Assembly (NCBI RefSeq): GCF_000974445.1
Contig: NZ_BBOJ01000010.1
Span: 186,001-250,000, forward strand
DNA: 64,000 nucleotides
From: Lentzea aerocolonigenes
GTDB lineage: Bacteria > Actinomycetota > Actinomycetes > Mycobacteriales > Pseudonocardiaceae
Direction of reading: 5' to 3'
A program made the position numbers and the translations under genes. Under the pieces are notes generated by a model, which saw only the letters and a list, made by a program, of their open reading frames with translations, did not search any database and was not told the DNA's origin. Of this stretch, positions 1-64,000 are shown piece after piece (within the stretch, counting starts at the first letter, position 1; each line of letters opens with the position of its first letter).

Positions 1-150
1 GGCGGCGTCAAAAGCGATCTCGTGGCCAAGGACTTCGTTCAGGAACACTTCTGCGATGGCCTCGCCGAAGGCGCCCGTATTGGCCCGGTTTCCGGGGTTG
101 GACAGGACCTCCTCAAGCTGCTTGCCGAGGACGAGGTTGTTGCAACCCAT
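1..150 (-). CDS. N-terminus of an unrecognised protein, cut by window edge
   Basis: Only the first 50 codons of this gene are inside the window; it continues past the left edge. The ATG at 150-148 has a GGAG Shine-Dalgarno motif four bases upstream (GGAGCGACATG). The visible peptide starts MGCNNLVLGKQLEEVL and contains GNRANTGAFGEAIAEVF, which reads as a helical, protein-like sequence. Competing frames on both strands give low-complexity peptides, so I treat them as shadows. I do not recognise the family and assign no function. Confidence 0.6.
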   Translation of the reverse strand, partial: MGCNNLVLGKQLEEVLSNPGNRANTGAFGEAIAEVFLNEVLGHEIAFDAA

Positions 151-488
151 GTCGCTCCGATCGCAGAGGCCAAGGCAGGAAGCGTGCCGTGGAAGGCGCT
201 GCCGCTCATAGCTTCGCGAGCGGCCTGATTGCTGTTACACACCTTGGCGATCCATCACCTCGTTCGGCATCAGCGCTACAAGTTAGGTACACGCAGACGC
301 TAACGATTCGCGCCGGGCTGGGGTCGCCGTGGCGAGTTGAGCAAACGCGATTCGCCGCTGGGCCGCCCCTCGGACACCTCGAGTTGGATGTCGTAGGAGG
401 CAAGGTGGTGCGGGGACGGTGGATCGGTTTCGTCGAACCTTCCCAGACGCCACCAAGGCGAGGGTTCACCGTCGGTGAGTCCGACGGT
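151..488. other. No gene recognised
   Basis: About 340 bases between the divergent-looking partial gene and the 3' end of the next minus-strand gene. Several open frames cross it, but none has a ribosome binding site together with protein-like composition. A tail of the 489-971 gene could extend here in another frame if that gene is frameshifted. Confidence 0.4.
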
Positions 489-971
489 TCAATGTCTTCT
501 TGACGACCCTGGCAGACCTCCGGACACCACGGAGGTGACTCGCGGTGGCTGAGCGGGCCGGTACTGGGTCTTGGTTGCACTGCTGCACCAACGACACCTG
601 CACGGCAGGTTCTGCAGGCGTTTCTTCTTCGCTGTCTTGGTCTGCCTCTTCTTTCCAGCCACGCGAACACGGTTGCTTTGAGGAGTCTGCCGGGGCTCTG
701 GCGGCTGGGACGATCGCGACGATCGCGGCGCCGCAGCGGGCGTGGCCGGTGGTTCCGGAAGGCTTTCCGCAGCCAGGACCGGGCGTGGAGCTGGGACGAG
801 CAGACGAGCCTCGTCAACGGAGGCAACGCCGGTGGCGGTGAGGAGAACGGTCCTACACTCTTCGAGGCGCTGCGCGAGGGTCGGTGAGGGCATGACGTCG
901 AGGTCGTGCCGCATGGCATCGTAGGTCGCTAGCAGCCGCGCGGCCTTATTGATGTCCACAGGATCTGTCAT
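489..971 (-). CDS. Small hypothetical protein, Ala/Pro- and Lys-rich
   Basis: 160 residues from the ATG at 971, which has a perfect AAGGAGG ribosome binding site four bases upstream; this makes it a better start than the in-frame codon at 1007. Residues 1-60 look helical (start MTDPVDINKAARLLATYDAM). Residues 70-105 are rich in Ala and Pro, followed by a basic stretch (KKRQTKTAKKKR) that could bind nucleic acid. After that the sequence turns Arg/Ser/Pro-rich and less natural, so the last third may be out of frame. No family recognised. Confidence 0.5.
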   Translation of the reverse strand: MTDPVDINKAARLLATYDAMRHDLDVMPSPTLAQRLEECRTVLLTATGVASVDEARLLVPAPRPVLAAESLPEPPATPAAAPRSSRSSQPPEPRQTPQSNRVRVAGKKRQTKTAKKKRLQNLPCRCRWCSSATKTQYRPAQPPRVTSVVSGGLPGSSRRH

Positions 972-1074
972 TCGGCCTCCTTGCGGAGGGATTCGCAAAG
1001 CGATCATCGAGTGTTACCGGTCTGATCGGGTGACACCGCAGGTCCCTCGACTCACCCGGCCATGAACTGTTCAA

Positions 1075-2838
1075 TCAGCTTGAGGCCTGCGCGACACCGC
1101 AGGTTGTGGCCTCGATTCCGATTGGCTCGGTAGATGTCGTGGCGGCGCTCTCGCGCGTCTCAATGGAGGCTTGCCGCCGCCGTTGAAGCTCATCGCGTTC
1201 AGCATCCGGGATCGTCATCGACTCGGCGAGCACAGCGGCGAGCGCGTCCACTCGGCTGTTGTCGACGTCGGCGTGGAAGAGCCACCGGATGTTGTCGTCG
1301 CGTGTGATGAGGTCGATCACCCGGCGTGAACTGCTGTTCGGTGCGGTTGGTGCTCGGACGTAGCGCACCTGGCCGATCGGGATGTCCTGGTGGATCTCGG
1401 CCTGCTCAAGCAAAGTGTTCGTCTTGGCCAGAATGATGCGGCGATCGGTAACGGCGACCAGTGTCCTGTCCGTGGTCTTGTCCATAGCTGCCGCCAATAT
1501 CCCCATCGCTCCGCCGACGATCGCGGAAATGGGACCGTCGTCGGGCTGCTCGGGGAAGCCGAGGGCACGCAGAGTCTCACCGTCCTCGAAGAGCCACCGC
1601 AGAACGCGAAGGTACGGCTCTGAGCCCAGAGGTTCGGGTCCGCAGATGACGTCGGGGGCCCTGAGCGGAGGGGCCGGCGGGTGGAGGGAGTCGGCAAGAG
1701 GCGCGATCGCCTCCAGAAGCCGGGCGGAGATTTCGCGGACTGCCTTGACGTCCTTCCGTTTCCCCGACAGCAGCCATGCGTCGGGGTCGCGAAGCTCAGC
1801 GGTGATGCGAAGCTCCCGGACAAGCGCGTCGACGAGGCTCGTCATCTCGGCGAGGGTCAAGTCGAACTCCGCGCGGGTGTCGCGGGCGATGACCTCTGCG
1901 TACTGCGCCTCGGCTGCGTCTTCACGCCCAGCCGCTCTCGCCCTTGCAGCGCGCAGCGCGTGATACCCCGTCCATGCCTTGAGGGAGGACAGCAGGGCGT
2001 ATACGTCGAAGGCGATGGCCTCGGCGTTGGTCTGTAGGTACTCGCGGTGGCTGCGCGCGTCGGCCCAACTGATCCGCTTGACGTGGTCGCGGACGTTGCC
2101 CTGGTAGAGCTCGAGCTGCTTCTGCAGCAGCGCTCCGCTGCCCGCGACATCCTCCCACAAGGACGTCGGTACCGACTCGATCTCCTGGGCCTGGTCGACC
2201 GCGCGATCGACGGCGGCGACGAGCCCAGTCAGTTCGGCCCATTGATCCTTGCGGACGGTGGTCAGAACCTGGTTCGTCACCGCGAGGTTGGTCCTGATGA
2301 GACCCGAGATCTCGTTCAGCATCATCTGCAACGCGACCATGGCCAGTGCCGGCCCGACCGAGGCCGCGATCGGCGCCACGCTCACCGCAGTCACGGGATA
2401 GAAGCGGGCCTGATGCAGAATGCGACCGGAACTCATCACCGCTCCGAGGTTCCCGCCGTCCTTGACGGCGAGCGTCGCGCCGCTCTTCAGCAGGGCCTGT
2501 GCCGTGTCGCCGATCCTGTAGAGCCCCTGCACGCTGGCGAACGCGTTGCCAAGGTTGCCGACCACGGTCGCCGCGTTCCCGATCGAGGCAAGGATTGCTG
2601 AGATCTGTTTGCGGTCGGCAGCCGGCACGATCCCGAAGTCGATCAGCTCGGGCTTCAGCTCCAGCGGGACCTCACCCGCGACGACAGCCACCCCTGGGAG
2701 CACCTCCACCAGGACCGTCGGCGTCGAGTCGATGTCCGAGTCGGACGTCGGATCGTCCCCCACAGGCGAGTCGGCGGTATCGCTCCAGCCGTACTCCTCA
2801 GGCTCGGCGATCTCCATCGAGTCCGAAGGGTCCTGCAT
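1075..2838 (-). CDS. Hypothetical protein with C-terminal PH-like domain
   Basis: 587 residues from the ATG at 2838, preceded by GGGGAGA at good spacing; the open frame extends 74 codons further upstream, but that part is Arg-rich and unlike protein. The N-terminus is acidic (about residues 1-45). Hydrophobic stretches near residues 85-200 may associate with membranes, and the middle is long and helical. Around residues 465-545 there is a bacterial PH-like signature (LVAVTDRRIILAK, then a turn and a WLFHAD strand), as in many short bacterial PH domains. Function unknown. It stands alone beside accessory genes. Confidence 0.65.
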   Translation of the reverse strand: MQDPSDSMEIAEPEEYGWSDTADSPVGDDPTSDSDIDSTPTVLVEVLPGVAVVAGEVPLELKPELIDFGIVPAADRKQISAILASIGNAATVVGNLGNAFASVQGLYRIGDTAQALLKSGATLAVKDGGNLGAVMSSGRILHQARFYPVTAVSVAPIAASVGPALAMVALQMMLNEISGLIRTNLAVTNQVLTTVRKDQWAELTGLVAAVDRAVDQAQEIESVPTSLWEDVAGSGALLQKQLELYQGNVRDHVKRISWADARSHREYLQTNAEAIAFDVYALLSSLKAWTGYHALRAARARAAGREDAAEAQYAEVIARDTRAEFDLTLAEMTSLVDALVRELRITAELRDPDAWLLSGKRKDVKAVREISARLLEAIAPLADSLHPPAPPLRAPDVICGPEPLGSEPYLRVLRWLFEDGETLRALGFPEQPDDGPISAIVGGAMGILAAAMDKTTDRTLVAVTDRRIILAKTNTLLEQAEIHQDIPIGQVRYVRAPTAPNSSSRRVIDLITRDDNIRWLFHADVDNSRVDALAAVLAESMTIPDAERDELQRRRQASIETRESAATTSTEPIGIEATTCGVAQASS

Positions 2839-2974
2839 GCGATCTTCTCCCCACAGGCGCGCAACGGCCGGACCTCGTCGGCGTTGACCGCCGGAGTCTA
2901 CGGCTCGATGCCTTCGGGCAGCCCGAATCCGTCGGGTTGAGTCCCAAACGGGCTCATGACACGACCGTGCGAGC

Positions 2975-2995
2975 GGTTGGCGGTTGGCGGTTGGC
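2975..2995. repeat. Three tandem copies of GGTTGGC
   Basis: Three perfect 7-base units in a row, upstream of the 587-residue gene that starts at 2838 on the minus strand. Too short to identify. It may be a simple-sequence tract or part of an operator. Confidence 0.6.
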
Positions 2996-3265
2996 TGGCT
3001 GCGGTGCTTCTGTTGCTGATTAACGCCGCCGCGGGGCGGGGCCCTCGCGCTTGAAGTCACACAACTTCATCAGTAACTGGTCGAAGTCTTCGTCCGCTTC
3101 CTTGCTGCCCGGTCATGTCACGGGGTGGCTCAGCAGCAGCTGGTGCTACCGGCCGGCGGTGGTGAGCGCGGCGGTCTGCGGGCCGTCCGCGGGCTTGGCG
3201 GCATGCAGTTCGAGGCGGGCGGACCAATGAGCCGGTTCTCCTGTCGATCTGTGACTCGCTGTCCG

Positions 3266-3463
3266 ATGGCATCGAGCACCGCCAGGATCGGCCCGCCGTA
3301 CAAGGCCAGCGTGCGGTGGATCGACCCTGTGACGAAGGAGCGGCCATCGAAGTCAGAATTCGCTGAGACAGAACAAGAAGCGCTGGCATGGATCGACACC
3401 ATGAAGCGCTTACCGCCGAGGCGTGTCGTCGGGCATGGTCGACAGGAGGACCGCGGGCCATGA
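3266..3463 (+). pseudogene. Relic of a tyrosine recombinase (integrase) N-terminus
   Basis: The frame contains YKASVRWIDPVTKERPSKSE and then FAETEQEALAWIDTMKR. This pattern (Y.A..R..DP.TG.R.SKS..F.T..EA.AWI) is typical of the N-terminal SAM-like/AP2-type end of actinobacterial phage integrases. Only about 50 residues are recognisable; the frame then ends at 3463, with no core-binding or catalytic domain (no R..HR..Y region). I read it as the decayed end of an integrated element. It could instead be chance similarity in a short frame. Confidence 0.45.
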
Positions 3464-3740
3464 GGGTGCCACAAGGGTTTCACTTGCCGCATGGACGATG
3501 TCATCGACGCAGCCGAGAGGGACGGTCGTAGCCCCAGCAGCAGAGGACGTTGTGGCGTGACAGGATCGTGGCCTCCTGACCGCCGTGCTGCACCGCAGCT
3601 TGCCGCAGCAGTTACGCACTCAAATTCAGCAAGATCCTCATCTTGTCAACTATTTGTCCACTTTTAACCCGCGCCAGGCATGATCTTCAGGCCTATTTCA
3701 CGCAGAAGACGGATACACAACGAATCTCACCTGCACGACT

Positions 3741-4283
3741 ATGGTGATCATGGGCGATGGCGTACAGCGAGCGTGGAGCGAGGTAGCAACATTGGACCCG
3801 AACCGCGCGAAGTCTCGATTCGGCATCGCCTATGTTCGCGCCGTGTGCAGCCAAGCTGGGGTGGGTTTTCAGGAAACCAGCCTGGACGAGGACGTACTCG
3901 CGGTCGACGGAATCGTTGATCTCGAAATCGCACCCGCCCGAGTCCAAGTCAAATGCACCGGAAAGTTCCGAATCAAGGGCGGTGCAACTGCGACGTGGCA
4001 GGTGGAGGAGTCGTGGCGCCAACGCTGGATCCGCTCCAACGTCCCGGTGTACTTCGTCCTCGTGATCGTCGACCCTGACGATCAGCTCTCCTGGCTCCAC
4101 CACGACGACGAGGCAACGCTGCATCGTGCGGCGGCCTTCTGGACGCGGGTCGACACCCTTCCAGAGGGCCAGAACATCATGGTGCCGAAGGCACAGCGGT
4201 TCACCGCGGACACACTGCGGTTGTGGGACGCCGACGTCGAGGCTAGCTTCGGTCGGTCGAAGGGAGGCGGTGCAGTTGCCTGA
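3741..4283 (+). CDS. DUF4365-like (PD-(D/E)XK-type) protein
   Basis: 180 residues. The N-terminal half holds a restriction-endonuclease-like pattern: an acidic core (VDGIVDLEI) followed by VQVK, the D...(E/Q)xK arrangement seen in DUF4365 proteins, near residues 52-70. A Trp-rich middle (WRQRWIRSNVPVYFVLV) fits the same family. DUF4365 proteins are usually uncharacterised and common in defence islands; nuclease activity is inferred from fold only. The stop overlaps the start of the next gene, so the two are probably translationally coupled. The start could also be the ATG three codons later; neither has a strong ribosome binding site. Confidence 0.6.
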   Translation: MVIMGDGVQRAWSEVATLDPNRAKSRFGIAYVRAVCSQAGVGFQETSLDEDVLAVDGIVDLEIAPARVQVKCTGKFRIKGGATATWQVEESWRQRWIRSNVPVYFVLVIVDPDDQLSWLHHDDEATLHRAAAFWTRVDTLPEGQNIMVPKAQRFTADTLRLWDADVEASFGRSKGGGAVA

Positions 4284-5046
4284 CACCGTCGTCCTGCCGA
4301 CGTTGGCTGATCTGCACAGCTACCTCAAGACCCACGGCTGGTCGTCCGACCCACCAGGCCCTGGCGGAACACTGTGGACGAAGGACGGGTCTCGAGTCGG
4401 TGTGCCGCACGAACCAGACGACGTGCTGGTCGGCTCGGTGCTCACCAGGCTCGCGCGCGCCGAGCGCCGCGACGTCAATGCAACGACCATTGCCGTGCGC
4501 CACGTGCGGTTCGACGTCACGCATCTGCGTGCGGTGAACGACTACCGCATCATCGACAAGATCCCGCTGGAGACGGCCACCAAGCTGATCAGCTCCGCGC
4601 GGACCATGCTGCGTGCCACCGCGACGACCGCGAGGTGGGAGCGAGCCCAGATCGGTGGCAGCTACTCCCGCATCGGCGACGAGGTGGTCCGTGAGTCGTT
4701 CATGGGACACACCGAACGAGGGTCGTTCATCATCCCCGTTCTGGTGCCGATCCCCGAACCCGAACAACCTGACCCCCGGCAACCGTCGTTGTACGACGAG
4801 CAGGAAGAGCCTGTCCTGCACAACGCCGCGCCCGAGCCCTTCGAACGCCGCGTCGTGCGTACGTTCGCCCAGTCGATGCAGGCGGTGCACGACCTCGTTG
4901 TGGAACCAGGCAGGCCGCCGAACGCCGATCATCTCCACGAACTCGTGTACCGCGGAGTGAGCAGGGAATTCTGCGCAGCTCTGGCCAACGTGCTCGACGA
5001 GAACGCGATCGGGGAGTTCGAGACCACCGTCAGCTGGTCTCCCTAG
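4270..5046 (+). CDS. Hypothetical protein coupled to DUF4365 gene
   Basis: About 258 residues. The start is taken as GTG at 4270, or TTG at 4276 which has better spacing to AGGGAGG at 4261-4267; both overlap the end of the upstream gene. No family recognised. The protein is mostly alpha/beta with no signal peptide or membrane segment, and has a Pro/Glu-rich linker near residues 165-185. It ends in a TAG at 5044-5046. The next gene continues in the -1 frame with compatible sequence, so these two may be halves of one protein. Confidence 0.6.
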   Translation: MQLPDTVVLPTLADLHSYLKTHGWSSDPPGPGGTLWTKDGSRVGVPHEPDDVLVGSVLTRLARAERRDVNATTIAVRHVRFDVTHLRAVNDYRIIDKIPLETATKLISSARTMLRATATTARWERAQIGGSYSRIGDEVVRESFMGHTERGSFIIPVLVPIPEPEQPDPRQPSLYDEQEEPVLHNAAPEPFERRVVRTFAQSMQAVHDLVVEPGRPPNADHLHELVYRGVSREFCAALANVLDENAIGEFETTVSWSP

Positions 5047-5063
5047 TACCTGCACCGGACACG

Positions 5064-5429
5064 ATGCCGCGGCAGGTATCGATCAGCGCCGAGGCCGCCG
5101 ATCTCGTCCGGTTCGTCGCCGATCGGTTGCGACAGCAACGCGTGCCGTCCAAACAGATCTTCTCCGGCACCATCGTCCAATTCCGGCACGAGAACCGCGA
5201 TGACCCCTACGGAGAGATCGCTGTGTCGACGATGCGCCGGGGCCGGCAGTCCGAGGTGCGAGTACGCCTCCCGCTCGACGACTATCGCACCGCCTGGGAC
5301 TGGCACAACGCAGGCCGGGCAGTACTCGTCGAAGGCCTCATCCGCCGTTCACCAGGCAAGCCGGGCATCGTTGACGACCCGGTCCGCTTTCAGCCACTCG
5401 ACGAGTTGATGTTTCCCGGCACCACCTAA
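5064..5429 (+). CDS. Hypothetical protein, possible C-terminal half of the upstream gene
   Basis: 121 residues from an ATG 17 bases after the upstream stop, with no convincing ribosome binding site. The frame is open upstream through the preceding TAG region, reading SLVPAPDT before the Met. That is what a -1 shift at about 5040 would give. The sequence is compact and protein-like (IVQFRHENRDDPYGEIAV, VRVRLPLDDY). No recognised domain. Either a separate small gene or the tail of the 4270 gene after a frameshift. Confidence 0.55.
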   Translation: MPRQVSISAEAADLVRFVADRLRQQRVPSKQIFSGTIVQFRHENRDDPYGEIAVSTMRRGRQSEVRVRLPLDDYRTAWDWHNAGRAVLVEGLIRRSPGKPGIVDDPVRFQPLDELMFPGTT

Positions 5430-5444
5430 CGAGCCGACTCCGTC

Positions 5445-5639
5445 TCACCTCCTTCGCCGAAGGACTACCTCCACCTGACAAGGATCGATCCGCAGCCAGA
5501 TCTCCGTGGGCCGCTGAAGACGCGTCGCGAACCTGGGCGCGCACCAACCCACATCTTCACCGAGGTGACCATGCGACCCGCACACGGCATCCACGGCCCG
5601 ACTTGGTGGGTTGGCGAGAAGGTTCGACTGCACCAACAT
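5445..5639 (-). CDS. Possible small protein
   Basis: 64 codons from ATG 5639, converging with the plus-strand gene ending at 5429. Third codon positions are GC-rich and the peptide includes a Cys/Gly/His stretch (VCGSHGHLGEDVGWC). There is no good ribosome binding site and no recognised family, so this may be non-coding. The rest of the gap between 5430 and 5767 shows nothing else. Confidence 0.25.
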   Translation of the reverse strand: MLVQSNLLANPPSRAVDAVCGSHGHLGEDVGWCAPRFATRLQRPTEIWLRIDPCQVEVVLRRRR

Positions 5640-5767
5640 AGGTTGCTCACGTTGGCGAATTCGCGATAGGCGCAAGCACCGCTACAGCGTCGTGCTGCCG
5701 CGTTGGCAGGCGGCCGACATCGTGGAGCCAAGGCGCCTGCGATGTCGGCCGGGCACCGCGGGAAGGG

Positions 5768-6766
5768 TCAAGGGACGTATTGCTTGAGCAGTCCGGCGAA
5801 CTCCTCCAAGGTGGCCAGGCTGGCGGTGCTGAGTGGCTGTGGCCGGAAGTGGGCGATCTCGTTGCGGATCATGCGCACTCTGTCCAGGCGGTGCACAAGC
5901 TGGTCGCGCGGCACCCCGGTCCAACCGATCCGCTTCCAGTTGGCCTCATTGTCGATGAGGTACTTGTACTCGCCGAAGGTCAGGTCGACGATCTTCCCGG
6001 TCTTCTTCCTCTTCTGGACGGCTTTGACGGCCTCCTCGTCAAGGACTGCCAGGCATTTGCGCAGCCGCGCTTCGATGTCGCCCACGAGGAAGAACGGCCG
6101 GGCCATGGTCTCGAAGTGGTCGCTGACGTCCGCGGCGGTGACTATGCCGCAGAACTTCCCGTTGCTGGCCCGCACGAGCACGTACCCGTGCTTGGTGATG
6201 GTGGGCAGGTGAGCGAGCAACTGGTGGTTGACTTCGGCCGACACCGGGTCGGGCGCCAGCGCACTGGTCAGCGTCGGCTGTTTGCCCGTCTCCAGGTTGA
6301 CGGCGATGCTGCTCCACGTGAGCACTCCGCGCAGGTCTGCGGTGCCGTTGATGACTGGCAGTTGCGAGTAGTTCCGAACCCGCATCAACATGGTGGCCGC
6401 GGCCAGGTCGGTGTCCGATGACACTGACTCCACTCCGTTGCGGGCGCTCGGCAGATCGCCTATCTGCAGTGCGCGGTGCGGCATCGCCGACGTGGACAAC
6501 TCGTCTTCGTGCTCGTCCTCTTCGTCTTCCGTCGCCACTGCAGTCGGTTTGGCTTTGACGAAGTGGAGTGCAGCGGTGCCAGCGCATGTGGTGAAGGACG
6601 GGATGGTGCTCACCTCCGCCTCTGCGAGGCATGCGCTGATCCGCGCCACGTTGTCGTGGTTGCGCACTCGGACGCCGAACAGGGCCAGGAACTCGGCTGC
6701 CGGGATCGCATTTCCCACCATCTTCGCCAGTACCGCCGGCTCGACGGTCCTGAACCCGTCGCTCAT
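5768..6766 (-). CDS. CBS-pair protein with C-terminal HEPN domain
   Basis: 332 residues. The middle contains two CBS motifs (about residues 95-155 and 160-220; SQLPVINGTADLRGVL and YVLVRASNGKFCGIV), which usually bind adenosyl nucleotides. The C-terminal third resembles the Swt1-type HEPN domain and carries the RNEIAHF motif near residue 300, matching the R(x4)H active site of HEPN ribonucleases. The N-terminus has an acidic Asp/Glu run. It overlaps the upstream DUF262 gene by four bases (ATGA), so the two are translated together. Likely role (inference): a ligand-gated RNase effector in abortive defence or stress response. Confidence 0.75.
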   Translation of the reverse strand: MSDGFRTVEPAVLAKMVGNAIPAAEFLALFGVRVRNHDNVARISACLAEAEVSTIPSFTTCAGTAALHFVKAKPTAVATEDEEDEHEDELSTSAMPHRALQIGDLPSARNGVESVSSDTDLAAATMLMRVRNYSQLPVINGTADLRGVLTWSSIAVNLETGKQPTLTSALAPDPVSAEVNHQLLAHLPTITKHGYVLVRASNGKFCGIVTAADVSDHFETMARPFFLVGDIEARLRKCLAVLDEEAVKAVQKRKKTGKIVDLTFGEYKYLIDNEANWKRIGWTGVPRDQLVHRLDRVRMIRNEIAHFRPQPLSTASLATLEEFAGLLKQYVP

Positions 6767-8568
6767 GCTGTCTCACCCGACCGGCGAATGACCGGCTTGC
6801 CCATCGTCGCCTCCACCAAGGTCAGGAGGCGCTCGAAGCGGTCTGCGTAGAACGCGGCGAAGTCATCGCTCCTGAGTGCGACGGGATCGACCAAGTGGGT
6901 GGTGAGGATGTCGTCGAACCACTCGTCGGGCGTCCCGGCCTCGCGCGCCAGCACACCCACGTAGGTCGACGGTGTCCCTGTCATTCGACGACTTGCGAGG
7001 TGCGACATCGGCGTCTTGTTCACGATCGAATCGGCACGTGCCTTGGGGTGACCGTTTCTCGTTACCCAGCTCGCCGGGAATACCTGACGGATCGCCACGC
7101 TCTTGTCGATGACGAACGAGCCAGTCATCTGCTGTTCCTCGGGGTGCCCCCAGTCCACCGCGCCCTGCTTGATGATCAGCGCTTGTAGTCCCTTGTAGGC
7201 GGCGCTGTTGCGGGTGGTGACGGTGTTGAGCCGCTCGGCGAGGAATGCGGCTTCCACGACGGTGTCAGGTTCGGCAGGATCGCCGTTCACCCATGCCACG
7301 AGTTGCTCGACATCTCTGGTGAAACGGCTCTCGACTGATCCGCCATACATCTCGCCGAGCACTCCGCACCAGAACCACCGGGTGAGCCGATCCACCGTGT
7401 CGGGCTCGTCGGCCTTGTCCCCAAGGAGTGTCCTGACCGCGGCCAGTGGCACGAGCTGCGTACGGTAGGGCAGGTCCCTGATCGTGAAGATCGCCTGGGA
7501 ACCGACGAACCCACCCACCCAGGCAAAGGCCTCCGCCACAACGGGCTCAAGCCGACGGAATTCCGCGAGCGGTAGTGCGAGCAGATCACGCCGCTTGCAG
7601 GCGATCGAGTTCGCCTTCCCTGCCTGCTTGCGCTCGAAGGAGAGCACGAGACTCACAGCCTGGAGGAAGTCAACGTTGGTCAGCCCTTCGTCACGACCGC
7701 TCTCCACCTGACCAAGCACCGGGTACTGGCTGACAAGTTTCTCCTTGGTACCGCGCCACACCTCGGGAAGGCCGTATTCCGTGCCGTACTCCTCGGCGTG
7801 CTTACGATCACCCGCGTACGTGGCGGTGAGCAGTTCGAAGACGTTGAGCGCGACGCCGCCAGTGTTGACGCGCTCGAACACCGAGCAGACCGCTTCGTTC
7901 GGCGTCGTGGAGTCGAGGCGGATCATCGGGATCAGGCACCCGTGGATGTTGTTGAGGACACGGGTGTCGAATGCCGCCCAGCGCTCCCAATTCTCGTCCG
8001 CCAGGCGCACGAACGACTTCTGCCACGCACTGACCGCGTCGTTGTCGAAGACGAGGTGGAGCGGGAAGTAGCCTGCCCGGCACTCGTTCTCCCTCGTGCT
8101 CAGGTCGAGCCGCACGCGGCGAGCGAAGTCCGCCCGCAGCACCCGATCGGCCGGCATTGAGACAACAGCATCGTCCCGATCCGCTTCTGGATCGATGGCC
8201 TTGTCGATGTCGAGGTAGTACCAACGCTCGACTTTGCGGTCGCGCGCGTCCACCGTGGCCACGGGCCGGTCCAGGTACAGTGCCTGGACCAGGGACGTCA
8301 GCCGTTGTTGGCCGTCCAGCAGCAGGAGATCAGGGACGACGCCGGGATCGGACTCGACACCGGCGAGCGTGCGGGCCCGGAACTGGGCGGCACCCCCTGT
8401 CTCCAGGGTCATGACGACGCCGAGCGGGTAGTCCAATGTCACCGTCGCGATGAGCGCCCTGATGCGCTCGTCGTCCCATTTCCATTCGCGTTGGAAATCC
8501 GGTAACTGGATCTTGGCTGCGGCGACGTTCTTGAGCAGTTCACGCAGCTTGGGACTGTCGAGTGCCAC
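6763..8568 (-). CDS. DUF262 protein with degenerate DUF1524-like HNH region
   Basis: 601 residues. The N-terminal DUF262 (ParB/GmrS-like NTPase) domain is clear: IQLPDFQREWKWD near residues 20-32, LLLLDGQQRLTSLVQAL near 80-95, and FERVNTGGVALNVFELLTA near 232. The C-terminal region aligns by eye with the HNH part of DUF1524 (VFPASW...ARADSIVNKTPM). The usual His-His before the Phe-Pro is replaced by Arg-Gln (VAIRQVFP), so the nuclease is probably inactive. The family includes the GmrSD/BrxU type IV restriction enzymes. It is the first gene of a two-gene unit with the CBS-HEPN gene. Confidence 0.8.
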   Translation of the reverse strand: MALDSPKLRELLKNVAAAKIQLPDFQREWKWDDERIRALIATVTLDYPLGVVMTLETGGAAQFRARTLAGVESDPGVVPDLLLLDGQQRLTSLVQALYLDRPVATVDARDRKVERWYYLDIDKAIDPEADRDDAVVSMPADRVLRADFARRVRLDLSTRENECRAGYFPLHLVFDNDAVSAWQKSFVRLADENWERWAAFDTRVLNNIHGCLIPMIRLDSTTPNEAVCSVFERVNTGGVALNVFELLTATYAGDRKHAEEYGTEYGLPEVWRGTKEKLVSQYPVLGQVESGRDEGLTNVDFLQAVSLVLSFERKQAGKANSIACKRRDLLALPLAEFRRLEPVVAEAFAWVGGFVGSQAIFTIRDLPYRTQLVPLAAVRTLLGDKADEPDTVDRLTRWFWCGVLGEMYGGSVESRFTRDVEQLVAWVNGDPAEPDTVVEAAFLAERLNTVTTRNSAAYKGLQALIIKQGAVDWGHPEEQQMTGSFVIDKSVAIRQVFPASWVTRNGHPKARADSIVNKTPMSHLASRRMTGTPSTYVGVLAREAGTPDEWFDDILTTHLVDPVALRSDDFAAFYADRFERLLTLVEATMGKPVIRRSGETA

Positions 8569-8733
8569 GAGCGGCTCTTCCTCTTACTCCGGCGACATAT
8601 CACGTGCGGTGTGCATGTCGTTGCCGAAGAGGAGAAGGTTACCCGACTACCTGGCTCTGGACTCAATGTTTGACAGACCGGATGAGACCGTGACCGATCG
8701 AATCACGTGGCCGTGGTTGACCAGATCAACGGG

Positions 8734-10563
8734 TCATGTGAGTGTCGGAAGCCGGATGCTGATCGTCGCTTGGCCGTTGTAGTCGTGCAAACGAACGGTG
8801 AGCTGGATGGCCTCGAACAGCCGGCGCTGCAGTGGCACCGGTGCGCGCACGAGGCAGTCACGAAGCCCCGCCAGACGCTCCCCCAGTACCGCAGCGTCCT
8901 GCTGCTGTAAGGATTCCTGGCTGGAGGTGGTCCCAAAGCTCGCGATCTCGGCGGCTGCGACGGCCTTCTGGGACTCCAGGTCGTTGTAGCTGGTGCGCAG
9001 CCCCGTCGTGAAAGGATCATCGGGCGCACAGTTGCGGGCTTGATGAAGGATGTTCTGCTGCTGCCGCTCGAGTGTGACCAGCCGACGGCGCCACCACTCT
9101 TGCTGGGTCACGACGCCGCCCGAGGCGTTCTGATCGTTGTCCCCGCCGGTGGCCTGCAGGATCGTGACGAACTCAGGGAGGAATACCTGCTCGGCAAGCA
9201 ACGACGCAGCCGCTCGCAAGATCGCCTCCTCCCGGATGTACACCGCGTCGACCCCAGGCGGGTGCAGCTCCTTCTTGCCTCGATTGCTGTTGCGGGGCCA
9301 ACACATGTAGTAGACGAGACTGCGTCTCTGGTTGCCGAACATCCGACGTCCGCAGCTGCAGAACACCATGCCTCGCAGGGCATAGGAGCGCTTGGTCTGC
9401 GGATGAGAGCTCGGAGAGCTGCCTGACCGTGAGCCGCGGAAAGATTTGCTGGATGAAGTGATCTCGTCAAACATCCACTTTGGAATGAGCGGCTCGTGCG
9501 CGGGTTCGTGCGACCACACCCAGTGAGTCGGAGGGTTAACCTTTCCGCGCTTGGACCGCGAAGCGCGCCGGTTGAACACCTGGAACCCGGTGTACTTCGG
9601 GTTGCGCAGCACCTCGAAGACGCTGGACTTGCTCCACATACCGCGAGCACGAACCTTGCCTGGAGGCTCCGGCGGTGGATAGCTAGCCAGGTCCACGTTG
9701 AGCCGTTCCGCGATGGCCCCGTAACCGAGCCCCTCGTAGTACCGCCACGACGCGATCTGGGTGACCGTCGCCGCCCGCACACCGTCTGGCTCGAGCCTGG
9801 TCTTGGTGAGACCCTTGTCCGCCTTCACCGGGTTGGGATGGCGATAGGTCTTGCCCACGTAGCCGTACGGCGGCTTGCCGATGTTCCAGCCCTCACGGAC
9901 ATGCGTACACAGCCCGCCCCAAGACAGCTCCAGAGTGTTGAGCACCTCGTACTCGGCCACCGCCTGGTTGATCCGACGCTGCAGAATCTGCTGGGCTCGG
10001 CTGCCGTCGAGCTTGATCGGCTCGTTCCAGGCGAACAGCGGCACGCCGCCTTTGTCCAGCACGCGTTCGACGGACATGCCCTCGTACATGCGCCGCGCCA
10101 CTCGCGCGGTGGACTCGCAGATCACCACATCGAAACGCCTGCTGGATTGTTGGGCCTCGTCAAGGAGATCGGCAATGCCGCCGTCGCGCGCGATCGGGAT
10201 GTCGAAGCGCTCGTAGCCGGTTCCGTGTCCTCGCTGGTCGAGCTCCATGCGGCCGGACTCGACATCGTAGAAGTGGCAGACGATCACCCATGCGGCCGGC
10301 ACCGCCCCACGGCAGCGGTCGAGCTGCCGGATCAGCGACTGCCGCGGATCCTGCCGTTCATAGGTGGACGTCCTGCCCACCCACGCGACTCGAACCTCGC
10401 CGAACAACAGGGAGGACGGCATCCCGAACGGCGACACCGCCAAGTCCGACAAGCCAATCGACTCTGAACAGGCCGGTAAAGAACCAGCTCGGCTCGACAG
10501 GAGTTCTGGCATCCGCGCGGCCTTGCCGATCGGCTCGTCGGCCGACTTGATCAACCTTGTCAT
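8734..10563 (-). CDS. Large serine recombinase
   Basis: 609 residues. After about 58 extra N-terminal residues comes the resolvase catalytic domain with nucleophile Ser66 in GRTSTYERQDPRQSLIRQ. The recombinase domain follows (RYYEGLGYGAIAERLN, VFEVLRNPKYTG), then a zinc ribbon (CSCGRRM ... YYMCW, from about residue 404) and a helical C-terminal region. This is the architecture of large serine integrases and transposon recombinases. It overlaps the stop of the upstream 104-residue gene (ATGA), so it is coupled to it. No att core could be identified by eye. It may have mobilised the surrounding accessory genes or be a resident recombinase of this lineage. Confidence 0.88.
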   Translation of the reverse strand: MTRLIKSADEPIGKAARMPELLSSRAGSLPACSESIGLSDLAVSPFGMPSSLLFGEVRVAWVGRTSTYERQDPRQSLIRQLDRCRGAVPAAWVIVCHFYDVESGRMELDQRGHGTGYERFDIPIARDGGIADLLDEAQQSSRRFDVVICESTARVARRMYEGMSVERVLDKGGVPLFAWNEPIKLDGSRAQQILQRRINQAVAEYEVLNTLELSWGGLCTHVREGWNIGKPPYGYVGKTYRHPNPVKADKGLTKTRLEPDGVRAATVTQIASWRYYEGLGYGAIAERLNVDLASYPPPEPPGKVRARGMWSKSSVFEVLRNPKYTGFQVFNRRASRSKRGKVNPPTHWVWSHEPAHEPLIPKWMFDEITSSSKSFRGSRSGSSPSSHPQTKRSYALRGMVFCSCGRRMFGNQRRSLVYYMCWPRNSNRGKKELHPPGVDAVYIREEAILRAAASLLAEQVFLPEFVTILQATGGDNDQNASGGVVTQQEWWRRRLVTLERQQQNILHQARNCAPDDPFTTGLRTSYNDLESQKAVAAAEIASFGTTSSQESLQQQDAAVLGERLAGLRDCLVRAPVPLQRRLFEAIQLTVRLHDYNGQATISIRLPTLT

Positions 10564-10874
10564 GCTTGTCGATCCGCGGCCTTGTCGACAAGTGGCTGCT
10601 GTCCCGCCCAGTGGAGCAGCTCGCGTACGGCAGCGGTCAACTCCAGACGCCGACGCTCACCGTCGACGCCGCCGGCCCTGCTGACCTGGCTGGCAAAGAG
10701 GTAGCGACCACCGTTGCGGGCGCCCTCCCACTCGTAAGACCAACTCTTCCCACCGTTCTCGACGCCAACGCGTTCTTCGTGACCGCATCCCCCAACGCCG
10801 TCGTAGATCAACTCCAGCTGTGGGTCTAAGTGCTCATCCATGTGCATCCGGTAGGTCCAGGCTCGCAACTTCAC
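10560..10874 (-). CDS. Small protein coupled to serine recombinase
   Basis: 104 residues, overlapping the recombinase start by four bases. The sequence starts MKLRAWTYRMHMDEHLDP and has a central acidic/aromatic region (SWSYEWEGARNGGRY) and a helical C-terminus. No recognised domain. The coupling suggests a partner or regulator of the recombinase (inference). Confidence 0.6.
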   Translation of the reverse strand: MKLRAWTYRMHMDEHLDPQLELIYDGVGGCGHEERVGVENGGKSWSYEWEGARNGGRYLFASQVSRAGGVDGERRRLELTAAVRELLHWAGQQPLVDKAADRQA

Positions 10875-11177
10875 CGGATGCCAACAGATCTAGCGGATCC
10901 CTGACGCGCAGCGAAACTGACAAAGCACACTCTCAACGATCTTCTTGCGAGCATCGGCCGGTCGTCTAGGTGCACCGCCCCGCCGCCAGCTCGCCGATGA
11001 CGGCCACGTACACCGAGGTTGGGAGTGACAGCCGGGCGAGGAATTTACCGCAGGATTCCCCGCCCGCCGACGTGCACGACACTTCACCACTCGATCGAGG
11101 GAAGCCTGTCGATGAGCGCGGACGGACCATCACTGATCGGTTGAGCTGTCTGATGATCCACTTGCCTGTGCGGCGGT
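10875..11177. other. Intergenic, nothing recognised
   Basis: About 300 bases between the end of the UvrD-like gene and the 104-residue gene, both on the minus strand. No protein-like frame and no obvious strong terminator stem. The promoter of the recombinase unit presumably lies here. Confidence 0.4.
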
Positions 11178-13466
11178 CTACACCGGTAGGTACGGACTGG
11201 GCTTGCCGTGCCAGCTGATCCGCAGAGTGTCGCGGGCGCGGGTCGCAGCGACGAAGAGCAGCGAGCGTGCTTTGCGCTCTTCTCGGGCGAAGCGCTGTTG
11301 ATCTTCCTTCCGGTAACGCTCGATCAGGCCGGTACGAGGGATCACGCCGTCACGGACGCCGACAATCGCCAGCTTCTGGTACTCGAGTCCCTTGAACCGG
11401 TGCATCGTGCCGACGTGGACTTCACCTTCGCCCTTTGGCCCGTCCTTGGTGAGTTCGGCGCAACTGATCTCGGCTTGTGTCGTGAGGTAGTGCATGACTT
11501 GGCTGACCATGTCCCTGTCCGCGACACAGACAGCCACGTTGCCGCGGGGATCGCGCCGAACTCCGTTGTCTCCAGTGGAGATCTCTGTGCGCCAACTCGT
11601 CAAGGCCGCGGCGAGCTGGCGCAGTTCATCCTCCCAAGATTCGCAGGCCACGAGTTCGGGTGCCGGACCATGTAGCACCGAGCGGTAGCCATCGAGGGTG
11701 TCGACACCGTCGTCGAGGTTGTCATAGGAGACCTTCTGGGGGTCGACGACGCCAATGGCGCGGGCGAGGATCTCCCGTGTGGTGCGGTAGCTGAGGGTCA
11801 GTCGTGACGAACGGCCGCGGATGTTGATACCTACCGTGCCGAGGGTGACCTGGTGGTCGTAGATGCGCTGGTGGGTGTCACCGGCGATGAACATGTCGTT
11901 GGAGCTCTTCGGCACCATGGCACGCAACATCGTCCAGTGGGCGGCGCGGAGATCCTGGGCCTCGTCGACGACCACATGCCGGTAGCGGTGGCTGAGATAG
12001 CGCATGCCGGAACTGTCGTCGGGCTCCGTCTGGTCAGGACCGTCGGCAGACTCCTTGCCTTGCCGTGCCTCAATTTTCGCGGCCCGCTCCATCTCGAAGC
12101 GAGCCGCCCGCTCAGCGGCCTGGCCCCAGGTTTCGATACCTTCCTTGTCCAGGCGTGCGGTGAACTGCTCCAGCAGCTTCCAGATCTGGTTGCGTTCGGG
12201 GCGGGTCAGCGACCGGCCACGGCCCGCGCGACGGGCGTCGAAGTACGCCTTGCGGGTGTTAAGGGACTGACCGAGAACGACCTGGTCCCATTCCTCCAGC
12301 AGGAACTCGGCGTCCCAGCGTTGGTCGTCGACCTCGGCGAGCACCTGGCGGAGGACACCGAGCGCCACGGTGTCGTAGACACGTTGCTTGCCGGCACCGA
12401 CGCCCGCGTTCTCGCTGAGAACTCGCGCGGCGAGCTGGTCGATGTGGGTGATTTCGACGCGGGCCAACAACTCGGGTTCCAGCAGCGAGGCGAGGCGTGC
12501 ACGCAGGTCCGTGGTGAGATTCTTCGTGAACGTGGTCAGCAGGATCGGCTTGCCAGGGCCTGGCGGTAGCTGTTCAGCGAGATGCTTCACTCGATGCAGG
12601 GCGACGATGGTCTTGCCGGTGCCCGGTCCGCCGGAGACTCGTGCCGGTCCGTTGTAGTGGCGAGCGACGAGCTTGGCCTGGCTTGGGTGCAGGAAGACCT
12701 TCCAGGTGCGGAAGTCGCCCTCCTCGATCGCGGCCTTGAGGTCCTCGTCGACGGTGGTGACCGTGGTGCGAGCAAGGGCCGCGCCCAGGTTCTCGGCGTA
12801 GTCGTTGCCGAGTTCGACCTCGACCTGGGAGGTGATCTCCCGGCGAACCTCGTCCATGCTCATACCGGCAGCAAGCCCGTAGAGGACGTCCTTGGACAGC
12901 AGTGGCGCACCGGAGACCAGCTGGTCGAGCTCACCACTGTCGGTAACCGCGAGGGCAAGATCGATCAGTTGCTCGGTGACACCGAGGCCGCGGAGGTCCT
13001 CGGCCGTGATGCCAACGAGGAGCTGAGCAACGGATCGGCTCGGCTTGCTCGGCGTGGTGTGAGGAGTCTCGGGTTCCGGTTCGGAGGGCGTGAGCGTGAC
13101 ACCGGCGCGCTGCAACACACTTTCGCCGACCACGGAAAGATCCACGAACTCGATCTCGCCGGTGATCCGGTTGACCGCGACGGAAAGCTCCTCGTACACG
13201 TGCTTGCGGTGCCGCACGGCGATGACGAGCCAGTTCTCCTGTCCCCTGTCGTCGATGCCTGTCTTGGCAAGCAGCGCCCGGTAGGACTGGTCGATCTTGG
13301 CTCGGAAGACCCGGCGATCGCCCTTGAGTGGCTTGAGATCGAGTCCAGGATGATCAGGGTTGTCGCGGAAGAGATGGCAGAAGTCGTAGAACTTCGCCTT
13401 CACCGAGCGGTCGAGCTTGTACAGCTCCTGTTCGGCCTTCTGGTACAGGCTGAGCCGGGCGGTCAT
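11178..13466 (-). CDS. RelE-like domain fused to UvrD-type SF1 helicase
   Basis: 762 residues. Residues 1-95 resemble RelE/YafQ-type toxins (YQKAEQELYKLDRSVKAKFY, then LKGDRRVFRAKIDQSYR, then VIAVRHRKHVYEEL). A UvrD/Rep helicase follows: Walker A GGPGTGKT near residue 279, VVVDEAQDL near 502, SYRTTREIL, MHRFKGLEYQ and VAATRARDTL near the end. It translocates on DNA in an ATP-dependent manner by family. The RelE part may be an active RNase or only a docking fold. Its start overlaps the stop of the 2236-residue helicase (ATGA) and it is the last gene of the defence operon. It sits where class 1 DISARM usually has the phospholipase-D nuclease drmC. Confidence 0.82.
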   Translation of the reverse strand: MTARLSLYQKAEQELYKLDRSVKAKFYDFCHLFRDNPDHPGLDLKPLKGDRRVFRAKIDQSYRALLAKTGIDDRGQENWLVIAVRHRKHVYEELSVAVNRITGEIEFVDLSVVGESVLQRAGVTLTPSEPEPETPHTTPSKPSRSVAQLLVGITAEDLRGLGVTEQLIDLALAVTDSGELDQLVSGAPLLSKDVLYGLAAGMSMDEVRREITSQVEVELGNDYAENLGAALARTTVTTVDEDLKAAIEEGDFRTWKVFLHPSQAKLVARHYNGPARVSGGPGTGKTIVALHRVKHLAEQLPPGPGKPILLTTFTKNLTTDLRARLASLLEPELLARVEITHIDQLAARVLSENAGVGAGKQRVYDTVALGVLRQVLAEVDDQRWDAEFLLEEWDQVVLGQSLNTRKAYFDARRAGRGRSLTRPERNQIWKLLEQFTARLDKEGIETWGQAAERAARFEMERAAKIEARQGKESADGPDQTEPDDSSGMRYLSHRYRHVVVDEAQDLRAAHWTMLRAMVPKSSNDMFIAGDTHQRIYDHQVTLGTVGINIRGRSSRLTLSYRTTREILARAIGVVDPQKVSYDNLDDGVDTLDGYRSVLHGPAPELVACESWEDELRQLAAALTSWRTEISTGDNGVRRDPRGNVAVCVADRDMVSQVMHYLTTQAEISCAELTKDGPKGEGEVHVGTMHRFKGLEYQKLAIVGVRDGVIPRTGLIERYRKEDQQRFAREERKARSLLFVAATRARDTLRISWHGKPSPYLPV

Positions 13467-16400
13467 CGGGCGGCGCTACCTTCCGCGTCGGGGAGCAGTT
13501 CGAGAAGCGAGTCGAGGTGGTCAAGCCAGTCGTCCGCGGTGCGTGCCGTCCAGCCTGCCAGCGCGTACGCGTGATCGCGATTCCTCGCCTCCTCGTCGTG
13601 ATCGTCGTCGGACTTGGCGACGACGGCGACGCGGACACGGGACTCCGCCCAGGCGAAGTCCGCCTGCCAGCGCGCCTCGCCGAGCTCGTGTCCGAAGATG
13701 GGTGCTCGCTTGCCGTGTGTGGCAAGCAGTCTGGCAAGCCTGGTGAGCGCCGACTCCGGTTCGTCCTCTTCGAGGATCGGCAGGATCTCTTCGTCCCAGG
13801 ACGCATCTCGCAGCAGCTGCGCGATGTCCCGCTCGGCAGCTGACAGCGAGTCGTCCGGTTCCGCGACCTTCTGCGGCCTCTTGAGCTCGACGAGGGAATC
13901 CAGCTCGCCTATGCCACCGCAGACGGTGAGGATCTCGACGGGGAAAGCGGCAGCCCTGCTGGAGGCCAGCTGCACCCCGTCTCCACCCGTACGGGAGAGG
14001 AACTGCAGCAGGTTCGACCAGTAGAGCCAGGAACGCCAGCGGAGCTTGTGCTCGTCGGTCTCCAGCATTTCGTCGCTGTCGTCGACGATCGTGATGGCGC
14101 TCCAGCGCACCGTGTCGGCAGAAGCCTCGTCGCTGAAGTCGACGGCCAGGACGATGGGCAGCCCACGCAGGTCAGTGCCACGCAACACGTGAACCGGACC
14201 GTCGTTCCCAGCCGGTCCGACCTCGTGCGAGGCAAGCTCAGCCCGCAGTGCCGCCATTGCGCCCTCCCGATCGACCCCTTGAGCGATCGGGACCGCTGAG
14301 GTCGTCAGTCCTGCTACCAAAGCCTTGGCGCGACGTGCCCACAGTCCGGCGTCGGGGCGCCGCAGATACGCGAGCAGGGAGCGGATCGGGTCGACGAATA
14401 CGGCGTCGGCCAGGTGGGCGCGGTGTTCGCCCAGTCCTTCGTAGACGTCCTTGGCCCGTTCCTGGGCGAGCCCCTGGTACGGGGGCCACACCGGTTCGGC
14501 ACGATTGTTCCGGTTTTCGAACAGGTCGAGGTCGTCCCAGGTGATCTGGAAGACCACTCGCCCATCGGCGCGGAGCTGGTTGCGTTTGTCGCAATCGTCC
14601 GCGAGCCGGTTGTACTTGCGGGTTGCGTGGTAGCGATAGCCGTCCAGGTAGACGGTCACGCTCTGCTTCGGACCGTCGACCCGTTCAAATGTGAAGTCCG
14701 TACGCGTATAGTCCAAGTCCTGCTGGGTGGTCAATCGCCAGTTGATGACCCCGTTCGTGTCGGCGAACCGGAGGTAGCCGCTGGCCCGGCCGTCCTCGTC
14801 CAGCGTGGCCTTCTCGTCGGTGGTGACCCACCCTCGCAACGCGGCCAGGAAACGAGCCTCGAGGTCGGACTCCACCTGCCTGTCCAGGCCGATCTGCCCG
14901 GTGTGCGGGAGCTTTTCGACTGCCCACGCATCGACGAGTGTCTCGCCGTGGTTGTCCACGGTGCCCAGCAGGTCGCTGAGAATCTCCAGGGCCTCGCGGC
15001 GGGAGACGATGTCCTGATAGCGCTCGTCGGTGTACCGGTGCAGGCAACGGTGACAGGCAAGCCGGCCTTCGTCCTTGCACGGGCAGTCGAGCAGCGTCCG
15101 CCGCGCATCGGCCAGCGTGGCCCTGAACGCGACCGGATCGGTGAGCCTGTGCAGATAGCCCGTACCGCCGGGTAGCCGGTCGAAGAGAACGAGGAAGTGG
15201 CGCCGTTCTCCGGTCGCTGGGTCTGGCATGGACGCCACGGTGGTGTCCAGATGTTGTGGATCACCACCGAAGTGCTTGTCCACGCCCAGCCGCAGCGCCG
15301 CGCGGAACGAGTGGACCTTCTCCTCGATGAGCACGGTCGCCGCGGGCAGCAGTACCCGCAGCGCCTCGGTCCGCAGCTGGTGCGCGAGCAACACCGGCAC
15401 CTGAGGCACCGTGGCCGCGCGCTTTCCCCGCCGCAACGGGCACCAGGGCTGGTGGTGCTTGACCTTGGGGTTGCGCGCCGCGGACGAGTTCAGCGCATCC
15501 GTGTCGTGGTCGAAAACCGGTTTGCCGTCGGCCGTCGCCGCGCCGCAACCAGTGCAGACGTGGAACGGGCTCAACCGGATGGACTGCCCGGCGAGATCGT
15601 CCTCCTGGCTCCGGTCGAAGCGCGCGAGGCCTACGTTGACGCGCCGGACCATCGCGTTCCGGCAGAAATCAACACCGAAGGTCTGTGTTGCATGGCGCCA
15701 CGAGGTGTCCGGCTCGATCGCTTCGGTTGGGATGTCCACCGCGTCGATGACGGTGTAGAACCGCCGATCACGGTCATCCTTATCGTCACCGATCCGCGCA
15801 TCCTCACGCTTGCCGCGGGAGGTGACGACAGCAGGCTCCACCACCTGATGGAGACATGAGCCGTCATCGGCGATGCGGGGACTGCGGCAACGCGGGCACG
15901 GCGATCGGTCCTCGACCGCGTTCTCGGTGCGCACGAAACCGCAGTCCTGGCAGAACCTCCACTGCTGCCACTGGCGGTGCGCCGTGGTGCCGATCTCCAT
16001 ACCGGTGATCTCGTGTTTGTACCCGTTGACGTAGAAGGTGTTGCCGGGCGCGAGCTCCGACAGCGCGTACCGCCTAGGCCGGTCGTATGAAGAGAGCTTG
16101 GACGTGAACCGATCCTTCCCCGTGACCGGATCCACGCCCTCAGACCAGTACAGCGTGGCGTTCAACGTGGTGGCGGTGTCGATCAGGGCATAGTTCGGCA
16201 GCAGCCCGAGGTCGCACATGGCATTCTGCGCGGGCGTCATGCCGTGCTGGAGCAGGCGTTTGCCGACCGCCCGTCGTTCGGCGTCGAGCTCGGCCCTCTG
16301 GCCGGCCTGGTCAGGATCGGACTCGTGCAGCTCCGCGTGCGCTTCGTCGATCATCTTCAGACGGGAGCGCAGAATGTCCTCGCTGCGCCGCCACTCACGT

Positions 16401-19400
16401 TCAGCCTCCTCGGCCGCGCTTCGCAGACCACGTGTCGCATAGGCACGCAAGTCAGCCTTTGCCTCGTCGTTGACCCCGGTAGGGAAGAGCGCCAGAAACC
16501 CCTCGACAAGTTGCTCGCCCTGAGCGATGGCAACCTCGACCAGATCAACGAGATACCCCGACGGACCGAACAACGCGGGGGCCTGCAATGGCAAAGCACG
16601 CAACGGAACGCCGTCGCTCCGGAGCAGCCGGTCTCGAGCCGCGAGATCCAGCAGGTGCGCAAGGTACTGGCGGCGCAGGATTTCGACCGCGGAGAGGTGA
16701 CATCCGGGTGGCACGATCTGGCCGGCGATCATCTCCCTCGGCTGGTCCAGGAAGTACAGGTCCCGGCGACTGCGGTCGGGAATGGTGAGCAGGAAAGCGT
16801 TGCCGGTGCGGCGTCCAGCGCGGCCGACCTGCTGTGCGTAGTTGGCAGGGCGGCGCGGCAACGCTGCCAGCACAACGGCCGACAGGTCACCGATGTCGAT
16901 ACCCATCTCCAGCGTGGGCGTGCACGACAGCACGTTGGGATCCTTGAACCCGGTGCCATGCTTGAACGCTGCCTCAACCCGCTCGCGCTCAGGACGGCTG
17001 AGCATGCCGGTGTGCTCGGCGGTGATCACCTGGTACGTGCCCGCACGCCGGTACAAGCGCCGGTAGTAGTCGGCGCGGTAGTCGCGATCCCGCTGGTGTA
17101 CCCCCAGCTCCTCCGGCCGGTCTCCGGCGACAAGCCGACCGGTGCGGCAACGGTAGGAAGGGCAAGGCTGGCCGTGCCACTGCTCCAGCAGTGTCGGGTG
17201 CACCGTCTGCTCCCAGAAACACACCGGGCAACGAACAAACGCGGTATTCACTTCGTCGTCGGTCAACAACCGGATGTCGATGTTGCCCGGCTGAAGCCCG
17301 TAAATCCGCGCGGAGCTGTCGTTGGGCGTGCCGACCGACAACAAGCCGGCACCGGCAAGCTCGGGCAGCAGTCGGCTCCAGAACTCCGGGACCTGTTCAC
17401 GCGGCAGTTCCAGACACCGCTGCGCCCAACGCTCATACCAGGACAACCGGCCTGTGGCGAAGTCGAACTCGCTGCCAGCTTTGGGCTGCGCCAGCAGGAA
17501 CACCGGGGCGCCGATCCCCTTCGGGAACGCCCGCATACCTGGGGGCCGACCACCCCAGACGTGGTATCGGCTGGTGCCTGCCTCCCTCAGATATCCCTTC
17601 AACCAGTGGTGTTTGATCGCACCACGAGTCCGCAGCCGCTCCAGGAAGATGCGCAGAAACGCCAGATATCTCGAGTCCTCCTGAGCTTCGGGTACCACGC
17701 CACCTCGTTCGAGCCCGAGGTGGACAGTCTTGACGAGCTCCACGGCCGCAGCCGTGTCGGGGACGCGAACCTGTGCGGCCGCGGTGCGCGTCAGCTCCAG
17801 GGTCCGGCCATTGCGCGACCGGAAACCGAACTCCATCAACGCTTCGAAGGCAAGCCGCTCGCCGATCAGCCGCCAGGTCTTCAGATCCCCACCGCGCCCC
17901 TGACCGGAGAGCAGCCGGTTCACTCCCTTGTGATCGTGCAGGTCCGTCGGCACGACCGCGCTCAAGGTCTTCGGATCGGTGGTCGCTGCGACAACGTCGG
18001 CGATCAGATCGTTCAGTGCAGTCGGCCGATCCTCGGAGAGATGCTTCTTCAGCAGCGCGCGCAGTGAGAACGTGTACGAACGGCTGGCAACGAACCCTGC
18101 CCGGTGCGCAGCATCCTGCACCGAGTCGTTGAACATCAGCGTCTTGTCCTCGGCCAGCGCCTCGTCGAGCTCTCCCCCGGTGAAGAGCTGGGTCACCGAT
18201 GCCGCCGCGAGTGCGGCGGCACCAGTACCCAAGTACCGGATCGCATTGCGCTCGCCGCACGCCGGGCACCAGTCCTCGCCGGCCGCGGTGTTCGCCGTAT
18301 CGCCGATGTTGACCAGAACAAACGCCGAATCGCGCGCCGTCAGACGCGGTTCACCAGTCGACTGGTCGTAGTCCTTCTGCGGATCGGGCACCCTCAGCCG
18401 GCGCTCAGGCCCATCCAGCACCAGCAGAATCCCACCCGTGCCGTGGGCAAGTGTGCCTTTGTCCCTGCTGGAACGAGCCGAGACTGCCATCGGTGCGGCG
18501 CCGGAGCCTTCACGCGCCTCACGATCGGTCGCCGCGATCAGGTTGCGAACCCTGATCTTGTCCTGACTGGTGGAGGCCCGTCGGATCTTGTGAGTGTCGA
18601 ACTCCACGTCCTGGTCGTCGCTCTCCGGGGAGAACACCGCCCAGCCCGAACGCCCGCAGTCGCGGCAATAGACCGCAGGCAGGAACAGGTTCGCGGACTG
18701 GCCGGACGTCGCCACCGTCACCGGAGCCGTACGGCCATGGTTCGCGCCGTGCGCATCGTTAGTTCCGGCTGTGTCCCACCGGAACTCCGCCTTCGGCCAC
18801 GGCACCACACCACGCACGAGCCGGGACACCGAACGAGCCCACTGATGTACCTCGACATGCGCGAACGGACGCGGCCGTTCCGGAGTGGATTCGGGGTCAC
18901 GCGCGATGGAGAGCAGGGCTATGAACCGGGCGAGAGCACCGGCCGCCACCTCTGGCTGCCGGGTGATCGCCTGCACCCACGACTGTGCGCCAGTACGCCA
19001 CATCATGTCCAGAATCTCGGCGCCCGTCCGCACCTCGCCGTCCAACGAGCGCATGACGGCTGAGGTGAGCATGTGCTTCTTCAGGTTCGCGCCAAGCACG
19101 AACGGATCAAGGTCACGGGTGCCGGTAACCGCCTCGATCAGATCCGCCAACGCATCCTCGCCTGTGGCCGGATCGGGCAACGCGGCAAGCTGCTCGGGCA
19201 ACGGGAACGGGAGGACCGGATCGAAGTCGTGGACAGGGATGAACTCGTCCACCGACTGCCGGTTCTCGCCGATGACCGCGTCTGCGGTGAACTCTGTGCC
19301 GAAGACCTGTGTAGCGACGTCGAGCAGCGCGCTCGCGTCAGCACCTGCACCGGAGCCCAACGTCGCGGACGTGGCCACCGGGCAGATCCGGCCGAGTGGC

Positions 19401-20173
19401 CGGGCAGGCTCGGGCGCACCAACCGCGGCAGCCAGGCGACGCAGCAGGATCGCCACGTCAGTTCCCTGTGCGCCGTCGTAGGTGTGGAACTCGTCCACGA
19501 CGACGTAGCGGATGTCCGCGTCGGTCCACAGTGGGGCGTCTGGGAACCGTTGCAGCAACAGGTCGAGCATCTTGTAGTTGGTGATGAGAATGTCAGGCGG
19601 CGAGAGCCACATGTCCGAGCGCCGGGTGTGGACCTTCTCGTACTTGGTTGCCGCCCGGTCACCGATGTACAGACCTGCGTGCAGCCTGCTCAACGCCTTG
19701 TGCTCGACGAGCAGTCTGTTGAGACGTTGCGCCTGGTCTGTCGCGAGGGCGTTCATCGGGTACAGGAAGACCGCTTTGATCCCATCGCGGCCGACGGCCT
19801 TCTCCCGCACGCAGTGATCGAGAATCGGGTACAGGAACGCCTCGGTCTTACCCGAACCCGTGCCCGTGGTGATGACGGTCGGTTGCGGAGCTCGGCCGCC
19901 CGATGAGCTGAGCCGGGCGAAGGCCTCGGCCTGGTGGGCGTACGGCGTCCAGCCGTCCTCACGCTTCCAGTCCAGCAGCTCGCGCCAGCTCGGATCCGCG
20001 GTGGTGAAGGGTGTGCGGATGCGCAGGAACGGACCACGGAACATGCCGGAGGTCTCGTCCCCGAGGAACCGATGCAGGGACTCGCGTGCGCCTTCATCGG
20101 TGAGGGCGTAGGTGGTCGACAGGTACTGCAGCAGACTCTCCTTGAGCCCACGTGCTTCCAGCGTCGGCCTCAC
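13463..20173 (-). CDS. DEAD-type helicase + DUF1998 + nuclease-like domain (DrmA/DrmB or DruE-like)
   Basis: 2236 residues from GTG 20173, which overlaps the methyltransferase stop (GTGA) and has AGGAGGT nine bases upstream; the earlier in-frame ATG lacks this. SF2 helicase motifs: TTGTGSGKTE near 104, VVDEFHTYDGAQGTD near 224, PVATSATLG, and QQVGRAGRR near 1118. Several Cys pairs suggest zinc modules (near 504, 637, 983, 1411, 1539). A DUF1998/MZB region has GGTGYLHRL near 1671 and CPCKDEGRLACHRCL near 1701. Residues about 1826-1881 look like a Vsr/DUF559-type PD-(D/E)XK fold (DFTFERVDG, VYLDGYRYHA, DKRNQLRADGRVVFQITWDD). In DISARM, DrmA (helicase) and DrmB (DUF1998) are separate; here they are one chain, a length closer to Druantia DruE. 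Confidence 0.85.
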   Translation of the reverse strand: MRPTLEARGLKESLLQYLSTTYALTDEGARESLHRFLGDETSGMFRGPFLRIRTPFTTADPSWRELLDWKREDGWTPYAHQAEAFARLSSSGGRAPQPTVITTGTGSGKTEAFLYPILDHCVREKAVGRDGIKAVFLYPMNALATDQAQRLNRLLVEHKALSRLHAGLYIGDRAATKYEKVHTRRSDMWLSPPDILITNYKMLDLLLQRFPDAPLWTDADIRYVVVDEFHTYDGAQGTDVAILLRRLAAAVGAPEPARPLGRICPVATSATLGSGAGADASALLDVATQVFGTEFTADAVIGENRQSVDEFIPVHDFDPVLPFPLPEQLAALPDPATGEDALADLIEAVTGTRDLDPFVLGANLKKHMLTSAVMRSLDGEVRTGAEILDMMWRTGAQSWVQAITRQPEVAAGALARFIALLSIARDPESTPERPRPFAHVEVHQWARSVSRLVRGVVPWPKAEFRWDTAGTNDAHGANHGRTAPVTVATSGQSANLFLPAVYCRDCGRSGWAVFSPESDDQDVEFDTHKIRRASTSQDKIRVRNLIAATDREAREGSGAAPMAVSARSSRDKGTLAHGTGGILLVLDGPERRLRVPDPQKDYDQSTGEPRLTARDSAFVLVNIGDTANTAAGEDWCPACGERNAIRYLGTGAAALAAASVTQLFTGGELDEALAEDKTLMFNDSVQDAAHRAGFVASRSYTFSLRALLKKHLSEDRPTALNDLIADVVAATTDPKTLSAVVPTDLHDHKGVNRLLSGQGRGGDLKTWRLIGERLAFEALMEFGFRSRNGRTLELTRTAAAQVRVPDTAAAVELVKTVHLGLERGGVVPEAQEDSRYLAFLRIFLERLRTRGAIKHHWLKGYLREAGTSRYHVWGGRPPGMRAFPKGIGAPVFLLAQPKAGSEFDFATGRLSWYERWAQRCLELPREQVPEFWSRLLPELAGAGLLSVGTPNDSSARIYGLQPGNIDIRLLTDDEVNTAFVRCPVCFWEQTVHPTLLEQWHGQPCPSYRCRTGRLVAGDRPEELGVHQRDRDYRADYYRRLYRRAGTYQVITAEHTGMLSRPERERVEAAFKHGTGFKDPNVLSCTPTLEMGIDIGDLSAVVLAALPRRPANYAQQVGRAGRRTGNAFLLTIPDRSRRDLYFLDQPREMIAGQIVPPGCHLSAVEILRRQYLAHLLDLAARDRLLRSDGVPLRALPLQAPALFGPSGYLVDLVEVAIAQGEQLVEGFLALFPTGVNDEAKADLRAYATRGLRSAAEEAEREWRRSEDILRSRLKMIDEAHAELHESDPDQAGQRAELDAERRAVGKRLLQHGMTPAQNAMCDLGLLPNYALIDTATTLNATLYWSEGVDPVTGKDRFTSKLSSYDRPRRYALSELAPGNTFYVNGYKHEITGMEIGTTAHRQWQQWRFCQDCGFVRTENAVEDRSPCPRCRSPRIADDGSCLHQVVEPAVVTSRGKREDARIGDDKDDRDRRFYTVIDAVDIPTEAIEPDTSWRHATQTFGVDFCRNAMVRRVNVGLARFDRSQEDDLAGQSIRLSPFHVCTGCGAATADGKPVFDHDTDALNSSAARNPKVKHHQPWCPLRRGKRAATVPQVPVLLAHQLRTEALRVLLPAATVLIEEKVHSFRAALRLGVDKHFGGDPQHLDTTVASMPDPATGERRHFLVLFDRLPGGTGYLHRLTDPVAFRATLADARRTLLDCPCKDEGRLACHRCLHRYTDERYQDIVSRREALEILSDLLGTVDNHGETLVDAWAVEKLPHTGQIGLDRQVESDLEARFLAALRGWVTTDEKATLDEDGRASGYLRFADTNGVINWRLTTQQDLDYTRTDFTFERVDGPKQSVTVYLDGYRYHATRKYNRLADDCDKRNQLRADGRVVFQITWDDLDLFENRNNRAEPVWPPYQGLAQERAKDVYEGLGEHRAHLADAVFVDPIRSLLAYLRRPDAGLWARRAKALVAGLTTSAVPIAQGVDREGAMAALRAELASHEVGPAGNDGPVHVLRGTDLRGLPIVLAVDFSDEASADTVRWSAITIVDDSDEMLETDEHKLRWRSWLYWSNLLQFLSRTGGDGVQLASSRAAAFPVEILTVCGGIGELDSLVELKRPQKVAEPDDSLSAAERDIAQLLRDASWDEEILPILEEDEPESALTRLARLLATHGKRAPIFGHELGEARWQADFAWAESRVRVAVVAKSDDDHDEEARNRDHAYALAGWTARTADDWLDHLDSLLELLPDAEGSAAR

Positions 20174-23100
20174 GACTGCGGCACCTCCTGCTTCACCGGG
20201 TCCCACTCACCGCGCGCGACGGCGGCGTCGAGACGAGCCTGGAACACAGCGTGCGCTTCGCGCATCTCGGTTTCGCGATCAGCCTGATAAAAGTCAGGGA
20301 GATAGCCATCTGGTGGAGGTACGCTATCCACGGCGGCAAGATGCTCCTGGAGCCGCTTATAGTCTTCACTCTTTTGACCTTGCCCGAAGACTCGGCTGTC
20401 TCTCGCGATTCTCCTGCCCGTGGCATCAAACCACATTTCACTCTCTCGCTCATACAGCAAAGGAAAGCGGCCCCGAAAAATCGTGCACAAAACTTCCGCA
20501 GAAATTCCGAGACAAACTGCAACAAGAGCATCTAGCTCGACTAGCGCCGCACGCCGGGCGTGCTCAGACCTCAAGGGAGTGCAGAGGTTCCACTCACGCG
20601 CCGCTACTCCGATATTTTCGGCCGGCCGACTGGAGATCACCCAAGAATCATCGATCCACGAGGGATCAAATGCAGCATTCCACGCAGGCGCATAAGCTTC
20701 ACTCAGGCAATTGAGTCGAGCCGCTCGAAGCGTAATTGCGAAATAGAGCGGATGCCCAACCGCGGGAATAGGTATCTTCCGGGCGTCCCTGTCATGAAGA
20801 TTCTTCTTGCCCATCAAACGAATCAAGTACTCGATGGGAATAGAACTCCAGAACCCGACAATCGCAAGATCGAAAGCTACGCCACCGCGCGACATCGAAT
20901 ATATTCCGTCTACGTGAGCTGGCCCCGGTGGCAGAAACGCCACATTAAAGCAGCGCTCCATATCGAATGTCATCATTTTCCGCCAGGCGACACGCGGAAA
21001 ATCTACGTACGGCCTACCGTCCCAGGATTTCATCGCCGCGACGTACCGAGACCGTTCGACGACTCGCTTAAATGCCGTCGCTGGAACGAATTCCCCGGAA
21101 ATCGCAGACAAATCTACAGGCCTGCCGTGGCTGGCGAGATTTGGACTTTGTTTCGTAATTGGATTCGAGACTGAGATGTGAGGCCCACTGAGAATCACAT
21201 CATCCCACACTGAAGGCTCCGTATGGACCTTTTCAATCAATCGCCGCCGTTGCGATGTGCTCTCATTGAAACCAGAGCTGACTCGCTCGACGACACCGAG
21301 GCGGTGCGGATAGGCGCGAAGCGCGTCCATTGCGGCCGTTTCCAGGTCCGTAACTGGGTTGAACAGGACAGTATTCCCGGCCGGCTCGCCTACTTGCCCT
21401 GAAATCTGCTGCCACTCAAGCAGCAGTTCAGGCGTTACATGAATCACCCGCCGACGATGAGGACGGAGGTCAAAGTCTCGCGCCAACTTAATTCCAGGAA
21501 TATCCCCAGAACCATCATGCGTCAACGAACGTCCCACAACCGACGAGTGATAGAGGTTGCTCAGATGAAGAAAGGACACCTCCTGCATCGACCCGTAAAT
21601 ATGCACACCAAACTGAGTCGTGTGACCAACCGGCTCAGGAAAAGCCCAGTGTCCACCATTTACGAAGTTGCAGTGAACCCGCAGGCGCGACAGAGCGGAA
21701 GAGCGAATCCTCTCAAGTCCTCCGGTCGAGAGATGCGCTTCAGAGTGCACCATTCCCGAAGTCCCTATAGAGCACGAATTCTCCCACACCTTACACATGA
21801 AATTAAGGTAAAGATCAGGTTGATCGGTACCAAGTTCAGGATAGTTTACTTCGGATCCCACGAATCTTGAAATTCCCGCCGAGTTACTCACTCGAATTTG
21901 AAGGATCGCACGGCACTCGCTATCCGCCAGTACGGCAGCGCGCCGATCGGACGCAAGCGGATGCGAGGTGCCCCCGACGATAGCAAACCAAGGATCGAAT
22001 TCCGCCAACTCAGATGCCGCATCCCACTTCGGCTGCACCCACGGTGGGTTGCCTACCTGGAGGTCGAAGCCACCGCCCTGCGCGAAGACGAGTGCGAACT
22101 CCAGTTCCCAGTGTAGGAAGCCTTGCTGCGTCGCAATGTCCCGCACTGTGTGCAGCCACGGGAACCGTTGCTCGGGATTCGCCGGATCCATCCCCATGTA
22201 TGCCGGCAGGACCGCCTCGAAGTCCTTCAGCTCGTCCAGGTTGTTGAACTGACTGATGATCTCGTCTTCGGACACGTCCCCGGTGCCGATCATCGCTTCC
22301 AGGAAGTCCAGCCAGTCGTCGAGATCCTTCAACGGAATGGAATCCCGCAGAGGCACGGCCTTCGGCTTGGCCTTCGGCAACGACTTCTGCCTGATCGTCG
22401 CGGTCTCGATGATCAGTTCGTCATCAGGCCTCGGTTCCAGGTCAGCGAGCGAGGTCTGCTCAGGCTCCAGGGCGAACAACGCGAAGCGCTCCTCGACCCG
22501 AGGCCATGTTGCCGCCGCCGCTGGCGATTCACCAAGCAGCGCACTGACTGCCACGGAGTCCGCCGCGGCCGTTTCCTCGTACGCCCGATCCGTCCCGTCA
22601 AGCAACGCAGCCCTGTCAACCGGCCAGAACCAGAGCGCACACCAAGCGTCCATGACGGTCTTCAGCCGCCAGTAGGGCGTGTCCACGGCGTTGAAGAGGT
22701 CCTCGAAGACCTGCTCCTTGGACACAGCGTGCTCTGGCCGACGCAGGAAGCCGTACTCGGGATCGACGGGATCGGCGCCCCAGACGTCAATCCGACGCGC
22801 GATCGCCTGCTCGGAGATCTCCATTCGCTTAACGACGAGCGCCCACAGGAACTCCACCCGCCTCGCGGCGTCGCGGAGCCTGGTGAACTGGGATCGCGCC
22901 TCGGGCTGGGGCTTGCCGTCCTTGATCTTGGGTGCACCGGTCTTCGTGTTCAGGTGCGCCGTGCTGCGCTTCGGCCGCTGGAGGATCCCCTTCTTCCACG
23001 CGGCGAGTTTGGACGCCTCACTGGCGGCGAGTTCCTTAGCCTCGGTGGCCCCGGCGACCGCCGCCCAGCCAGGACTCGGCAGCAGGAACTGGTGCACCGC

Positions 23101-25437
23101 GTCCTGCGGCAGCAGCTGTTCGACGCCATCCTTCAAGAACGGCAACGGAGTCGGCGCCAACCCGCTCTTGGCCTTTAGCCACGCCTTCTCCGCTGAGGCG
23201 ACGTCCTCCCCCGAATAGACCGCGCGTCGTGCACCGATGAGCGAGTTGCCACGACGAAGGTGCAAGCCGAACCAGGGTGCCCGCATGCCGGGATGCATCG
23301 TGTTGAGCCACAACGACACTTCGGCTAGTTCGACGCCGGTCGCGTTCAGGTCCACGCCGTACGCGTTGTGCAACGCGATGTACGCCTTGGCCTTCTGCTT
23401 CTCCGTCAACGCATCCGCAGTCGGAATCGAGACGCCGAGCTCGTCCTGACGCCGCCGCAAATATTCGTCGGCGACCTGGTTGATCGCCTCGTTGAGGAAG
23501 GCCCCGGATCCGAGTGCGGGCTCGCAGATCTTGTACGTCAACAGCTCCGCGGCCCGCGTCTTGATCGTGTTCCCGTCGGCGTCTCGCTCCTGGTCGAGTC
23601 GGTGTTTCAGCGCGAGCTCGACCGTGACCTTGGTGAGCGACTCCGGCGTGTAGTACGAGGCAGAAGTCTCGCGGTCTCGCCCGGCGAGCCGGTAGACGAA
23701 GCTGCCTGCTGGATAACGCTTCGGCCCGCGCAGCCCCTTGCGGTTGTCGTGCTCGTTGTACTCGACGAGCGTGTTCGCCGGATAGTCCGTCTGCCGGTGT
23801 ACGGGGATGAGCCATGACCCCTTGTCCGGGTCACCTCCCTTGGCGACCTCGCACAGCTCTTCCTCGGCGATGATCCCGGTGTAGGACATCAGGCCCTCGT
23901 AGACGGCGCCGAGCTGGTTGATGCCCAAATTGCGGTACGAGATGAAGCCACCGCGGTCACCACGCCGGGTGGCCTTCTTCATCGTCAGCAGCCGCAGCAC
24001 CTCGTGCAGCGCGGAATTGCGCAGCCGCAGATCCAGAACGGCACCGCTGTCCTCAGCCTCACGAGGATCGACGACGCTGCGGCCGATCAGCCGGATCGCC
24101 TTCGGCTCGAACAGTTCACTGCGCAGCGGCTCGAACCGAAGGCCGCGGTCTTCGCTTCGACGTGCAGCCTTCGACTTCCGGGTCGCCTCGTCGTCGCCGG
24201 GCAGGTCGTCGTCGGACTCGGTGCCATACGGACGGTGCCCGTTGTTGACCTTGTGGAAGAGGACGTGCAGCGACTCGAAGAGGTGAAACCCGTTCCGGGC
24301 TTCCTCCTCGATGAGCTGCTCGTCGCGTTCGACCAGCTCACGCAGGCGGGCGACCGAGTAGCCGGCCTCGTAGGAGCCGTCATCCGCAGGAAGGATGCCC
24401 AGCTCAGGCCGAGCTTCGGCGTAGAGCAAGAACAGGATTCGATAGAGGTAGCGGAGCGACTCGCGGGTGAGTTCCTTGGCGAACGGGATCCTGATGTCCT
24501 CGACTTGCCGGGGTTCTACGCCGGCCGCGTCCAACCGTGCCAGCACCTCGTTGGCAATGATCTCGACCGAACGTTGGAGACCTTCACGGAGCTCCCCGGA
24601 AACTCCGACCGCGTTGTCGGTCGATGCTTTAAGGAGCGCGTCGATCTGTGGTCCCTTGCCGTCCTCCCCAGGAACCAGCATCTCGTGGCTGAAGAGGGCG
24701 GCGATGGTGGCCAGTTCGCCGAGTTGCTTGCGATCGTTGCGTTCCAGCGCCGCATCCAGATTCACGGCGAGGAAACGTCCCTCGGCCCATGCCTGTCGGT
24801 CGGCGAGCACGATGACCCCGCCGCACAGCAGGATCACGAAGCGGGGCGGCGCGCCGCCAGCCTCGTTCAGCTCACTCTGGAACAACCAGGTCGCAAGGGT
24901 CGGCCCCGTCTCGTACACCTCGCTGGCGCCCACCCGCAACGGATGCAGCAGCCGTCCAGGGCCGTCTGCGTCGAGAGCGGAGTCGTTGACCGCTGCCCAG
25001 CCGCATTCGATCGCAACGATCCCATCGCCGTGCCAGGCGGCCTCGACGACGTGTTCGCGTCCGGCCCGGTGGACCTTGAGCTGTGTGGGGCCTTCCGCGA
25101 AGCCGAGGGCATCGAGAACCCTCTGGTGCCAGGCTCCCAGCCGTTTGACCCACTCCGGATTGTTGTGGGTGCGCAGCCGAGCGGAGACCTCGTCGTCGTC
25201 CGCTGCGTCCTGCTCCGCACTTTCGGCGAAGAAGGTTCGGACTCGCTCGGACAGGTAGTCGGCGCGGAGATCACGCAGCTTCTGCCGCGGCGTCCTGCGC
25301 TTGTCGTGCTCGTCGGTCTCACGCAGCGACCAGGTGGCGAGGAGCCCTTTCTTGAGATCCACGCCGAGCTGATCGGCGAAGTAGTGCGCCGAGAAGTACT
25401 CGCCCCGGTTGGTGAAGGAGTCGAAGTCGGTGCTCAT
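20170..25437 (-). CDS. Large N6-adenine DNA methyltransferase (PglX/DrmMI-like)
   Basis: 1755 residues. The class I SAM-binding motif ICEPALGSGAFLNEAI lies near 640 and the catalytic NPPW near 1130, as in adenine methyltransferases of the Eco57I/PglX/DrmMI group. About 600 residues precede motif I, and an insertion separates it from NPPW. The part after NPPW (residues about 1140-1715) should hold the target-recognition domain. Its DNA (20290-22020) is visibly AT-richer, with codon use unlike the rest, suggesting that the specificity domain was exchanged. Expected role: methylating host sites so that the partner helicases and nuclease spare self DNA. It overlaps both neighbours by four bases. 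No PglZ gene is nearby, which argues against BREX. Confidence 0.88.
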   Translation of the reverse strand: MSTDFDSFTNRGEYFSAHYFADQLGVDLKKGLLATWSLRETDEHDKRRTPRQKLRDLRADYLSERVRTFFAESAEQDAADDDEVSARLRTHNNPEWVKRLGAWHQRVLDALGFAEGPTQLKVHRAGREHVVEAAWHGDGIVAIECGWAAVNDSALDADGPGRLLHPLRVGASEVYETGPTLATWLFQSELNEAGGAPPRFVILLCGGVIVLADRQAWAEGRFLAVNLDAALERNDRKQLGELATIAALFSHEMLVPGEDGKGPQIDALLKASTDNAVGVSGELREGLQRSVEIIANEVLARLDAAGVEPRQVEDIRIPFAKELTRESLRYLYRILFLLYAEARPELGILPADDGSYEAGYSVARLRELVERDEQLIEEEARNGFHLFESLHVLFHKVNNGHRPYGTESDDDLPGDDEATRKSKAARRSEDRGLRFEPLRSELFEPKAIRLIGRSVVDPREAEDSGAVLDLRLRNSALHEVLRLLTMKKATRRGDRGGFISYRNLGINQLGAVYEGLMSYTGIIAEEELCEVAKGGDPDKGSWLIPVHRQTDYPANTLVEYNEHDNRKGLRGPKRYPAGSFVYRLAGRDRETSASYYTPESLTKVTVELALKHRLDQERDADGNTIKTRAAELLTYKICEPALGSGAFLNEAINQVADEYLRRRQDELGVSIPTADALTEKQKAKAYIALHNAYGVDLNATGVELAEVSLWLNTMHPGMRAPWFGLHLRRGNSLIGARRAVYSGEDVASAEKAWLKAKSGLAPTPLPFLKDGVEQLLPQDAVHQFLLPSPGWAAVAGATEAKELAASEASKLAAWKKGILQRPKRSTAHLNTKTGAPKIKDGKPQPEARSQFTRLRDAARRVEFLWALVVKRMEISEQAIARRIDVWGADPVDPEYGFLRRPEHAVSKEQVFEDLFNAVDTPYWRLKTVMDAWCALWFWPVDRAALLDGTDRAYEETAAADSVAVSALLGESPAAAATWPRVEERFALFALEPEQTSLADLEPRPDDELIIETATIRQKSLPKAKPKAVPLRDSIPLKDLDDWLDFLEAMIGTGDVSEDEIISQFNNLDELKDFEAVLPAYMGMDPANPEQRFPWLHTVRDIATQQGFLHWELEFALVFAQGGGFDLQVGNPPWVQPKWDAASELAEFDPWFAIVGGTSHPLASDRRAAVLADSECRAILQIRVSNSAGISRFVGSEVNYPELGTDQPDLYLNFMCKVWENSCSIGTSGMVHSEAHLSTGGLERIRSSALSRLRVHCNFVNGGHWAFPEPVGHTTQFGVHIYGSMQEVSFLHLSNLYHSSVVGRSLTHDGSGDIPGIKLARDFDLRPHRRRVIHVTPELLLEWQQISGQVGEPAGNTVLFNPVTDLETAAMDALRAYPHRLGVVERVSSGFNESTSQRRRLIEKVHTEPSVWDDVILSGPHISVSNPITKQSPNLASHGRPVDLSAISGEFVPATAFKRVVERSRYVAAMKSWDGRPYVDFPRVAWRKMMTFDMERCFNVAFLPPGPAHVDGIYSMSRGGVAFDLAIVGFWSSIPIEYLIRLMGKKNLHDRDARKIPIPAVGHPLYFAITLRAARLNCLSEAYAPAWNAAFDPSWIDDSWVISSRPAENIGVAAREWNLCTPLRSEHARRAALVELDALVAVCLGISAEVLCTIFRGRFPLLYERESEMWFDATGRRIARDSRVFGQGQKSEDYKRLQEHLAAVDSVPPPDGYLPDFYQADRETEMREAHAVFQARLDAAVARGEWDPVKQEVPQS

Positions 25438-28400
25438 CGGGCGGTGCCTTCCACGTCGGACAGCGGCTCGAGGACGGCGAGCAAGCGCAGCATCGGCGCC
25501 CCGGAGGTCTTCAACGACGCGATGAGACCCTCGCGGCGACTGGCGGCGAGATTCACGCCTTGTTCTCCGGTCTTACCCGCTGCAAAAAGCACCGCCTGCT
25601 CCCGCCACTCCTGCACGCGCCTGCTGTAAGGCTCGAGAACCCGGTCGATGCGCTGCGCGTACTCGTTCTGCCGCTGCACGAGGTACCGCTCGGCCTCATC
25701 GATTGCTTGCGGGACAAGGTGTTGCAGTCCTTCCCTGTCCTGCAGTGTCGCGCGCCCAGGCATCCGTGGTCCCACTCCGCAGAGCTTCAGGAATTCGGCA
25801 TCCATGGGCACCACCCTGGGCGTGTCAGGCAGGCCGAGAACCGCCATCCACTCCACGACGGCTGGCCTGCCGAGGGCGTTGGAGTAGATTCCCTGAACGA
25901 GGAACACCGGGCCGGTGAGGCGCTCGTGGGGCAGGTAGGCCAGGACGAACGCCTCGTCATAGCGGATCGAAGCGAGAGCTTTGTCCGTCACCCAGTCCAG
26001 CACCGGGTGGACGTCCGACACGTAGCTGACGTTGGGCCACAGGGTTTTCGACGAGTCGCGTGCGGCTTTGAGCCGCTTTTCGGCCAGCTGCTTGGAGAAC
26101 GTCATGAGCAACCGGCCAGGCCTTGTCGAGGTCGGCAGAATGCCCTGCTCATCCAGATAGGACTTGGGCAGCGCCTTGAACCGGTACTGCAGATCGGCCG
26201 GTGGTTCGAAGGCGATGGTGCCATCCTCGTCACGACGCAACGAGAGATCGTCCTCCGGACGGGTCGGGCAGATCTGGCGCAGCGCTTCGTCGAAGTACGC
26301 GGCCGTGGACTCGAACACTGAGGGGACTGTTGCGATCGCGACCTCTGCGTGCTCGGGGTCCGCGCCCACGTTCCCCAGCATGGCCGCGAGGAAACCTGCG
26401 CTACCCTGCCGCGACTTTTTGATGGAAGTCTCGACGGTGCGGCCCGCGATCAGGTCCTTCGTCAGGCGGTCGTCCTCCTCCTTAGCCCGGTACAAGCCTG
26501 TGACGGCCTCGGCCGATCCCTCGATCTTGTGCGCCTCCTCCTCCCGCCGAAGGAGCTTGGCACCGACCAGCCGGTCATCGAGCGAGAGGACCTCGCCAGT
26601 CTCCTCATCCACACGCCACTGCACGTCGCTGGTGAGGACAAGAGCACGGAACTCGGGGGAACGTTCCTGCCCGTAGCGGTCGATGCGACCGTTGCGCTGC
26701 TCGATCCGGATCAACGACCAAGGCAGGTCGTAGTGAATGAGCTGGTTGCATTGCTGATGCAGGTTGACGCCTTCAGAGGCGACGTCGTTGGTGACCAGGA
26801 TCCGCACCGGATCGTCCCGCAGGCCGAACTTCTCCACGATCTTCTTCTGCTCGTCCTCGCCGGTGGCCTCGCTGTGGATCACCTGCACGACGCCGCCGTA
26901 GGACAGCCACGGCTTGTTCTTGTCATCGCTCTTGCCCGCGGGGAATCCCAACTGTGCGGGCACGACCTCAGCGAGCCATTTCAACGTCGCGATGCGCTCG
27001 GAGAAGATCACGACGCGGGTAGTCGATTTGGGACCGACTCCCAGTTCGTTGAGCACCTCGACGAGCTTCGTCAGCTTCGCGGAGTCGGCGTCCTCGATTC
27101 GAGAGGCGAGCCGGTCGAGGTCCAGCAGCGCCGACCGCTCGATCTCGCTCGGAGCCTTGGCGTTGTCCAATGTGCGCAGTCGCGTCCCAATGGTTTCCCG
27201 CAATGCCTTGTGGGAGGAGAGGAACGCCTTGAACAGCGTGTACGGGAACAGCTGGTGATCGCTGACCGCGCCTGCTGCACGATCGCGCGGGATCCACCGG
27301 GAAGCGAGTTCCTCGAAGATCGCTTCTTCCTTGCCCGTCGCCTTGGCTTCCACTGGCAAGGACGGTCCCCTGTCAGCCCACGCCCCCTTGAGAGAGTCAC
27401 GCACTTCCCGTGAAGTCTTCGTCCTCCTGATGTAGAGGTGCTCGAGGTTCTTCACGTCGTAGTTCGACGGGTCCGCGATCGCGGCCTCGTCGAGCAGCTT
27501 GATCAGCTCGGCGAAAGACTCGGCGTTGCCGTTGTGCGGTGTTGCGGATGCGAGGATCAGTGCATCAGTACGGCGGGCGAGCAGTTGGGCGAGCGCGTTG
27601 TTGCGGGTACCGCGGTTGACCAGGTTGTGCGACTCGTCGATGACGACAGCGTCCCAGTCGGTGTTACCGAGGTGATGCGCGTAGACATCGCTCTTGAGCG
27701 TGTCGACCGAGATGATGGCGCGTTTGAAGTAGGCAAACGGGTTACGGCCCGCCGGAATGTCCTGCTGGATCCGCTGGATGCCGGTCGAGTCGAGCCGCAC
27801 CAGCGGGATGGAGAAACGGGTCCACAGCTCGCGCTGGAACTGCTCCAGGACGTGTGCCGGCGTCACCACGAGGATCCGCTCACCACGGCCACGACGGATG
27901 AGCTCGGCTAGCAGAAGTCCGATCTCCAAGGTCTTCCCAAGGCCCACCACGTCCGCGATGAGGATGCGCGGCTGCGGGTTCTGCATCGACAGCGCAAGTT
28001 CGGCGGGACGCAGCTGATGGGTCTGCTTGTCCATGAGGAAGCTGTCGGCGAGTGCAAGACCGTGCTCCGTCTGAGGCAAGGCGGTCTTGCGGATCGCCGC
28101 CTCAAGGTAGAGACGCGCACGGCGATGGTTCGGAGAGTCGTCAGCCACCAGCCGGGTCTTCCGAGGGTCGAGCACTTCGATGCCGGCGGGCTTCTCGAGT
28201 TCCTCGTAGAAGACAGCGTCAGTTCCGCGGACAAACGGGGAGACGCCGGTTACCTCGAGCATCCAACCGTCATGCCGAGTGTTGCTGACCTTCTTCACCA
28301 GCCACTGCTCGTCACGAATCCGCACCTGGGCGCCAGGCGCGTACCTCGCCGCATGCTCAGGCATCTCCTGCGCCATTTCGACCTCAAGGGCGACGACGTC

Positions 28401-28448
28401 CTGGCCGTCTTCTCGCCCGACGTTCGCGGTCAAGCGCACTCCATTCAT
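25434..28448 (-). CDS. SNF2/HepA-type helicase (DrmD-like)
   Basis: 1004 residues. Motif I IADVVGLGKTLEIGLLL near 168, motif II VVIDESHNLVNRG near 270, motif III SATPHNG, then DVASEGVNLHQQ near 557 and RNGRIDRYGQ near 589 place it in the SNF2/HepA group of SF2 ATPases. Class 1 DISARM DrmD is of this type and is encoded beside the adenine methyltransferase, as here. The long C-terminal region (residues 650-1004) is helical and without a nuclease motif I recognise. It overlaps the methyltransferase start (ATGA) and follows the kinase gene by 30 bases. The ATG has only a weak ribosome binding site, so a GTG three codons in is possible. Confidence 0.85.
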   Translation of the reverse strand: MNGVRLTANVGREDGQDVVALEVEMAQEMPEHAARYAPGAQVRIRDEQWLVKKVSNTRHDGWMLEVTGVSPFVRGTDAVFYEELEKPAGIEVLDPRKTRLVADDSPNHRRARLYLEAAIRKTALPQTEHGLALADSFLMDKQTHQLRPAELALSMQNPQPRILIADVVGLGKTLEIGLLLAELIRRGRGERILVVTPAHVLEQFQRELWTRFSIPLVRLDSTGIQRIQQDIPAGRNPFAYFKRAIISVDTLKSDVYAHHLGNTDWDAVVIDESHNLVNRGTRNNALAQLLARRTDALILASATPHNGNAESFAELIKLLDEAAIADPSNYDVKNLEHLYIRRTKTSREVRDSLKGAWADRGPSLPVEAKATGKEEAIFEELASRWIPRDRAAGAVSDHQLFPYTLFKAFLSSHKALRETIGTRLRTLDNAKAPSEIERSALLDLDRLASRIEDADSAKLTKLVEVLNELGVGPKSTTRVVIFSERIATLKWLAEVVPAQLGFPAGKSDDKNKPWLSYGGVVQVIHSEATGEDEQKKIVEKFGLRDDPVRILVTNDVASEGVNLHQQCNQLIHYDLPWSLIRIEQRNGRIDRYGQERSPEFRALVLTSDVQWRVDEETGEVLSLDDRLVGAKLLRREEEAHKIEGSAEAVTGLYRAKEEDDRLTKDLIAGRTVETSIKKSRQGSAGFLAAMLGNVGADPEHAEVAIATVPSVFESTAAYFDEALRQICPTRPEDDLSLRRDEDGTIAFEPPADLQYRFKALPKSYLDEQGILPTSTRPGRLLMTFSKQLAEKRLKAARDSSKTLWPNVSYVSDVHPVLDWVTDKALASIRYDEAFVLAYLPHERLTGPVFLVQGIYSNALGRPAVVEWMAVLGLPDTPRVVPMDAEFLKLCGVGPRMPGRATLQDREGLQHLVPQAIDEAERYLVQRQNEYAQRIDRVLEPYSRRVQEWREQAVLFAAGKTGEQGVNLAASRREGLIASLKTSGAPMLRLLAVLEPLSDVEGTAR

Positions 28449-28478
28449 GAACTCGTTCGTCCAACCCTGCAGAACTGA

Positions 28479-29615
28479 CTACAACCCAGGTTGCGTTGCG
28501 TACTGTTTCCGCAGCTCCTCGGCCACTCGCTGCGAAGCAGGTACCCGTCCGCGGCGCATGTCAGCCTGAGGGGGTGCAGCGGCCTGGTCAACTTCACTGG
28601 ACACCTCGTTCTCTGAGGCTTCCGCGGACGCATCGGGAGGACCGTCAAGAGGGCTGTCCAGCGCCATTTCGCCGCTGAGGGGGACAGCCTGTGCTTCGAG
28701 CCGGTCCAGAAGAGAAGGCGGTGGAGGTGATACCGCTATCGCTGACGAACTGCCAACCGTGCGGTCGATCAATGCATGCCGGGCGCTCACTGGCGACAAA
28801 CCGTTGTCGGACATCAGCTTCGCGCATTGGGCTGTCACCGTCTCGAGAGAAGGACGATCAGTCGGATCGTGCGCGAGCATCGATGAGACCAGCGGAAGCA
28901 GAGCATCCGGGAGGCCGCCTAGATCAGGATGCTGGCGAGGGTCGGCGACCTGTCCGACGATGGCTTCCCACCGACCGCCTTCGTAGGGGTAGTGCCCTGT
29001 CGCCGCGTACAGCAGAACGGTTCCCAGTCCATACACATCTGCGGCTGGCGTGACCTGCGGGCGCCCCATCGCCTGCTCCGGTGGCATGCAGCGCACTGTG
29101 CCGATGATCATTCCGCTGTGTGAGAGCGTGTCCTTCGCCGCGTCCAGGAATGCACCGAGACCGAAGTCGATCAGGATCGGACCGTAGTCGCCCATGATCA
29201 CGTTCTGTGGCTTGAGGTCTCGGTGCAAGAGCCCTGTGGCATGTACAGCTGCCAAACCTTCGGCCAGTAGCGCACCAAGACTTGCGACGAGCGGCGCCGG
29301 CAACGGGCCATGCGCTTCGATGTGGACGAACAGCGTGCTCCCTGGCACGTACTCCATCGCCAGCCAGGGACGATCAGCGTAGGGATCCGCGTCGAGGAAC
29401 CTCGCAACCCTGTTCGTCCCGACGACGGTCCGGGCGATCAAGGCTTCCTTCTCGAACCGCGCGCGGGTGACCGGATCCAGCCGATCGCTGCGGATCAGCT
29501 TCACCGCGACGGGATCGCCAGCGGGCGAGTAGGCAAGGTACACCTCGCCCATGCCTCCGGAGCCAAGCTCGCGCTCCACTACGTAGCGGCCGATCAGCGC
29601 GGGCATATCACTCAT
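28479..29615 (-). CDS. Hanks-type Ser/Thr protein kinase, cytosolic
   Basis: 378 residues. The kinase domain spans about 1-270 with all key motifs: GSGGMGEVY (P-loop), VAVK (ATP lysine), HRDLKPQN (catalytic loop), DFG, and PPE in the activation segment. The C-terminal 100 residues are Pro/Ser/Glu-rich and basic at the end. There is no membrane segment or PASTA domain, unlike PknB-type receptors. It is the first gene of the helicase-methyltransferase operon, 30 bases before the SNF2 gene. Kinases accompany some defence systems (for example PglW in Pgl/BREX), so it may regulate or trigger this one; that link is inferred from position only. Confidence 0.85.
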   Translation of the reverse strand: MSDMPALIGRYVVERELGSGGMGEVYLAYSPAGDPVAVKLIRSDRLDPVTRARFEKEALIARTVVGTNRVARFLDADPYADRPWLAMEYVPGSTLFVHIEAHGPLPAPLVASLGALLAEGLAAVHATGLLHRDLKPQNVIMGDYGPILIDFGLGAFLDAAKDTLSHSGMIIGTVRCMPPEQAMGRPQVTPAADVYGLGTVLLYAATGHYPYEGGRWEAIVGQVADPRQHPDLGGLPDALLPLVSSMLAHDPTDRPSLETVTAQCAKLMSDNGLSPVSARHALIDRTVGSSSAIAVSPPPPSLLDRLEAQAVPLSGEMALDSPLDGPPDASAEASENEVSSEVDQAAAPPQADMRRGRVPASQRVAEELRKQYATQPGL

Positions 29616-29635
29616 GGCCTACCTGTCGCCCTCTC

Positions 29636-29673
29636 GTAACCAAGCGTTACCGCATGCACTCTCGCTGCGAGAG
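29636..29673. promoter_or_regulatory. Two inverted repeats upstream of kinase gene
   Basis: GTAAC-N5-GTTAC at 29636-29650 lies 20 bases upstream of the kinase ATG. CTCTCG-N3-CGAGAG at 29659-29673 lies just beyond it. Both are perfect within their arms and sit where an operator for the defence operon would be expected. No regulator is assigned. Confidence 0.4.
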
Positions 29674-29819
29674 CCACACCCTACTCGGTTGAATCACGAA
29701 GGAGCAGCACGGAAGCAAGCGCAAAACTGGCCAAAAGTGTGACACCAAGCCTATCGCAATACATCAATTCTCGCAGTGCTCACATGCGCTTACACCTGCG
29801 CCGTGGCACCTCAAGAATC

Positions 29820-29938
29820 GAGACGCCGCGAGTCCAAGTGCTCGTCGTGTCCGCCAACCAGGTTCAAAAGGCGATCCTTTTGCACGAAAGTTCTGCGGTC
29901 TTGGCCTCGAAGTCGGCTAACCACCCATCCGACGCCAA
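29820..29938 (-). pseudogene. Decayed YbaB-like gene copy
   Basis: The reverse strand from 29938 encodes WLADFEAKTAEL, identical to residues 6-17 of the intact YbaB-like protein at 30513-30914, in the same position relative to a matching lipoprotein gene. The start codon position now reads TTG. A TGA stop appears at 29864-29866, and further similarity continues only in a shifted frame. This is the broken partner of a duplicated lipoprotein-YbaB unit. The rest of the gap up to the kinase gene (29674-29819) holds nothing recognisable. Confidence 0.7.
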
Positions 29939-29945
29939 GGTCCGC

Positions 29946-30410
29946 TCACTTCGTGGTGGGCCTCGGCCCGTACTTCTCCAACCCGACCTTCGGCGACACG
30001 CCAATATCGCCGTGGCCGATCGACTTGGACAGGCCCACTTCACCCTTTGCCGGCGGATTGTCCGAGGAGTAGACGACGTACTGGAACGACATGTGGTCCT
30101 CCCGGTCGTACGCCGTGCTCAGCCAGTAGTCGCGGTTCCCAATGTCCTCCAGCCTCACGAGGACCTCGCCCATGTCCGACTCCGCCCGGACGAGGACCTC
30201 AAAGTCAATCTGCTGCCCCGAGTCGATGCCATGTACGTAGACGTAGCTCGCGTCGACTACCTCTGCCTGCGCCTTCCAGTCCGCCACGATCTTCTTGCAG
30301 AGCTCGTCCACGTCCTCGTAGTACTGCACAAAGAGATTGCACCCGGACAGCAGCCCGACCAGCATCACAACCAAACCCATCACACCGGCCACCCGCCTTG
30401 CCGCGCTCAC
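29946..30410 (-). CDS. Lipoprotein, paralogue of 30922-31380
   Basis: 154 residues from GTG 30410 (GGGAGG five bases upstream). Signal peptide with lipobox LLSGC near residues 20-24, so the mature protein should be anchored outside the membrane. The mature part is closely similar along its whole length to the lipoprotein at 30922-31380 (shared VQYYEDVDEL, YVHGIDSGQQ, NRDYW.STAYDRE, VGLEKYGPRP). No known domain. Position behind a secreted-lipase-like gene suggests an immunity or surface-partner role (inference). Confidence 0.75.
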   Translation of the reverse strand: MSAARRVAGVMGLVVMLVGLLSGCNLFVQYYEDVDELCKKIVADWKAQAEVVDASYVYVHGIDSGQQIDFEVLVRAESDMGEVLVRLEDIGNRDYWLSTAYDREDHMSFQYVVYSSDNPPAKGEVGLSKSIGHGDIGVSPKVGLEKYGPRPTTK

Positions 30411-30512
30411 TTCAGCCTCCCGGGACAGGCCCGCATCAAGCCCCGATCGATTCTGGTTCCGAGGGTGACCGCTATACGGTGCGGTGGTACCGGGACGCTC
30501 GCTACGCGACCA

Positions 30513-30914
30513 CTACGGTCGCCGGTAGATCGAGTTGTCACTGAAGTCGTCATCCTCGATCGGCCTAGGCATGGGCTTCCGCGGTTCAGGAGTACCGAAC
30601 GCCGGCACCGACACGTCGGTGTCGAGTTGTCCTGCCTGTCCACCGACCGCGTTCCGGAACTCGCCGAGCACGTTGGCCGCGGCTCCTTCCCTCGCCTTCC
30701 GCACCAGCTCCATGAGCCTCGCGGCGAGGTCCGGGTTATGCGCGATCTTGAGGTCGAGCAGGGCACCGTTCGGCGCCACCGTCACGGTCAACGCCTTGTC
30801 CTCGGAGGTGACGGTCTGCCCCGCCGCCTCCAGGTTGCGGCGGAACGCGACCGCGTTGCGCTGCAGTTCCGCGGTCTTGGCCTCGAAGTCGGCCAGCCAT
30901 TCGTCCGGATTCAT
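30513..30914 (-). CDS. YbaB/EbfC-family-like protein
   Basis: 133 residues from ATG 30914 with GAGGTGA upstream. The sequence fits the YbaB/EbfC pattern: N-terminal helix (WLADFEAKTAELQRNA), then a beta pair (ALTVTVAPNGALLDLKI) and a C-terminal helix, with a Pro-rich tail. YbaB proteins are small DNA-binding dimers, but in Pseudonocardiales many divergent copies sit in ESX-like loci with unknown function. It follows the first lipoprotein gene by seven bases. Confidence 0.7.
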   Translation of the reverse strand: MNPDEWLADFEAKTAELQRNAVAFRRNLEAAGQTVTSEDKALTVTVAPNGALLDLKIAHNPDLAARLMELVRKAREGAAANVLGEFRNAVGGQAGQLDTDVSVPAFGTPEPRKPMPRPIEDDDFSDNSIYRRP

Positions 30915-30921
30915 CGTCCAC

Positions 30922-31380
30922 TCACCTCTTGCTCGGCCTCGGCCCGTACTTCTCCAACCCGACTTTCTCGGGCACGCCGAGTCCGCCCTTGCCGATCGGG
31001 CTGGCGAGCTCCCATTTCCCCTCTACCGGCAGATTGTCCGAAGAGTAGGCGACGAACTGCGGCGATATCTCGCGGTCGTACGCCGTGCTCTGCCAGTAGT
31101 CGCGGTTCGCGATGTCCTTCAACTTGTCGGCGACCTCGTACGAGGCCGACTCCGCGCGGACGATGACCTTGAGGTTCAGCTGCTGACCGGAGTCGATGCC
31201 GTGCACGTACTCGTAACTCGCGTCGGCCACCTCTGGCTGCTCTTTCCAGTCCGCCACGATCTCCTTGCCGAGTTCGTCCACGTCCTCGTAGTACTGCACG
31301 AAGACATTGCATCCGGTCAGCAGCCCGATCAGCAGGAAGACCGCGCCCACCACACCGATCATGCGCCTTGGCACGTTCAA
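30922..31380 (-). CDS. Lipoprotein coupled to lipase-like gene
   Basis: 152 residues. The start is taken as TTG 31380, which overlaps the stop of the hydrolase gene (TTGA) and has GGAGGG six bases upstream; GTG 31374 is an alternative. Signal peptide with lipobox LLTGC near residues 20-24. The mature domain of about 130 residues is soluble, acidic at its start and of unknown fold, duplicated at 29946-30410. Translational coupling to a predicted secreted hydrolase points to a protective partner (inference), as for lipoprotein immunity proteins of type VII lipase toxins. Confidence 0.75.
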   Translation of the reverse strand: MNVPRRMIGVVGAVFLLIGLLTGCNVFVQYYEDVDELGKEIVADWKEQPEVADASYEYVHGIDSGQQLNLKVIVRAESASYEVADKLKDIANRDYWQSTAYDREISPQFVAYSSDNLPVEGKWELASPIGKGGLGVPEKVGLEKYGPRPSKR

Positions 31381-32819
31381 TTCACTCCCTCCCGCTTCAC
31401 GTGATAGGTCAGCGTCGTGGACTTCGGCCCGCCCTGGGTGAACACCTCCGCGCTGTCGAGGAACCTCCGGACCGACGGGTCCGAGCTCTGGTCGAGTTGT
31501 CCTGCGACCGCGACGTAGTTCTGGTCGACACGTGGCTTGTTCGGGTTCTGCTCGTCGTACCGGTAGCCGCCGATGTCGTGATTACCACCCACCGAACCGG
31601 TCTGGTTCTCGAAGGTGACTGTCGTGCGGTTCGCGGTGTTCGGATTGTCGCCGGCGTCGAGGTGCGGCACGATGTCGCCCTTGTTCTCCAGCGACAGCAT
31701 CTGCACGTTGCCGGGGATGTCGATCCGCCCGACCGGGGATCCGGCGGTGACCACGTGCGTCACGTTGTACCCGCCCGAGATGAGGTCGTTGGTGGACTGG
31801 GCGGCGACGATGCCGCCCTGGCTGTGACCGACGAGCATCACCGGGACACCGGTTCCCTGCGCGCCGGCCTCGTGTAGCGCCTTCTCGATGCCTTGCTGCA
31901 GAACGGTTCTGTTGCCTGCCATCGCGTCGATGTTGACACCGGAGTCGTTGGCGCTCTTGGGATCCCATGGCGCGTTCCAGTCCTTAGTGCCTGGGATGTC
32001 GACGATGTAGCCGATCGGCTTGTCGTTGGCGTCCTTGACGACCCTGACGTCGATGTTGCTCGGTTCCCCGTTTCTTGGTCTGTTGCGCTCGTCCAGACCC
32101 AGCAAGATGTCGTGCAGATTGTGCGGTGCTGTGTTGGGGTGACTCGCGACAGGATCGAGATCCGCCGTGCCGTCCGCGTAGGTGGCGGCCAGCAAATCCA
32201 ACGTGGTGGCCAGATCAACGGGTACGCCGAGCGAGGACAGCATGCCGGGCGACATGCCGATCAGGGTGTCGACCATGCCAGGGTGGTCGACCAGCCACTT
32301 CTGCCAGTCACCGTCGTAGTTGGCGTAGACGTCCGCGGCGATCGCGGTGCCTGACCCCAGCGCGGCCACGACAGTGCCGCCTGGTACCGAAGCGACCGCC
32401 AGACCTGCCATCCAGCGCGAGGCATCGAGGCCTCGGGCGGCGAGCTCGTCCGCGGCCTCGTAGGCCAATTTCGTGGCGCGAAGGGCATCGCCGCGCAGGC
32501 CGATGGCTGCGGACGTGGCGGTGAGACCGGTCGGTCCGTCGAGCGCCATGGCCATGGCCGCCTCGAACTTCGCCACCCCGGACGGATTCAGCAGAGCCGA
32601 TGCAAGTACGTCAGGCTCAGCGAGGAACTTGTGGCCGGCCACGGCGGTCTTCAGCGTGTCACCGGCAACCTCATCGGTGAGGGCGCTCATCGCCACGAGA
32701 TCCTCGCCCTTGGCGCGGAACCCGTCGGCGCCGCCGCTGACTTGGATGTCGGCGACAGGGGCGATCCCCACGTTGCTGCGATCTACCGACTTATCGGGTA
32801 CCGCGACGTTGTCGGGCAT
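31377..32819 (-). CDS. Alpha/beta hydrolase (lipase-fold), probable type VII-associated protein
   Basis: 480 residues from ATG 32819, sharing one base with the stop of the EspG gene (TAATG). Residues 1-250 are mostly helical, like the targeting regions of WXG/LXG proteins. The C-terminal half has the nucleophile elbow GHSQGG (Ser333), an Asp in GDIVPHLD near 381 and a His in GGNHDIGG near 413: a complete Ser-Asp-His triad of a lipase or esterase. No classical signal peptide. It sits directly after a WXG-like gene and an EspG chaperone gene and before a lipoprotein gene, which suggests secretion by an ESX system encoded elsewhere. Substrate unknown. Confidence 0.75.
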   Translation of the reverse strand: MPDNVAVPDKSVDRSNVGIAPVADIQVSGGADGFRAKGEDLVAMSALTDEVAGDTLKTAVAGHKFLAEPDVLASALLNPSGVAKFEAAMAMALDGPTGLTATSAAIGLRGDALRATKLAYEAADELAARGLDASRWMAGLAVASVPGGTVVAALGSGTAIAADVYANYDGDWQKWLVDHPGMVDTLIGMSPGMLSSLGVPVDLATTLDLLAATYADGTADLDPVASHPNTAPHNLHDILLGLDERNRPRNGEPSNIDVRVVKDANDKPIGYIVDIPGTKDWNAPWDPKSANDSGVNIDAMAGNRTVLQQGIEKALHEAGAQGTGVPVMLVGHSQGGIVAAQSTNDLISGGYNVTHVVTAGSPVGRIDIPGNVQMLSLENKGDIVPHLDAGDNPNTANRTTVTFENQTGSVGGNHDIGGYRYDEQNPNKPRVDQNYVAVAGQLDQSSDPSVRRFLDSAEVFTQGGPKSTTLTYHVKREGVN

Positions 32820-33613
32820 TACAGAGCTCCTGCCACTGCCGGGGCGATCCACGTGCCCAGATCCTCACGAGCAGCCGGTTGCAGCCGCACCATCCGACGC
32901 CCGGAGCCGTCCGGCTCCGGTTCGAGGCCGCTCCAGCCACCGTCGGTGTGCACCCAGCTGACCTGAGACGTCATCCCGTTACGGCCGATGACGAGACACC
33001 GCAACGCCCCATCTGTCTCGGCCGCCACCTGCTGAGCGAGTGCCGCCTCCCCGCCGAACAAGTTCAACCTCGCCACCACGGCGGCCGGACCGCCGGGGTC
33101 GACATCGCGGAACAGCCGGGCGGCGCCCATCTCCTGCAACGCCGCCAGCGGCAGGCGGCCACGCAACGGGGTCTGTTCTGGTCCTCCTCCGCCCAAGCGT
33201 GACTCGATCCCAGCGTTGGTGTCCTGACTCTCGGGTGGAACGGCCCGGATCAGTTCCTTGCCCAGATCCGCCGAGGCGAACATCGACATCTCCACCGCGC
33301 CGTCGCCAAGCTCGAACAGCGACGCGCCCAACGGGCCGGAGATCGCGTGCATGCTGTGCAGCCCCTCGCCGTCGATCTCCGCGACCGTGTCCAGCATGAC
33401 CATCGGCAACGTCAAGATCTCCAAGTTCTTGATCACCGACCGATGCACCTCGCCGCCCACTCCGTCGACCACCCGCTTCTTGATCAGCCCCGCCTCGGCA
33501 GGGCCGATGTCTGCGGACGGCATCCAAGCGGGTGGCAATTCGACGCCTGTGCGCTCGACTAGATACGCGAGCTCGCCCGCGGTCAGCACGAGCCGATGCG
33601 GTGCCGGGGTCAC
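32819..33613 (-). CDS. EspG-family ESX secretion chaperone
   Basis: 264 residues from GTG 33613, which overlaps the upstream stop (GTGA); the frame is open further upstream but overlaps the other gene. The start resembles EspG proteins (LVLTAGELAYLVERTGVELPP), with an alternating strand/helix pattern and a conserved middle (VLDTVAEIDGEGLHSMHAISG variants). EspG proteins bind PE/PPE or related substrates in the cytosol for ESX secretion. Likely client: the adjacent hydrolase or WXG-like protein. Confidence 0.75.
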   Translation of the reverse strand: MTPAPHRLVLTAGELAYLVERTGVELPPAWMPSADIGPAEAGLIKKRVVDGVGGEVHRSVIKNLEILTLPMVMLDTVAEIDGEGLHSMHAISGPLGASLFELGDGAVEMSMFASADLGKELIRAVPPESQDTNAGIESRLGGGGPEQTPLRGRLPLAALQEMGAARLFRDVDPGGPAAVVARLNLFGGEAALAQQVAAETDGALRCLVIGRNGMTSQVSWVHTDGGWSGLEPEPDGSGRRMVRLQPAAREDLGTWIAPAVAGAL

Positions 33614-34128
33614 GCGGGCACCCCCTGTCCACGCAGGTACTCGCCAGCCTCGAGCCACGCCTTGTCGCCTGCCGGCGGCAGGTTGTCCGGCCCCCACTTC
33701 CACCCCGTCCACGGCGGCTGGGGAGGCTGCGGCGGCTGACCACCTCCAAACCCCAGCGCGTCCGCGACACCGTTTGCGAAATCCCGAGCGGCCTGGTTGA
33801 ACGCGTCGACCGCACGGTTGAACCTGTCAATCGCACTGGTGAACCAGCCGACCACGGCCTCAGAGATCCGCTTGATCATCGCGATCAACTCACGGACTTC
33901 CTGCGCGTGCCGCCGCAGCAGCGCGGCAGCCTCGGTCAACCCGTCCGCAGCCTTCTCCAGCTGCCGTTTGTCCCCGCCGACTGTCTCCCGGCAGCGCTCG
34001 GCCGCGACCGAATGCCACTCCATCTTCCGCGCGTCGTCGTCGAGCTTCTTGGCACGATCCCGCACACCATCAGCGCGTTTCTCGATCTCGCCCGCGATCC
34101 GATCCAGCTCGTCCGGGTTCCCGTACAT
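33610..34128 (-). CDS. WXG-like helical protein
   Basis: 172 residues from ATG 34128 (GAGGGG at suitable spacing); a GTG three codons upstream is possible. Residues 1-90 form two long helices with a W-containing turn (ARKMEWHSVAAERCRE), as in WXG100-superfamily proteins. A third helical region follows, then a Gly/Pro/Trp-rich tail (GGGQPPQPPQPPWTGWKWG). It is the first gene of the minus-strand ESX-like set and probably the helical partner needed for export of the hydrolase. Confidence 0.65.
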   Translation of the reverse strand: MYGNPDELDRIAGEIEKRADGVRDRAKKLDDDARKMEWHSVAAERCRETVGGDKRQLEKAADGLTEAAALLRRHAQEVRELIAMIKRISEAVVGWFTSAIDRFNRAVDAFNQAARDFANGVADALGFGGGQPPQPPQPPWTGWKWGPDNLPPAGDKAWLEAGEYLRGQGVPA

Positions 34129-34375
34129 GCCCTCCACCCCTCACTCACAGCGAGCGAATCATGACAGGTGGTGGATGTGCACGCCCTTCACCCGGAATTG
34201 CGTGCTTCTACCTATCCCCGATGCCAACGCCGCACGCGATCTACTCACGGACCGTAGTGATCAACCCCTCAAATAGGGCAACTCGTCCTGTAACGCTCCG
34301 TAGAGCACAGGTCGACTGGCAGTATGACCGCCGGTCACGCACCGTGGGAGCGGTGTTCGGGGAGGGAAGATCCAC

Positions 34376-35155
34376 GTGTCAGGGGAGATCGTCTGCTCGT
34401 TCGTCGAACTCGACGTGCTGGGAGTGGCACTTAGGCTCGATGTCCGGCAGTTTCCATTCTCGATTCCGCACTTCGCTGTCGAAGCAGAGGAGCGGCTGAG
34501 GTTGGGGCAGGCAGCGCAGGATGGCCTGACCGCACGAGGGCTGATCCGCGGGAATGATTTTGCCTCCGAGCTTGTGCAGGTGCTGAGCGTGTACGCGCGT
34601 GGACGGGTAGCCATCGCCATGCGCGGTGTCACCGGTCAGGAGCAGGATCTCGCCCTCGCAGTGATCGATGATCATGCTGGCGTGCTGGCAGTTCAGCAGG
34701 GAGCGGCGCTGCGGTTCGAACTGACACAGCCTGATTCGGTCATCCGCAGGCTCGTCGGGCTGTTGCCACCTCAGTCCGCAGGACCGGGCACCTCGGTCAC
34801 CGTGACCGCCAAAGCCGCACCGGCCGCGCGGCGCCGGGTCGAGGAGGACTTCTCCGAGTTCACGTTCACCTCGACCGTGCGAGCCGTAGGGCATTCGCCC
34901 GCCGCACAACGTGCGGCAGCCGAGGACATCCTGCGCCACCCACGGCTGGGCGGTGGCGACTTCCTCGTCACTGTCCGCGGGCGCAACAGCCGACAGAGCA
35001 CTCCGATCGCGATGAACTGGCTGGACACCCAAGCAGGCCGCTACGCCATCCTGAACACCACCGATCGCGACGGACGGCTTCAGGCGACCTACACGCCCGC
35101 CGACCTCGCCGCACTCGACCGGCATCTGACGCACATTGTGAGGTCGGTGGCGTGA
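34376..35155 (+). CDS. EspG-family ESX secretion chaperone (second copy)
   Basis: 259 residues from GTG 34376 with GGGGAGGGA upstream. It matches the EspG pattern (SFVELDVLGVALRLDVRQFPF at the start, YARGRVAIAMRG, VRRLVGLLPP-type segment, C-terminal NWLDTQAGRYAI). It is transcribed away from the first EspG gene across a 247-base region that should hold both promoters. Likely client: the PPE-like protein encoded three genes downstream. Confidence 0.75.
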   Translation: MSGEIVCSFVELDVLGVALRLDVRQFPFSIPHFAVEAEERLRLGQAAQDGLTARGLIRGNDFASELVQVLSVYARGRVAIAMRGVTGQEQDLALAVIDDHAGVLAVQQGAALRFELTQPDSVIRRLVGLLPPQSAGPGTSVTVTAKAAPAARRRVEEDFSEFTFTSTVRAVGHSPAAQRAAAEDILRHPRLGGGDFLVTVRGRNSRQSTPIAMNWLDTQAGRYAILNTTDRDGRLQATYTPADLAALDRHLTHIVRSVA

Positions 35156-35247
35156 AAGAACTGACACCGTCGGCTACGCGCCGGAATCACCGGACACGGT
35201 GAGCAACCACTTGCTAACGTTGGGACACCTGTCAGGGAGGGGCAGTC

Positions 35248-35646
35248 GTGACTGACTTCTGGTCGAGCGCGACAGGCTTTGGCGACGCGCTGAACAGCCT
35301 GAAGGCCGCAGGCGCGGCCGGCGGCTGGGCCATCAATGAATCCGGAGGTCAGGCGCTGATCAGTGCGGCAACAGATCTCTACGACGAACTCGGCGAGCAC
35401 TTGGCTGATGCGAGGCGCCTGGGCCAGGAGCTGCCACTCGGGACAACTCCGGCAGCTCAGGTCTACAAGCCGTACCAGGCGACGGTCGCGACTGATCAGC
35501 ACCAGGGCCTGATTCCGGTGCTGACGAAGCTGCGTGAGGAAGCCCTCGAGTTCAGGACCGAAGTCGAGAAGGCCATGGCCGCCTACGAGTCGACGGACGA
35601 GAGCAGCCAGCAGGGCATCAAGAAGGCCGGCGGACCCGCCGCGTGA
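35248..35646 (+). CDS. Small helical ESX-associated protein
   Basis: 132 residues from GTG 35248 (GGGAGGGG upstream). Mostly helical, with a W near residue 27 (GAAGGWAINESGG) and conserved patterns of small proteins encoded between EspG and PPE genes in Pseudonocardiaceae. No signal peptide. Possibly a WXG-type partner; precise family not recognised. Confidence 0.6.
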   Translation: MTDFWSSATGFGDALNSLKAAGAAGGWAINESGGQALISAATDLYDELGEHLADARRLGQELPLGTTPAAQVYKPYQATVATDQHQGLIPVLTKLREEALEFRTEVEKAMAAYESTDESSQQGIKKAGGPAA

Positions 35647-35662
35647 AGACTGAAGGAATGCA

Positions 35663-36193
35663 GTGACATCTCGCATTGCCATGATCACCCTGGCGGTAGG
35701 CGCTGCGGTGACTCTCAGCGCGTGTTCGGGCGGACCGTCGACCGGAACGCCCCGTCCTGCGACTGAGACGACCACAACGACGTCCACCAGTGCTGGCAAG
35801 GACACCACCTCGCTGGCGGAGACCGACCCCTGCAGTCTGCTGACTAGCAGCGAAGCATCCGAACTGGGTGCCTCTGGAACGCCGAAGCGGGAGAAGGTCG
35901 GAACCGCAGACGTGTGCAAGTGGCGCAAACCAGGTGAAGGCAACTTCGATGTGAGCGTCCGCGCGAACCTCGGATTGGCGGAGGTAAAGCCCGACGGTGG
36001 CCAAATCGCTGATCTGACCGTGGGAAGCCGCAAAGCAAAGAAGGTCAGCGGCGACGGATCCGGCGTCTGCATCATCGCCCTCGACGTCTCATCGTCGTCG
36101 CGAGTTGATGTTTCAGCGCTCGGACGACCGAATGAGGACTCGTGCCCGGTGGCGTTGAAGCTCGCTGAATTGGTTGATCCCAAGTTGCCGTGA
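35663..36193 (+). CDS. DUF3558-type lipoprotein
   Basis: 176 residues from GTG 35663 (AAGGA upstream). Signal peptide with lipobox LSACS near residues 17-22 and a Thr-rich linker, then the DUF3558 pattern of paired Cys (DPCSLLTSSEASELG, VCKWR, GVCIIAL, SCPVALKLAEL). These lipoproteins are common beside PPE/EspG genes in Pseudonocardiaceae; function unknown. Seventeen bases after the preceding gene, so in the same operon. Confidence 0.8.
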   Translation: MTSRIAMITLAVGAAVTLSACSGGPSTGTPRPATETTTTTSTSAGKDTTSLAETDPCSLLTSSEASELGASGTPKREKVGTADVCKWRKPGEGNFDVSVRANLGLAEVKPDGGQIADLTVGSRKAKKVSGDGSGVCIIALDVSSSSRVDVSALGRPNEDSCPVALKLAELVDPKLP

Positions 36194-36229
36194 GGCGCTT
36201 GTCCTGACTGTGATTGAAGGGTGCAGGGG

Positions 36230-37696
36230 ATGAACGAGGGGCCACGCGGTCAGTCCGGCGACGTCTATTCGCGGTATGGGCTGCAGCGTCACGGCGAAGC
36301 ACAGACCGTTCATCAGATCCATGAACAGGTCGCTGCGCTGAACGATGCGACGCACGGGCCACTCATCGGCCCCCTGATGGCCGCCCTGCAGGGTAATGGC
36401 CAGGTGGACGATTTGCTGGATGGGCAGGCCGTGAACCTGCGCAACCAGGGCGTGTCGATCCGTCAAGCCCCGGCCGCGCCTGGCGTGCACTACCTCGGGA
36501 TTCCGCACCAGCAACTGCACGAGATGGTCAACAACGGCGTCGATCCCGGCACGGTGGGCGCGGCTGGCGACACCTACACCCAGATCGGCAACAAGCTCAC
36601 CGCGTTCCAGGATCGGATCGCCAGCGCGATCGGTAGCAGCGAGGTCGACTGGAGTGGCAAAGCCGCCGACCAAGCCCGCAATGCGGTCGCTGGTCTGGGC
36701 AACAAGGCCTCCGAGGCCGGGACGGCGGCCCAGCTCGCGGGCACGTTGATCACGCAGCAGTCGCGGGCGTTGAGCACCGCGAAGTCCACGGTGCCGCCGC
36801 CACCGGCAGTGCCGTATGACCCCGCGGCGGCGAACGCCAGGCGGATGGCCATTACCGACCCGATCCTGCTCTCCCAACAAGTTGCGGCCGACATGGCCTC
36901 GTTCCAGGAGCAGAAGCAGCAGCACGAGGACGCGGCGCGAGCGGTGGAAACCTACGACCGCACGGTGACGCAGACCGCGGCCGCGCAACCTGCGTTCGCG
37001 CCGGCTCCTCCGGCGCCACAGCCGCAGCCCCAGCCGCAACCCGAGCCCCAGCCGCGGCCTCCGATCGGTATCGGCGACTCGGATGGCCGTGTACGTACGC
37101 CACCACAGCAGGTTGGCGACACGACCAATCCGGCGTGGACCGCGCCGCCAGTCACCAACACCAGTGGAAACACCACAAACACCAGCGGCCTGGGTGGCGG
37201 CCAGAACCACCTTGGACTGGGCGGCAATCAGGTCGGCGACAGCAACACCAACCGCGGCGGAGGTCTTAACCAAGGATCCCTGCCTGGTCCTGTGCCGGGT
37301 GACAAGGGCGCCGGTCGGACCAGTGGGCCTGGTGGTACGGGCACTGGCCGGGGTAGTACTGGTACGGGTGTGGGCGGCGGACGTATGCCCGGCGGTACCG
37401 GTGTCGGCAATCCCAATGCGGCAAAAGGATTTAGTCCAGGTGGGTCCTCCGGTGTGCTGTCCGGTGAGGGCACGACAGGCCGTGGTGGCGCGGGTACCGG
37501 TGGCTCAGCAAGTGGTCGTGGCGGAGCATCTGCTGGCGCGATGGGTGCAATGGGAGCCGGCGGTGCGAAGGGCAAGGGTGAAGAGGATCTCGAACGGACT
37601 ACGCCGTCGTATCTGCTGGAACCGGACCCGGACGAGACCTTCGGCAACGACGAAATGGTTGCACCGCCGGTGATCGGTGACTGGAGCGACCAATAG
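36230..37696 (+). CDS. PPE-like protein with Gly/Pro-rich tail
   Basis: 488 residues from ATG 36230. Residues 1-220 form the helical PPE-like domain (VDWSGKAADQARNAVAGL contains a W-x-G turn). A Pro/Gln-rich linker and a long Gly/Ser/Thr-rich low-complexity region follow (about 260-460). The C-terminus TPSYLLEPDPDETFG...APPVIGDW is the motif typical of Pseudonocardiaceae PPE proteins. Probably exported through an ESX system and chaperoned by the EspG encoded at 34376. No ESX core genes (EccB, EccC, EccD, mycosin) are in the window. Confidence 0.8.
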   Translation: MNEGPRGQSGDVYSRYGLQRHGEAQTVHQIHEQVAALNDATHGPLIGPLMAALQGNGQVDDLLDGQAVNLRNQGVSIRQAPAAPGVHYLGIPHQQLHEMVNNGVDPGTVGAAGDTYTQIGNKLTAFQDRIASAIGSSEVDWSGKAADQARNAVAGLGNKASEAGTAAQLAGTLITQQSRALSTAKSTVPPPPAVPYDPAAANARRMAITDPILLSQQVAADMASFQEQKQQHEDAARAVETYDRTVTQTAAAQPAFAPAPPAPQPQPQPQPEPQPRPPIGIGDSDGRVRTPPQQVGDTTNPAWTAPPVTNTSGNTTNTSGLGGGQNHLGLGGNQVGDSNTNRGGGLNQGSLPGPVPGDKGAGRTSGPGGTGTGRGSTGTGVGGGRMPGGTGVGNPNAAKGFSPGGSSGVLSGEGTTGRGGAGTGGSASGRGGASAGAMGAMGAGGAKGKGEEDLERTTPSYLLEPDPDETFGNDEMVAPPVIGDWSDQ

Positions 37697-37754
37697 GTCC
37701 GTCGTCTGCCGGCCGCAACGTTGCGTCCGCGAGTGGCCGAGACTCGTGTCCTGG

Positions 37755-38201
37755 TCAGCCACGCAGCGCTTGAAGAACGGCGTCAGCCACGACTGCGAAC
37801 CTAGGTGTCGTGGCTGTGAGCGGTGAGGTGATCCAGCGCAGGTGGTGCTGTCCGTACTTGCTGGGCGGCAGATCAATCGAACGACCAGACCGGATGTGGT
37901 CGACGCCTCGCACAGCCAGCTCGGGGAGCGTCGGCCCAACGTGGACCTTTGTGATGAAGGCCCAACGGACCCCGTGTTCGTCGGACGACTCGAAGACCGG
38001 AACCGACTGACCCAACAGGTTCCATGCACGAGTGGCGAGTTCCCTTGGCATGTCAAGGGCCTCGACTTCACGTCCAGCGATTAGCCAGACGCCCGAGCCG
38101 TACACACCAACCATCCAACCGAGATCGTCCTGATAGGACTGTGCAGCCGATTCGACCTCTGTCTGCGGTCCTTCGAGTCCGCCGATTCCCAACCGGGTCA
38201 T
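37755..38201 (-). CDS. Hypothetical protein paired with DUF5753 regulator
   Basis: 148 residues, start ATG 38201 overlapping the regulator's stop (ATGA). Compact alpha/beta sequence with GVWLIAGREVEALDMP and LPPSKYGQHHLRWI segments; similar small proteins accompany HTH-DUF5753 genes in actinobacteria. No function known. No DUF397 gene, the usual small partner, is seen here. Confidence 0.65.
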   Translation of the reverse strand: MTRLGIGGLEGPQTEVESAAQSYQDDLGWMVGVYGSGVWLIAGREVEALDMPRELATRAWNLLGQSVPVFESSDEHGVRWAFITKVHVGPTLPELAVRGVDHIRSGRSIDLPPSKYGQHHLRWITSPLTATTPRFAVVADAVLQALRG

Positions 38202-39145
38202 GAGGATTCGCCTTGCACAGGAGCCGATTCGTCCAGTGGTACAAGAGGCACCTCAAGGTCACGGCAGAGAAGCAGCTTGTGTGCTTCATTCGCACACCCG
38301 CTGGCTGACAGGGCCTCCCCAAGACGAGTGATCACGGCCTTCGACTGTTCAGCGTCCAGGCTGTTCTGGTCGAGAGAGCGGACGATCGCGTCGTAGCCCT
38401 TGACCTCCGCCTTCTCCTCGATGAAGAGGGCGGAGTTCTCGTTCAGCAGATACACCAACGGCTCGTACTTGGCGGAAAGCAGTTGGGTGAACGGCCCACG
38501 TATGCCCGCGTGAGCTCCCGCCGCCGTGGGCAGGATCCGGATGGTGATGTTCGAACGCACCGACATGCGCAACAGGTGGTGAACCTGCTCGGTGTGGACA
38601 TCGTGACCACCGACCGGCAGGTGCAACGCGAGTTCATGGATGAAGAAGGTGCTCTGCCGGTCCCGGTGCATGACGGCATGTTGCATTTCCAGCCCTGCCT
38701 TCTCACGCTCCTGCAGTTCCCCAGCAGGTGCGTTGGGGGAGGCAATGATCACCGCACGCCTGTAGGCGACCGTCTGGAGGAGGTCCGGCACCACGTGCGG
38801 CTGCCAGCCGATCAGCGTCTTGGCCGCCAACAGGTTTTCGACGAACGTACGGATGCGGACGGGAGCAATTGCTCCGTACTGCTGCCACCAACCTTTGACG
38901 TGCGTCTTGGGAAAGAGCGCCAGGAGATGGTCACGTTCAGCAGCAATCGTGCGGCAGATGCCGAGCAGGACGGCAAGCTCGACCTCAGTGAAGCCACCCT
39001 TGCCGTTCAACAGGCTGGAGAGCTTGGCCTCGTCGCAGTCCAGCAGCTCGGCCGCTGCACGCGAGGAGAGTCCCGCGCTTGACACGGCTGCTCGCAGTCC
39101 ATCACCGAATTCGCGGCCTCTCGCCGTGGAGAATTTCTTTGGCAT
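38198..39145 (-). CDS. HTH regulator with DUF5753
   Basis: 315 residues from ATG 39145; the open frame extends 25 codons upstream but that part is unlike protein. An XRE-type HTH near 15-60 (LSSRAAAELLDCDEAKLSSLLNG) is followed by the DUF5753 ligand-binding region (ENLLAAKTLIGWQPHVVPDLLQT, RQSTFFIHELALHLPVGG). This is the Scr1/BldB-associated family of actinobacterial regulators. Direct repeats lie upstream (39175-39267). Confidence 0.85.
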   Translation of the reverse strand: MPKKFSTARGREFGDGLRAAVSSAGLSSRAAAELLDCDEAKLSSLLNGKGGFTEVELAVLLGICRTIAAERDHLLALFPKTHVKGWWQQYGAIAPVRIRTFVENLLAAKTLIGWQPHVVPDLLQTVAYRRAVIIASPNAPAGELQEREKAGLEMQHAVMHRDRQSTFFIHELALHLPVGGHDVHTEQVHHLLRMSVRSNITIRILPTAAGAHAGIRGPFTQLLSAKYEPLVYLLNENSALFIEEKAEVKGYDAIVRSLDQNSLDAEQSKAVITRLGEALSASGCANEAHKLLLCRDLEVPLVPLDESAPVQGESS

Positions 39146-39174
39146 TGCGGAATTCCCTGCATCAGCTGGAGATT

Positions 39175-39267
39175 TGTCGCACCCAGGTGGACCACAGCAA
39201 ACCTCTCCAGCACTGTCCACACCAGCTCACACTTGCCGTAGCGATGTGACACAGATGTCGCACCCAG
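39175..39267. promoter_or_regulatory. Direct repeats upstream of DUF5753 regulator
   Basis: TGTCGCACCCAG occurs twice, at 39175-39186 and 39256-39267, in the 262-base gap upstream of the regulator gene. A weaker, inverted match lies near 39312. Likely operator for autoregulation (inference). The gap contains no gene. Confidence 0.4.
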
Positions 39268-39407
39268 ACCACGTCAACTGCAGGAACGTCCACAGAAAGC
39301 CACAGTAACCCGATTGGGTGCAGCTTCGTGCTCCAAGCAGTCGACCTCACCGGTTGGGATCAGATCCCCAGCAGATCAGACAAAACCGTTGCGGGCCAGC
39401 AAATCCT

Positions 39408-40103
39408 TCAGTAGCCAGCCAAGTCCAGTCTCGCCATCTCCTCGTATCGGTACGCCCGCTCTTCGCGGCGCAGCTCCACAAGTGAGGCAGCCACGACGGA
39501 AGTCGACACGGGGCTGAGTGCCCGCAGCCGGCCCACCAGCGGCAGCAGACTAGAAACCGGTACGGTCTGGTTGCAGTACGCGATGCTCACGTGCGGCCGA
39601 AAGTTCGGCGTCTGCATGCGATCCATGTCATCGAACACGTCCGCAGTTGCCTCCGCCAACGTGCGATGCAGCTCCAGCAAGGGCAGCCATGGTGCGACCG
39701 TGAACCGGATAGCGCCACGCGAACCAGCCAGGGGACCAACCTCGAGGCCAAACGGCGCCAACTTCTTGCACTTCACCTTGGCGATCTCCACGAGACGGTC
39801 CACAGTGTCCTGTGCCGTCTCGTCAGCGAAGGCCACGCGCCCGATGGTGAGGTGTAGTGCGTCCAGTGGCACGGGATCAAAGTCAGGCCGGACCAGCTCG
39901 GCCTGACACCGACTGGCCAGGTCCTGTACAACCAGGTCTTCGTGAAAGGACAGCATCCAGTGATACGACCGGCGCCCTTCAACCCAACCCGGTCGATCCC
40001 AATGGTTTTGCATGAAGTCAACCTGGGAGAACGCCTGCCAGTCGTGCGCCCGCAGTACCTCTGCGTTCTCCAAATCGGCCGGCAAGTCCAGCGGGAACGT
40101 CAC
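39408..40103 (-). CDS. 2H phosphoesterase (2'-5' RNA ligase-like)
   Basis: 231 residues from GTG 40103, which overlaps the stop of the XRE-TPR gene (GTGA); the frame is also open ten codons upstream. Two HxT/S motifs, HLTIGRV near residue 80 and HVSIAY near 168, are the signature of 2H phosphoesterases, which act on 2'-5' or cyclic phosphate bonds in RNA or nucleotides. Typical length. The substrate cannot be read from sequence. Coupling to a regulator suggests a signalling or tRNA/RNA-repair unit. Confidence 0.8.
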   Translation of the reverse strand: MTFPLDLPADLENAEVLRAHDWQAFSQVDFMQNHWDRPGWVEGRRSYHWMLSFHEDLVVQDLASRCQAELVRPDFDPVPLDALHLTIGRVAFADETAQDTVDRLVEIAKVKCKKLAPFGLEVGPLAGSRGAIRFTVAPWLPLLELHRTLAEATADVFDDMDRMQTPNFRPHVSIAYCNQTVPVSSLLPLVGRLRALSPVSTSVVAASLVELRREERAYRYEEMARLDLAGY

Positions 40104-41338
40104 CGACCGACCGCCTTCATCGGCTTCTGCCACTCACACACTGCTTCAAGGAGAGTCGATCCAGTCTGTGCAGATCCTCGTTGTCGGAGACTGCCTGCAA
40201 GCTCCTTGGCCCGCATCGCAACAGAGGCGATCGGCTTCGAGGCCGAAAACTCAAGCGCCTCCATACCCACGACGGCCGCGTGCTCGAGATCGGCACGGGC
40301 GGGCATGGTCAGGGCCGTTGCCTCGTCCAGCTTGATGAGCGAACGGCTCCAGTCGGAGTCCGAAGCCTCGACAACGGGCTCCAGCTCCTTGGTCAACTTC
40401 AGCACCTGCGCGTAGTCCCCGATGGCGAGGCACGCTGTTGCGGCGTTGGCCGCGGTGCGCGCCCAGCCGTACGGCTCAAGGTCGATGCACGACGTCATGC
40501 CGACCGGGCCGTCCGCACGTTCAACGGTGTCGAAAGCGTCGCCCAAGGCTCGTTGGACTGTCTTCCGGTCTCCGAGCTTGCCAGCGGCCCGAGCCACACC
40601 GTTCGACAACAGTCGGATGCGCTGCCGTCCCTGACCAGCAAGCTCCACACCGGCTTCAGCCAGATCAAGAGCCTCCTTGTAGCGTTTGCGGTAGTAGGCC
40701 GCGAAGCTCTGAGTGCCTCTGACCCACGCCAGCATGGCGTTGTCGTTCAGTGCGGTTGCGAGCAACGCAGCTTCAAGCGCGAAGTCTTCGGCGTCGCTGA
40801 ACTTGCTGAGGTTGACGGACATGTACGCCAGCAGCGCGGCCTGCTGAGCACTCAACCGGGTCAGAGCCGTTCGGTCGGCATCTGTCGACACACGCGCCCC
40901 GAGTTGCTGGCTGAGCCGACGAAGACTCGACAATTCCGGGGCGAGGCGTTGCGGTCCCTCCTGCTCGTACCGAGCGATGATGCCCTTGGTGTAGGTGCTG
41001 GCTGTGGCCAGAGTCTGGCTCGGACCAAGCACGTCGATCAGTCCGGCAGTCGGATGAGCCGGCGGCACGGAAATCCCGTGCGCCAAGGCTGCCGGAACCT
41101 CGTCCGCCGCATCTGAGCGGGTAAGGACGGCGGCAAGTTCCCGGTTGGTGACACCGAGAGCCCGCGCCAGACGCGGTTGAGTGAGTGGTTCCGGCACCGA
41201 GCGACCGCTCTCCCAGCGCCACACCGCGCTGCGATCGGCTCCTACCTCCGCAGCCAACGACTCCTGCGTGAAACCCGCAGCCTTGCGCAGGTTCACGAGG
41301 TCGTGCCGTTGCGCCACATCCGCCTCCCCGGCTCCCAT
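40100..41338 (-). CDS. XRE-type HTH regulator with TPR-like region
   Basis: 412 residues. HTH near 13-65 (LRKAAGFTQESLAAEVGADRSAVWRWESGR), with the rest made of helical repeats like tetratricopeptides (residues 120-400). These are common actinobacterial regulators with peptide or small-molecule sensing. Its stop overlaps the 2H phosphoesterase start. The 220-base gap to the divergent gene at 41562 should hold the promoters. Confidence 0.8.
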   Translation of the reverse strand: MGAGEADVAQRHDLVNLRKAAGFTQESLAAEVGADRSAVWRWESGRSVPEPLTQPRLARALGVTNRELAAVLTRSDAADEVPAALAHGISVPPAHPTAGLIDVLGPSQTLATASTYTKGIIARYEQEGPQRLAPELSSLRRLSQQLGARVSTDADRTALTRLSAQQAALLAYMSVNLSKFSDAEDFALEAALLATALNDNAMLAWVRGTQSFAAYYRKRYKEALDLAEAGVELAGQGRQRIRLLSNGVARAAGKLGDRKTVQRALGDAFDTVERADGPVGMTSCIDLEPYGWARTAANAATACLAIGDYAQVLKLTKELEPVVEASDSDWSRSLIKLDEATALTMPARADLEHAAVVGMEALEFSASKPIASVAMRAKELAGSLRQRGSAQTGSTLLEAVCEWQKPMKAVGR

Positions 41339-41561
41339 TCAATTTCCTGCGTCGATCCTATAGGCGACCGCCTGAAGAACTGCGGTTCCGTCAAAGACTC
41401 TTCATTTTCACCCGATCGGGCCATCAGTGCGTTTTTGCTGCTCAACGGGCCTGGATGCGGCATACATGGCACATCGGCACGGAATCAACGACGTGGTTCG
41501 TTCATCGAGATCGGTTTTCGCTGGATCGCGACCGTCAACGACGTAACGAAGGTGATCTGGC

Positions 41562-41819
41562 ATGAGCCGCTGCTACAAATGGCAACCCCACGACGGCGCT
41601 CGGCACGCAATACCTCGAGAGCTCGCTATCAACCACGTGGGCCAGACCTTGTGCCATCTCGAAGTTACGGCACAGTCGGACACGTGGCCAGATGACGCGC
41701 GATGCTGGCCGACCTGCCACGAGTGCGATCTGGCTTGGAGGGCACACGAGCAGATCCTGCCGTGGCCCCGACGCGGGAGCGGATCCGCAGCCATGACGAC
41801 ACTGTCCGCTCGTCGGTGA
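41562..41819 (+). CDS. Small Cys/His-rich protein
   Basis: 85 residues. The conserved part CHLEVTAQSDTW...CWPTCHECDLAWRAHE has four Cys and nearby His residues suited to zinc binding. Similar small proteins precede XRE regulators in Pseudonocardiaceae. It is followed after three bases by the regulator gene, so they form one unit. Function unknown. Confidence 0.6.
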   Translation: MSRCYKWQPHDGARHAIPRELAINHVGQTLCHLEVTAQSDTWPDDARCWPTCHECDLAWRAHEQILPWPRRGSGSAAMTTLSARR

Positions 41820-41822
41820 ACC

Positions 41823-42533
41823 ATGAGGATCGCTGACAGGGTTGCGAAGGACAACCGCCTGTCGTGGAAACGCAAGGGTGGCATCGTCCTCGCAACGTTC
41901 CTGGAACGCGTCGGCACCGAGCACACAGTGGCACGGCTCCTGGAGTTGACTCAGCTCGCCGACTCCGATGTGCTCAACCAGCTGCGCCGGTTCGCCAAGG
42001 CGGGCGTGCTGAGCCGACGCACAGATCTGGAAGTGTTCCCTGCTGAGGACCACTTCTGGCTGACGCAGGAACGAGTCCTTTGCGCGCGTGCACGTCTGCA
42101 ACAAGCCGACGACGGCGACTTCAGAGAGTTGGCCGGTGAACGCGGGCTCGACATCGACCGCGCCTTGGGTGACTTCTCCACGCAACAGCCATACCCCGTG
42201 GCGCTCGGCAAGGCTCTGCGTGATGCCCGAATCGCATTCGGGTGGAGTCAAGCCGAGGTCGCCACGGAGGTTCCATCTGTGTCAGGCCCAAGACTGTCCC
42301 AAGTGGAAAACGGCCATGCGCTGCCGACACTGATCGTGCTGGCCGAACTCGCGCTCCTGTACACGGTCGATCCGGTCGACCTGCTCGTGCGTGCAGCGTG
42401 CCACTCCAAGCCTGACAAACAGGTTCAGGCCTTGAAGATCGCCGAGCCGACGTTTCGCGCGGTGCTCACGCACAAGTTCGCAGAGCGGCGGTTCCGTGAG
42501 CTGGCGCGGACGAAGCCGCACCAACACAAGTAG
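41823..42533 (+). CDS. XRE-family HTH protein
   Basis: 236 residues. An N-terminal helical region (with a winged-helix-like stretch LLELTQLADSDVLNQLRRFAKAGV) precedes a canonical XRE HTH near 128-185 (LGKALRDARIAFGWSQAEVA, SQVENGHALPTLIVL). Possibly two DNA-binding units in one chain. It follows the Cys-rich gene directly. Confidence 0.75.
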   Translation: MRIADRVAKDNRLSWKRKGGIVLATFLERVGTEHTVARLLELTQLADSDVLNQLRRFAKAGVLSRRTDLEVFPAEDHFWLTQERVLCARARLQQADDGDFRELAGERGLDIDRALGDFSTQQPYPVALGKALRDARIAFGWSQAEVATEVPSVSGPRLSQVENGHALPTLIVLAELALLYTVDPVDLLVRAACHSKPDKQVQALKIAEPTFRAVLTHKFAERRFRELARTKPHQHK

Positions 42534-42555
42534 TCACAACGCATCGTGTGGCTGT

Positions 42556-42927
42556 TCAGGCTCGTGGCTGACCGATTGAGCACCACTGGTTTCCAGGCGG
42601 ACCGGTGAGATTCGGTGGCGTGGTGACGTAGTAGGCGTTCACGACCTTGTACTGCCCATCCTTGAAGAAGGGCGTCTGGCCCCACGGCGGGACGCAGGAC
42701 GTGCCGGTACTGCCCTGGTCCCAGTGGAACTTGATGAGGATGAAGTTGTCGCCGCAGTGGTAGTAGTAGCCGGTCAGCTCGCCTCGTGGCGGGCTGATCT
42801 CGTAGAAGCCGCAGTAGCGGGGCATGACCGAAGCTGACGCGTCGTCACTTGTGTCGACCGTGCCGACCGCTGTCGCGGCGAGGAGCATGCCTGCCGCGCT
42901 GAGCGCACGTGCGAAATTTGCCTTCAT
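42556..42927 (-). CDS. Secreted DUF6355-like protein
   Basis: 123 residues from ATG 42927 (GGAGGAGA upstream). Signal peptide of about 30 residues, then a mature domain with four Cys (RYCGFYEI, YYHCGDN, SCVPPWG, NQWCSIG), matching the DUF6355 pattern of small secreted actinobacterial proteins as far as I recall it. Function unknown. A 9-base inverted repeat lies upstream (42997-43031). Confidence 0.6.
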   Translation of the reverse strand: MKANFARALSAAGMLLAATAVGTVDTSDDASASVMPRYCGFYEISPPRGELTGYYYHCGDNFILIKFHWDQGSTGTSCVPPWGQTPFFKDGQYKVVNAYYVTTPPNLTGPPGNQWCSIGQPRA

Positions 42928-42996
42928 GAGCCGTCTCCTCCACTGAAGTGGTTGGTGTACTCCAGTTTCGGAGAGTCCACAGCGGACGGACAAGGT

Positions 42997-43031
42997 GTCT
43001 TCTGTATCGCGCTGAGCACGAGACAGAAGAC
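42997..43031. promoter_or_regulatory. Inverted repeat GTCTTCTGT / ACAGAAGAC
   Basis: Perfect 9-base arms at 42997-43005 and 43023-43031, 70-104 bases upstream of the secreted DUF6355-like gene and just after the flavoprotein stop. The extended motif GGTGTCTTCTG is also found at 46526-46546 upstream of the NB-ARC regulator, so this is a candidate operator for that regulator. Confidence 0.5.
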
Positions 43032-43034
43032 GGT

Positions 43035-44255
43035 CTACGGCAGAGGTTCGAGATAGAGCCGCCCGCCCGCCTGGAGAACCTTGGCGACGAGCACATCGTT
43101 CGCCGCTTGCATCGCCGCTACGACCTGGGGCGCGTCCGCTGGTGCGTAGCGAAGTGCGGCGACAAGGAAGACGATCTCGTCGTCTGGCCGGGAGAGGCGT
43201 GGTGTGCTGATGCGGTCGGTGCGCAACGGGTAGGCCAGGACGAGGCCGAAGTCGCTGTACAAGTCGGCGCCGAGTTCGCCCTCGATGTGGCGGAGCAGGT
43301 CGACTGCAGCGTTGCTGGGCAGGAGCATGTTGCACCACGGGTGCGGTGAGTCCCACAAGCCGACGTCGCGGAGCAGAGGCTCGCCGTCGGCGAGGCGGTT
43401 GACGAAGTCCCAGAAACTTGTGGTCCGGGAATCGACGTCACGGAACGCGAGGCCGTCGAGGCGGCCGTGTCCGACAGAGACTCCGGTGAACGTGACCGCT
43501 TCCAGTTCGGCGACACGTTGGCCGTCGCGGATCTTGAGCTGCCCTTCGACGTAGTCGAAGACCCCCGCGTTGACGAGGTGCTGCTGGTCGGCGACGAGGT
43601 GGTCGACGGTGTCGTAGTGGAGTTTGTGCCACGTCACGGTGTTCGGAGCGGGCACGAGGCGCAGAGTAGCGCGGGTGATGATGCCGTGGCGGCCCCGGCC
43701 GGCGCGCACCGCGTCGAACACCTCGCGGTTGTCGTCCGGGCCGCAGGAGACGATGGCACCGCTGGGCGCAACGACGTCGAGGCAAAGGACGTTGTCGGTC
43801 TGCGCGCCGTGGTGGTGGCTCGCGCCGCCGAGGCCTCCGACCGACAGAGTGCCGCCGACGGAAAGTTCGAGGTAGTCGGTGAGGACCGGTGGTGTCAGGC
43901 CGTGGGGCAGTGTCGCGCGCAGTACGTCGCTCCACCGTGCACCGGCGTCGACGATCACGCGGTCGGGCCGGACTTCGTGAATGTCGTTGAGCTGGTTCAT
44001 GTCCACGACCACCCCGCCAGGCGTCTGAGCCTGGCCGCTGGTCGAGTGGCCTTGGCCGCGGGGCACGACCTGCAGGCCATGCCTGTGGGCGTAGCGGATC
44101 ACCGTGCTGATGTCGGCTGCGTTGGCGGGTCGCAGCACGGCCGTGGGCGGGTGGTGCACAACGCCGCCGTAGTCGCGGGCGGCCCAACGCAATGTGGCCT
44201 CGCCGAGGTCGAGTGTGCCAATCAGTTCGGGCAGGTCCACAAACGCTTGGGGCAC
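43035..44255 (-). CDS. FAD-linked oxidase, cytokinin-dehydrogenase-like
   Basis: 406 residues from GTG 44255, directly after the regulator's TAA, with AAGGAGG eight bases upstream. The FAD-binding PCMH domain has VVPRGQGHSTSGQAQ near residue 68; the His in GHS is the covalent FAD site in cytokinin dehydrogenases. VDMNQLNDI and GGTLSVGGLGG follow. The C-terminal substrate domain (WCNMLLPSNAAVDLL) fits the cytokinin-binding type. The enzyme is cytosolic by sequence. The true substrate in a bacterium is uncertain. Confidence 0.75.
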   Translation of the reverse strand: MPQAFVDLPELIGTLDLGEATLRWAARDYGGVVHHPPTAVLRPANAADISTVIRYAHRHGLQVVPRGQGHSTSGQAQTPGGVVVDMNQLNDIHEVRPDRVIVDAGARWSDVLRATLPHGLTPPVLTDYLELSVGGTLSVGGLGGASHHHGAQTDNVLCLDVVAPSGAIVSCGPDDNREVFDAVRAGRGRHGIITRATLRLVPAPNTVTWHKLHYDTVDHLVADQQHLVNAGVFDYVEGQLKIRDGQRVAELEAVTFTGVSVGHGRLDGLAFRDVDSRTTSFWDFVNRLADGEPLLRDVGLWDSPHPWCNMLLPSNAAVDLLRHIEGELGADLYSDFGLVLAYPLRTDRISTPRLSRPDDEIVFLVAALRYAPADAPQVVAAMQAANDVLVAKVLQAGGRLYLEPLP

Positions 44256-46493
44256 TTACCGGTCCTCCTTCAAGCTGTTGATCACTTGCTGACGCAGCTG
44301 TGTCGCGGTGGGCTCGTTGTTGCCGTTGAGTAGCTCGGCGGCGGCCGACCACGCCTGGTGGGCGGCATGCTGGTTGCCGCGGTCGGCTTGCAGATCACCG
44401 ATACGGCTGTGGACGTGGGCCTGACTCCACATATCGCCGACATGGCTGAAGGTTTCGAGGGCGTCGCCCAGGTGCCGTAGCGCGATGTCGTACTCGCCGG
44501 TGGACTCGCCGAGCCCGGCGAGCAGAAGGGACGCACATCCCGACGACATAAAGTCCTGCCCGTCGTCGAGTGTCTTGCGGACGAGTGCGAGCAGCTCCCG
44601 TGCTTCGGCGATCGCACCGAGCGCGGCCCGCGCCATCGCAAGGTGTGCGGTAGCGACAGCGTGCTCCCACTGATCGTCGGCGTCGTCGCTGATCCGACGG
44701 GCGGTCTCGCACTGCTCGATCGCGCTGTCGTAGTCGCCGAGCTGACAGTGAGCCCGTCCGAGGCCGACATGGCAAGCGGCGATACCGCTGCGATCGTCCA
44801 ACTCGGCGCGGATGGTCATCGCCTCCCGGTACAGCGTGATCGACGAGGCGGCGTCGCCCGCGTCAATGCCGGCATCACCCAGCGTCTCCAGCATCCACGC
44901 CTCGGCGTCGCGGTGCCCACCCTGGAGCGCCATGGCGAGCGCGTCCTTGAGCGCTGGGACCCACCAGGACCAGGCGCGGCGATGGAAGAGCATCTCGTTG
45001 ATCACCACCGGCAGGTAGGCGACGGTGGTGATGCCCCATTGCGCGCCGAGCCGCACCAGCCGGACGAGCAGCCGCAGCTCCTCTTCGAACCAGCGGAGGG
45101 CATCGGCTGACCGACGGAATGTCAACGTTGTCAACTTGTCGCGCGGCAGGTCGAGCGGCCGTCTTGGCCGGGAGGGCCACAGCAGCCGTGTCGCCGCCGC
45201 TCCGGTGCTTAGGCAGGAGTCGATGAGCCGCTCGAGCGCGGCGACGTTGTCCTCGCGTGAGTTGTGCTCGAGGGCGAGTTCGTGGGCGTAGGAGCGGACG
45301 AGGTCGTGCATCACGAACTCGTCCTTCGGGGTCAGCTCGATCAGATGCACGCTGGCCAGCGCGGACAGGTAGCCCAGCGCGAATTCCGGCGGGAGCTCGG
45401 TGAGGGCGGCGGCGGCCTCGATGCGGATGGGCCCGCCGGGGTGCAGCCCGAACAGCCGGAACGTGGCCGCCATCTTGGGTGGCAGCCCGTCGTGGGAGTA
45501 GGACAGCACCGTCCGCACCGCAAGGTTGTCGTCGACGGCGAACACGTCGAGTGGCTGACGCCGGGTGAGCTCGTCGGCCAGTGCGCTCAACGGCGTGTTG
45601 CGCTTGAGGTTGGCGCGTTCCGCCGCGATGCGCAGTGCGAGCGGGAGCCGTCCAGCTCGGTCGGCGATGACACGCGCCGCGGCAGGATCGACGTCGAGCC
45701 GCGGGCCGACCACCGACCGAAGCAGTTCGTGCGCCTCGTCGGCGCTCATGGGCGGCACGGTGAGGCGAACGGCGCCCTCGTGCACGACCGCGCTGGACAA
45801 CTGGTTGCGGCTGGTGATCAACGCGAGTGACGTCGCCGAGCCCGGCAGCAGCGGACGGATCTGCTCGGCGTCGAACGCGTTGTCCAGCACCACCAAGGTG
45901 CGGGTGCCCTCCAGCAGAGTGCGGTACAGGGCCGCTCGTGCGCTGAGATCAGTCGGGATCTCCGATGGTGTGACACCGAGCGAGAACAGGAACGCGCCGA
46001 GCACGACCGCGGGATCTTCAGGTGGGCCTGCGGCGTAGCCGCGCAGGTCGGTGAACAGCACGCCGTCCGGGAAGTCCGAGGCGATCTCGTGTGCCCAAGT
46101 GACCGCGAACGCGGTCTTGCCCACGCCGGCCGAGCCGTCAAGGGCGATGACACCCGCGTGCACGGCCAGCGCGGCGCGCGCTTCGGCGAGTACGTCGTGG
46201 CGGGGCACGAAGCCTCGCACGGCCGCCGGCAGCTGTGCTGGGCGCGGCCGGTCGCGTGTCGTCCGGGCGCGAGGGATAGGCACGACCAGTTCGGCGAGGC
46301 TGCCATCGGCTCCCAATGCCTCGTCGATCGCCGCCGCGATCTCCGGGCTGGGCATGCCGCGGTTGTGCTCGAGGTTGCCGAGGTAGCTCCTGCTGACCAT
46401 GGACTCATCGGCGAGCTGGCGCAGCGACTTTTTGCGTTTGTCGCGCAGCAGTCGCATTTGCTCACCGAACGTTCTGGTTGGTTGTGCGGCCAT
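44256..46493 (-). CDS. AfsR-like regulator: HTH, NB-ARC ATPase, TPR
   Basis: 745 residues. XRE HTH at about 5-60 (MRLLRDKRKKSLRQLADES), NB-ARC with Walker A DGSAGVGKTAFAV near 121 and LVVLDNAFDAEQI, SRNQLSS sensor, then a winged-helix region and TPR repeats from about 450. STAND-type regulators use ATP binding to switch transcription, usually on a ligand. It directly precedes the flavoprotein gene and is divergent from the Tad operon; tandem GGTGTCTTCTG repeats lie in its upstream region. Confidence 0.85.
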   Translation of the reverse strand: MAAQPTRTFGEQMRLLRDKRKKSLRQLADESMVSRSYLGNLEHNRGMPSPEIAAAIDEALGADGSLAELVVPIPRARTTRDRPRPAQLPAAVRGFVPRHDVLAEARAALAVHAGVIALDGSAGVGKTAFAVTWAHEIASDFPDGVLFTDLRGYAAGPPEDPAVVLGAFLFSLGVTPSEIPTDLSARAALYRTLLEGTRTLVVLDNAFDAEQIRPLLPGSATSLALITSRNQLSSAVVHEGAVRLTVPPMSADEAHELLRSVVGPRLDVDPAAARVIADRAGRLPLALRIAAERANLKRNTPLSALADELTRRQPLDVFAVDDNLAVRTVLSYSHDGLPPKMAATFRLFGLHPGGPIRIEAAAALTELPPEFALGYLSALASVHLIELTPKDEFVMHDLVRSYAHELALEHNSREDNVAALERLIDSCLSTGAAATRLLWPSRPRRPLDLPRDKLTTLTFRRSADALRWFEEELRLLVRLVRLGAQWGITTVAYLPVVINEMLFHRRAWSWWVPALKDALAMALQGGHRDAEAWMLETLGDAGIDAGDAASSITLYREAMTIRAELDDRSGIAACHVGLGRAHCQLGDYDSAIEQCETARRISDDADDQWEHAVATAHLAMARAALGAIAEARELLALVRKTLDDGQDFMSSGCASLLLAGLGESTGEYDIALRHLGDALETFSHVGDMWSQAHVHSRIGDLQADRGNQHAAHQAWSAAAELLNGNNEPTATQLRQQVINSLKEDR

Positions 46494-46525
46494 ATTCCTT
46501 TCTCCACCCCTGGTCGTTTGGATGT

Positions 46526-46560
46526 GGTGTCTTCTGGTGTCTTCTGTTCAGCTGAAGACA
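46526..46560. promoter_or_regulatory. Tandem and inverted GTCTTCTG motifs
   Basis: GGTGTCTTCTG is present twice in tandem with a 10-base period (46526-46536, 46536-46546), followed by the inverted copy TGAAGACA at 46553-46560. The site is in the divergent region between the NB-ARC regulator (start 46493) and the Tad operon (start 46784), so it could control either. The same motif stands before the DUF6355-like gene. Confidence 0.5.
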
Positions 46561-46783
46561 GCTACCCCCTAGCGATTCCCCCTCGAACCTGTCAACACTG
46601 GTCGTGTTCAACCGACTACACATGGTTGGAAACAGCAGGTCCAAGGAGGTGAGGGTATGCGGAACACTCGTTGCTTCGTCACGCATTCCGAGCAACCAGG
46701 CATAGGAAGTCACCCGGTCGAACGACGACTTTCGTCGATCATCCGAGGCGAATTCGCATTCCGCGCTCGCCATGGGAGGAGCA

Positions 46784-47428
46784 ATGTCGCTCTGGCTGAC
46801 CTATGGCCTTCTCGGCGCGATTGCGGGCCCAGTCGTCACCGTTGTTGGCAGTTGTGTGGCACTGCGCGAACCGCTGTCCTGGAGCCTGGCCGTCCGAGGC
46901 GACCCGGTGGCGATGCTCGCGGCCAGTGCGCTGCTGAGTGTCGTGCTGGTCGAGGTGGCCGAGCGGCGGCCCGCGGCAGCGGGCGCGGTCTCGTGGCTTG
47001 TGATCTTGGGCTTGCTGCTCACGCTGATCGACTGGGCGTGTCACCGGCTTCCCCAGGTCCTCGTCGGCACGCTGCTCGGCGGTGGCCTGATCCAGCTCGG
47101 TCTCTCTGCACTAGTCCAGCCCGACGGTGCCGGACGTGTGCTGCGGGCCGTCTGTGCTCTCGCGGTGGTCTTCGCGGTCGCGGTAACGATGGCGTTGGTG
47201 TCCCCGCAGGGGTGGGGTGCCGGGGACGTCACGCTGGCGGCCACGGTCGCGTTCTTCCTCGGCTGGTTCAGCTGGTGGCACGTGGTCATCGGGCTGGGCC
47301 TGGCGCTCATGCTCGGCGCAGTCACCTTCGGAGTGTTGCGCCTGATCGGGGTCTATCGGCGCGGGCTGCTGATTCCCTTCGGGCCAGCGCTGATCTTCGC
47401 ACCGGTCTGCACGATCCTGCTGAGGTAG
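46784..47428 (+). CDS. Prepilin peptidase (TadV/CpaA-like)
   Basis: 214 residues from ATG 46784, which has GGAGG four bases upstream; an ATG four codons earlier lacks one. Six or seven membrane helices. The two catalytic Asp motifs of A24 peptidases are present: LIDWACHRLP near 82 and GAGD near 145. It would cleave the leader of the Flp-like pilin and TadE-like proteins encoded downstream. First gene of the pilus cluster. Confidence 0.8.
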   Translation: MSLWLTYGLLGAIAGPVVTVVGSCVALREPLSWSLAVRGDPVAMLAASALLSVVLVEVAERRPAAAGAVSWLVILGLLLTLIDWACHRLPQVLVGTLLGGGLIQLGLSALVQPDGAGRVLRAVCALAVVFAVAVTMALVSPQGWGAGDVTLAATVAFFLGWFSWWHVVIGLGLALMLGAVTFGVLRLIGVYRRGLLIPFGPALIFAPVCTILLR

Positions 47429-47666
47429 CGGACTCCGCCGGACGCACCAAACCCGCAGAGAAGAAAGCTTCCATGATCCCGCACGGAGCACGGGCGACAC
47501 CGCAACATGAGCTCGCGTTGTGCACTCCTGTCGCACTCGCCGCACTCCCCAACAACTTGCGCCCAGACACCCGCTTCGCCCTGGGCGCGCCGGCCGAGGT
47601 GGACCCCATCCCCCCTTCGGGGTTCACCTCGGCACCACTGCTCACGTTCCCGGTTTGGAGGCCGCG

Positions 47667-48212
47667 GTGAACCTCACGAAGAAGGCTTTGGCCGCAGCAG
47701 GTGCGGTGCTCCTGCTCGGCGCGTGCGACACACCGGTCGCCACCACGACCAATGCGCCCGTACCAACTCAAACACCGTCCTCTGTGGCCTCGGCCGCCGA
47801 TGTTGCTCGCGACAAAGCCCTTGCCGCGTATAAACAGATGTGGGGCGACTTCACCGCCGCTGGCAAGACCTCGGATTGGCAGTCCCCTGGATTGCGCCAG
47901 CACGCAACGGGCATCGCCTTGGACAAGCTCTCCCAGAGCTTGTACGGCGACGACTACCGAGGCCTTGTCACCAAAGGCAATCCGATCCTGAACCCGTCCG
48001 TGGCCACAGCGGAACCATCGAATGATCCGAAGACGATCGTCATCACCGACTGCGGCGACTCGACGAACTGGCTGAAGTATCGCAAGGACAACGGTGCGCT
48101 TGCCGACGACAAGCCTGGTGGCCGCCACCTGATCAACTCCACCGTGGAGAAACAAGCCGACGGGTCGTGGAAGGTGTCCGACTACGGCGTGCACGACGTG
48201 GGGTCGTGTTGA
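47667..48212 (+). CDS. Lipoprotein in Tad cluster
   Basis: 181 residues from GTG 47667 (GGAGG upstream). Signal peptide with lipobox LLGAC near residues 15-19. The mature region is soluble and unrecognised, resembling actinobacterial lipoproteins of about 150-180 residues found in Tad loci. The preceding 238 bases after the peptidase gene hold no gene. Confidence 0.7.
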   Translation: MNLTKKALAAAGAVLLLGACDTPVATTTNAPVPTQTPSSVASAADVARDKALAAYKQMWGDFTAAGKTSDWQSPGLRQHATGIALDKLSQSLYGDDYRGLVTKGNPILNPSVATAEPSNDPKTIVITDCGDSTNWLKYRKDNGALADDKPGGRHLINSTVEKQADGSWKVSDYGVHDVGSC

Positions 48213-48215
48213 GCC

Positions 48216-49070
48216 ATGCGACGCATACTCATCGCCACGGTGGCTGGACTCGGCGCAGTGTTGGTGAACTTGCCCGAGCCGGCTCACGCCGACAACGGCT
48301 GGGGCAACACAACATGCAGCCAAGCTCCTTCGCCTGACTGCAACGTCGTTGCCGGAAACCGGCCCAACCGCCCGGCAATCGACCCCCAGCCCACGCGGCC
48401 CGGAGTGAACGACGGTGCCGACCACTCCGACGGCGAGTTCGGCTGCCGCTACGTGCCGGTGGACTATCCCGCACCGAGCGGGCCAGTGCCGGAACCTGGC
48501 GGCTGGTTCATGGTGTTGTGCAGTCCCGACGGCAAGGACCCGGACTCGCACGGTCCGGTGTGGGTTCCGGCCGGCGCGACCGCACCGACGGTGAGCCCGG
48601 AGCAGGTCGCACAGACGGCACGCAAACAGCTGCAGCTGCCGTCCCCGTCCATCGCCGCGAGCCCGTCCGGTACGCAGCTGGTGCGGGTGCCGACGTGGCT
48701 GTGGTTGTCTGGTGGTTGGTCGCAGTCGTCCGCGACCGCGTCGGTTCCGGGTGTGTCGGTGACGGCGACCGCGTCGCCGGTGGCGGTGAGCTGGTCGATG
48801 GGCGACGGGCACACCGTGACCTGCAGTGGACCTGGCACCCCGTATCAGGCCGGCGGGGACCCTAAAGCGAGCTCGCCGGACTGCGGGCACACCTATCTCC
48901 GGTCCTCCGCCCGCGAACCTGCACAGGTGTTCGCCGTGTCGGCGACCGTGCGGTGGACGGTCACGTGGTCCGGCGCCGGTCAAACCGGCACCTTCCCGGA
49001 CCTGACCACCACGAGCACCGCGACGTTCCGGGTCGCCGAGTCACACGCCCTGAACAACGCGACCCGCTGA
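48216..49070 (+). CDS. Secreted protein in Tad cluster
   Basis: 284 residues, three bases after the lipoprotein gene. Sec signal peptide (MRRILIATVAGLGAVLVNLP, cleavage after AHA near residue 25). Pro-rich N-terminal half; C-terminal half has beta-sandwich-like strands with three Cys (TVTCSGPG, DCGHTY). No transmembrane anchor. Possibly a surface or pilus-associated component; family not recognised. Confidence 0.65.
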   Translation: MRRILIATVAGLGAVLVNLPEPAHADNGWGNTTCSQAPSPDCNVVAGNRPNRPAIDPQPTRPGVNDGADHSDGEFGCRYVPVDYPAPSGPVPEPGGWFMVLCSPDGKDPDSHGPVWVPAGATAPTVSPEQVAQTARKQLQLPSPSIAASPSGTQLVRVPTWLWLSGGWSQSSATASVPGVSVTATASPVAVSWSMGDGHTVTCSGPGTPYQAGGDPKASSPDCGHTYLRSSAREPAQVFAVSATVRWTVTWSGAGQTGTFPDLTTTSTATFRVAESHALNNATR

Positions 49071-49157
49071 CACCCAACTGCACCGCCCATCCGGCAACCG
49101 CTCGCTGACCTTCGTTCACGACGCGGCGCACTACACCCATGCCTTGTGGAGGTCGAC

Positions 49158-49859
49158 ATGGACACCTCGGTCACCAACCAGAACGCCGTGAATCCATCCA
49201 CATCAGACAGTGGAATGTGGATGAGCGACAAGCAACGCAGCATCTCGCGCCTGCGTGGCAGGCGACGAAGTCGGCCTTACCTGGTGCTGGGGCTGCTGCT
49301 CCCAGCGTTGTGCGCGGGTGCGTTCCTGTGGATCTCGCTCGCCACGGACGATCACCGGCCGGTGCTGGCGCTCGCTCGCGAGGTCACAGTCGGGCACGTG
49401 GTGACGGCGCAGGATCTGCGCAGTGTCAGGGTCGAGGTCGATCCGGGCGTGCTCGTCGTGGACGCCGGGCAGACGGCGGGCGTCGTGGGTAAGACGATGT
49501 CGGTGAGCTTGCCCGCAGGCGCGTTGCTCACCCCGGACGCGGTGGATGCCCCTGCGATCCCTGTGTCGGGGCAGGCGATCGTGTCGTTGGCGCTCAAGGC
49601 CGGGCAGTTCCCCGCCGAGGTCGGGCAGGGAGCGCGGGTGGCCGTGGTGTTCGTCTCCGGCGGCACGAGCGGGGCAGTGCCGCATGCCTCGGCCCCGGAG
49701 AGCGGCACATGGCGGGGTGTGGTGACGAGCGTGGCGATGCCGCCCAGCGAGCAGGTCACGGTGGTGTCGGTGCAACTCGCCGAAGCCGCCGCCGGCCAGG
49801 TGGCCGCGGTGCCGGTCGGTCAGCTGTCGCTGGTGCTGGTGGCGGGAGGTGGCCGGTGA
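49158..49859 (+). CDS. SAF-domain protein (RcpC/CpaB-like)
   Basis: 233 residues from ATG 49158 with GGAGG upstream. A single N-terminal membrane helix (about 38-60) precedes the SAF domain (VLALAREVTVGHVVTAQDLR, LPAGALLTPDAV). In Tad systems RcpC/CpaB acts in pilus assembly outside the cytoplasm. Its stop overlaps the next start (TGATG). Confidence 0.75.
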   Translation: MDTSVTNQNAVNPSTSDSGMWMSDKQRSISRLRGRRRSRPYLVLGLLLPALCAGAFLWISLATDDHRPVLALAREVTVGHVVTAQDLRSVRVEVDPGVLVVDAGQTAGVVGKTMSVSLPAGALLTPDAVDAPAIPVSGQAIVSLALKAGQFPAEVGQGARVAVVFVSGGTSGAVPHASAPESGTWRGVVTSVAMPPSEQVTVVSVQLAEAAAGQVAAVPVGQLSLVLVAGGGR

Positions 49860-50716
49860 TGCTCATCGCCGTTGTCAGCTTCAAAGGCTCGCCCGGCGTG
49901 ACGACCTTGTCCCTGGCACTCGCCGCACAGTGGCCAGGCCCCGTACGGGCAGTGCTGGTCGAGGCGGATCCGTCCGGAGGCGATATCGCGACGCGGTTCT
50001 GCCTCCCTTCCTCGCCCGGTCTGCTCAGCCTCGCCGCAGCCGCACGGGGCAGTACCGACCCTGGGTTGCTGTGGCAGCACACCCAAGCGCTGCCAGGAGG
50101 TCTGCCCGTGGTCACCGCGCCACCGGACGCGGACCTCACCCGCGGTGCCTTGCTCACCCTCACCTCTGGTTCACCCGCTGCTGCGAGTGTCGTGCGTGCC
50201 AGCGCCGGCAGGGCGGGTGTGGTGGTGATCGCCGACTGCGGCCGGGTTGATCACGCCTCCGCAGCGTTGAGCGTCGTGCGCGAGGCCGACGCCTTGGTAC
50301 TGCTCACCGGCGCCCGCGCTGACGATCTCGCGCACCTGGCCCGCAGCCTGCCCACGGCCGGTAGCTGGACGCCCCGGCCGGTGCTGTTGCTGGCCGGGGA
50401 CGGCTACTCCACCGCGGACGTCGGACGAGAGCTCGGCGTGATGCCGATGGGCCGCGTCCCGCACGACCCGCGCGGCGCTGCTGTCCTATGTGGACGGCCA
50501 CCGCGATCGCGGTGGCGCGGTAGCCGACCGTCGCACTCCGCGCTGGGCCGGTTCGCACACAAGCTCGCCGCCGGACTGGCACAGAGAGTCGTCGTGGCGC
50601 CCCACCTCAGCCTCATCAACGGTGCCAGCGCCGGGAACGAACTCCCTCGCACACCAGGACTTCCCGTAGAGGGCCGGCCGGGTGACTACCAGCTCTCGTG
50701 GAAGGGAGCGTTGTGA
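49859..50716 (+). CDS. TadZ/CpaE-like MinD-type ATPase
   Basis: 285 residues from ATG 49859; GTG 49856 is an alternative. ParA/MinD fold with a deviant Walker A (FKGSPGVTTLSL) in which the usual GK(T/S) lysine is Val, then VLVEADPSGGDIATRF and VVVIADCGRVDHAS. TadZ proteins with altered P-loops localise the pilus machine. Overlaps the SAF gene and the TadA gene (TGATG on both sides). Confidence 0.75.
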   Translation: MLIAVVSFKGSPGVTTLSLALAAQWPGPVRAVLVEADPSGGDIATRFCLPSSPGLLSLAAAARGSTDPGLLWQHTQALPGGLPVVTAPPDADLTRGALLTLTSGSPAAASVVRASAGRAGVVVIADCGRVDHASAALSVVREADALVLLTGARADDLAHLARSLPTAGSWTPRPVLLLAGDGYSTADVGRELGVMPMGRVPHDPRGAAVLCGRPPRSRWRGSRPSHSALGRFAHKLAAGLAQRVVVAPHLSLINGASAGNELPRTPGLPVEGRPGDYQLSWKGAL

Positions 50717-52206
50717 TGACCCATCCCGTGAACGGGCATCTGCGGCAGGTGCCGCCGCTGCCACGTCAGGAGCCCTGGCCGCCACCCCAACAGCCCGGCA
50801 CCAGCCGCACCTGGAATGCCACAACTGCGGGTAATCCGCCTGCTGAGGAGTCGGTCGGTGCCGCCGATGACGTTGATGTTGTTGCGCGTGACGGCCTTAG
50901 GCAGCACCTGCGCGTCGTGCTGGCCGACGAGCTACCCGGTCAGGTCGCTGCTCACGAGAAACGCAGCGGCACCGTGATGAGCTCGTCGGACCGCCGCTCG
51001 CTGGGCGAGGCGATCCTGGCGGACGCGGCGTTGCGGCACAGCGAGCGGGAACTCGCGGCCAACCGGTTCCTGGTCGCACCAGGTGTGGAGCGGCAGGTGG
51101 TCGTCGAGGTGCTCAACGAGATGTTTGGCATGGCGGGTTTGCAGCCGCTGCTGGACGACCCGACGATCGAGACGATCAACGCCAACCGTTTCGACCGCGT
51201 GATCGTGCAGCACACCGATGGCCGCCGGGAGCACGTCGCGCCGATCGCCGCGTCCAACGACGAACTCACCGATCTGGTCCGGCTGCTCGCCGCGCGGGCG
51301 TCCAGCCAGGAACGGCGGTTCGATCACGGTTCCCCTGCGGTCAACCTGCAACTGCCGGGCGGCGAGCGATTGTTCGCGGTGATGGGGCTGACCGCGAACG
51401 GAGTGACCTCACTGTCGATCCGTCGGCACGGATACCTCACCGCCACCCTGCCCCAGCTACGCGAACGCGGCACCATAGACACCGGGCTGCGAGAGTTCCT
51501 GCGCGCGCTCGTACGCGCCCGCAAGAACATCCTGATCACCGGCGGAGCCGCAGCGGGCAAGACGACCATGTTGCGCGCCTTGGCTTCCGAGATGGATCCG
51601 CTGGAGCGGATCATCACCATCGAGGACGCCTTCGAGCTCGGGCTCGAGCGCGATCCGAACATCCACGCCGACGTGACGGCGCTGCAAGCGCGCGAACCGA
51701 ACGTGGAGGGCGAGGGAGCGGTCTCGCAGGCCGAGCTGGTGCGGTGGGGACTGCGGATGTCCCCGGACCGGGTCATCGTCGGTGAGATCCGCGGGCCCGA
51801 GGTCATCCCGATGTGCAACGCCATGTCGCAAGGCAACGACGGATCCATGGCCACCCTGCACGCCTCCAGCTCCCGCATCGCCTTCACCCGCCTGGCCTCC
51901 TACGCCGCACAAGGTGCCGAGCGGCTGTCGCTGGAAGCCACCGCGCTCCTGGTCGCCAGCGCGGTGCACTTCGTGGTGCACCTGGGCCGCGGCGCCGACA
52001 AGATGACCCGTGTCGTGTCGTCTGTCCGCGAAATCGTCGACGCCGACGGGCCCCAGGTCGTCTCCAACGAGGTCTACCGGCCCGGACGCGACGGCCGAGC
52101 CCACCCGGTGCCCGGCGCGCTGCGCACGGACACGCTCGAGGAGCTCGCCGCAGCCGGGCTCGACCCTGTCGTGCTCGATCAGCCCGACGGGTGGTGGCCA
52201 CGATGA
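50716..52206 (+). CDS. tadA: Pilus assembly ATPase TadA/CpaF
   Basis: 496 residues from ATG 50716 (GGGAG upstream, TGATG overlap). After about 90 variable residues comes the secretion ATPase core: Walker A ITGGAAAGKTTMLRAL near 275, TIEDAFELGL, RMSPDRVIVGEIRGPE, and GNDGSMATLHASSS. It powers extension of the Flp-type pilus from the cytoplasmic side of the membrane. Confidence 0.9.
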   Translation: MTHPVNGHLRQVPPLPRQEPWPPPQQPGTSRTWNATTAGNPPAEESVGAADDVDVVARDGLRQHLRVVLADELPGQVAAHEKRSGTVMSSSDRRSLGEAILADAALRHSERELAANRFLVAPGVERQVVVEVLNEMFGMAGLQPLLDDPTIETINANRFDRVIVQHTDGRREHVAPIAASNDELTDLVRLLAARASSQERRFDHGSPAVNLQLPGGERLFAVMGLTANGVTSLSIRRHGYLTATLPQLRERGTIDTGLREFLRALVRARKNILITGGAAAGKTTMLRALASEMDPLERIITIEDAFELGLERDPNIHADVTALQAREPNVEGEGAVSQAELVRWGLRMSPDRVIVGEIRGPEVIPMCNAMSQGNDGSMATLHASSSRIAFTRLASYAAQGAERLSLEATALLVASAVHFVVHLGRGADKMTRVVSSVREIVDADGPQVVSNEVYRPGRDGRAHPVPGALRTDTLEELAAAGLDPVVLDQPDGWWPR

Positions 52207-53111
52207 ACGTCTCCTTCGGCACCGCACAGGGACTCGCGGTCCTGCTTGGCCTTGGTACCGGACTGGGAATGTGGTTGTTCGTCCTCGGCTGGCGAGGTGC
52301 CGAACAGCGGCCCCGCCAGCGGTGGGTGCGATCGCGCAGCGGCGAACGGCGTCCGCGCATCGGAATCCGGCTCGGTGTCGCGTTCGCGGTCGGTGTGGCG
52401 GCTGGGGTGGCGACCGGCTGGCTGGCCGGCGCGGTCCTAGCCGGGCTGGCCTGCTGGGCGCTGCCGCGTGTCCTGGGCTGCGACCCGGAGCACGAACACC
52501 GGGTCGCGCGGGTCGAAGCGATCGCCACCTGGACCGAGATGCTGCGCGACACCCTGTCCGCCGCATCCGGCCTTGAGCAAGCGATCCTGGCCACCGCGCC
52601 GCTAGCGCCAGTCTCAATCCGCGGCCAGCTCGAAGGCCTGGCACGTCGCCTCGAGAACGGGGAACGGCTCGCGCCGTCGCTGCGCTGGCTGGCGGGCGAG
52701 CTCGCGGACGCGACCGGCGATCTGGTGATCGCCGCACTGGTGAAAGCCTCCGAGCAACAGGCCCGCCAGCTCGGCGAGCTACTCGGCGCGCTCGCCCAGA
52801 CCGCACGCGAACAGGTGTCGATGCGGATGCGGGTAGAGGCCGGTCGAGCGCGCACACGCACGTCGGTGCGGGTGATTGTGGGCACCACGCTGGTGTTCGC
52901 GGTGGCCGTGGTCCTGCTCAACCGCCCCTACTTGTCGGCCTACGACTCCGCGACCGGACAAGTGGTGCTCCTGGGTATCGGAGTGCTGTTCGCCCTGGGA
53001 TTCGCTTGGCTGGCAAGGATTACCCGCGACGCGCCGTCGCCGCGGCTGCTCGACGCCGACCAAGGCCTGATGGGTGGGCCTGCCCGGCCGGTCGCCGGAA
53101 AGCAGGTGTGA
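52203..53111 (+). CDS. tadB: Pilus assembly membrane protein TadB
   Basis: 302 residues, start ATG 52203 overlapping the TadA stop (ATGA). Type II secretion F-domain (residues about 105-235: LRDTLSAASGLEQAIL, ARRLENGERLAPSLRWL) with membrane helices before and after it. Forms the inner-membrane platform with TadC. Confidence 0.85.
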   Translation: MNVSFGTAQGLAVLLGLGTGLGMWLFVLGWRGAEQRPRQRWVRSRSGERRPRIGIRLGVAFAVGVAAGVATGWLAGAVLAGLACWALPRVLGCDPEHEHRVARVEAIATWTEMLRDTLSAASGLEQAILATAPLAPVSIRGQLEGLARRLENGERLAPSLRWLAGELADATGDLVIAALVKASEQQARQLGELLGALAQTAREQVSMRMRVEAGRARTRTSVRVIVGTTLVFAVAVVLLNRPYLSAYDSATGQVVLLGIGVLFALGFAWLARITRDAPSPRLLDADQGLMGGPARPVAGKQV

Positions 53112-53112
53112 C

Positions 53113-54015
53113 GTGGCCTCCGTGGTGACTGCCTTGGTTCTGGGTGCTGGATTCGGCCTTGGCCTGTGGGCCTTGGCATTCGCGGTGTTTCCGCCTCGGC
53201 CGGCGCTGGGCGTGGTGCTGGCGCGGGTCACTGCCGCACCCGCACCGCCGCCGATCGCGGTCGCGGGCGAGGCAGGCTGGGCGCCGAGGCTGGGCCGTCT
53301 CGCGGTCGCGCCGCTGCGTGCGCTTGGGTTGCCAGGCAAGCGGCTGGCCCGCGACCTGGTGGTCGTCGGGCGGCCGATCAGCATCCACCTGGCGGAGAAA
53401 GCCAGTTTCGCTCTCGCCGGTCTTGTCGTGCCCGTGCTGCTTCTGCTCGGGCCGTCCGTGCTCGGGCCGCCTGTCGGCTGGCAGTTCCCGATCATCGCCG
53501 GGCTCGTCGGGGCGGCCGTCGGATTCGTGCTGCCTGATCTGCGGGCACGCGCCGAGGCGGCGCGGCTGCGCACCGAGTTCCGGCACGCGCTCTCGGCATT
53601 CCTGGACCTGGTGTGGATCACGCTGGCCGGTGGCGCGGGCGTGGACAGCGCGCTGAACGACTCCGCGGCGGTCGGGCACGGCTGGGCGTTCACCCACATC
53701 CAGCGCGCCTTGGCCGCCGCACGGCTGACCCGCACCACCCCGTGGGCCACGCTGCGGCAGCTCGGTGACGAGCTCGGCATCCCCGAGCTGGTCGAGCTGG
53801 CCGCGTCGGTCAGCCTGGCCGGCACCGAGGGAGCCAAGGTCCGCGCGAGCCTGGCCTCGAAAGCCACCGCGTTGCGGACACGGCAACTCACCGACGCCGA
53901 AGCCGCGGCCCACTCCGCGACCGAACGCATGGCGCTACCCGTCGGATGCCTGTTCCTCGGCTTCCTCGGCTACGTCGCCTACCCGGCACTGATACAGGTG
54001 ATCAACGGCATCTGA
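53113..54015 (+). CDS. tadC: Pilus assembly membrane protein TadC
   Basis: 300 residues from GTG 53113, one base after the TadB stop. N- and C-terminal membrane helices and a central F-domain (FRHALSAFLDLVWITLAGGA, ARLTRTTPWATLRQLGDELG). Partner of TadB in the pilus platform. Confidence 0.85.
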   Translation: MASVVTALVLGAGFGLGLWALAFAVFPPRPALGVVLARVTAAPAPPPIAVAGEAGWAPRLGRLAVAPLRALGLPGKRLARDLVVVGRPISIHLAEKASFALAGLVVPVLLLLGPSVLGPPVGWQFPIIAGLVGAAVGFVLPDLRARAEAARLRTEFRHALSAFLDLVWITLAGGAGVDSALNDSAAVGHGWAFTHIQRALAAARLTRTTPWATLRQLGDELGIPELVELAASVSLAGTEGAKVRASLASKATALRTRQLTDAEAAAHSATERMALPVGCLFLGFLGYVAYPALIQVINGI

Positions 54016-54062
54016 GGCAATCCGGCACACCCAGATTTTCTTTGTAAGACAAGGAGAAGACG

Positions 54063-54254
54063 ATGACATTCAACCAGTTGAACATGGTGTGGACGATGGT
54101 GCGAGCGCGCATCGACCTGCTGCGCCGCAACCCCAGCGCGGGCTACGTGAGCGAGACGACACTGATCACCGCCCTGCTCATCTCCGCAGGAGTACTGGTG
54201 CTCGGAATCATCGTGGCGAAGGTGATCGCCAAGGCCACGAGCATCGAGCTATGA
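54063..54254 (+). CDS. Flp-like pilin
   Basis: 63 residues, AAGGAGA upstream of ATG 54063. Short basic leader, then AGYVSETTLITALLISAG and a hydrophobic helix: the class III (Flp) prepilin layout. A Glu lies five residues after a plausible cleavage point (after Ala in SAG), though the usual Tyr at +6 is Thr. Substrate of the prepilin peptidase encoded at 46784 and probably the main pilus subunit. Confidence 0.75.
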   Translation: MTFNQLNMVWTMVRARIDLLRRNPSAGYVSETTLITALLISAGVLVLGIIVAKVIAKATSIEL

Positions 54255-54261
54255 GCCCCCG

Positions 54262-54786
54262 ATGGCACACATGACCACTCCCACCCGCCACCACCGGAAA
54301 CGGCATGAGCGCCGACTCGCTGCCGCCCGGCATTGTGGCTGGCTGCTGCGGTTCCTGAAGGAGGATCGGGGCGCGGCCAGCGCGGATCTCGTGCTCTTCA
54401 CACCGCTACTGCTCCTGGCGCTGCTGACATTCGTGCAGTTCGCACTGTGGTCCCACGCCACCCACATCGCACAAGCCGCCGCCTCACAAGGACTTGCCGC
54501 CACCCGAGCACACAACGGCACCACCGCGGCCGGCACCGCGAGCGCACGGCAGCTGCTCGACCAGCTCGCACAAGGCCCGCTAACCGGCGCGAGTGCCAGT
54601 GCCGAGCGCACCACCGAGTCGGCATCCGTACGGATCACCGGCACCGCGAGCGCTGTCGTCCCGTTCCTGCGGCTACCGGTTCATGCCGAAGCAGCCGGTC
54701 CCGTCGAAAGGTTCGTGCCCAACGTCTACGGGTTCAGGAATTCTGAAGCCGTCGTCGGCGGGAACCAGAGTGGTGGTGGCCGGTGA
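54262..54786 (+). CDS. TadE-like pseudopilin
   Basis: 174 residues. Basic N-terminus, then EDRGAASADLVLFTPLLLLALLT: a prepilin-type cleavage site followed by a hydrophobic helix as in TadE. The extracellular part is Ala/Thr-rich. ATG 54262 is used; ATG 54271 is possible. Eight bases after the Flp gene. Confidence 0.75.
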   Translation: MAHMTTPTRHHRKRHERRLAAARHCGWLLRFLKEDRGAASADLVLFTPLLLLALLTFVQFALWSHATHIAQAAASQGLAATRAHNGTTAAGTASARQLLDQLAQGPLTGASASAERTTESASVRITGTASAVVPFLRLPVHAEAAGPVERFVPNVYGFRNSEAVVGGNQSGGGR

Positions 54787-55463
54787 TGAGCGAGTCTCCT
54801 GTGCAGTACGGGAGCTTCAGTTCCGGTTCCGAACCGGTGCTGTGGCGTCCCGGCCTGGCCCGGAAGCGGCTGTGTCGTCGTGCCGCGTGGCGGTGCCTGA
54901 TCCCTGATGCCGGGTTGTACGCGCTGGGCGGGATCGTGACGCTGCTCATCGGCCTGACCAACCGGCCTATGCTCATCCTCGTTGTCGCGGTGGGCGCGGT
55001 CCTGGTCGCGGTCGCGGCGGTGATCGCACGCTACGACTACCTGCGGTTCGGCCACGATCTGTCGGCGCGCACGGCGGCCTGGCGCACCGACCGCGGCCAG
55101 GGCGAATGGTTCTTCCGCATCGCCGACTTCCATGATCGGGGACCGGTGGCCGCGGCAACCCTGGCTGCGCAGATCATCGACTCGGTGCACCTGAGCCACA
55201 CAGGGCCCGCAGCGCCCTGGGTCGGCCACGCCCATCTGGACACGGTCCGCCGGTTGGCATGGGACACGCTGCTCGCGCTGTACCAGGCGCCCACGGCACA
55301 CGACGACCTGCAGCCCGCCGTAGCCCGGCTCATCCTCGCCACCGCCCACATCCACGAGGCCAACCGGCGGCTCCACCACGCCGCCGTCACAAGCCGGACC
55401 GGCGACCTGCTCGCGCACCTCACCGCACTGCACGACGTTCTGCCTGCAGCGGTGACGCCATGA
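54783..55463 (+). CDS. Membrane protein in Tad operon
   Basis: 226 residues, overlapping the TadE-like stop (GTGA, or TGATG with ATG 54786). Two membrane helices near 42-60 and 63-82, with a cytosolic helical domain after them ([30 protein letters not shown]). Family not recognised; position implies a pilus-related role. Confidence 0.65.
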
Positions 55464-55924
55464 CGGCCAGGCGAACAACGCCGCGCCACCGCTCGTGGTG
55501 GCGTGAGGAGCGGGGCTCGGTTGCCAGCGAGGCGGTCCTGGTCACGCCGCTTCTGGTGCTGCTGCTGGTGTTCGTCGCGGTGGTCGTGCACCGCGGCGTC
55601 GACGCACGCCTGCGGATCAACGACGTGGCCCACCAGGCGGCGAGAGCGGCCAGTCTCGAACGCACCGGCGCTCGAGCCGCCGGCCAGGCACGCTCGACCG
55701 CCGCCACCGCGCTGGCCTCGGCCGGAGTCGCCTGCCGAGCCCTGGCCGTGGACATCGCCGCCGCGGATCTCAGAGCGGGCGGCACCGTGACCGTCACTGT
55801 CAGCTGCGATGTCGACCTCGGTGACGCCCTGATGCTCGGCGCAGGCCAGAAACGCTTGTCCGCCACCGCGATCGAGCCAGTGGACACCTACCGGTCCGAC
55901 GCCAACGTGACCGCAGAAAGGTGA
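55460..55924 (+). CDS. TadE-like pseudopilin (second)
   Basis: 154 residues, ATG 55460 overlapping the upstream stop (ATGA). [20 protein letters not shown] has a Gly cleavage position with Glu at +5 and a hydrophobic helix, the TadE/TadF signature. Extracellular domain has two Cys ([17 protein letters not shown]). Confidence 0.8.
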
Positions 55925-56376
55925 GGCAGATGACCCGGATGACCCAGCTCGCACGGCGTGTCCGGTCCTGTGCGGACGACGGGCAGGTCAGTGCGTTCGT
56001 CGTGACGATCACCCTCGCGCTCCTGGCACTCGCCGGTCTCGGCCTCGACGGCGGACTGGCGCTCGCGGCCAAGGTCAAAGCCAACGGCCACGCTGAGGCC
56101 GCCGCCCGCGCCGGAGCGCAAGCCCTGGACCTCGCCCAGTACCGCGCCACCGGCCAGCTTCGCCTGATCCCGGCACAATCAGCGGCCGAGGCCCTCGACT
56201 ACCTCGGCAATGTCGGCGCGTCCGGCACCGTCACCGTGTCCGGCGACACCGTGGCTGTCCGAGTCACGGCATCCCAGCCGACTCAGCTCCTCGGACTCGT
56301 CGGGGTGTCCAGTGTGCAGGTCCACGGCGAGGGCAGCGCGCGTCCGCAGCGTGGCATCACGACGGCCGAACCCTAG
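55921..56376 (+). CDS. TadG-like protein
   Basis: 151 residues, GTG 55921 overlapping the upstream stop. [23 protein letters not shown] is the N-terminal hydrophobic segment of TadG/Rv3660-type pilus-associated proteins. The remainder is an extracellular alpha/beta domain ([17 protein letters not shown]). Confidence 0.7.
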
Positions 56377-56438
56377 CCACCACCTGCCCCCGGGACCTCA
56401 TCGGTCACCCGGCAGCACCAAGCATGAGGAGAGATCAG

Positions 56439-56846
56439 ATGGCGACGACCGATATCGCGACAGCGCAGGAGATCAGGCGCCGAGTCGAGGAAGACGACAC
56501 CGCTCGGCGGGAGCGGCGAACCACTGCGGCGCAACAGGTCGGTGACCTCGCCCGGCAACGGGCCATCCACGCCTCCAAGGTCGAAGAGTTCGACCGGCAA
56601 CTCGCCGAGGTCATCGCCAGCTCGCATGACGTGATGGAGATCGACGAGCTCTCCCGGTTCACCGGCATCCGGCCGGCTGTCCTGACCGGTTGGCTCAGCG
56701 CCGCCAAACCGGTCCGTACAAAGAAAAAGCCGTCTACCACCGCGGGCACGCGCGCCGACACGAGCCGCGACCCGGCCTCCACGAGCACCTCGACCAACGG
56801 CCAGACAGCCCCGCCGCCCCCGCTCGTCACAGCGGACACGACCTGA
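56439..56846 (+). CDS. Small helical protein in Tad operon
   Basis: 135 residues from ATG 56439 (GGAGAG upstream). A long helix (residues 1-60, rich in Arg/Glu/Gln) is followed by a short HTH-like stretch (MEIDELSRFTGIRPAVLTGWL) and a Thr/Ser/Pro-rich tail. May be a regulator or scaffold; not recognised. Confidence 0.6.
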   Translation: MATTDIATAQEIRRRVEEDDTARRERRTTAAQQVGDLARQRAIHASKVEEFDRQLAEVIASSHDVMEIDELSRFTGIRPAVLTGWLSAAKPVRTKKKPSTTAGTRADTSRDPASTSTSTNGQTAPPPPLVTADTT

Positions 56847-56959
56847 CCGCAGTCGAACACGCGGACCAGCCGGTTCAATCCCGATCCGGCCTGTGCTGAC
56901 TCGCAGGACAGGACGAATCGCGCAGCAGAGGCCAGTACAGCCAACGAAACGAGCCCACC

Positions 56960-59900
56960 GTGACCTCCAAGCCGCACCACATCCGCAGAGAGGTAGCTCG
57001 CTCCCCAAGCGTGGGCCGCCGCGCCCGGCAGGTACTGGCTGGCGCGATCCGCATCGCCGGCCGGGTGCTGCGCGGACTGATCGCCGCGACGGCGCTACTG
57101 GTCCTGATGGCGGGCGTGCCGTGGGCGCTGTGGCGCTACGTTGGCTGGCCACTGCCCAACCACGTTCCGACCTGGACCGAACTGCAGATCGTGCTGCTCA
57201 GCCCGTTCACAGCCGAGTTCGTCCTGGACGTCATCGTCTGCGTGTGCTGGATCTGGTGGGCGGTGTTCGCCCTCGACGTCCTCGGGTGCACGGTGGATCT
57301 GGCCCGGCACGGGTTCGACGTCGCCCGGTCCGCGAAGTTCTCCGCGGCTGGCCCGACCCAGGCGCTGGCGGGTGCGCTGATCGGCTCGATCCTGCTGGCA
57401 GTACTGGGCAACCGGCCCACATCGGCACCGCCCGCCCCGCTGACGGCCACGCTGGCCACCGGATCCCCGATCGTGGCGACCGCCCCAGCCTGGCACCACC
57501 CCACGCCCGGCCAGGCGGCGCTGGAAGCCCGGCCGCCGGTAGCGCCCGCTGGCGGCGCGGGTGATGTTTCCGCGCGGCCGGAGTCGGTGGTGGTGCTGGC
57601 ACCGCACGACGGAGTCCACGACTCGTTGTGGCGCATCGCGCAACGAAGTCTCGACGACGGTGCCCGCTGGCCGGAGATCTTCGAGCTCAACAAAGGAAAA
57701 CCGCAACCGAACGGGCACACATTCACCCGACCCGATCTGATCTTCCCTGGCGAGGAGCTCGCTCTGCCGCGCGAGGCGCACACGCCCGCGCCGTCGCCGG
57801 CCGATCCGGCCCCAGCGACTCGGACTCCGCCGTCGACGTCCTCAGCGCCATCGACCAGCCTCCAACCGTCCACACCTTCATCACCCACGCCGTCTACGCC
57901 TGCGGCCCCACCGTCCGCGACCAGCCTCATCCCAGCATCGGAGCTGGCGGACGGACCTGGCTTCCGTTGGGGCGCAGAGTTGTTCGTCAGTCTCGGGCTG
58001 GCCGCCGCGGTCAGCGCGACGCTGATGCTCGCCCGCCGCCGCTATCGCAGCCGCTACCGGCCCGGCAGCGGCGACCGTGACGACCTGCCCGTCGCCCCGG
58101 TCGTCTACCAGCTGCGCCTGGCACATCTGCGCACCGAGGCGCACAACGACATCGTCCTCGACAACGGCGGGGCGGACGACGAACACGAGCAACGCCCGCA
58201 GCCTGCCTCGGCTGCGCCGCCCTTGGTGGTGGGCGCGCGCGATGCCGGTGCCAGCCGCTATCCAGGCATCTCACCAGGAGTCGGTGTTCGCGATGGTCGT
58301 GAGATCGCCCTCGATCTCGCCGCCGCGCGCGGCCTCGGTCTGGTTGGCGCCGGGGCCCCTGCCGCGGCCCGCGCTCTGCTGATCACGGCGCTTACCGCCT
58401 CACCACACCACCCGGCGACGTCGGCGGGGACGGTAGTCATCGTCCCCGCCGGCGACCTCGTCTGCCTGCTCAGTCACCAAGCGCTCCAGTGGCAACTGCC
58501 CTCGACAGTGCGAGTCGTTCCCGACCTGGACAGCGCGCTGAACGCGGTGGAGGCCGAGAATTTGGTGCGCGCCACCAGCTGTGAGCCCGGCGCCGAGCTC
58601 ATCACGTGGCCGCCGCTGATGCTGGTCGCACAGCCACCAACACTGCGCGAGCGGCTACAGGCGGTCCTGGACGCCGGTGGGCCTCTCGGGGTCACCGGAC
58701 TGCTGCTGGGGCAGTGGCAACCTGGCGTCACCTGCTACGTCCGCGCCGACGGCACGATCTCGGCCACCGGCCCTGGTCTGGGCGAGGCCCTGCGCGGTAC
58801 CCGGATGTTCCGCCTCGGCGGCGACAACACCGCCGAACTCCTCACCCTGCTGCACCAAGCCGAACCCCAGCCCGACACGCCGGACACCAGCTACCTGCCC
58901 AACCTGACGCCGACACCACGCACGACTGCCGCGGCCACACCACCCGTCGGCGACAGTCACACGGCGTCGATCACAGAAGGATCTCGCCGCACCAGCCGCT
59001 CCAATCCGAGTGAGACCGGACTGGACGGCACGGCAACGGCCAGGCAACCCGCACTCGCCGACACCCAGCTGGAGATCCTCGGCGCCAACCCAGAGCCGGG
59101 CCCGCGGGAGCGCCATCAGAGACCGGACCGCGCGGACGCCACCGGTGCGGACAAAGAACATGAACAAGCAGGCGCGCTCACCGATGAACCGGAGCCAACG
59201 GAGGAGAGCGCCACACCCGCGGCCGCAGCACCGCCTGCCTTCACCCCCCAGCACGAGTACGACACGGACGCCACACAGATCACGGTCACCGTGCTCGGCG
59301 GACTGCGCGTGCATTGGCACCCCGAACCCCACCGCGCCACAAGCCCCCGGGAGATCACCGGAGTGTTGCAGCCCAGAACCCAGGAACTACTGGTCCTGCT
59401 GGCACTGCATCCCCACGGCGCCACCCGCGACACCCTCGTCTCGGCGCTGTGGAGCCGAGACCCGCCAGCCCGCCCGACCAACGCCCTGCACACCGCACTG
59501 GCACGACTGCGCACCGCACTGGCCGCCGCCACCGGCGGCGCGGTGTCCGAGATCGTCTCGAAGAGCAACGGCCGCTACCAACTCGACCCCGCGATGGTGA
59601 GCGTCGACTACCGGCGCTTCGCCCACGCTGTCACCACACGCCGAGCTGTCACCACCGACCAAGCCCGACTCGACGCCCTCTGGGACGTGGTCAACTCCTA
59701 CGGCGGAACCCTGGCGGAAGACATGACGGCCGAATGGGTCGAACCCGTCCGCGAGGCGATCCGCCGCGACGCCATCGACGCCGTCGCCGCACTGGCCCGC
59801 GCACTGGTCGACACTGACCCTCAGCAGACCCTGGACCTCCTGGAGATCGCGCGCGCTTTCGACCCCCACAACGAACCGCTGTACCGCGACATCATGCGAC

Positions 59901-60100
59901 TGCAGGAACGGCTCGGACAGCTCGACGCCATCCCGCGGACCCTAACCCTGCTGACCGCCCGGCTGGCCGAGGTCGACGCGACACCGACCCCACAGGCTCA
60001 CGGCCTGGCAACCCAGCTGGGACAACAGCAGGAGGGCACCCCGGGCGGCCCAGCGAGGTCACGCGCTCCGGGCACTCGTGATCGCAGCACAGCCAGCTGA
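56960..60100 (+). CDS. Membrane LysM-BTAD fusion protein
   Basis: 1046 residues from GTG 56960. Three membrane helices in the first 150 residues, a LysM-like domain at about 210-273 (SLWRIAQRSL, WPEIFELNKG, PDLIFPGEEL), another membrane helix near 342-357, a long Ala-rich cytosolic region, and a C-terminal BTAD/SARP-type module from about 773 (VTVLGGLRV, LVLLALHPHGATRDTLVSAL, TALARLRTAL). The order suggests cell-wall binding outside coupled to a transcription-type domain inside. Last gene of the pilus cluster; similar proteins end other actinobacterial Tad loci. Confidence 0.8.
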   Translation: MTSKPHHIRREVARSPSVGRRARQVLAGAIRIAGRVLRGLIAATALLVLMAGVPWALWRYVGWPLPNHVPTWTELQIVLLSPFTAEFVLDVIVCVCWIWWAVFALDVLGCTVDLARHGFDVARSAKFSAAGPTQALAGALIGSILLAVLGNRPTSAPPAPLTATLATGSPIVATAPAWHHPTPGQAALEARPPVAPAGGAGDVSARPESVVVLAPHDGVHDSLWRIAQRSLDDGARWPEIFELNKGKPQPNGHTFTRPDLIFPGEELALPREAHTPAPSPADPAPATRTPPSTSSAPSTSLQPSTPSSPTPSTPAAPPSATSLIPASELADGPGFRWGAELFVSLGLAAAVSATLMLARRRYRSRYRPGSGDRDDLPVAPVVYQLRLAHLRTEAHNDIVLDNGGADDEHEQRPQPASAAPPLVVGARDAGASRYPGISPGVGVRDGREIALDLAAARGLGLVGAGAPAAARALLITALTASPHHPATSAGTVVIVPAGDLVCLLSHQALQWQLPSTVRVVPDLDSALNAVEAENLVRATSCEPGAELITWPPLMLVAQPPTLRERLQAVLDAGGPLGVTGLLLGQWQPGVTCYVRADGTISATGPGLGEALRGTRMFRLGGDNTAELLTLLHQAEPQPDTPDTSYLPNLTPTPRTTAAATPPVGDSHTASITEGSRRTSRSNPSETGLDGTATARQPALADTQLEILGANPEPGPRERHQRPDRADATGADKEHEQAGALTDEPEPTEESATPAAAAPPAFTPQHEYDTDATQITVTVLGGLRVHWHPEPHRATSPREITGVLQPRTQELLVLLALHPHGATRDTLVSALWSRDPPARPTNALHTALARLRTALAAATGGAVSEIVSKSNGRYQLDPAMVSVDYRRFAHAVTTRRAVTTDQARLDALWDVVNSYGGTLAEDMTAEWVEPVREAIRRDAIDAVAALARALVDTDPQQTLDLLEIARAFDPHNEPLYRDIMRLQERLGQLDAIPRTLTLLTARLAEVDATPTPQAHGLATQLGQQQEGTPGGPARSRAPGTRDRSTAS

Positions 60101-60139
60101 CGTGGCAATTCCAGTGAACGACCAGCGTCTCAGTCACTA

Positions 60140-60493
60140 TCAGAACTCCACCGCTTCGAGCGCCGCCGAGACCGCGCCCGGAAAAGTCAGCCCGCAGAAC
60201 TCGCACATCACGATAGATTCTTCGGCCACCTTTTCCAACGCCAACTGGGAATGCTATTCTAGCAGCCGGAATGTCTGCCGGAATTCTTCGTCGACAGAAT
60301 TCGGACTGGCCACGAAAGAACCTCTTCTCGCGACATGCTGCCACCCGAGCGCGTGGCGATAAGACACGGGAACCACCTGACTCGACCGGACACTTGAGGT
60401 CACATACATTCCAGGGGAGCCGTTCGCTCGTCTTTGCGGGGTATCACCCGCGGGGCAGCCGGGAAGATCATCTGTGCGCACAGCGACTTCCAT
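60140..60493 (-). pseudogene. Small gene interrupted by an in-frame TAG
   Basis: The frame from ATG 60493 runs 79 codons to TAG at 60254-60256. The same frame then continues 37 codons to TGA at 60140. Sequence around the stop reads coherently as helix on both sides (VDEEFRQTFRLLE, stop, HSQLALEKVAEESIV), and ends with a Cys pair (MCEFCGLTFPG). I read it as a gene inactivated by a nonsense change, though a chance open frame is possible. Confidence 0.3.
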
Positions 60494-60497
60494 AGGG

Positions 60498-60530
60498 GGG
60501 TCATACGGAGGGTCATGACTGGGTTCATAC
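60498..60530. repeat. Three spaced GGGTCATAC-like units
   Basis: GGGTCATAC at 60498-60506, GGGTCATGAC at 60510-60519 and GGGTTCATAC at 60521-60530, about 11-12 bases apart, so on one face of the helix. They lie just upstream of the minus-strand ATG at 60493. Operator- or iteron-like; no function shown. Confidence 0.45.
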
Positions 60531-60864
60531 GGGGGATCAGGTTAGAGAACCACCCTCTGCGGCCTGCGGAGATGCTGGTCGTCGATGCCGCAGGGGGATC
60601 CGCTGGTATCCCAGACTCGCTTGCCCGCAAGCCGGTAGACACATCGGCGCGGGCTGGGCGATTGCCACTCCACCGCGATTCCGTGACCACCTCTCGCCCG
60701 TGTGTCACTTTGACCAATCCCCCACCTTTCCGTTCCTCTATTTCATTTATCCCGTCAGAAACCGCTCCCCCTGCGTGCCGCCTGGACATTTTCATCCGCA
60801 GCAGCTGGCCGCCACCCCTGCGTCGCCGACCTGCGGAAATCGGGGCGAGCCTTTCGCAATTATG

Positions 60865-60878
60865 ACCGTACGGACGGT
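60865..60878. promoter_or_regulatory. Inverted repeat ACCGT-N4-ACGGT
   Basis: Perfect 5-base arms around ACGG in the AT-richer gap, about 280 bases upstream of the first small gene. TetR-type operators often look like this, but no partner regulator is seen. Confidence 0.3.
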
Positions 60879-61156
60879 TTTCAATCACACCAAAACGCGC
60901 CGGAAACCATCACCCGAAAGGGTCCCAAAAAGGCGGCCATTCCCATTGCGCGCGAGGTGGCGGCAGAGCAATAATTGAATTACCGCCGGAGGAACCGGAA
61001 ACACACCGAATACCACACCCGGCGCGAGCCATGCCCAACGCACGTAACGGCGACGACGAAAACGCGCACCACACCGCCCCCGCCGCATAAACCCCGCCCG
61101 CCGAACCCCCGTAACGGGTTCCCGGCTACCGGCACCGCGTGAAAGGACCACCAGCG

Positions 61157-61426
61157 ATGACCGCACCCACCACCGACCCCGGGCTGACCCTCGCGGAGTT
61201 CGTGTACGGCATCCGCGACCTGATCAACGGCGCCAGCCACACCGACCTGCCCGACCCCAACCGGCTCGACGTCGAGCTCTACGACGGCACCGACGGCACG
61301 TACATCAACGTGATCGCCCGGTACCGCAACGACGCGGGCGACGACCGCCGCCAGCACTGCCTGCTGCGCGTGGTCGAGATCAGCGAGCCGGAATGGAACC
61401 ACGACCACGGCGAATCCCTCGACTGA
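61157..61426 (+). CDS. Small hypothetical protein
   Basis: 89 residues from ATG 61157 (AAAGGA upstream; the in-frame GTG at 61139 lies before the ribosome binding site). Acidic, alpha/beta composition (LAEFVYGIRDLINGA, LDVELYDGTDGTYINVIARY). No recognised domain. First of a run of small co-directed genes. Confidence 0.65.
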   Translation: MTAPTTDPGLTLAEFVYGIRDLINGASHTDLPDPNRLDVELYDGTDGTYINVIARYRNDAGDDRRQHCLLRVVEISEPEWNHDHGESLD

Positions 61427-61472
61427 CCAGCACCGCGAACCCCTTACACCGCAACCGAAAGGACCCGCTGTC

Positions 61473-61736
61473 ATGGATGGCTGGCCGGATGACATCGACA
61501 CCGTCGGCGACCTGCAGGACGCGCTCGCGCGGTACGACCGCGCCACCCCGATCCGGTGGGCCGCGCGCCCGTCCTACCCGATGGAGTACACGATCGGGCC
61601 GGTCGTGTGCACCCCCGACGACACCGAAGGCGACGGCACCGCGCGCCACGACCCGCCCGTGGTGTGGCTCGGCGAACGCGGCCAAGTCGGCTACCTACCC
61701 GAACTCGCGGCGGACGCCCTGGGGTGGTCACGATGA
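61473..61736 (+). CDS. Small hypothetical protein
   Basis: 87 residues with AAAGGA upstream. Contains VGDLQDALARYDRATPIRW and ends ELAADALGWSR. Its stop overlaps the next start (ATGA). A truncated copy of its 3' end appears at 62287-62331, showing that this part was tandemly duplicated. Confidence 0.65.
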   Translation: MDGWPDDIDTVGDLQDALARYDRATPIRWAARPSYPMEYTIGPVVCTPDDTEGDGTARHDPPVVWLGERGQVGYLPELAADALGWSR

Positions 61737-62245
61737 CGACCACACCCCGTGGCCTGGTCGCCCGCGCGATCACCGATTCCCGTAGCCGCCGGAGTTTCTG
61801 GGCCGCAGGCTTCAACTATCGACCCGAGGACCTGCCGCAATGGACACGCCGCATCGCCACGGCCGACAAGATCGCTAAGAAGCTCGGGGTCCCGCTCGAC
61901 ACCGTGGAGGTGATCGACGACCCCGACCGCACCTATGGCATCTCCAGGCCGGAATCCGGCGACCTGATCACGATCACCGACCCTGCCACGTCCCGGGTCT
62001 TGCGGTTCGTAACGGACTTCACCGCGCCGAACCAGCGGTGGCTGCTGATCGACGAATGCCCCGGATGCGGCGGCATCGTGCCGATGGCGCGCGTCGCCAC
62101 GTTGGCGGATGCCGGTGACTACCTCGACCCCGACAACGACGCCCGCTTCGACGACCTGCCCATCGAACACCACGGCGACCCCGCACATCGCGCCGACTGC
62201 TCACACCACGACTGCTCACGCCTCGGCTGCGCACACCACGACTGA
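61733..62245 (+). CDS. Hypothetical protein with CPGCGG motif, copy 1
   Basis: 170 residues, ATG 61733. Central LITITDPATSRVLRFV and WLLIDECPGCGGIVPMA, then a C-terminal His/Cys-rich tail (HRADCSHHDCSRLGCAHHD) that may bind metal. Paralogue of 62328-62825 over nearly its whole length. Function unknown. Confidence 0.7.
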   Translation: MTTTPRGLVARAITDSRSRRSFWAAGFNYRPEDLPQWTRRIATADKIAKKLGVPLDTVEVIDDPDRTYGISRPESGDLITITDPATSRVLRFVTDFTAPNQRWLLIDECPGCGGIVPMARVATLADAGDYLDPDNDARFDDLPIEHHGDPAHRADCSHHDCSRLGCAHHD

Positions 62246-62286
62246 CACCCCACGCAGACCGCACTAGATCGAAAGGGGCCACCGCG

Positions 62287-62331
62287 ATGAACACGCCCAA
62301 CTCGGCGACCGCCCTGGGGCGGTCACGGTGA
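62287..62331 (+). CDS. 14-codon remnant acting as possible leader
   Basis: ATG 62287 (GAAAGGGG upstream) opens a 14-residue frame that ends TALGRSR, matching the end of the 87-residue protein at 61473 (ADALGWSR). Its TGA overlaps the GTG of the next gene in the same way as in the original copy. It is the leftover of a duplicated gene, now perhaps only coupling translation. Confidence 0.5.
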   Translation: MNTPNSATALGRSR

Positions 62332-62825
62332 CGACCGCACCCGGCAGCCTGGTGGCCCGCGCGATCACCGAGGCCCGACACCGCCGGAGCACCGACCCCG
62401 ACGGCGCCGACGACCAGCCCGAGGACTTGCCGCGATGGACACGCCGTGACACCTCGGCACGCTCGATCGCGGTGCAGCTCGCGGTCGACACCGACACCGT
62501 GGCGGTGATCGACGACCACGTCCGCTGGTACGGCCTCTCCCGGTCGCCCGGTGATCTGATCACGATCACCGACCCGGTCACTTCCGAGGTGTTGCGGTTC
62601 GTGCCGGACTTCGCGGCCTATGACCGACGGTGGCTGCTGATCGACGAATGCCCCGGATGCGGCGGCATCGTGCCCATGGCGCTGGTCACCACGCTGGCCG
62701 ACGTCGGCGACTACCTCGACCCCGACAACGACACCCGCCTCGACCGCCTACCCGCCGATCACTTCGGCGACCCCGCGCACCGACGCGACTGCTCGCACCG
62801 AAGCAACTGCGCGAACCGCGACTGA
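62328..62825 (+). CDS. Hypothetical protein with CPGCGG motif, copy 2
   Basis: 165 residues from GTG 62328 overlapping the short leader frame (GTGA). Shares LITITDPVTSEVLRFV, WLLIDECPGCGGIVPMA and the Cys/His tail (HRRDCSHRSNCANRD) with 61733-62245. A tandem duplicate of that gene; function unknown. Confidence 0.7.
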   Translation: MTTAPGSLVARAITEARHRRSTDPDGADDQPEDLPRWTRRDTSARSIAVQLAVDTDTVAVIDDHVRWYGLSRSPGDLITITDPVTSEVLRFVPDFAAYDRRWLLIDECPGCGGIVPMALVTTLADVGDYLDPDNDTRLDRLPADHFGDPAHRRDCSHRSNCANRD

Positions 62826-62855
62826 TCACCCACCCCCACAACACGGGAGGACTCC

Positions 62856-63200
62856 GTGAGCACCAAAGCCGACTTCTTCGACGGATCCGGCGACCAGGCC
62901 GTCTGGCTGGGCTCGCTGCAAGGCGACGCCGACCCCGACATCATTCGCACCGTCGCGTGTGGACGGTTGGCGCTGGACGCCATCGACCCGGTCACCTACG
63001 CCGACGCCGTGACCGACCTGCTCGACGTGTGGGACGACGAGGACTTCGGCTACGGGTACCACCCGCGCGACGGCTGGCCGTGGCTGCAGCCCGACAGCCG
63101 CCACACCGACTGGGTGTTCATCTTCACCGATGGCCAGGTGCAGATCATGGCGGGCCGGGCCTGGTCGGCCCCGCGGCGCTCCATCGGGACCACGCCATGA
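62856..63200 (+). CDS. Small hypothetical protein, copy A
   Basis: 114 residues from GTG 62856 (GGAGGA upstream). Pattern ADFFDGSGDQAVWLGSL, then DGWPWLQPDS and GQVQIMAGRAW. Related to the next gene. No known domain. Confidence 0.65.
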   Translation: MSTKADFFDGSGDQAVWLGSLQGDADPDIIRTVACGRLALDAIDPVTYADAVTDLLDVWDDEDFGYGYHPRDGWPWLQPDSRHTDWVFIFTDGQVQIMAGRAWSAPRRSIGTTP

Positions 63201-63646
63201 CCGCCGCCGACTTCTACCTGGGCCGAGGCCCGTCCGCCCGCTGGATCGGATCTTTGCGCCCGCAGGCCGACCCCGCCGAACTAGCCGTCACACCGCCTGG
63301 CCGGATGCTGCTGGCCGCGACCACCAGCCAGGACTTCGCCCGCGCCGTCGACGACCTTCTCGCATTGCCCGCCGTCATCCAGAACGGTGACAGTTCCCGT
63401 CCCGCCGACGGGTGGCCCTGGAGCTGGCCGGACAGTTCGCTCACTGGCTGGTGCTACGCGTTCGACACCGCCGGCGTGTGGATCAGCTACTTCGGCCGCG
63501 CGTGGTTCCCCTGCCCGCCCCTCACCCACACCGATTTCGATATAGCTGTCAACCGCCTCCGCCGATCCAGTTCCGACGGGCCACGCGCAACGTTCCCGCC
63601 GCAGCTGCGCCCACCATCCACCATCAGCTCAGCCGGAGGTGCGTGA
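63197..63646 (+). CDS. Small hypothetical protein, copy B
   Basis: 149 residues, ATG 63197 overlapping the upstream stop (ATGA). Shares with copy A ADFYLGRGPSARWIGSL, DGWPWSWPDS and a final GVWISYFGRAW, with a longer C-terminus. Ancient tandem duplicate. Its stop overlaps the next start (TGATG). Confidence 0.65.
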   Translation: MTAADFYLGRGPSARWIGSLRPQADPAELAVTPPGRMLLAATTSQDFARAVDDLLALPAVIQNGDSSRPADGWPWSWPDSSLTGWCYAFDTAGVWISYFGRAWFPCPPLTHTDFDIAVNRLRRSSSDGPRATFPPQLRPPSTISSAGGA

Positions 63647-64000
63647 TGGCGGTACGTGAAATCGGGTTCTGCGAGCTGCACGCCCTGCTCGAACAAGCTG
63701 CCCGCGACACCGGTGACCTCGACACCTCGCTGCCACCATGGAGCGAACAGGAACCGTCGGAACTGTTCGTCGACGACCAGCCGTTCTCGTTGCTGGCCAA
63801 CGTACTGAACTCGCTCGGCGTCACCGCAGCGAAGGTACACAGGTTGAAGATCAACGGTGACCATCCGAGCCATGTGTTCTCCCGGCTAGATTTCCGGCTC
63901 ACCCGCAACGCCAGCAAGCTCGCTGATGACTTCTGGATCTGGGAACTGCGCGCCGAACTATGGGCGGACCTTCTCGCCGACCACGCCCGCCCGGCCTACC
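63646..64000 (+). CDS. Partial gene running off the right edge
   Basis: 118 codons visible from ATG 63646, coupled to the upstream gene (TGATG) with GGAGGT upstream. Starts MAVREIGFCELHALLEQAA and includes LANVLNSLGVTAAKVHRLKI. No recognised domain in the visible part. Confidence 0.6.
   Translation, partial: MAVREIGFCELHALLEQAARDTGDLDTSLPPWSEQEPSELFVDDQPFSLLANVLNSLGVTAAKVHRLKINGDHPSHVFSRLDFRLTRNASKLADDFWIWELRAELWADLLADHARPAY

What the first reader, a model, noticed from the sequence alone, without database searches (positions are those of the whole stretch)
11178..29615. DISARM-related five-gene operon with a non-standard gene set
Seen: kinase, SNF2-like helicase, large adenine methyltransferase, DEAD-type helicase with DUF1998, and a UvrD-type helicase, all on one strand, the last four linked by 4-base overlaps. 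Known: class 1 DISARM has drmD (SNF2), drmMI (adenine methyltransferase), drmA (helicase), drmB (DUF1998) and drmC (phospholipase D). Here the order is kept, but drmA and drmB are one protein, drmC is absent, a RelE-UvrD protein takes its place, and a Ser/Thr kinase leads the operon. Inference: a variant or new type of methylation-linked phage defence, intermediate between DISARM and Druantia.
Basis: partly seen in the sequence, partly recalled or inferred. Interest (0 to 1): 0.82.

Follow-up and report, generated by a model that had tools for sequence, protein, structure and literature searches.

The report
Kinase-led ARMADA phage-defence operon
These five bacterial genes are a recently described kind of phage-defence operon (ARMADA type II) with an extra protein kinase at its head, which a large branch of actinobacterial relatives also carries and which may act as a control switch.

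Summary
In detail: five minus-strand genes at 11178-29615 (Ser/Thr kinase, SNF2-type helicase, adenine methyltransferase, DEAD+MZB helicase, RelE-UvrD protein), the last four joined by 4-base overlaps. Those four are ARMADA type II (ArmA-B-C-D; Bell et al. 2025 preprint, PMC12458937), not a DISARM variant: window ArmC matches an E. coli ARMADA-type ArmC over 1995 aa (619 bits) but that operon's DruE neighbour only over 213 aa (118 bits). The preprint's main text has no 'kinase'. The kinase is the new part. It lies directly upstream of ArmA in 67 of 75 evaluable named loci (a sample ranked by similarity to this branch) and in 5 of 18 same-family loci. On an ArmA tree of 92 rows its presence needs one change. 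DNA similarity to two other genera runs from 74 bp before the kinase to the end of ArmD and stops, broken only in the C-terminal part of the methyltransferase. Catalytic residues are intact in 73 of 73 aligned kinases, and 64 of 73 end in one short conserved motif. Best reading: a tethered regulator of ARMADA; target and direction are inferred. New variant of a known kind.

The parts
29616..29689 (-). upstream block that travels with the operon, presumed promoter/leader
   Evidence: DNA similarity to L022 and L023 (other genera) ends at 29689 and 29688; promoter function not tested
28479..29615 (-). Ser/Thr protein kinase, 378 aa, no Pfam domain besides the kinase domain (proposed name ArmK)
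   Evidence: Pkinase 4.9e-35; K39, HRD 131-133, N138, D150, G152 in 73 of 73 aligned ARMADA kinases
28482..28541 (-). conserved C-terminal tail of the kinase (about residues 359-378), motif LR..YA....L-COOH
   Evidence: predicted helix 360-374, block pLDDT 48-61, after a linker of pLDDT below 50
25434..28448 (-). ArmA: SNF2/RapA-type helicase (DrmD/BrxHII-like)
   Evidence: 33% to E. coli ArmA over 973 columns; GLGKT 169, DESH 271
20170..25437 (-). ArmB: PglX-like adenine methyltransferase
   Evidence: ALGSGAF 641, GNPPW 1129; 34% to E. coli ArmB
20293..22034 (-). replaced C-terminal part of ArmB, presumably the target-recognition region
   Evidence: no DNA match to L022/L023 here; aa 1101-1700 34-52% identical against 76-96% in the other bins, GC3 0.52-0.63; its role as specificity region is inferred
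13463..20206 (-). ArmC: YprA-like helicase with fused MZB domain; likely start GTG at 20173
   Evidence: 29% over 1995 columns to E. coli ArmC; seven CxxC pairs, GTGSGKT 115, VDEFH 237
14507..14869 (-). candidate Vsr/PD-(D/E)xK nuclease part of ArmC
   Evidence: SELE-type E, PDF/TDF D, LDG D1855, H and KR shared with E. coli ArmC and other relatives in an 8-row alignment (L031 and L034 have TDG); no support from Pfam, PDB sequence or Foldseek searches
11178..13466 (-). ArmD: RelE-like N-terminus plus UvrD/GajB-like helicase
   Evidence: UvrD 1.3e-24; RelE-like profile match; GTGKT 282, DEAQ 501
13194..13466 (-). RelE-like part of ArmD (about residues 1-91)

Best explanation
An ARMADA type II phage-defence operon with a fifth component, a kinase, typical of a large actinobacterial branch. 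Inferred working: ArmB methylates adenines at sites set by its exchangeable specificity region and so marks host DNA as self; ArmA, ArmC and ArmD act on unmarked incoming DNA, the helicases moving along it and the nuclease part of ArmC cutting it; the kinase is held to the Arm complex by its C-terminal helix and gates it by phosphorylating one of its parts, as is proposed for PglW in the Streptomyces Pgl system. Shown here: similarity that places the four genes in ARMADA II, the kinase as part of the exchanged unit, intact catalytic residues, the conserved tail. From the preprint: all four Arm genes are needed in E. coli and the cells stay intact. Inferred only: methyl mark as self signal, docking, target of the kinase, and whether it switches the system on or holds it back.
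For: ARMADA II: order and domains as in PMC12458937; similarity to the E. coli operon for all four proteins; window ArmC and E. coli ArmC score alike on the DruE3 profile (307 and 337 bits) where the true DruE scores 2180. Kinase as a component: directly upstream in 67 of 75 named loci and 5 of 18 family loci; one change on the ArmA tree; ARMADA kinases cluster (2 changes for 73 of 105 rows, shuffled mean 27.6); exact exchange unit; the five best kinase hits in 200 family genomes are the five ARMADA ones of the main lineage; plasmid copy. Catalytic residues in 73 of 73. Tail: strict form 56 of 73, looser form 64 of 73, 0 of 26 own-genome paralogues, 0 of 25 nearest non-ARMADA kinases, 55 of 14600 shuffled tails. 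Regulatory precedent: PglW kinase activity is essential in Pgl (PMC4365076, passages).
Against: ARMADA II works in E. coli without a kinase and a branch of 19 distinct loci here lacks it, so it is not needed in general. No sensor domain was found in the kinase. No binding partner or substrate was tested. Several outgroup kinases end in a loosely similar stretch (ELRSALAWY), so the tail may be inherited rather than made for ARMADA. Two tail types exist. The nuclease part of ArmC was not confirmed by independent tools. A first crude motif script called only 40 of 67 kinases complete; the alignment check replaced it.
Confidence: 0.55

Rival explanations
1. The kinase is an effector of its own: on infection it phosphorylates host proteins and shuts the cell down as a backup when ARMADA fails.
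For: Its best PADLOC profiles are PD-T4-6 (183 bits) and mad6 (178 bits), kinases of defence systems. The RelE-like part of ArmD would also fit a backup toxin.
Against: Kinase profiles are promiscuous: 33 PADLOC families match it. A tail conserved at the C-terminus and the tight tie to ArmA favour a role within the complex. ARMADA in E. coli is non-abortive, but there it has no kinase.
Confidence: 0.2
2. The kinase controls expression of the operon only, through a separate repressor, like CapK with CapS.
For: Gene position at the head of the operon; precedent for a kinase controlling an immune operon (PMC13373217, abstract and outline).
Against: CapK is an anti-sigma-type kinase with CapS beside it (abstract); between the kinase and ArmA here are 30 bases and no repressor gene, and the exchanged unit holds no other gene.
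Confidence: 0.15
3. The kinase is a passenger without a part in defence.
For: A kinase-less ARMADA branch exists (20 rows, 19 distinct loci).
Against: Retention with intact catalytic residues in 73 of 73 kinases over many genera and one change on the tree.
Confidence: 0.05
4. The four genes are a DISARM class 1 or a Druantia variant rather than ARMADA.
For: DrmD, DrmMI and DruE profiles match ArmA, ArmB and ArmC.
Against: No DrmB or DrmC gene within the operon, the MZB domain is fused; DISARM_DrmD 281 bits against a cut-off of 610; DruE3 307 bits where a true DruE gives 2180.
Confidence: 0.03

Closest known systems
ARMADA type II (Bell et al. 2025, bioRxiv, PMC12458937)
   Same: Gene order and domains ArmA-B-C-D; sequence similarity for all four; fused MZB domain; RelE-UvrD protein
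   Different: A kinase leads the operon here; the E. coli operon has none. Kinase not mentioned in the preprint's main text
DISARM class 1
   Same: SNF2-type helicase and PglX-like methyltransferase in the same order, YprA-like helicase
   Different: Separate DrmB and phospholipase-D DrmC absent; helicase and MZB part are one protein; RelE-UvrD protein and kinase added
Druantia
   Same: DruE is the related YprA-like helicase
   Different: Scores seven-fold lower than a true DruE on its profile; no DruH here; methyltransferase, SNF2 and UvrD genes are not part of type III (array)
Pgl / BREX type 2
   Same: Kinase with a PglX-type methyltransferase and a helicase in Streptomyces relatives
   Different: PglW is a 1400-1600-aa multidomain protein (passage in PMC12839542); no PglZ-type gene in the five-gene unit; BREX_PglW model only 41 bits against 990
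MADS (methylation-associated defence system)
   Same: Kinase and methyltransferase in one defence locus (recalled)
   Different: MAD6 model 118 bits against a cut-off of 460; other genes differ (recalled)

Membership tests
ARMADA type II | Strict order BrxHII-like helicase, PglX-like methyltransferase, YprA-like helicase, RelE-GajB-like helicase | tested here: met
   definition read
ARMADA type II | YprA-like helicase closer to ARMADA than to Druantia or DISARM | tested here: met
   619 bits to E. coli ArmC, 118 to DruE; DrmA profile 54 bits; no full YprA tree was built
ARMADA type II | Motifs needed in E. coli (Walker motifs of ArmA, ArmC, ArmD; NPPW and GxG of ArmB) | tested here: met
   motifs found by script
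ARMADA type II | RelE-like domain at the N-terminus of the UvrD-type helicase | tested here: met
   profile match to 2khe E 5.1e-4 and 1wmi 0.015; Pfam below cut-off
ARMADA type II | Active Vsr-type nuclease at the ArmC C-terminus | tested here: inconclusive
   candidate residues shared with E. coli ArmC; no support in Pfam, PDB sequences or Foldseek on a model of mean pLDDT 61
ARMADA type II | BrxA-like insertion after RecA1 of ArmC | not tested
   -
ARMADA type II | Protection against phages | not testable with these tools
   -
DISARM class 1 | Separate drmB and phospholipase-D drmC | tested here: not met
   no such genes among the five
DISARM class 1 | DrmD at its curated NCBIfam cut-off | tested here: not met
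   280.6 bits against 610
Druantia | DruE-type helicase scoring like a true DruE | tested here: not met
   307 bits against 2180 for the E. coli DruE
Pgl / BREX type 2 | PglW-type kinase at its cut-off | tested here: not met
   41.3 bits against 990
MADS | MAD6 kinase at its cut-off | tested here: not met
   117.8 bits against 460

The most novel reading that the evidence does not exclude
In one actinobacterial branch ARMADA is a kinase-licensed DNA-attack machine: a small Hanks-type kinase is tethered to the Arm complex by a conserved C-terminal helix and phosphorylates an Arm subunit to release the attack on infection. Two kinase lineages with two different tails (LR..YA....L/F and RR.DYGG endings) are tied to two ArmA clades, so tail and complex would fit like lock and key.
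Probability: 0.35. Interest if true: 0.7.

Novelty: new variant of a known kind. Interest (0 to 1): 0.5.

Why it matters
How methylation-linked systems built around large helicases (Pgl/BREX, DISARM, ARMADA) are kept quiet until infection is open, and a kinase signal was proposed for Pgl (PMC4365076). A 378-aa kinase with a short tail, beside a four-gene core that works without a kinase in E. coli, makes that question directly testable by removing or crippling one small protein. The sharply bounded five-gene unit with one replaced stretch in the methyltransferase also shows how such operons move and probably change target.

Tried and rejected
A three-gene form (kinase, ArmA, ArmB) was suspected because 21 kinase-bearing loci showed no ArmC within the flank held. 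Rejected: 18 of those 21, plus two loci cut shortly after ArmB, were searched and 20 of 20 genomes hold an ArmC homologue (L072, L083 and L089 not searched). In 15 fetched on the same contig it lies about 5-16 kb beyond ArmB. I therefore do not argue from that form which subunit the tail binds.

Hma as an earlier description of this operon was considered because HmaA scores 156 bits; rejected, its methylase is m5C (PMC8565338, passages). A Vsr fold for the end of ArmC was sought by AlphaFold2 with Foldseek, Pfam and PDB sequence search: no match at E<=0.001; TnsA came at E 0.2. The BREX survey PMC12839542 was seen by passages only: 'armada', 'disarm' and 'uvrd' 0 occurrences.

Limits of the counts. 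L030/L101 and L013/L113 are the same loci reached twice. Of 19 other family genomes with ArmA, 18 neighbourhoods were fetched (one lay on a short contig), and L039 shows only part of an ArmA. L027 and L028 have an unrelated kinase gene on the opposite strand upstream of ArmA; I count them as without. From the ArmA tree I dropped L013, L039, L084, L091, L092, L100 and L110, and set L023, L024 and L108 to tail type 1 by eye; it is a quick tree with long-branch warnings. One search stopped before its motif count; one search made it (0 of 26, 3 of them cut by the locus end).
Full report
WHAT IS THERE. Five minus-strand genes occupy 11178-29615 on contig C46 of a 10.7 Mb genome. In order of transcription: Ser/Thr kinase (378 aa), SNF2-type helicase (1004 aa), adenine methyltransferase (1755 aa), DEAD helicase with MZB domain (2247 aa, or 2236 from the likelier start), UvrD-type helicase with a RelE-like N-terminus (762 aa). 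The last four are joined by 4-base overlaps if ArmC starts at the GTG at 20173, as a relative suggests.

WHAT IT IS. Bell et al. 2025 (PMC12458937; I saw the abstract, sections 7, 8 and 12, and passages found by term) describe ARMADA type II with this four-gene order, a RelE part fused to the GajB-like helicase and the DUF1998 module fused to the YprA-like helicase. As control I took an E. coli plasmid stretch with Zorya II genes, DruH (2539 bits on its profile), DruE (2180 bits) and then SNF2, methyltransferase, DEAD and ATP-dependent helicase genes, the array the preprint describes. Window against it: ArmA 33% (448 bits), ArmB 34% (372), ArmC 29% over 1995 columns (619), the available part of ArmD 25% (60); window ArmC against that DruE only 118 bits over 213 columns. 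On the DruE3 profile window ArmC and E. coli ArmC score 307 and 337 bits. The motifs that the preprint tested are present. So 'intermediate between DISARM and Druantia' is right and already in print under the name ARMADA.

THE KINASE BELONGS TO IT. ArmA was found in 20 of 200 family genomes, the window's own included. In 18 neighbourhoods fetched, 5 have a kinase directly upstream of ArmA on the same strand. Of 79 named loci, 75 have enough upstream sequence: 67 with the kinase, 8 without. This sample is ranked by similarity and leans to the window's branch. On an ArmA tree of 92 rows (72 with, 20 without; one locus twice) presence or absence needs one change (SH-aLRT 100), and the two tail types are one clade each. 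In a kinase tree of 105 rows, with 26 paralogues from the window's genome, the 73 ARMADA kinases need two changes (shuffled mean 27.6): a main lineage and a second of six rows. In a kinase search of the 200 family genomes the five best hits are the kinases of the five genomes with main-lineage kinase-led ARMADA; the sixth kinase-led genome (G019, second lineage) did not reach the cut-off. The five-gene set also lies on a mobilizable Streptomyces plasmid. Catalytic residues K39, HRD, N138, D150 and G152 are present in 73 of 73 aligned ARMADA kinases.

UNIT OF EXCHANGE. DNA similarity between the window and two other genera (84-88% identity) runs from 29689/29688 to 11176/11185, from 74 bp before the kinase start to the end of ArmD; a DNA search of the fetched flanks gave only the ArmD end. 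The one break, 20292-22035, is in the C-terminal part of ArmB, where identity to these two relatives falls to 34-52% (77-96% before, 76-78% after) and GC3 to 0.52-0.63 (0.74-0.89 before). Its place after the NPPW motif makes it probably the target-recognition region, replaced from a lower-GC source (inference).

THE TAIL. After the kinase domain come a linker of low predicted confidence and a short C-terminal helix (residues 360-374, block pLDDT 48-61, six-row AlphaFold2 model). [LIV]R..YA occurs in the last 40 residues of 56 of 73 ARMADA kinases, and in 47 of the 56 the chain ends exactly five residues later; 55 of 14600 shuffled tails have it. A looser form is found in 64 of 73; among the 67 named ones 61 are of this type, five have the second type (RR.DYGG-like end), one neither. 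The tail pattern turned up in one other ORF of 17967 in the loci then held, a 52-aa stub before ArmA at a contig edge (L100), in 0 of 26 own-genome paralogues, and in 0 of the 25 nearest non-ARMADA kinases. Against: about half of those 25 end in a loosely similar stretch such as ELRSALAWY.

HOW IT MAY WORK. From the preprint's passages: all four arm genes are needed and infected cells stay intact. Inferred: ArmB marks self DNA, ArmA, ArmC and ArmD attack unmarked DNA, the kinase gates that attack. The nearest precedent is PglW of Streptomyces Pgl, whose kinase activity is essential and proposed to signal by phosphorylation (PMC4365076, passages). Since the E. coli operon works without a kinase, the kinase is an added control in this branch rather than a catalytic need. 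Target and direction are unknown.

PRIOR ART ON THE KINASE. 'Kinase' has 0 occurrences in the main text of the ARMADA preprint. A search for armada, antiviral defense array, kinase and phage from 2024 on listed 14 papers, of which three concern ARMADA: this preprint; PMC12904381 (one ARMADA mention, its three kinase mentions concern phage kinases or references); and PMC13192584 (0 'kinase'). Further searches gave no ARMADA kinase in their listings.

VERDICT. Observation confirmed; the four-gene core is known; the kinase-led form with its tail is a new variant as far as I could search. Interest 0.5.

Noticed in passing
L154-L168 (between ArmB and ArmC in 15 genomes): In a part of the kinase-led branch ArmB and ArmC are separated by about 5-16 kb of variable genes, a cargo slot inside the operon. 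In L168 these match PADLOC HEC-01A/B (651 and 289 bits) and NsnA/B/C (431, 398 and 316 bits); other slots were only looked at by eye.
   Followed up: partly
L116 4641-9882; L032 280-2013; L103 8247-9962: Kinase-less loci have DrmB-like genes upstream of ArmA (3 of 3 tested, 94-225 bits); L116 also has a helicase gene before it and a Vsr gene on the other strand (63 bits). L034, L035, L037 and L111 look alike at the N-terminus. Possible composite DISARM-ARMADA loci.
   Followed up: partly
window 5768-8568; L054 5356-8219; L097 5440-6871: A GmrSD_N gene and a CBS-domain gene lie beyond ArmD here; the pair is 87% identical in DNA just upstream of the kinase in L054, and part of it 66% in L097. 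A DUF262 gene also lies upstream of the kinase on the S. cellulosae plasmid.
   Followed up: partly
window 8734-10563: Large serine recombinase (Resolvase, Recombinase, Zn_ribbon domains) next to the ArmD end; not part of the unit shared with L022/L023.
   Followed up: no
window 1075-3060; L168 4953-6725: A 661-aa ORF without Pfam or PADLOC match whose inner start (MQDPSDSMEIAEPEE) closely resembles the start of an ORF in the cargo slot of L168 (by eye).
   Followed up: no
L050, L054, L082, L101: ArmB is read as two ORFs in these loci; sequencing error, decay or phase variation cannot be told apart.
   Followed up: no
L045 4540-8276; L058 3594-8326: Two further, larger kinase genes stand upstream of the ARMADA kinase; they fall outside the ARMADA kinase lineages.
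   Followed up: partly
window 3741-4283 and 44256-46493: A DUF4365 gene (PADLOC PDC-M02A, 62 bits) and an HTH/NB-ARC/TPR gene elsewhere in the window.
   Followed up: no
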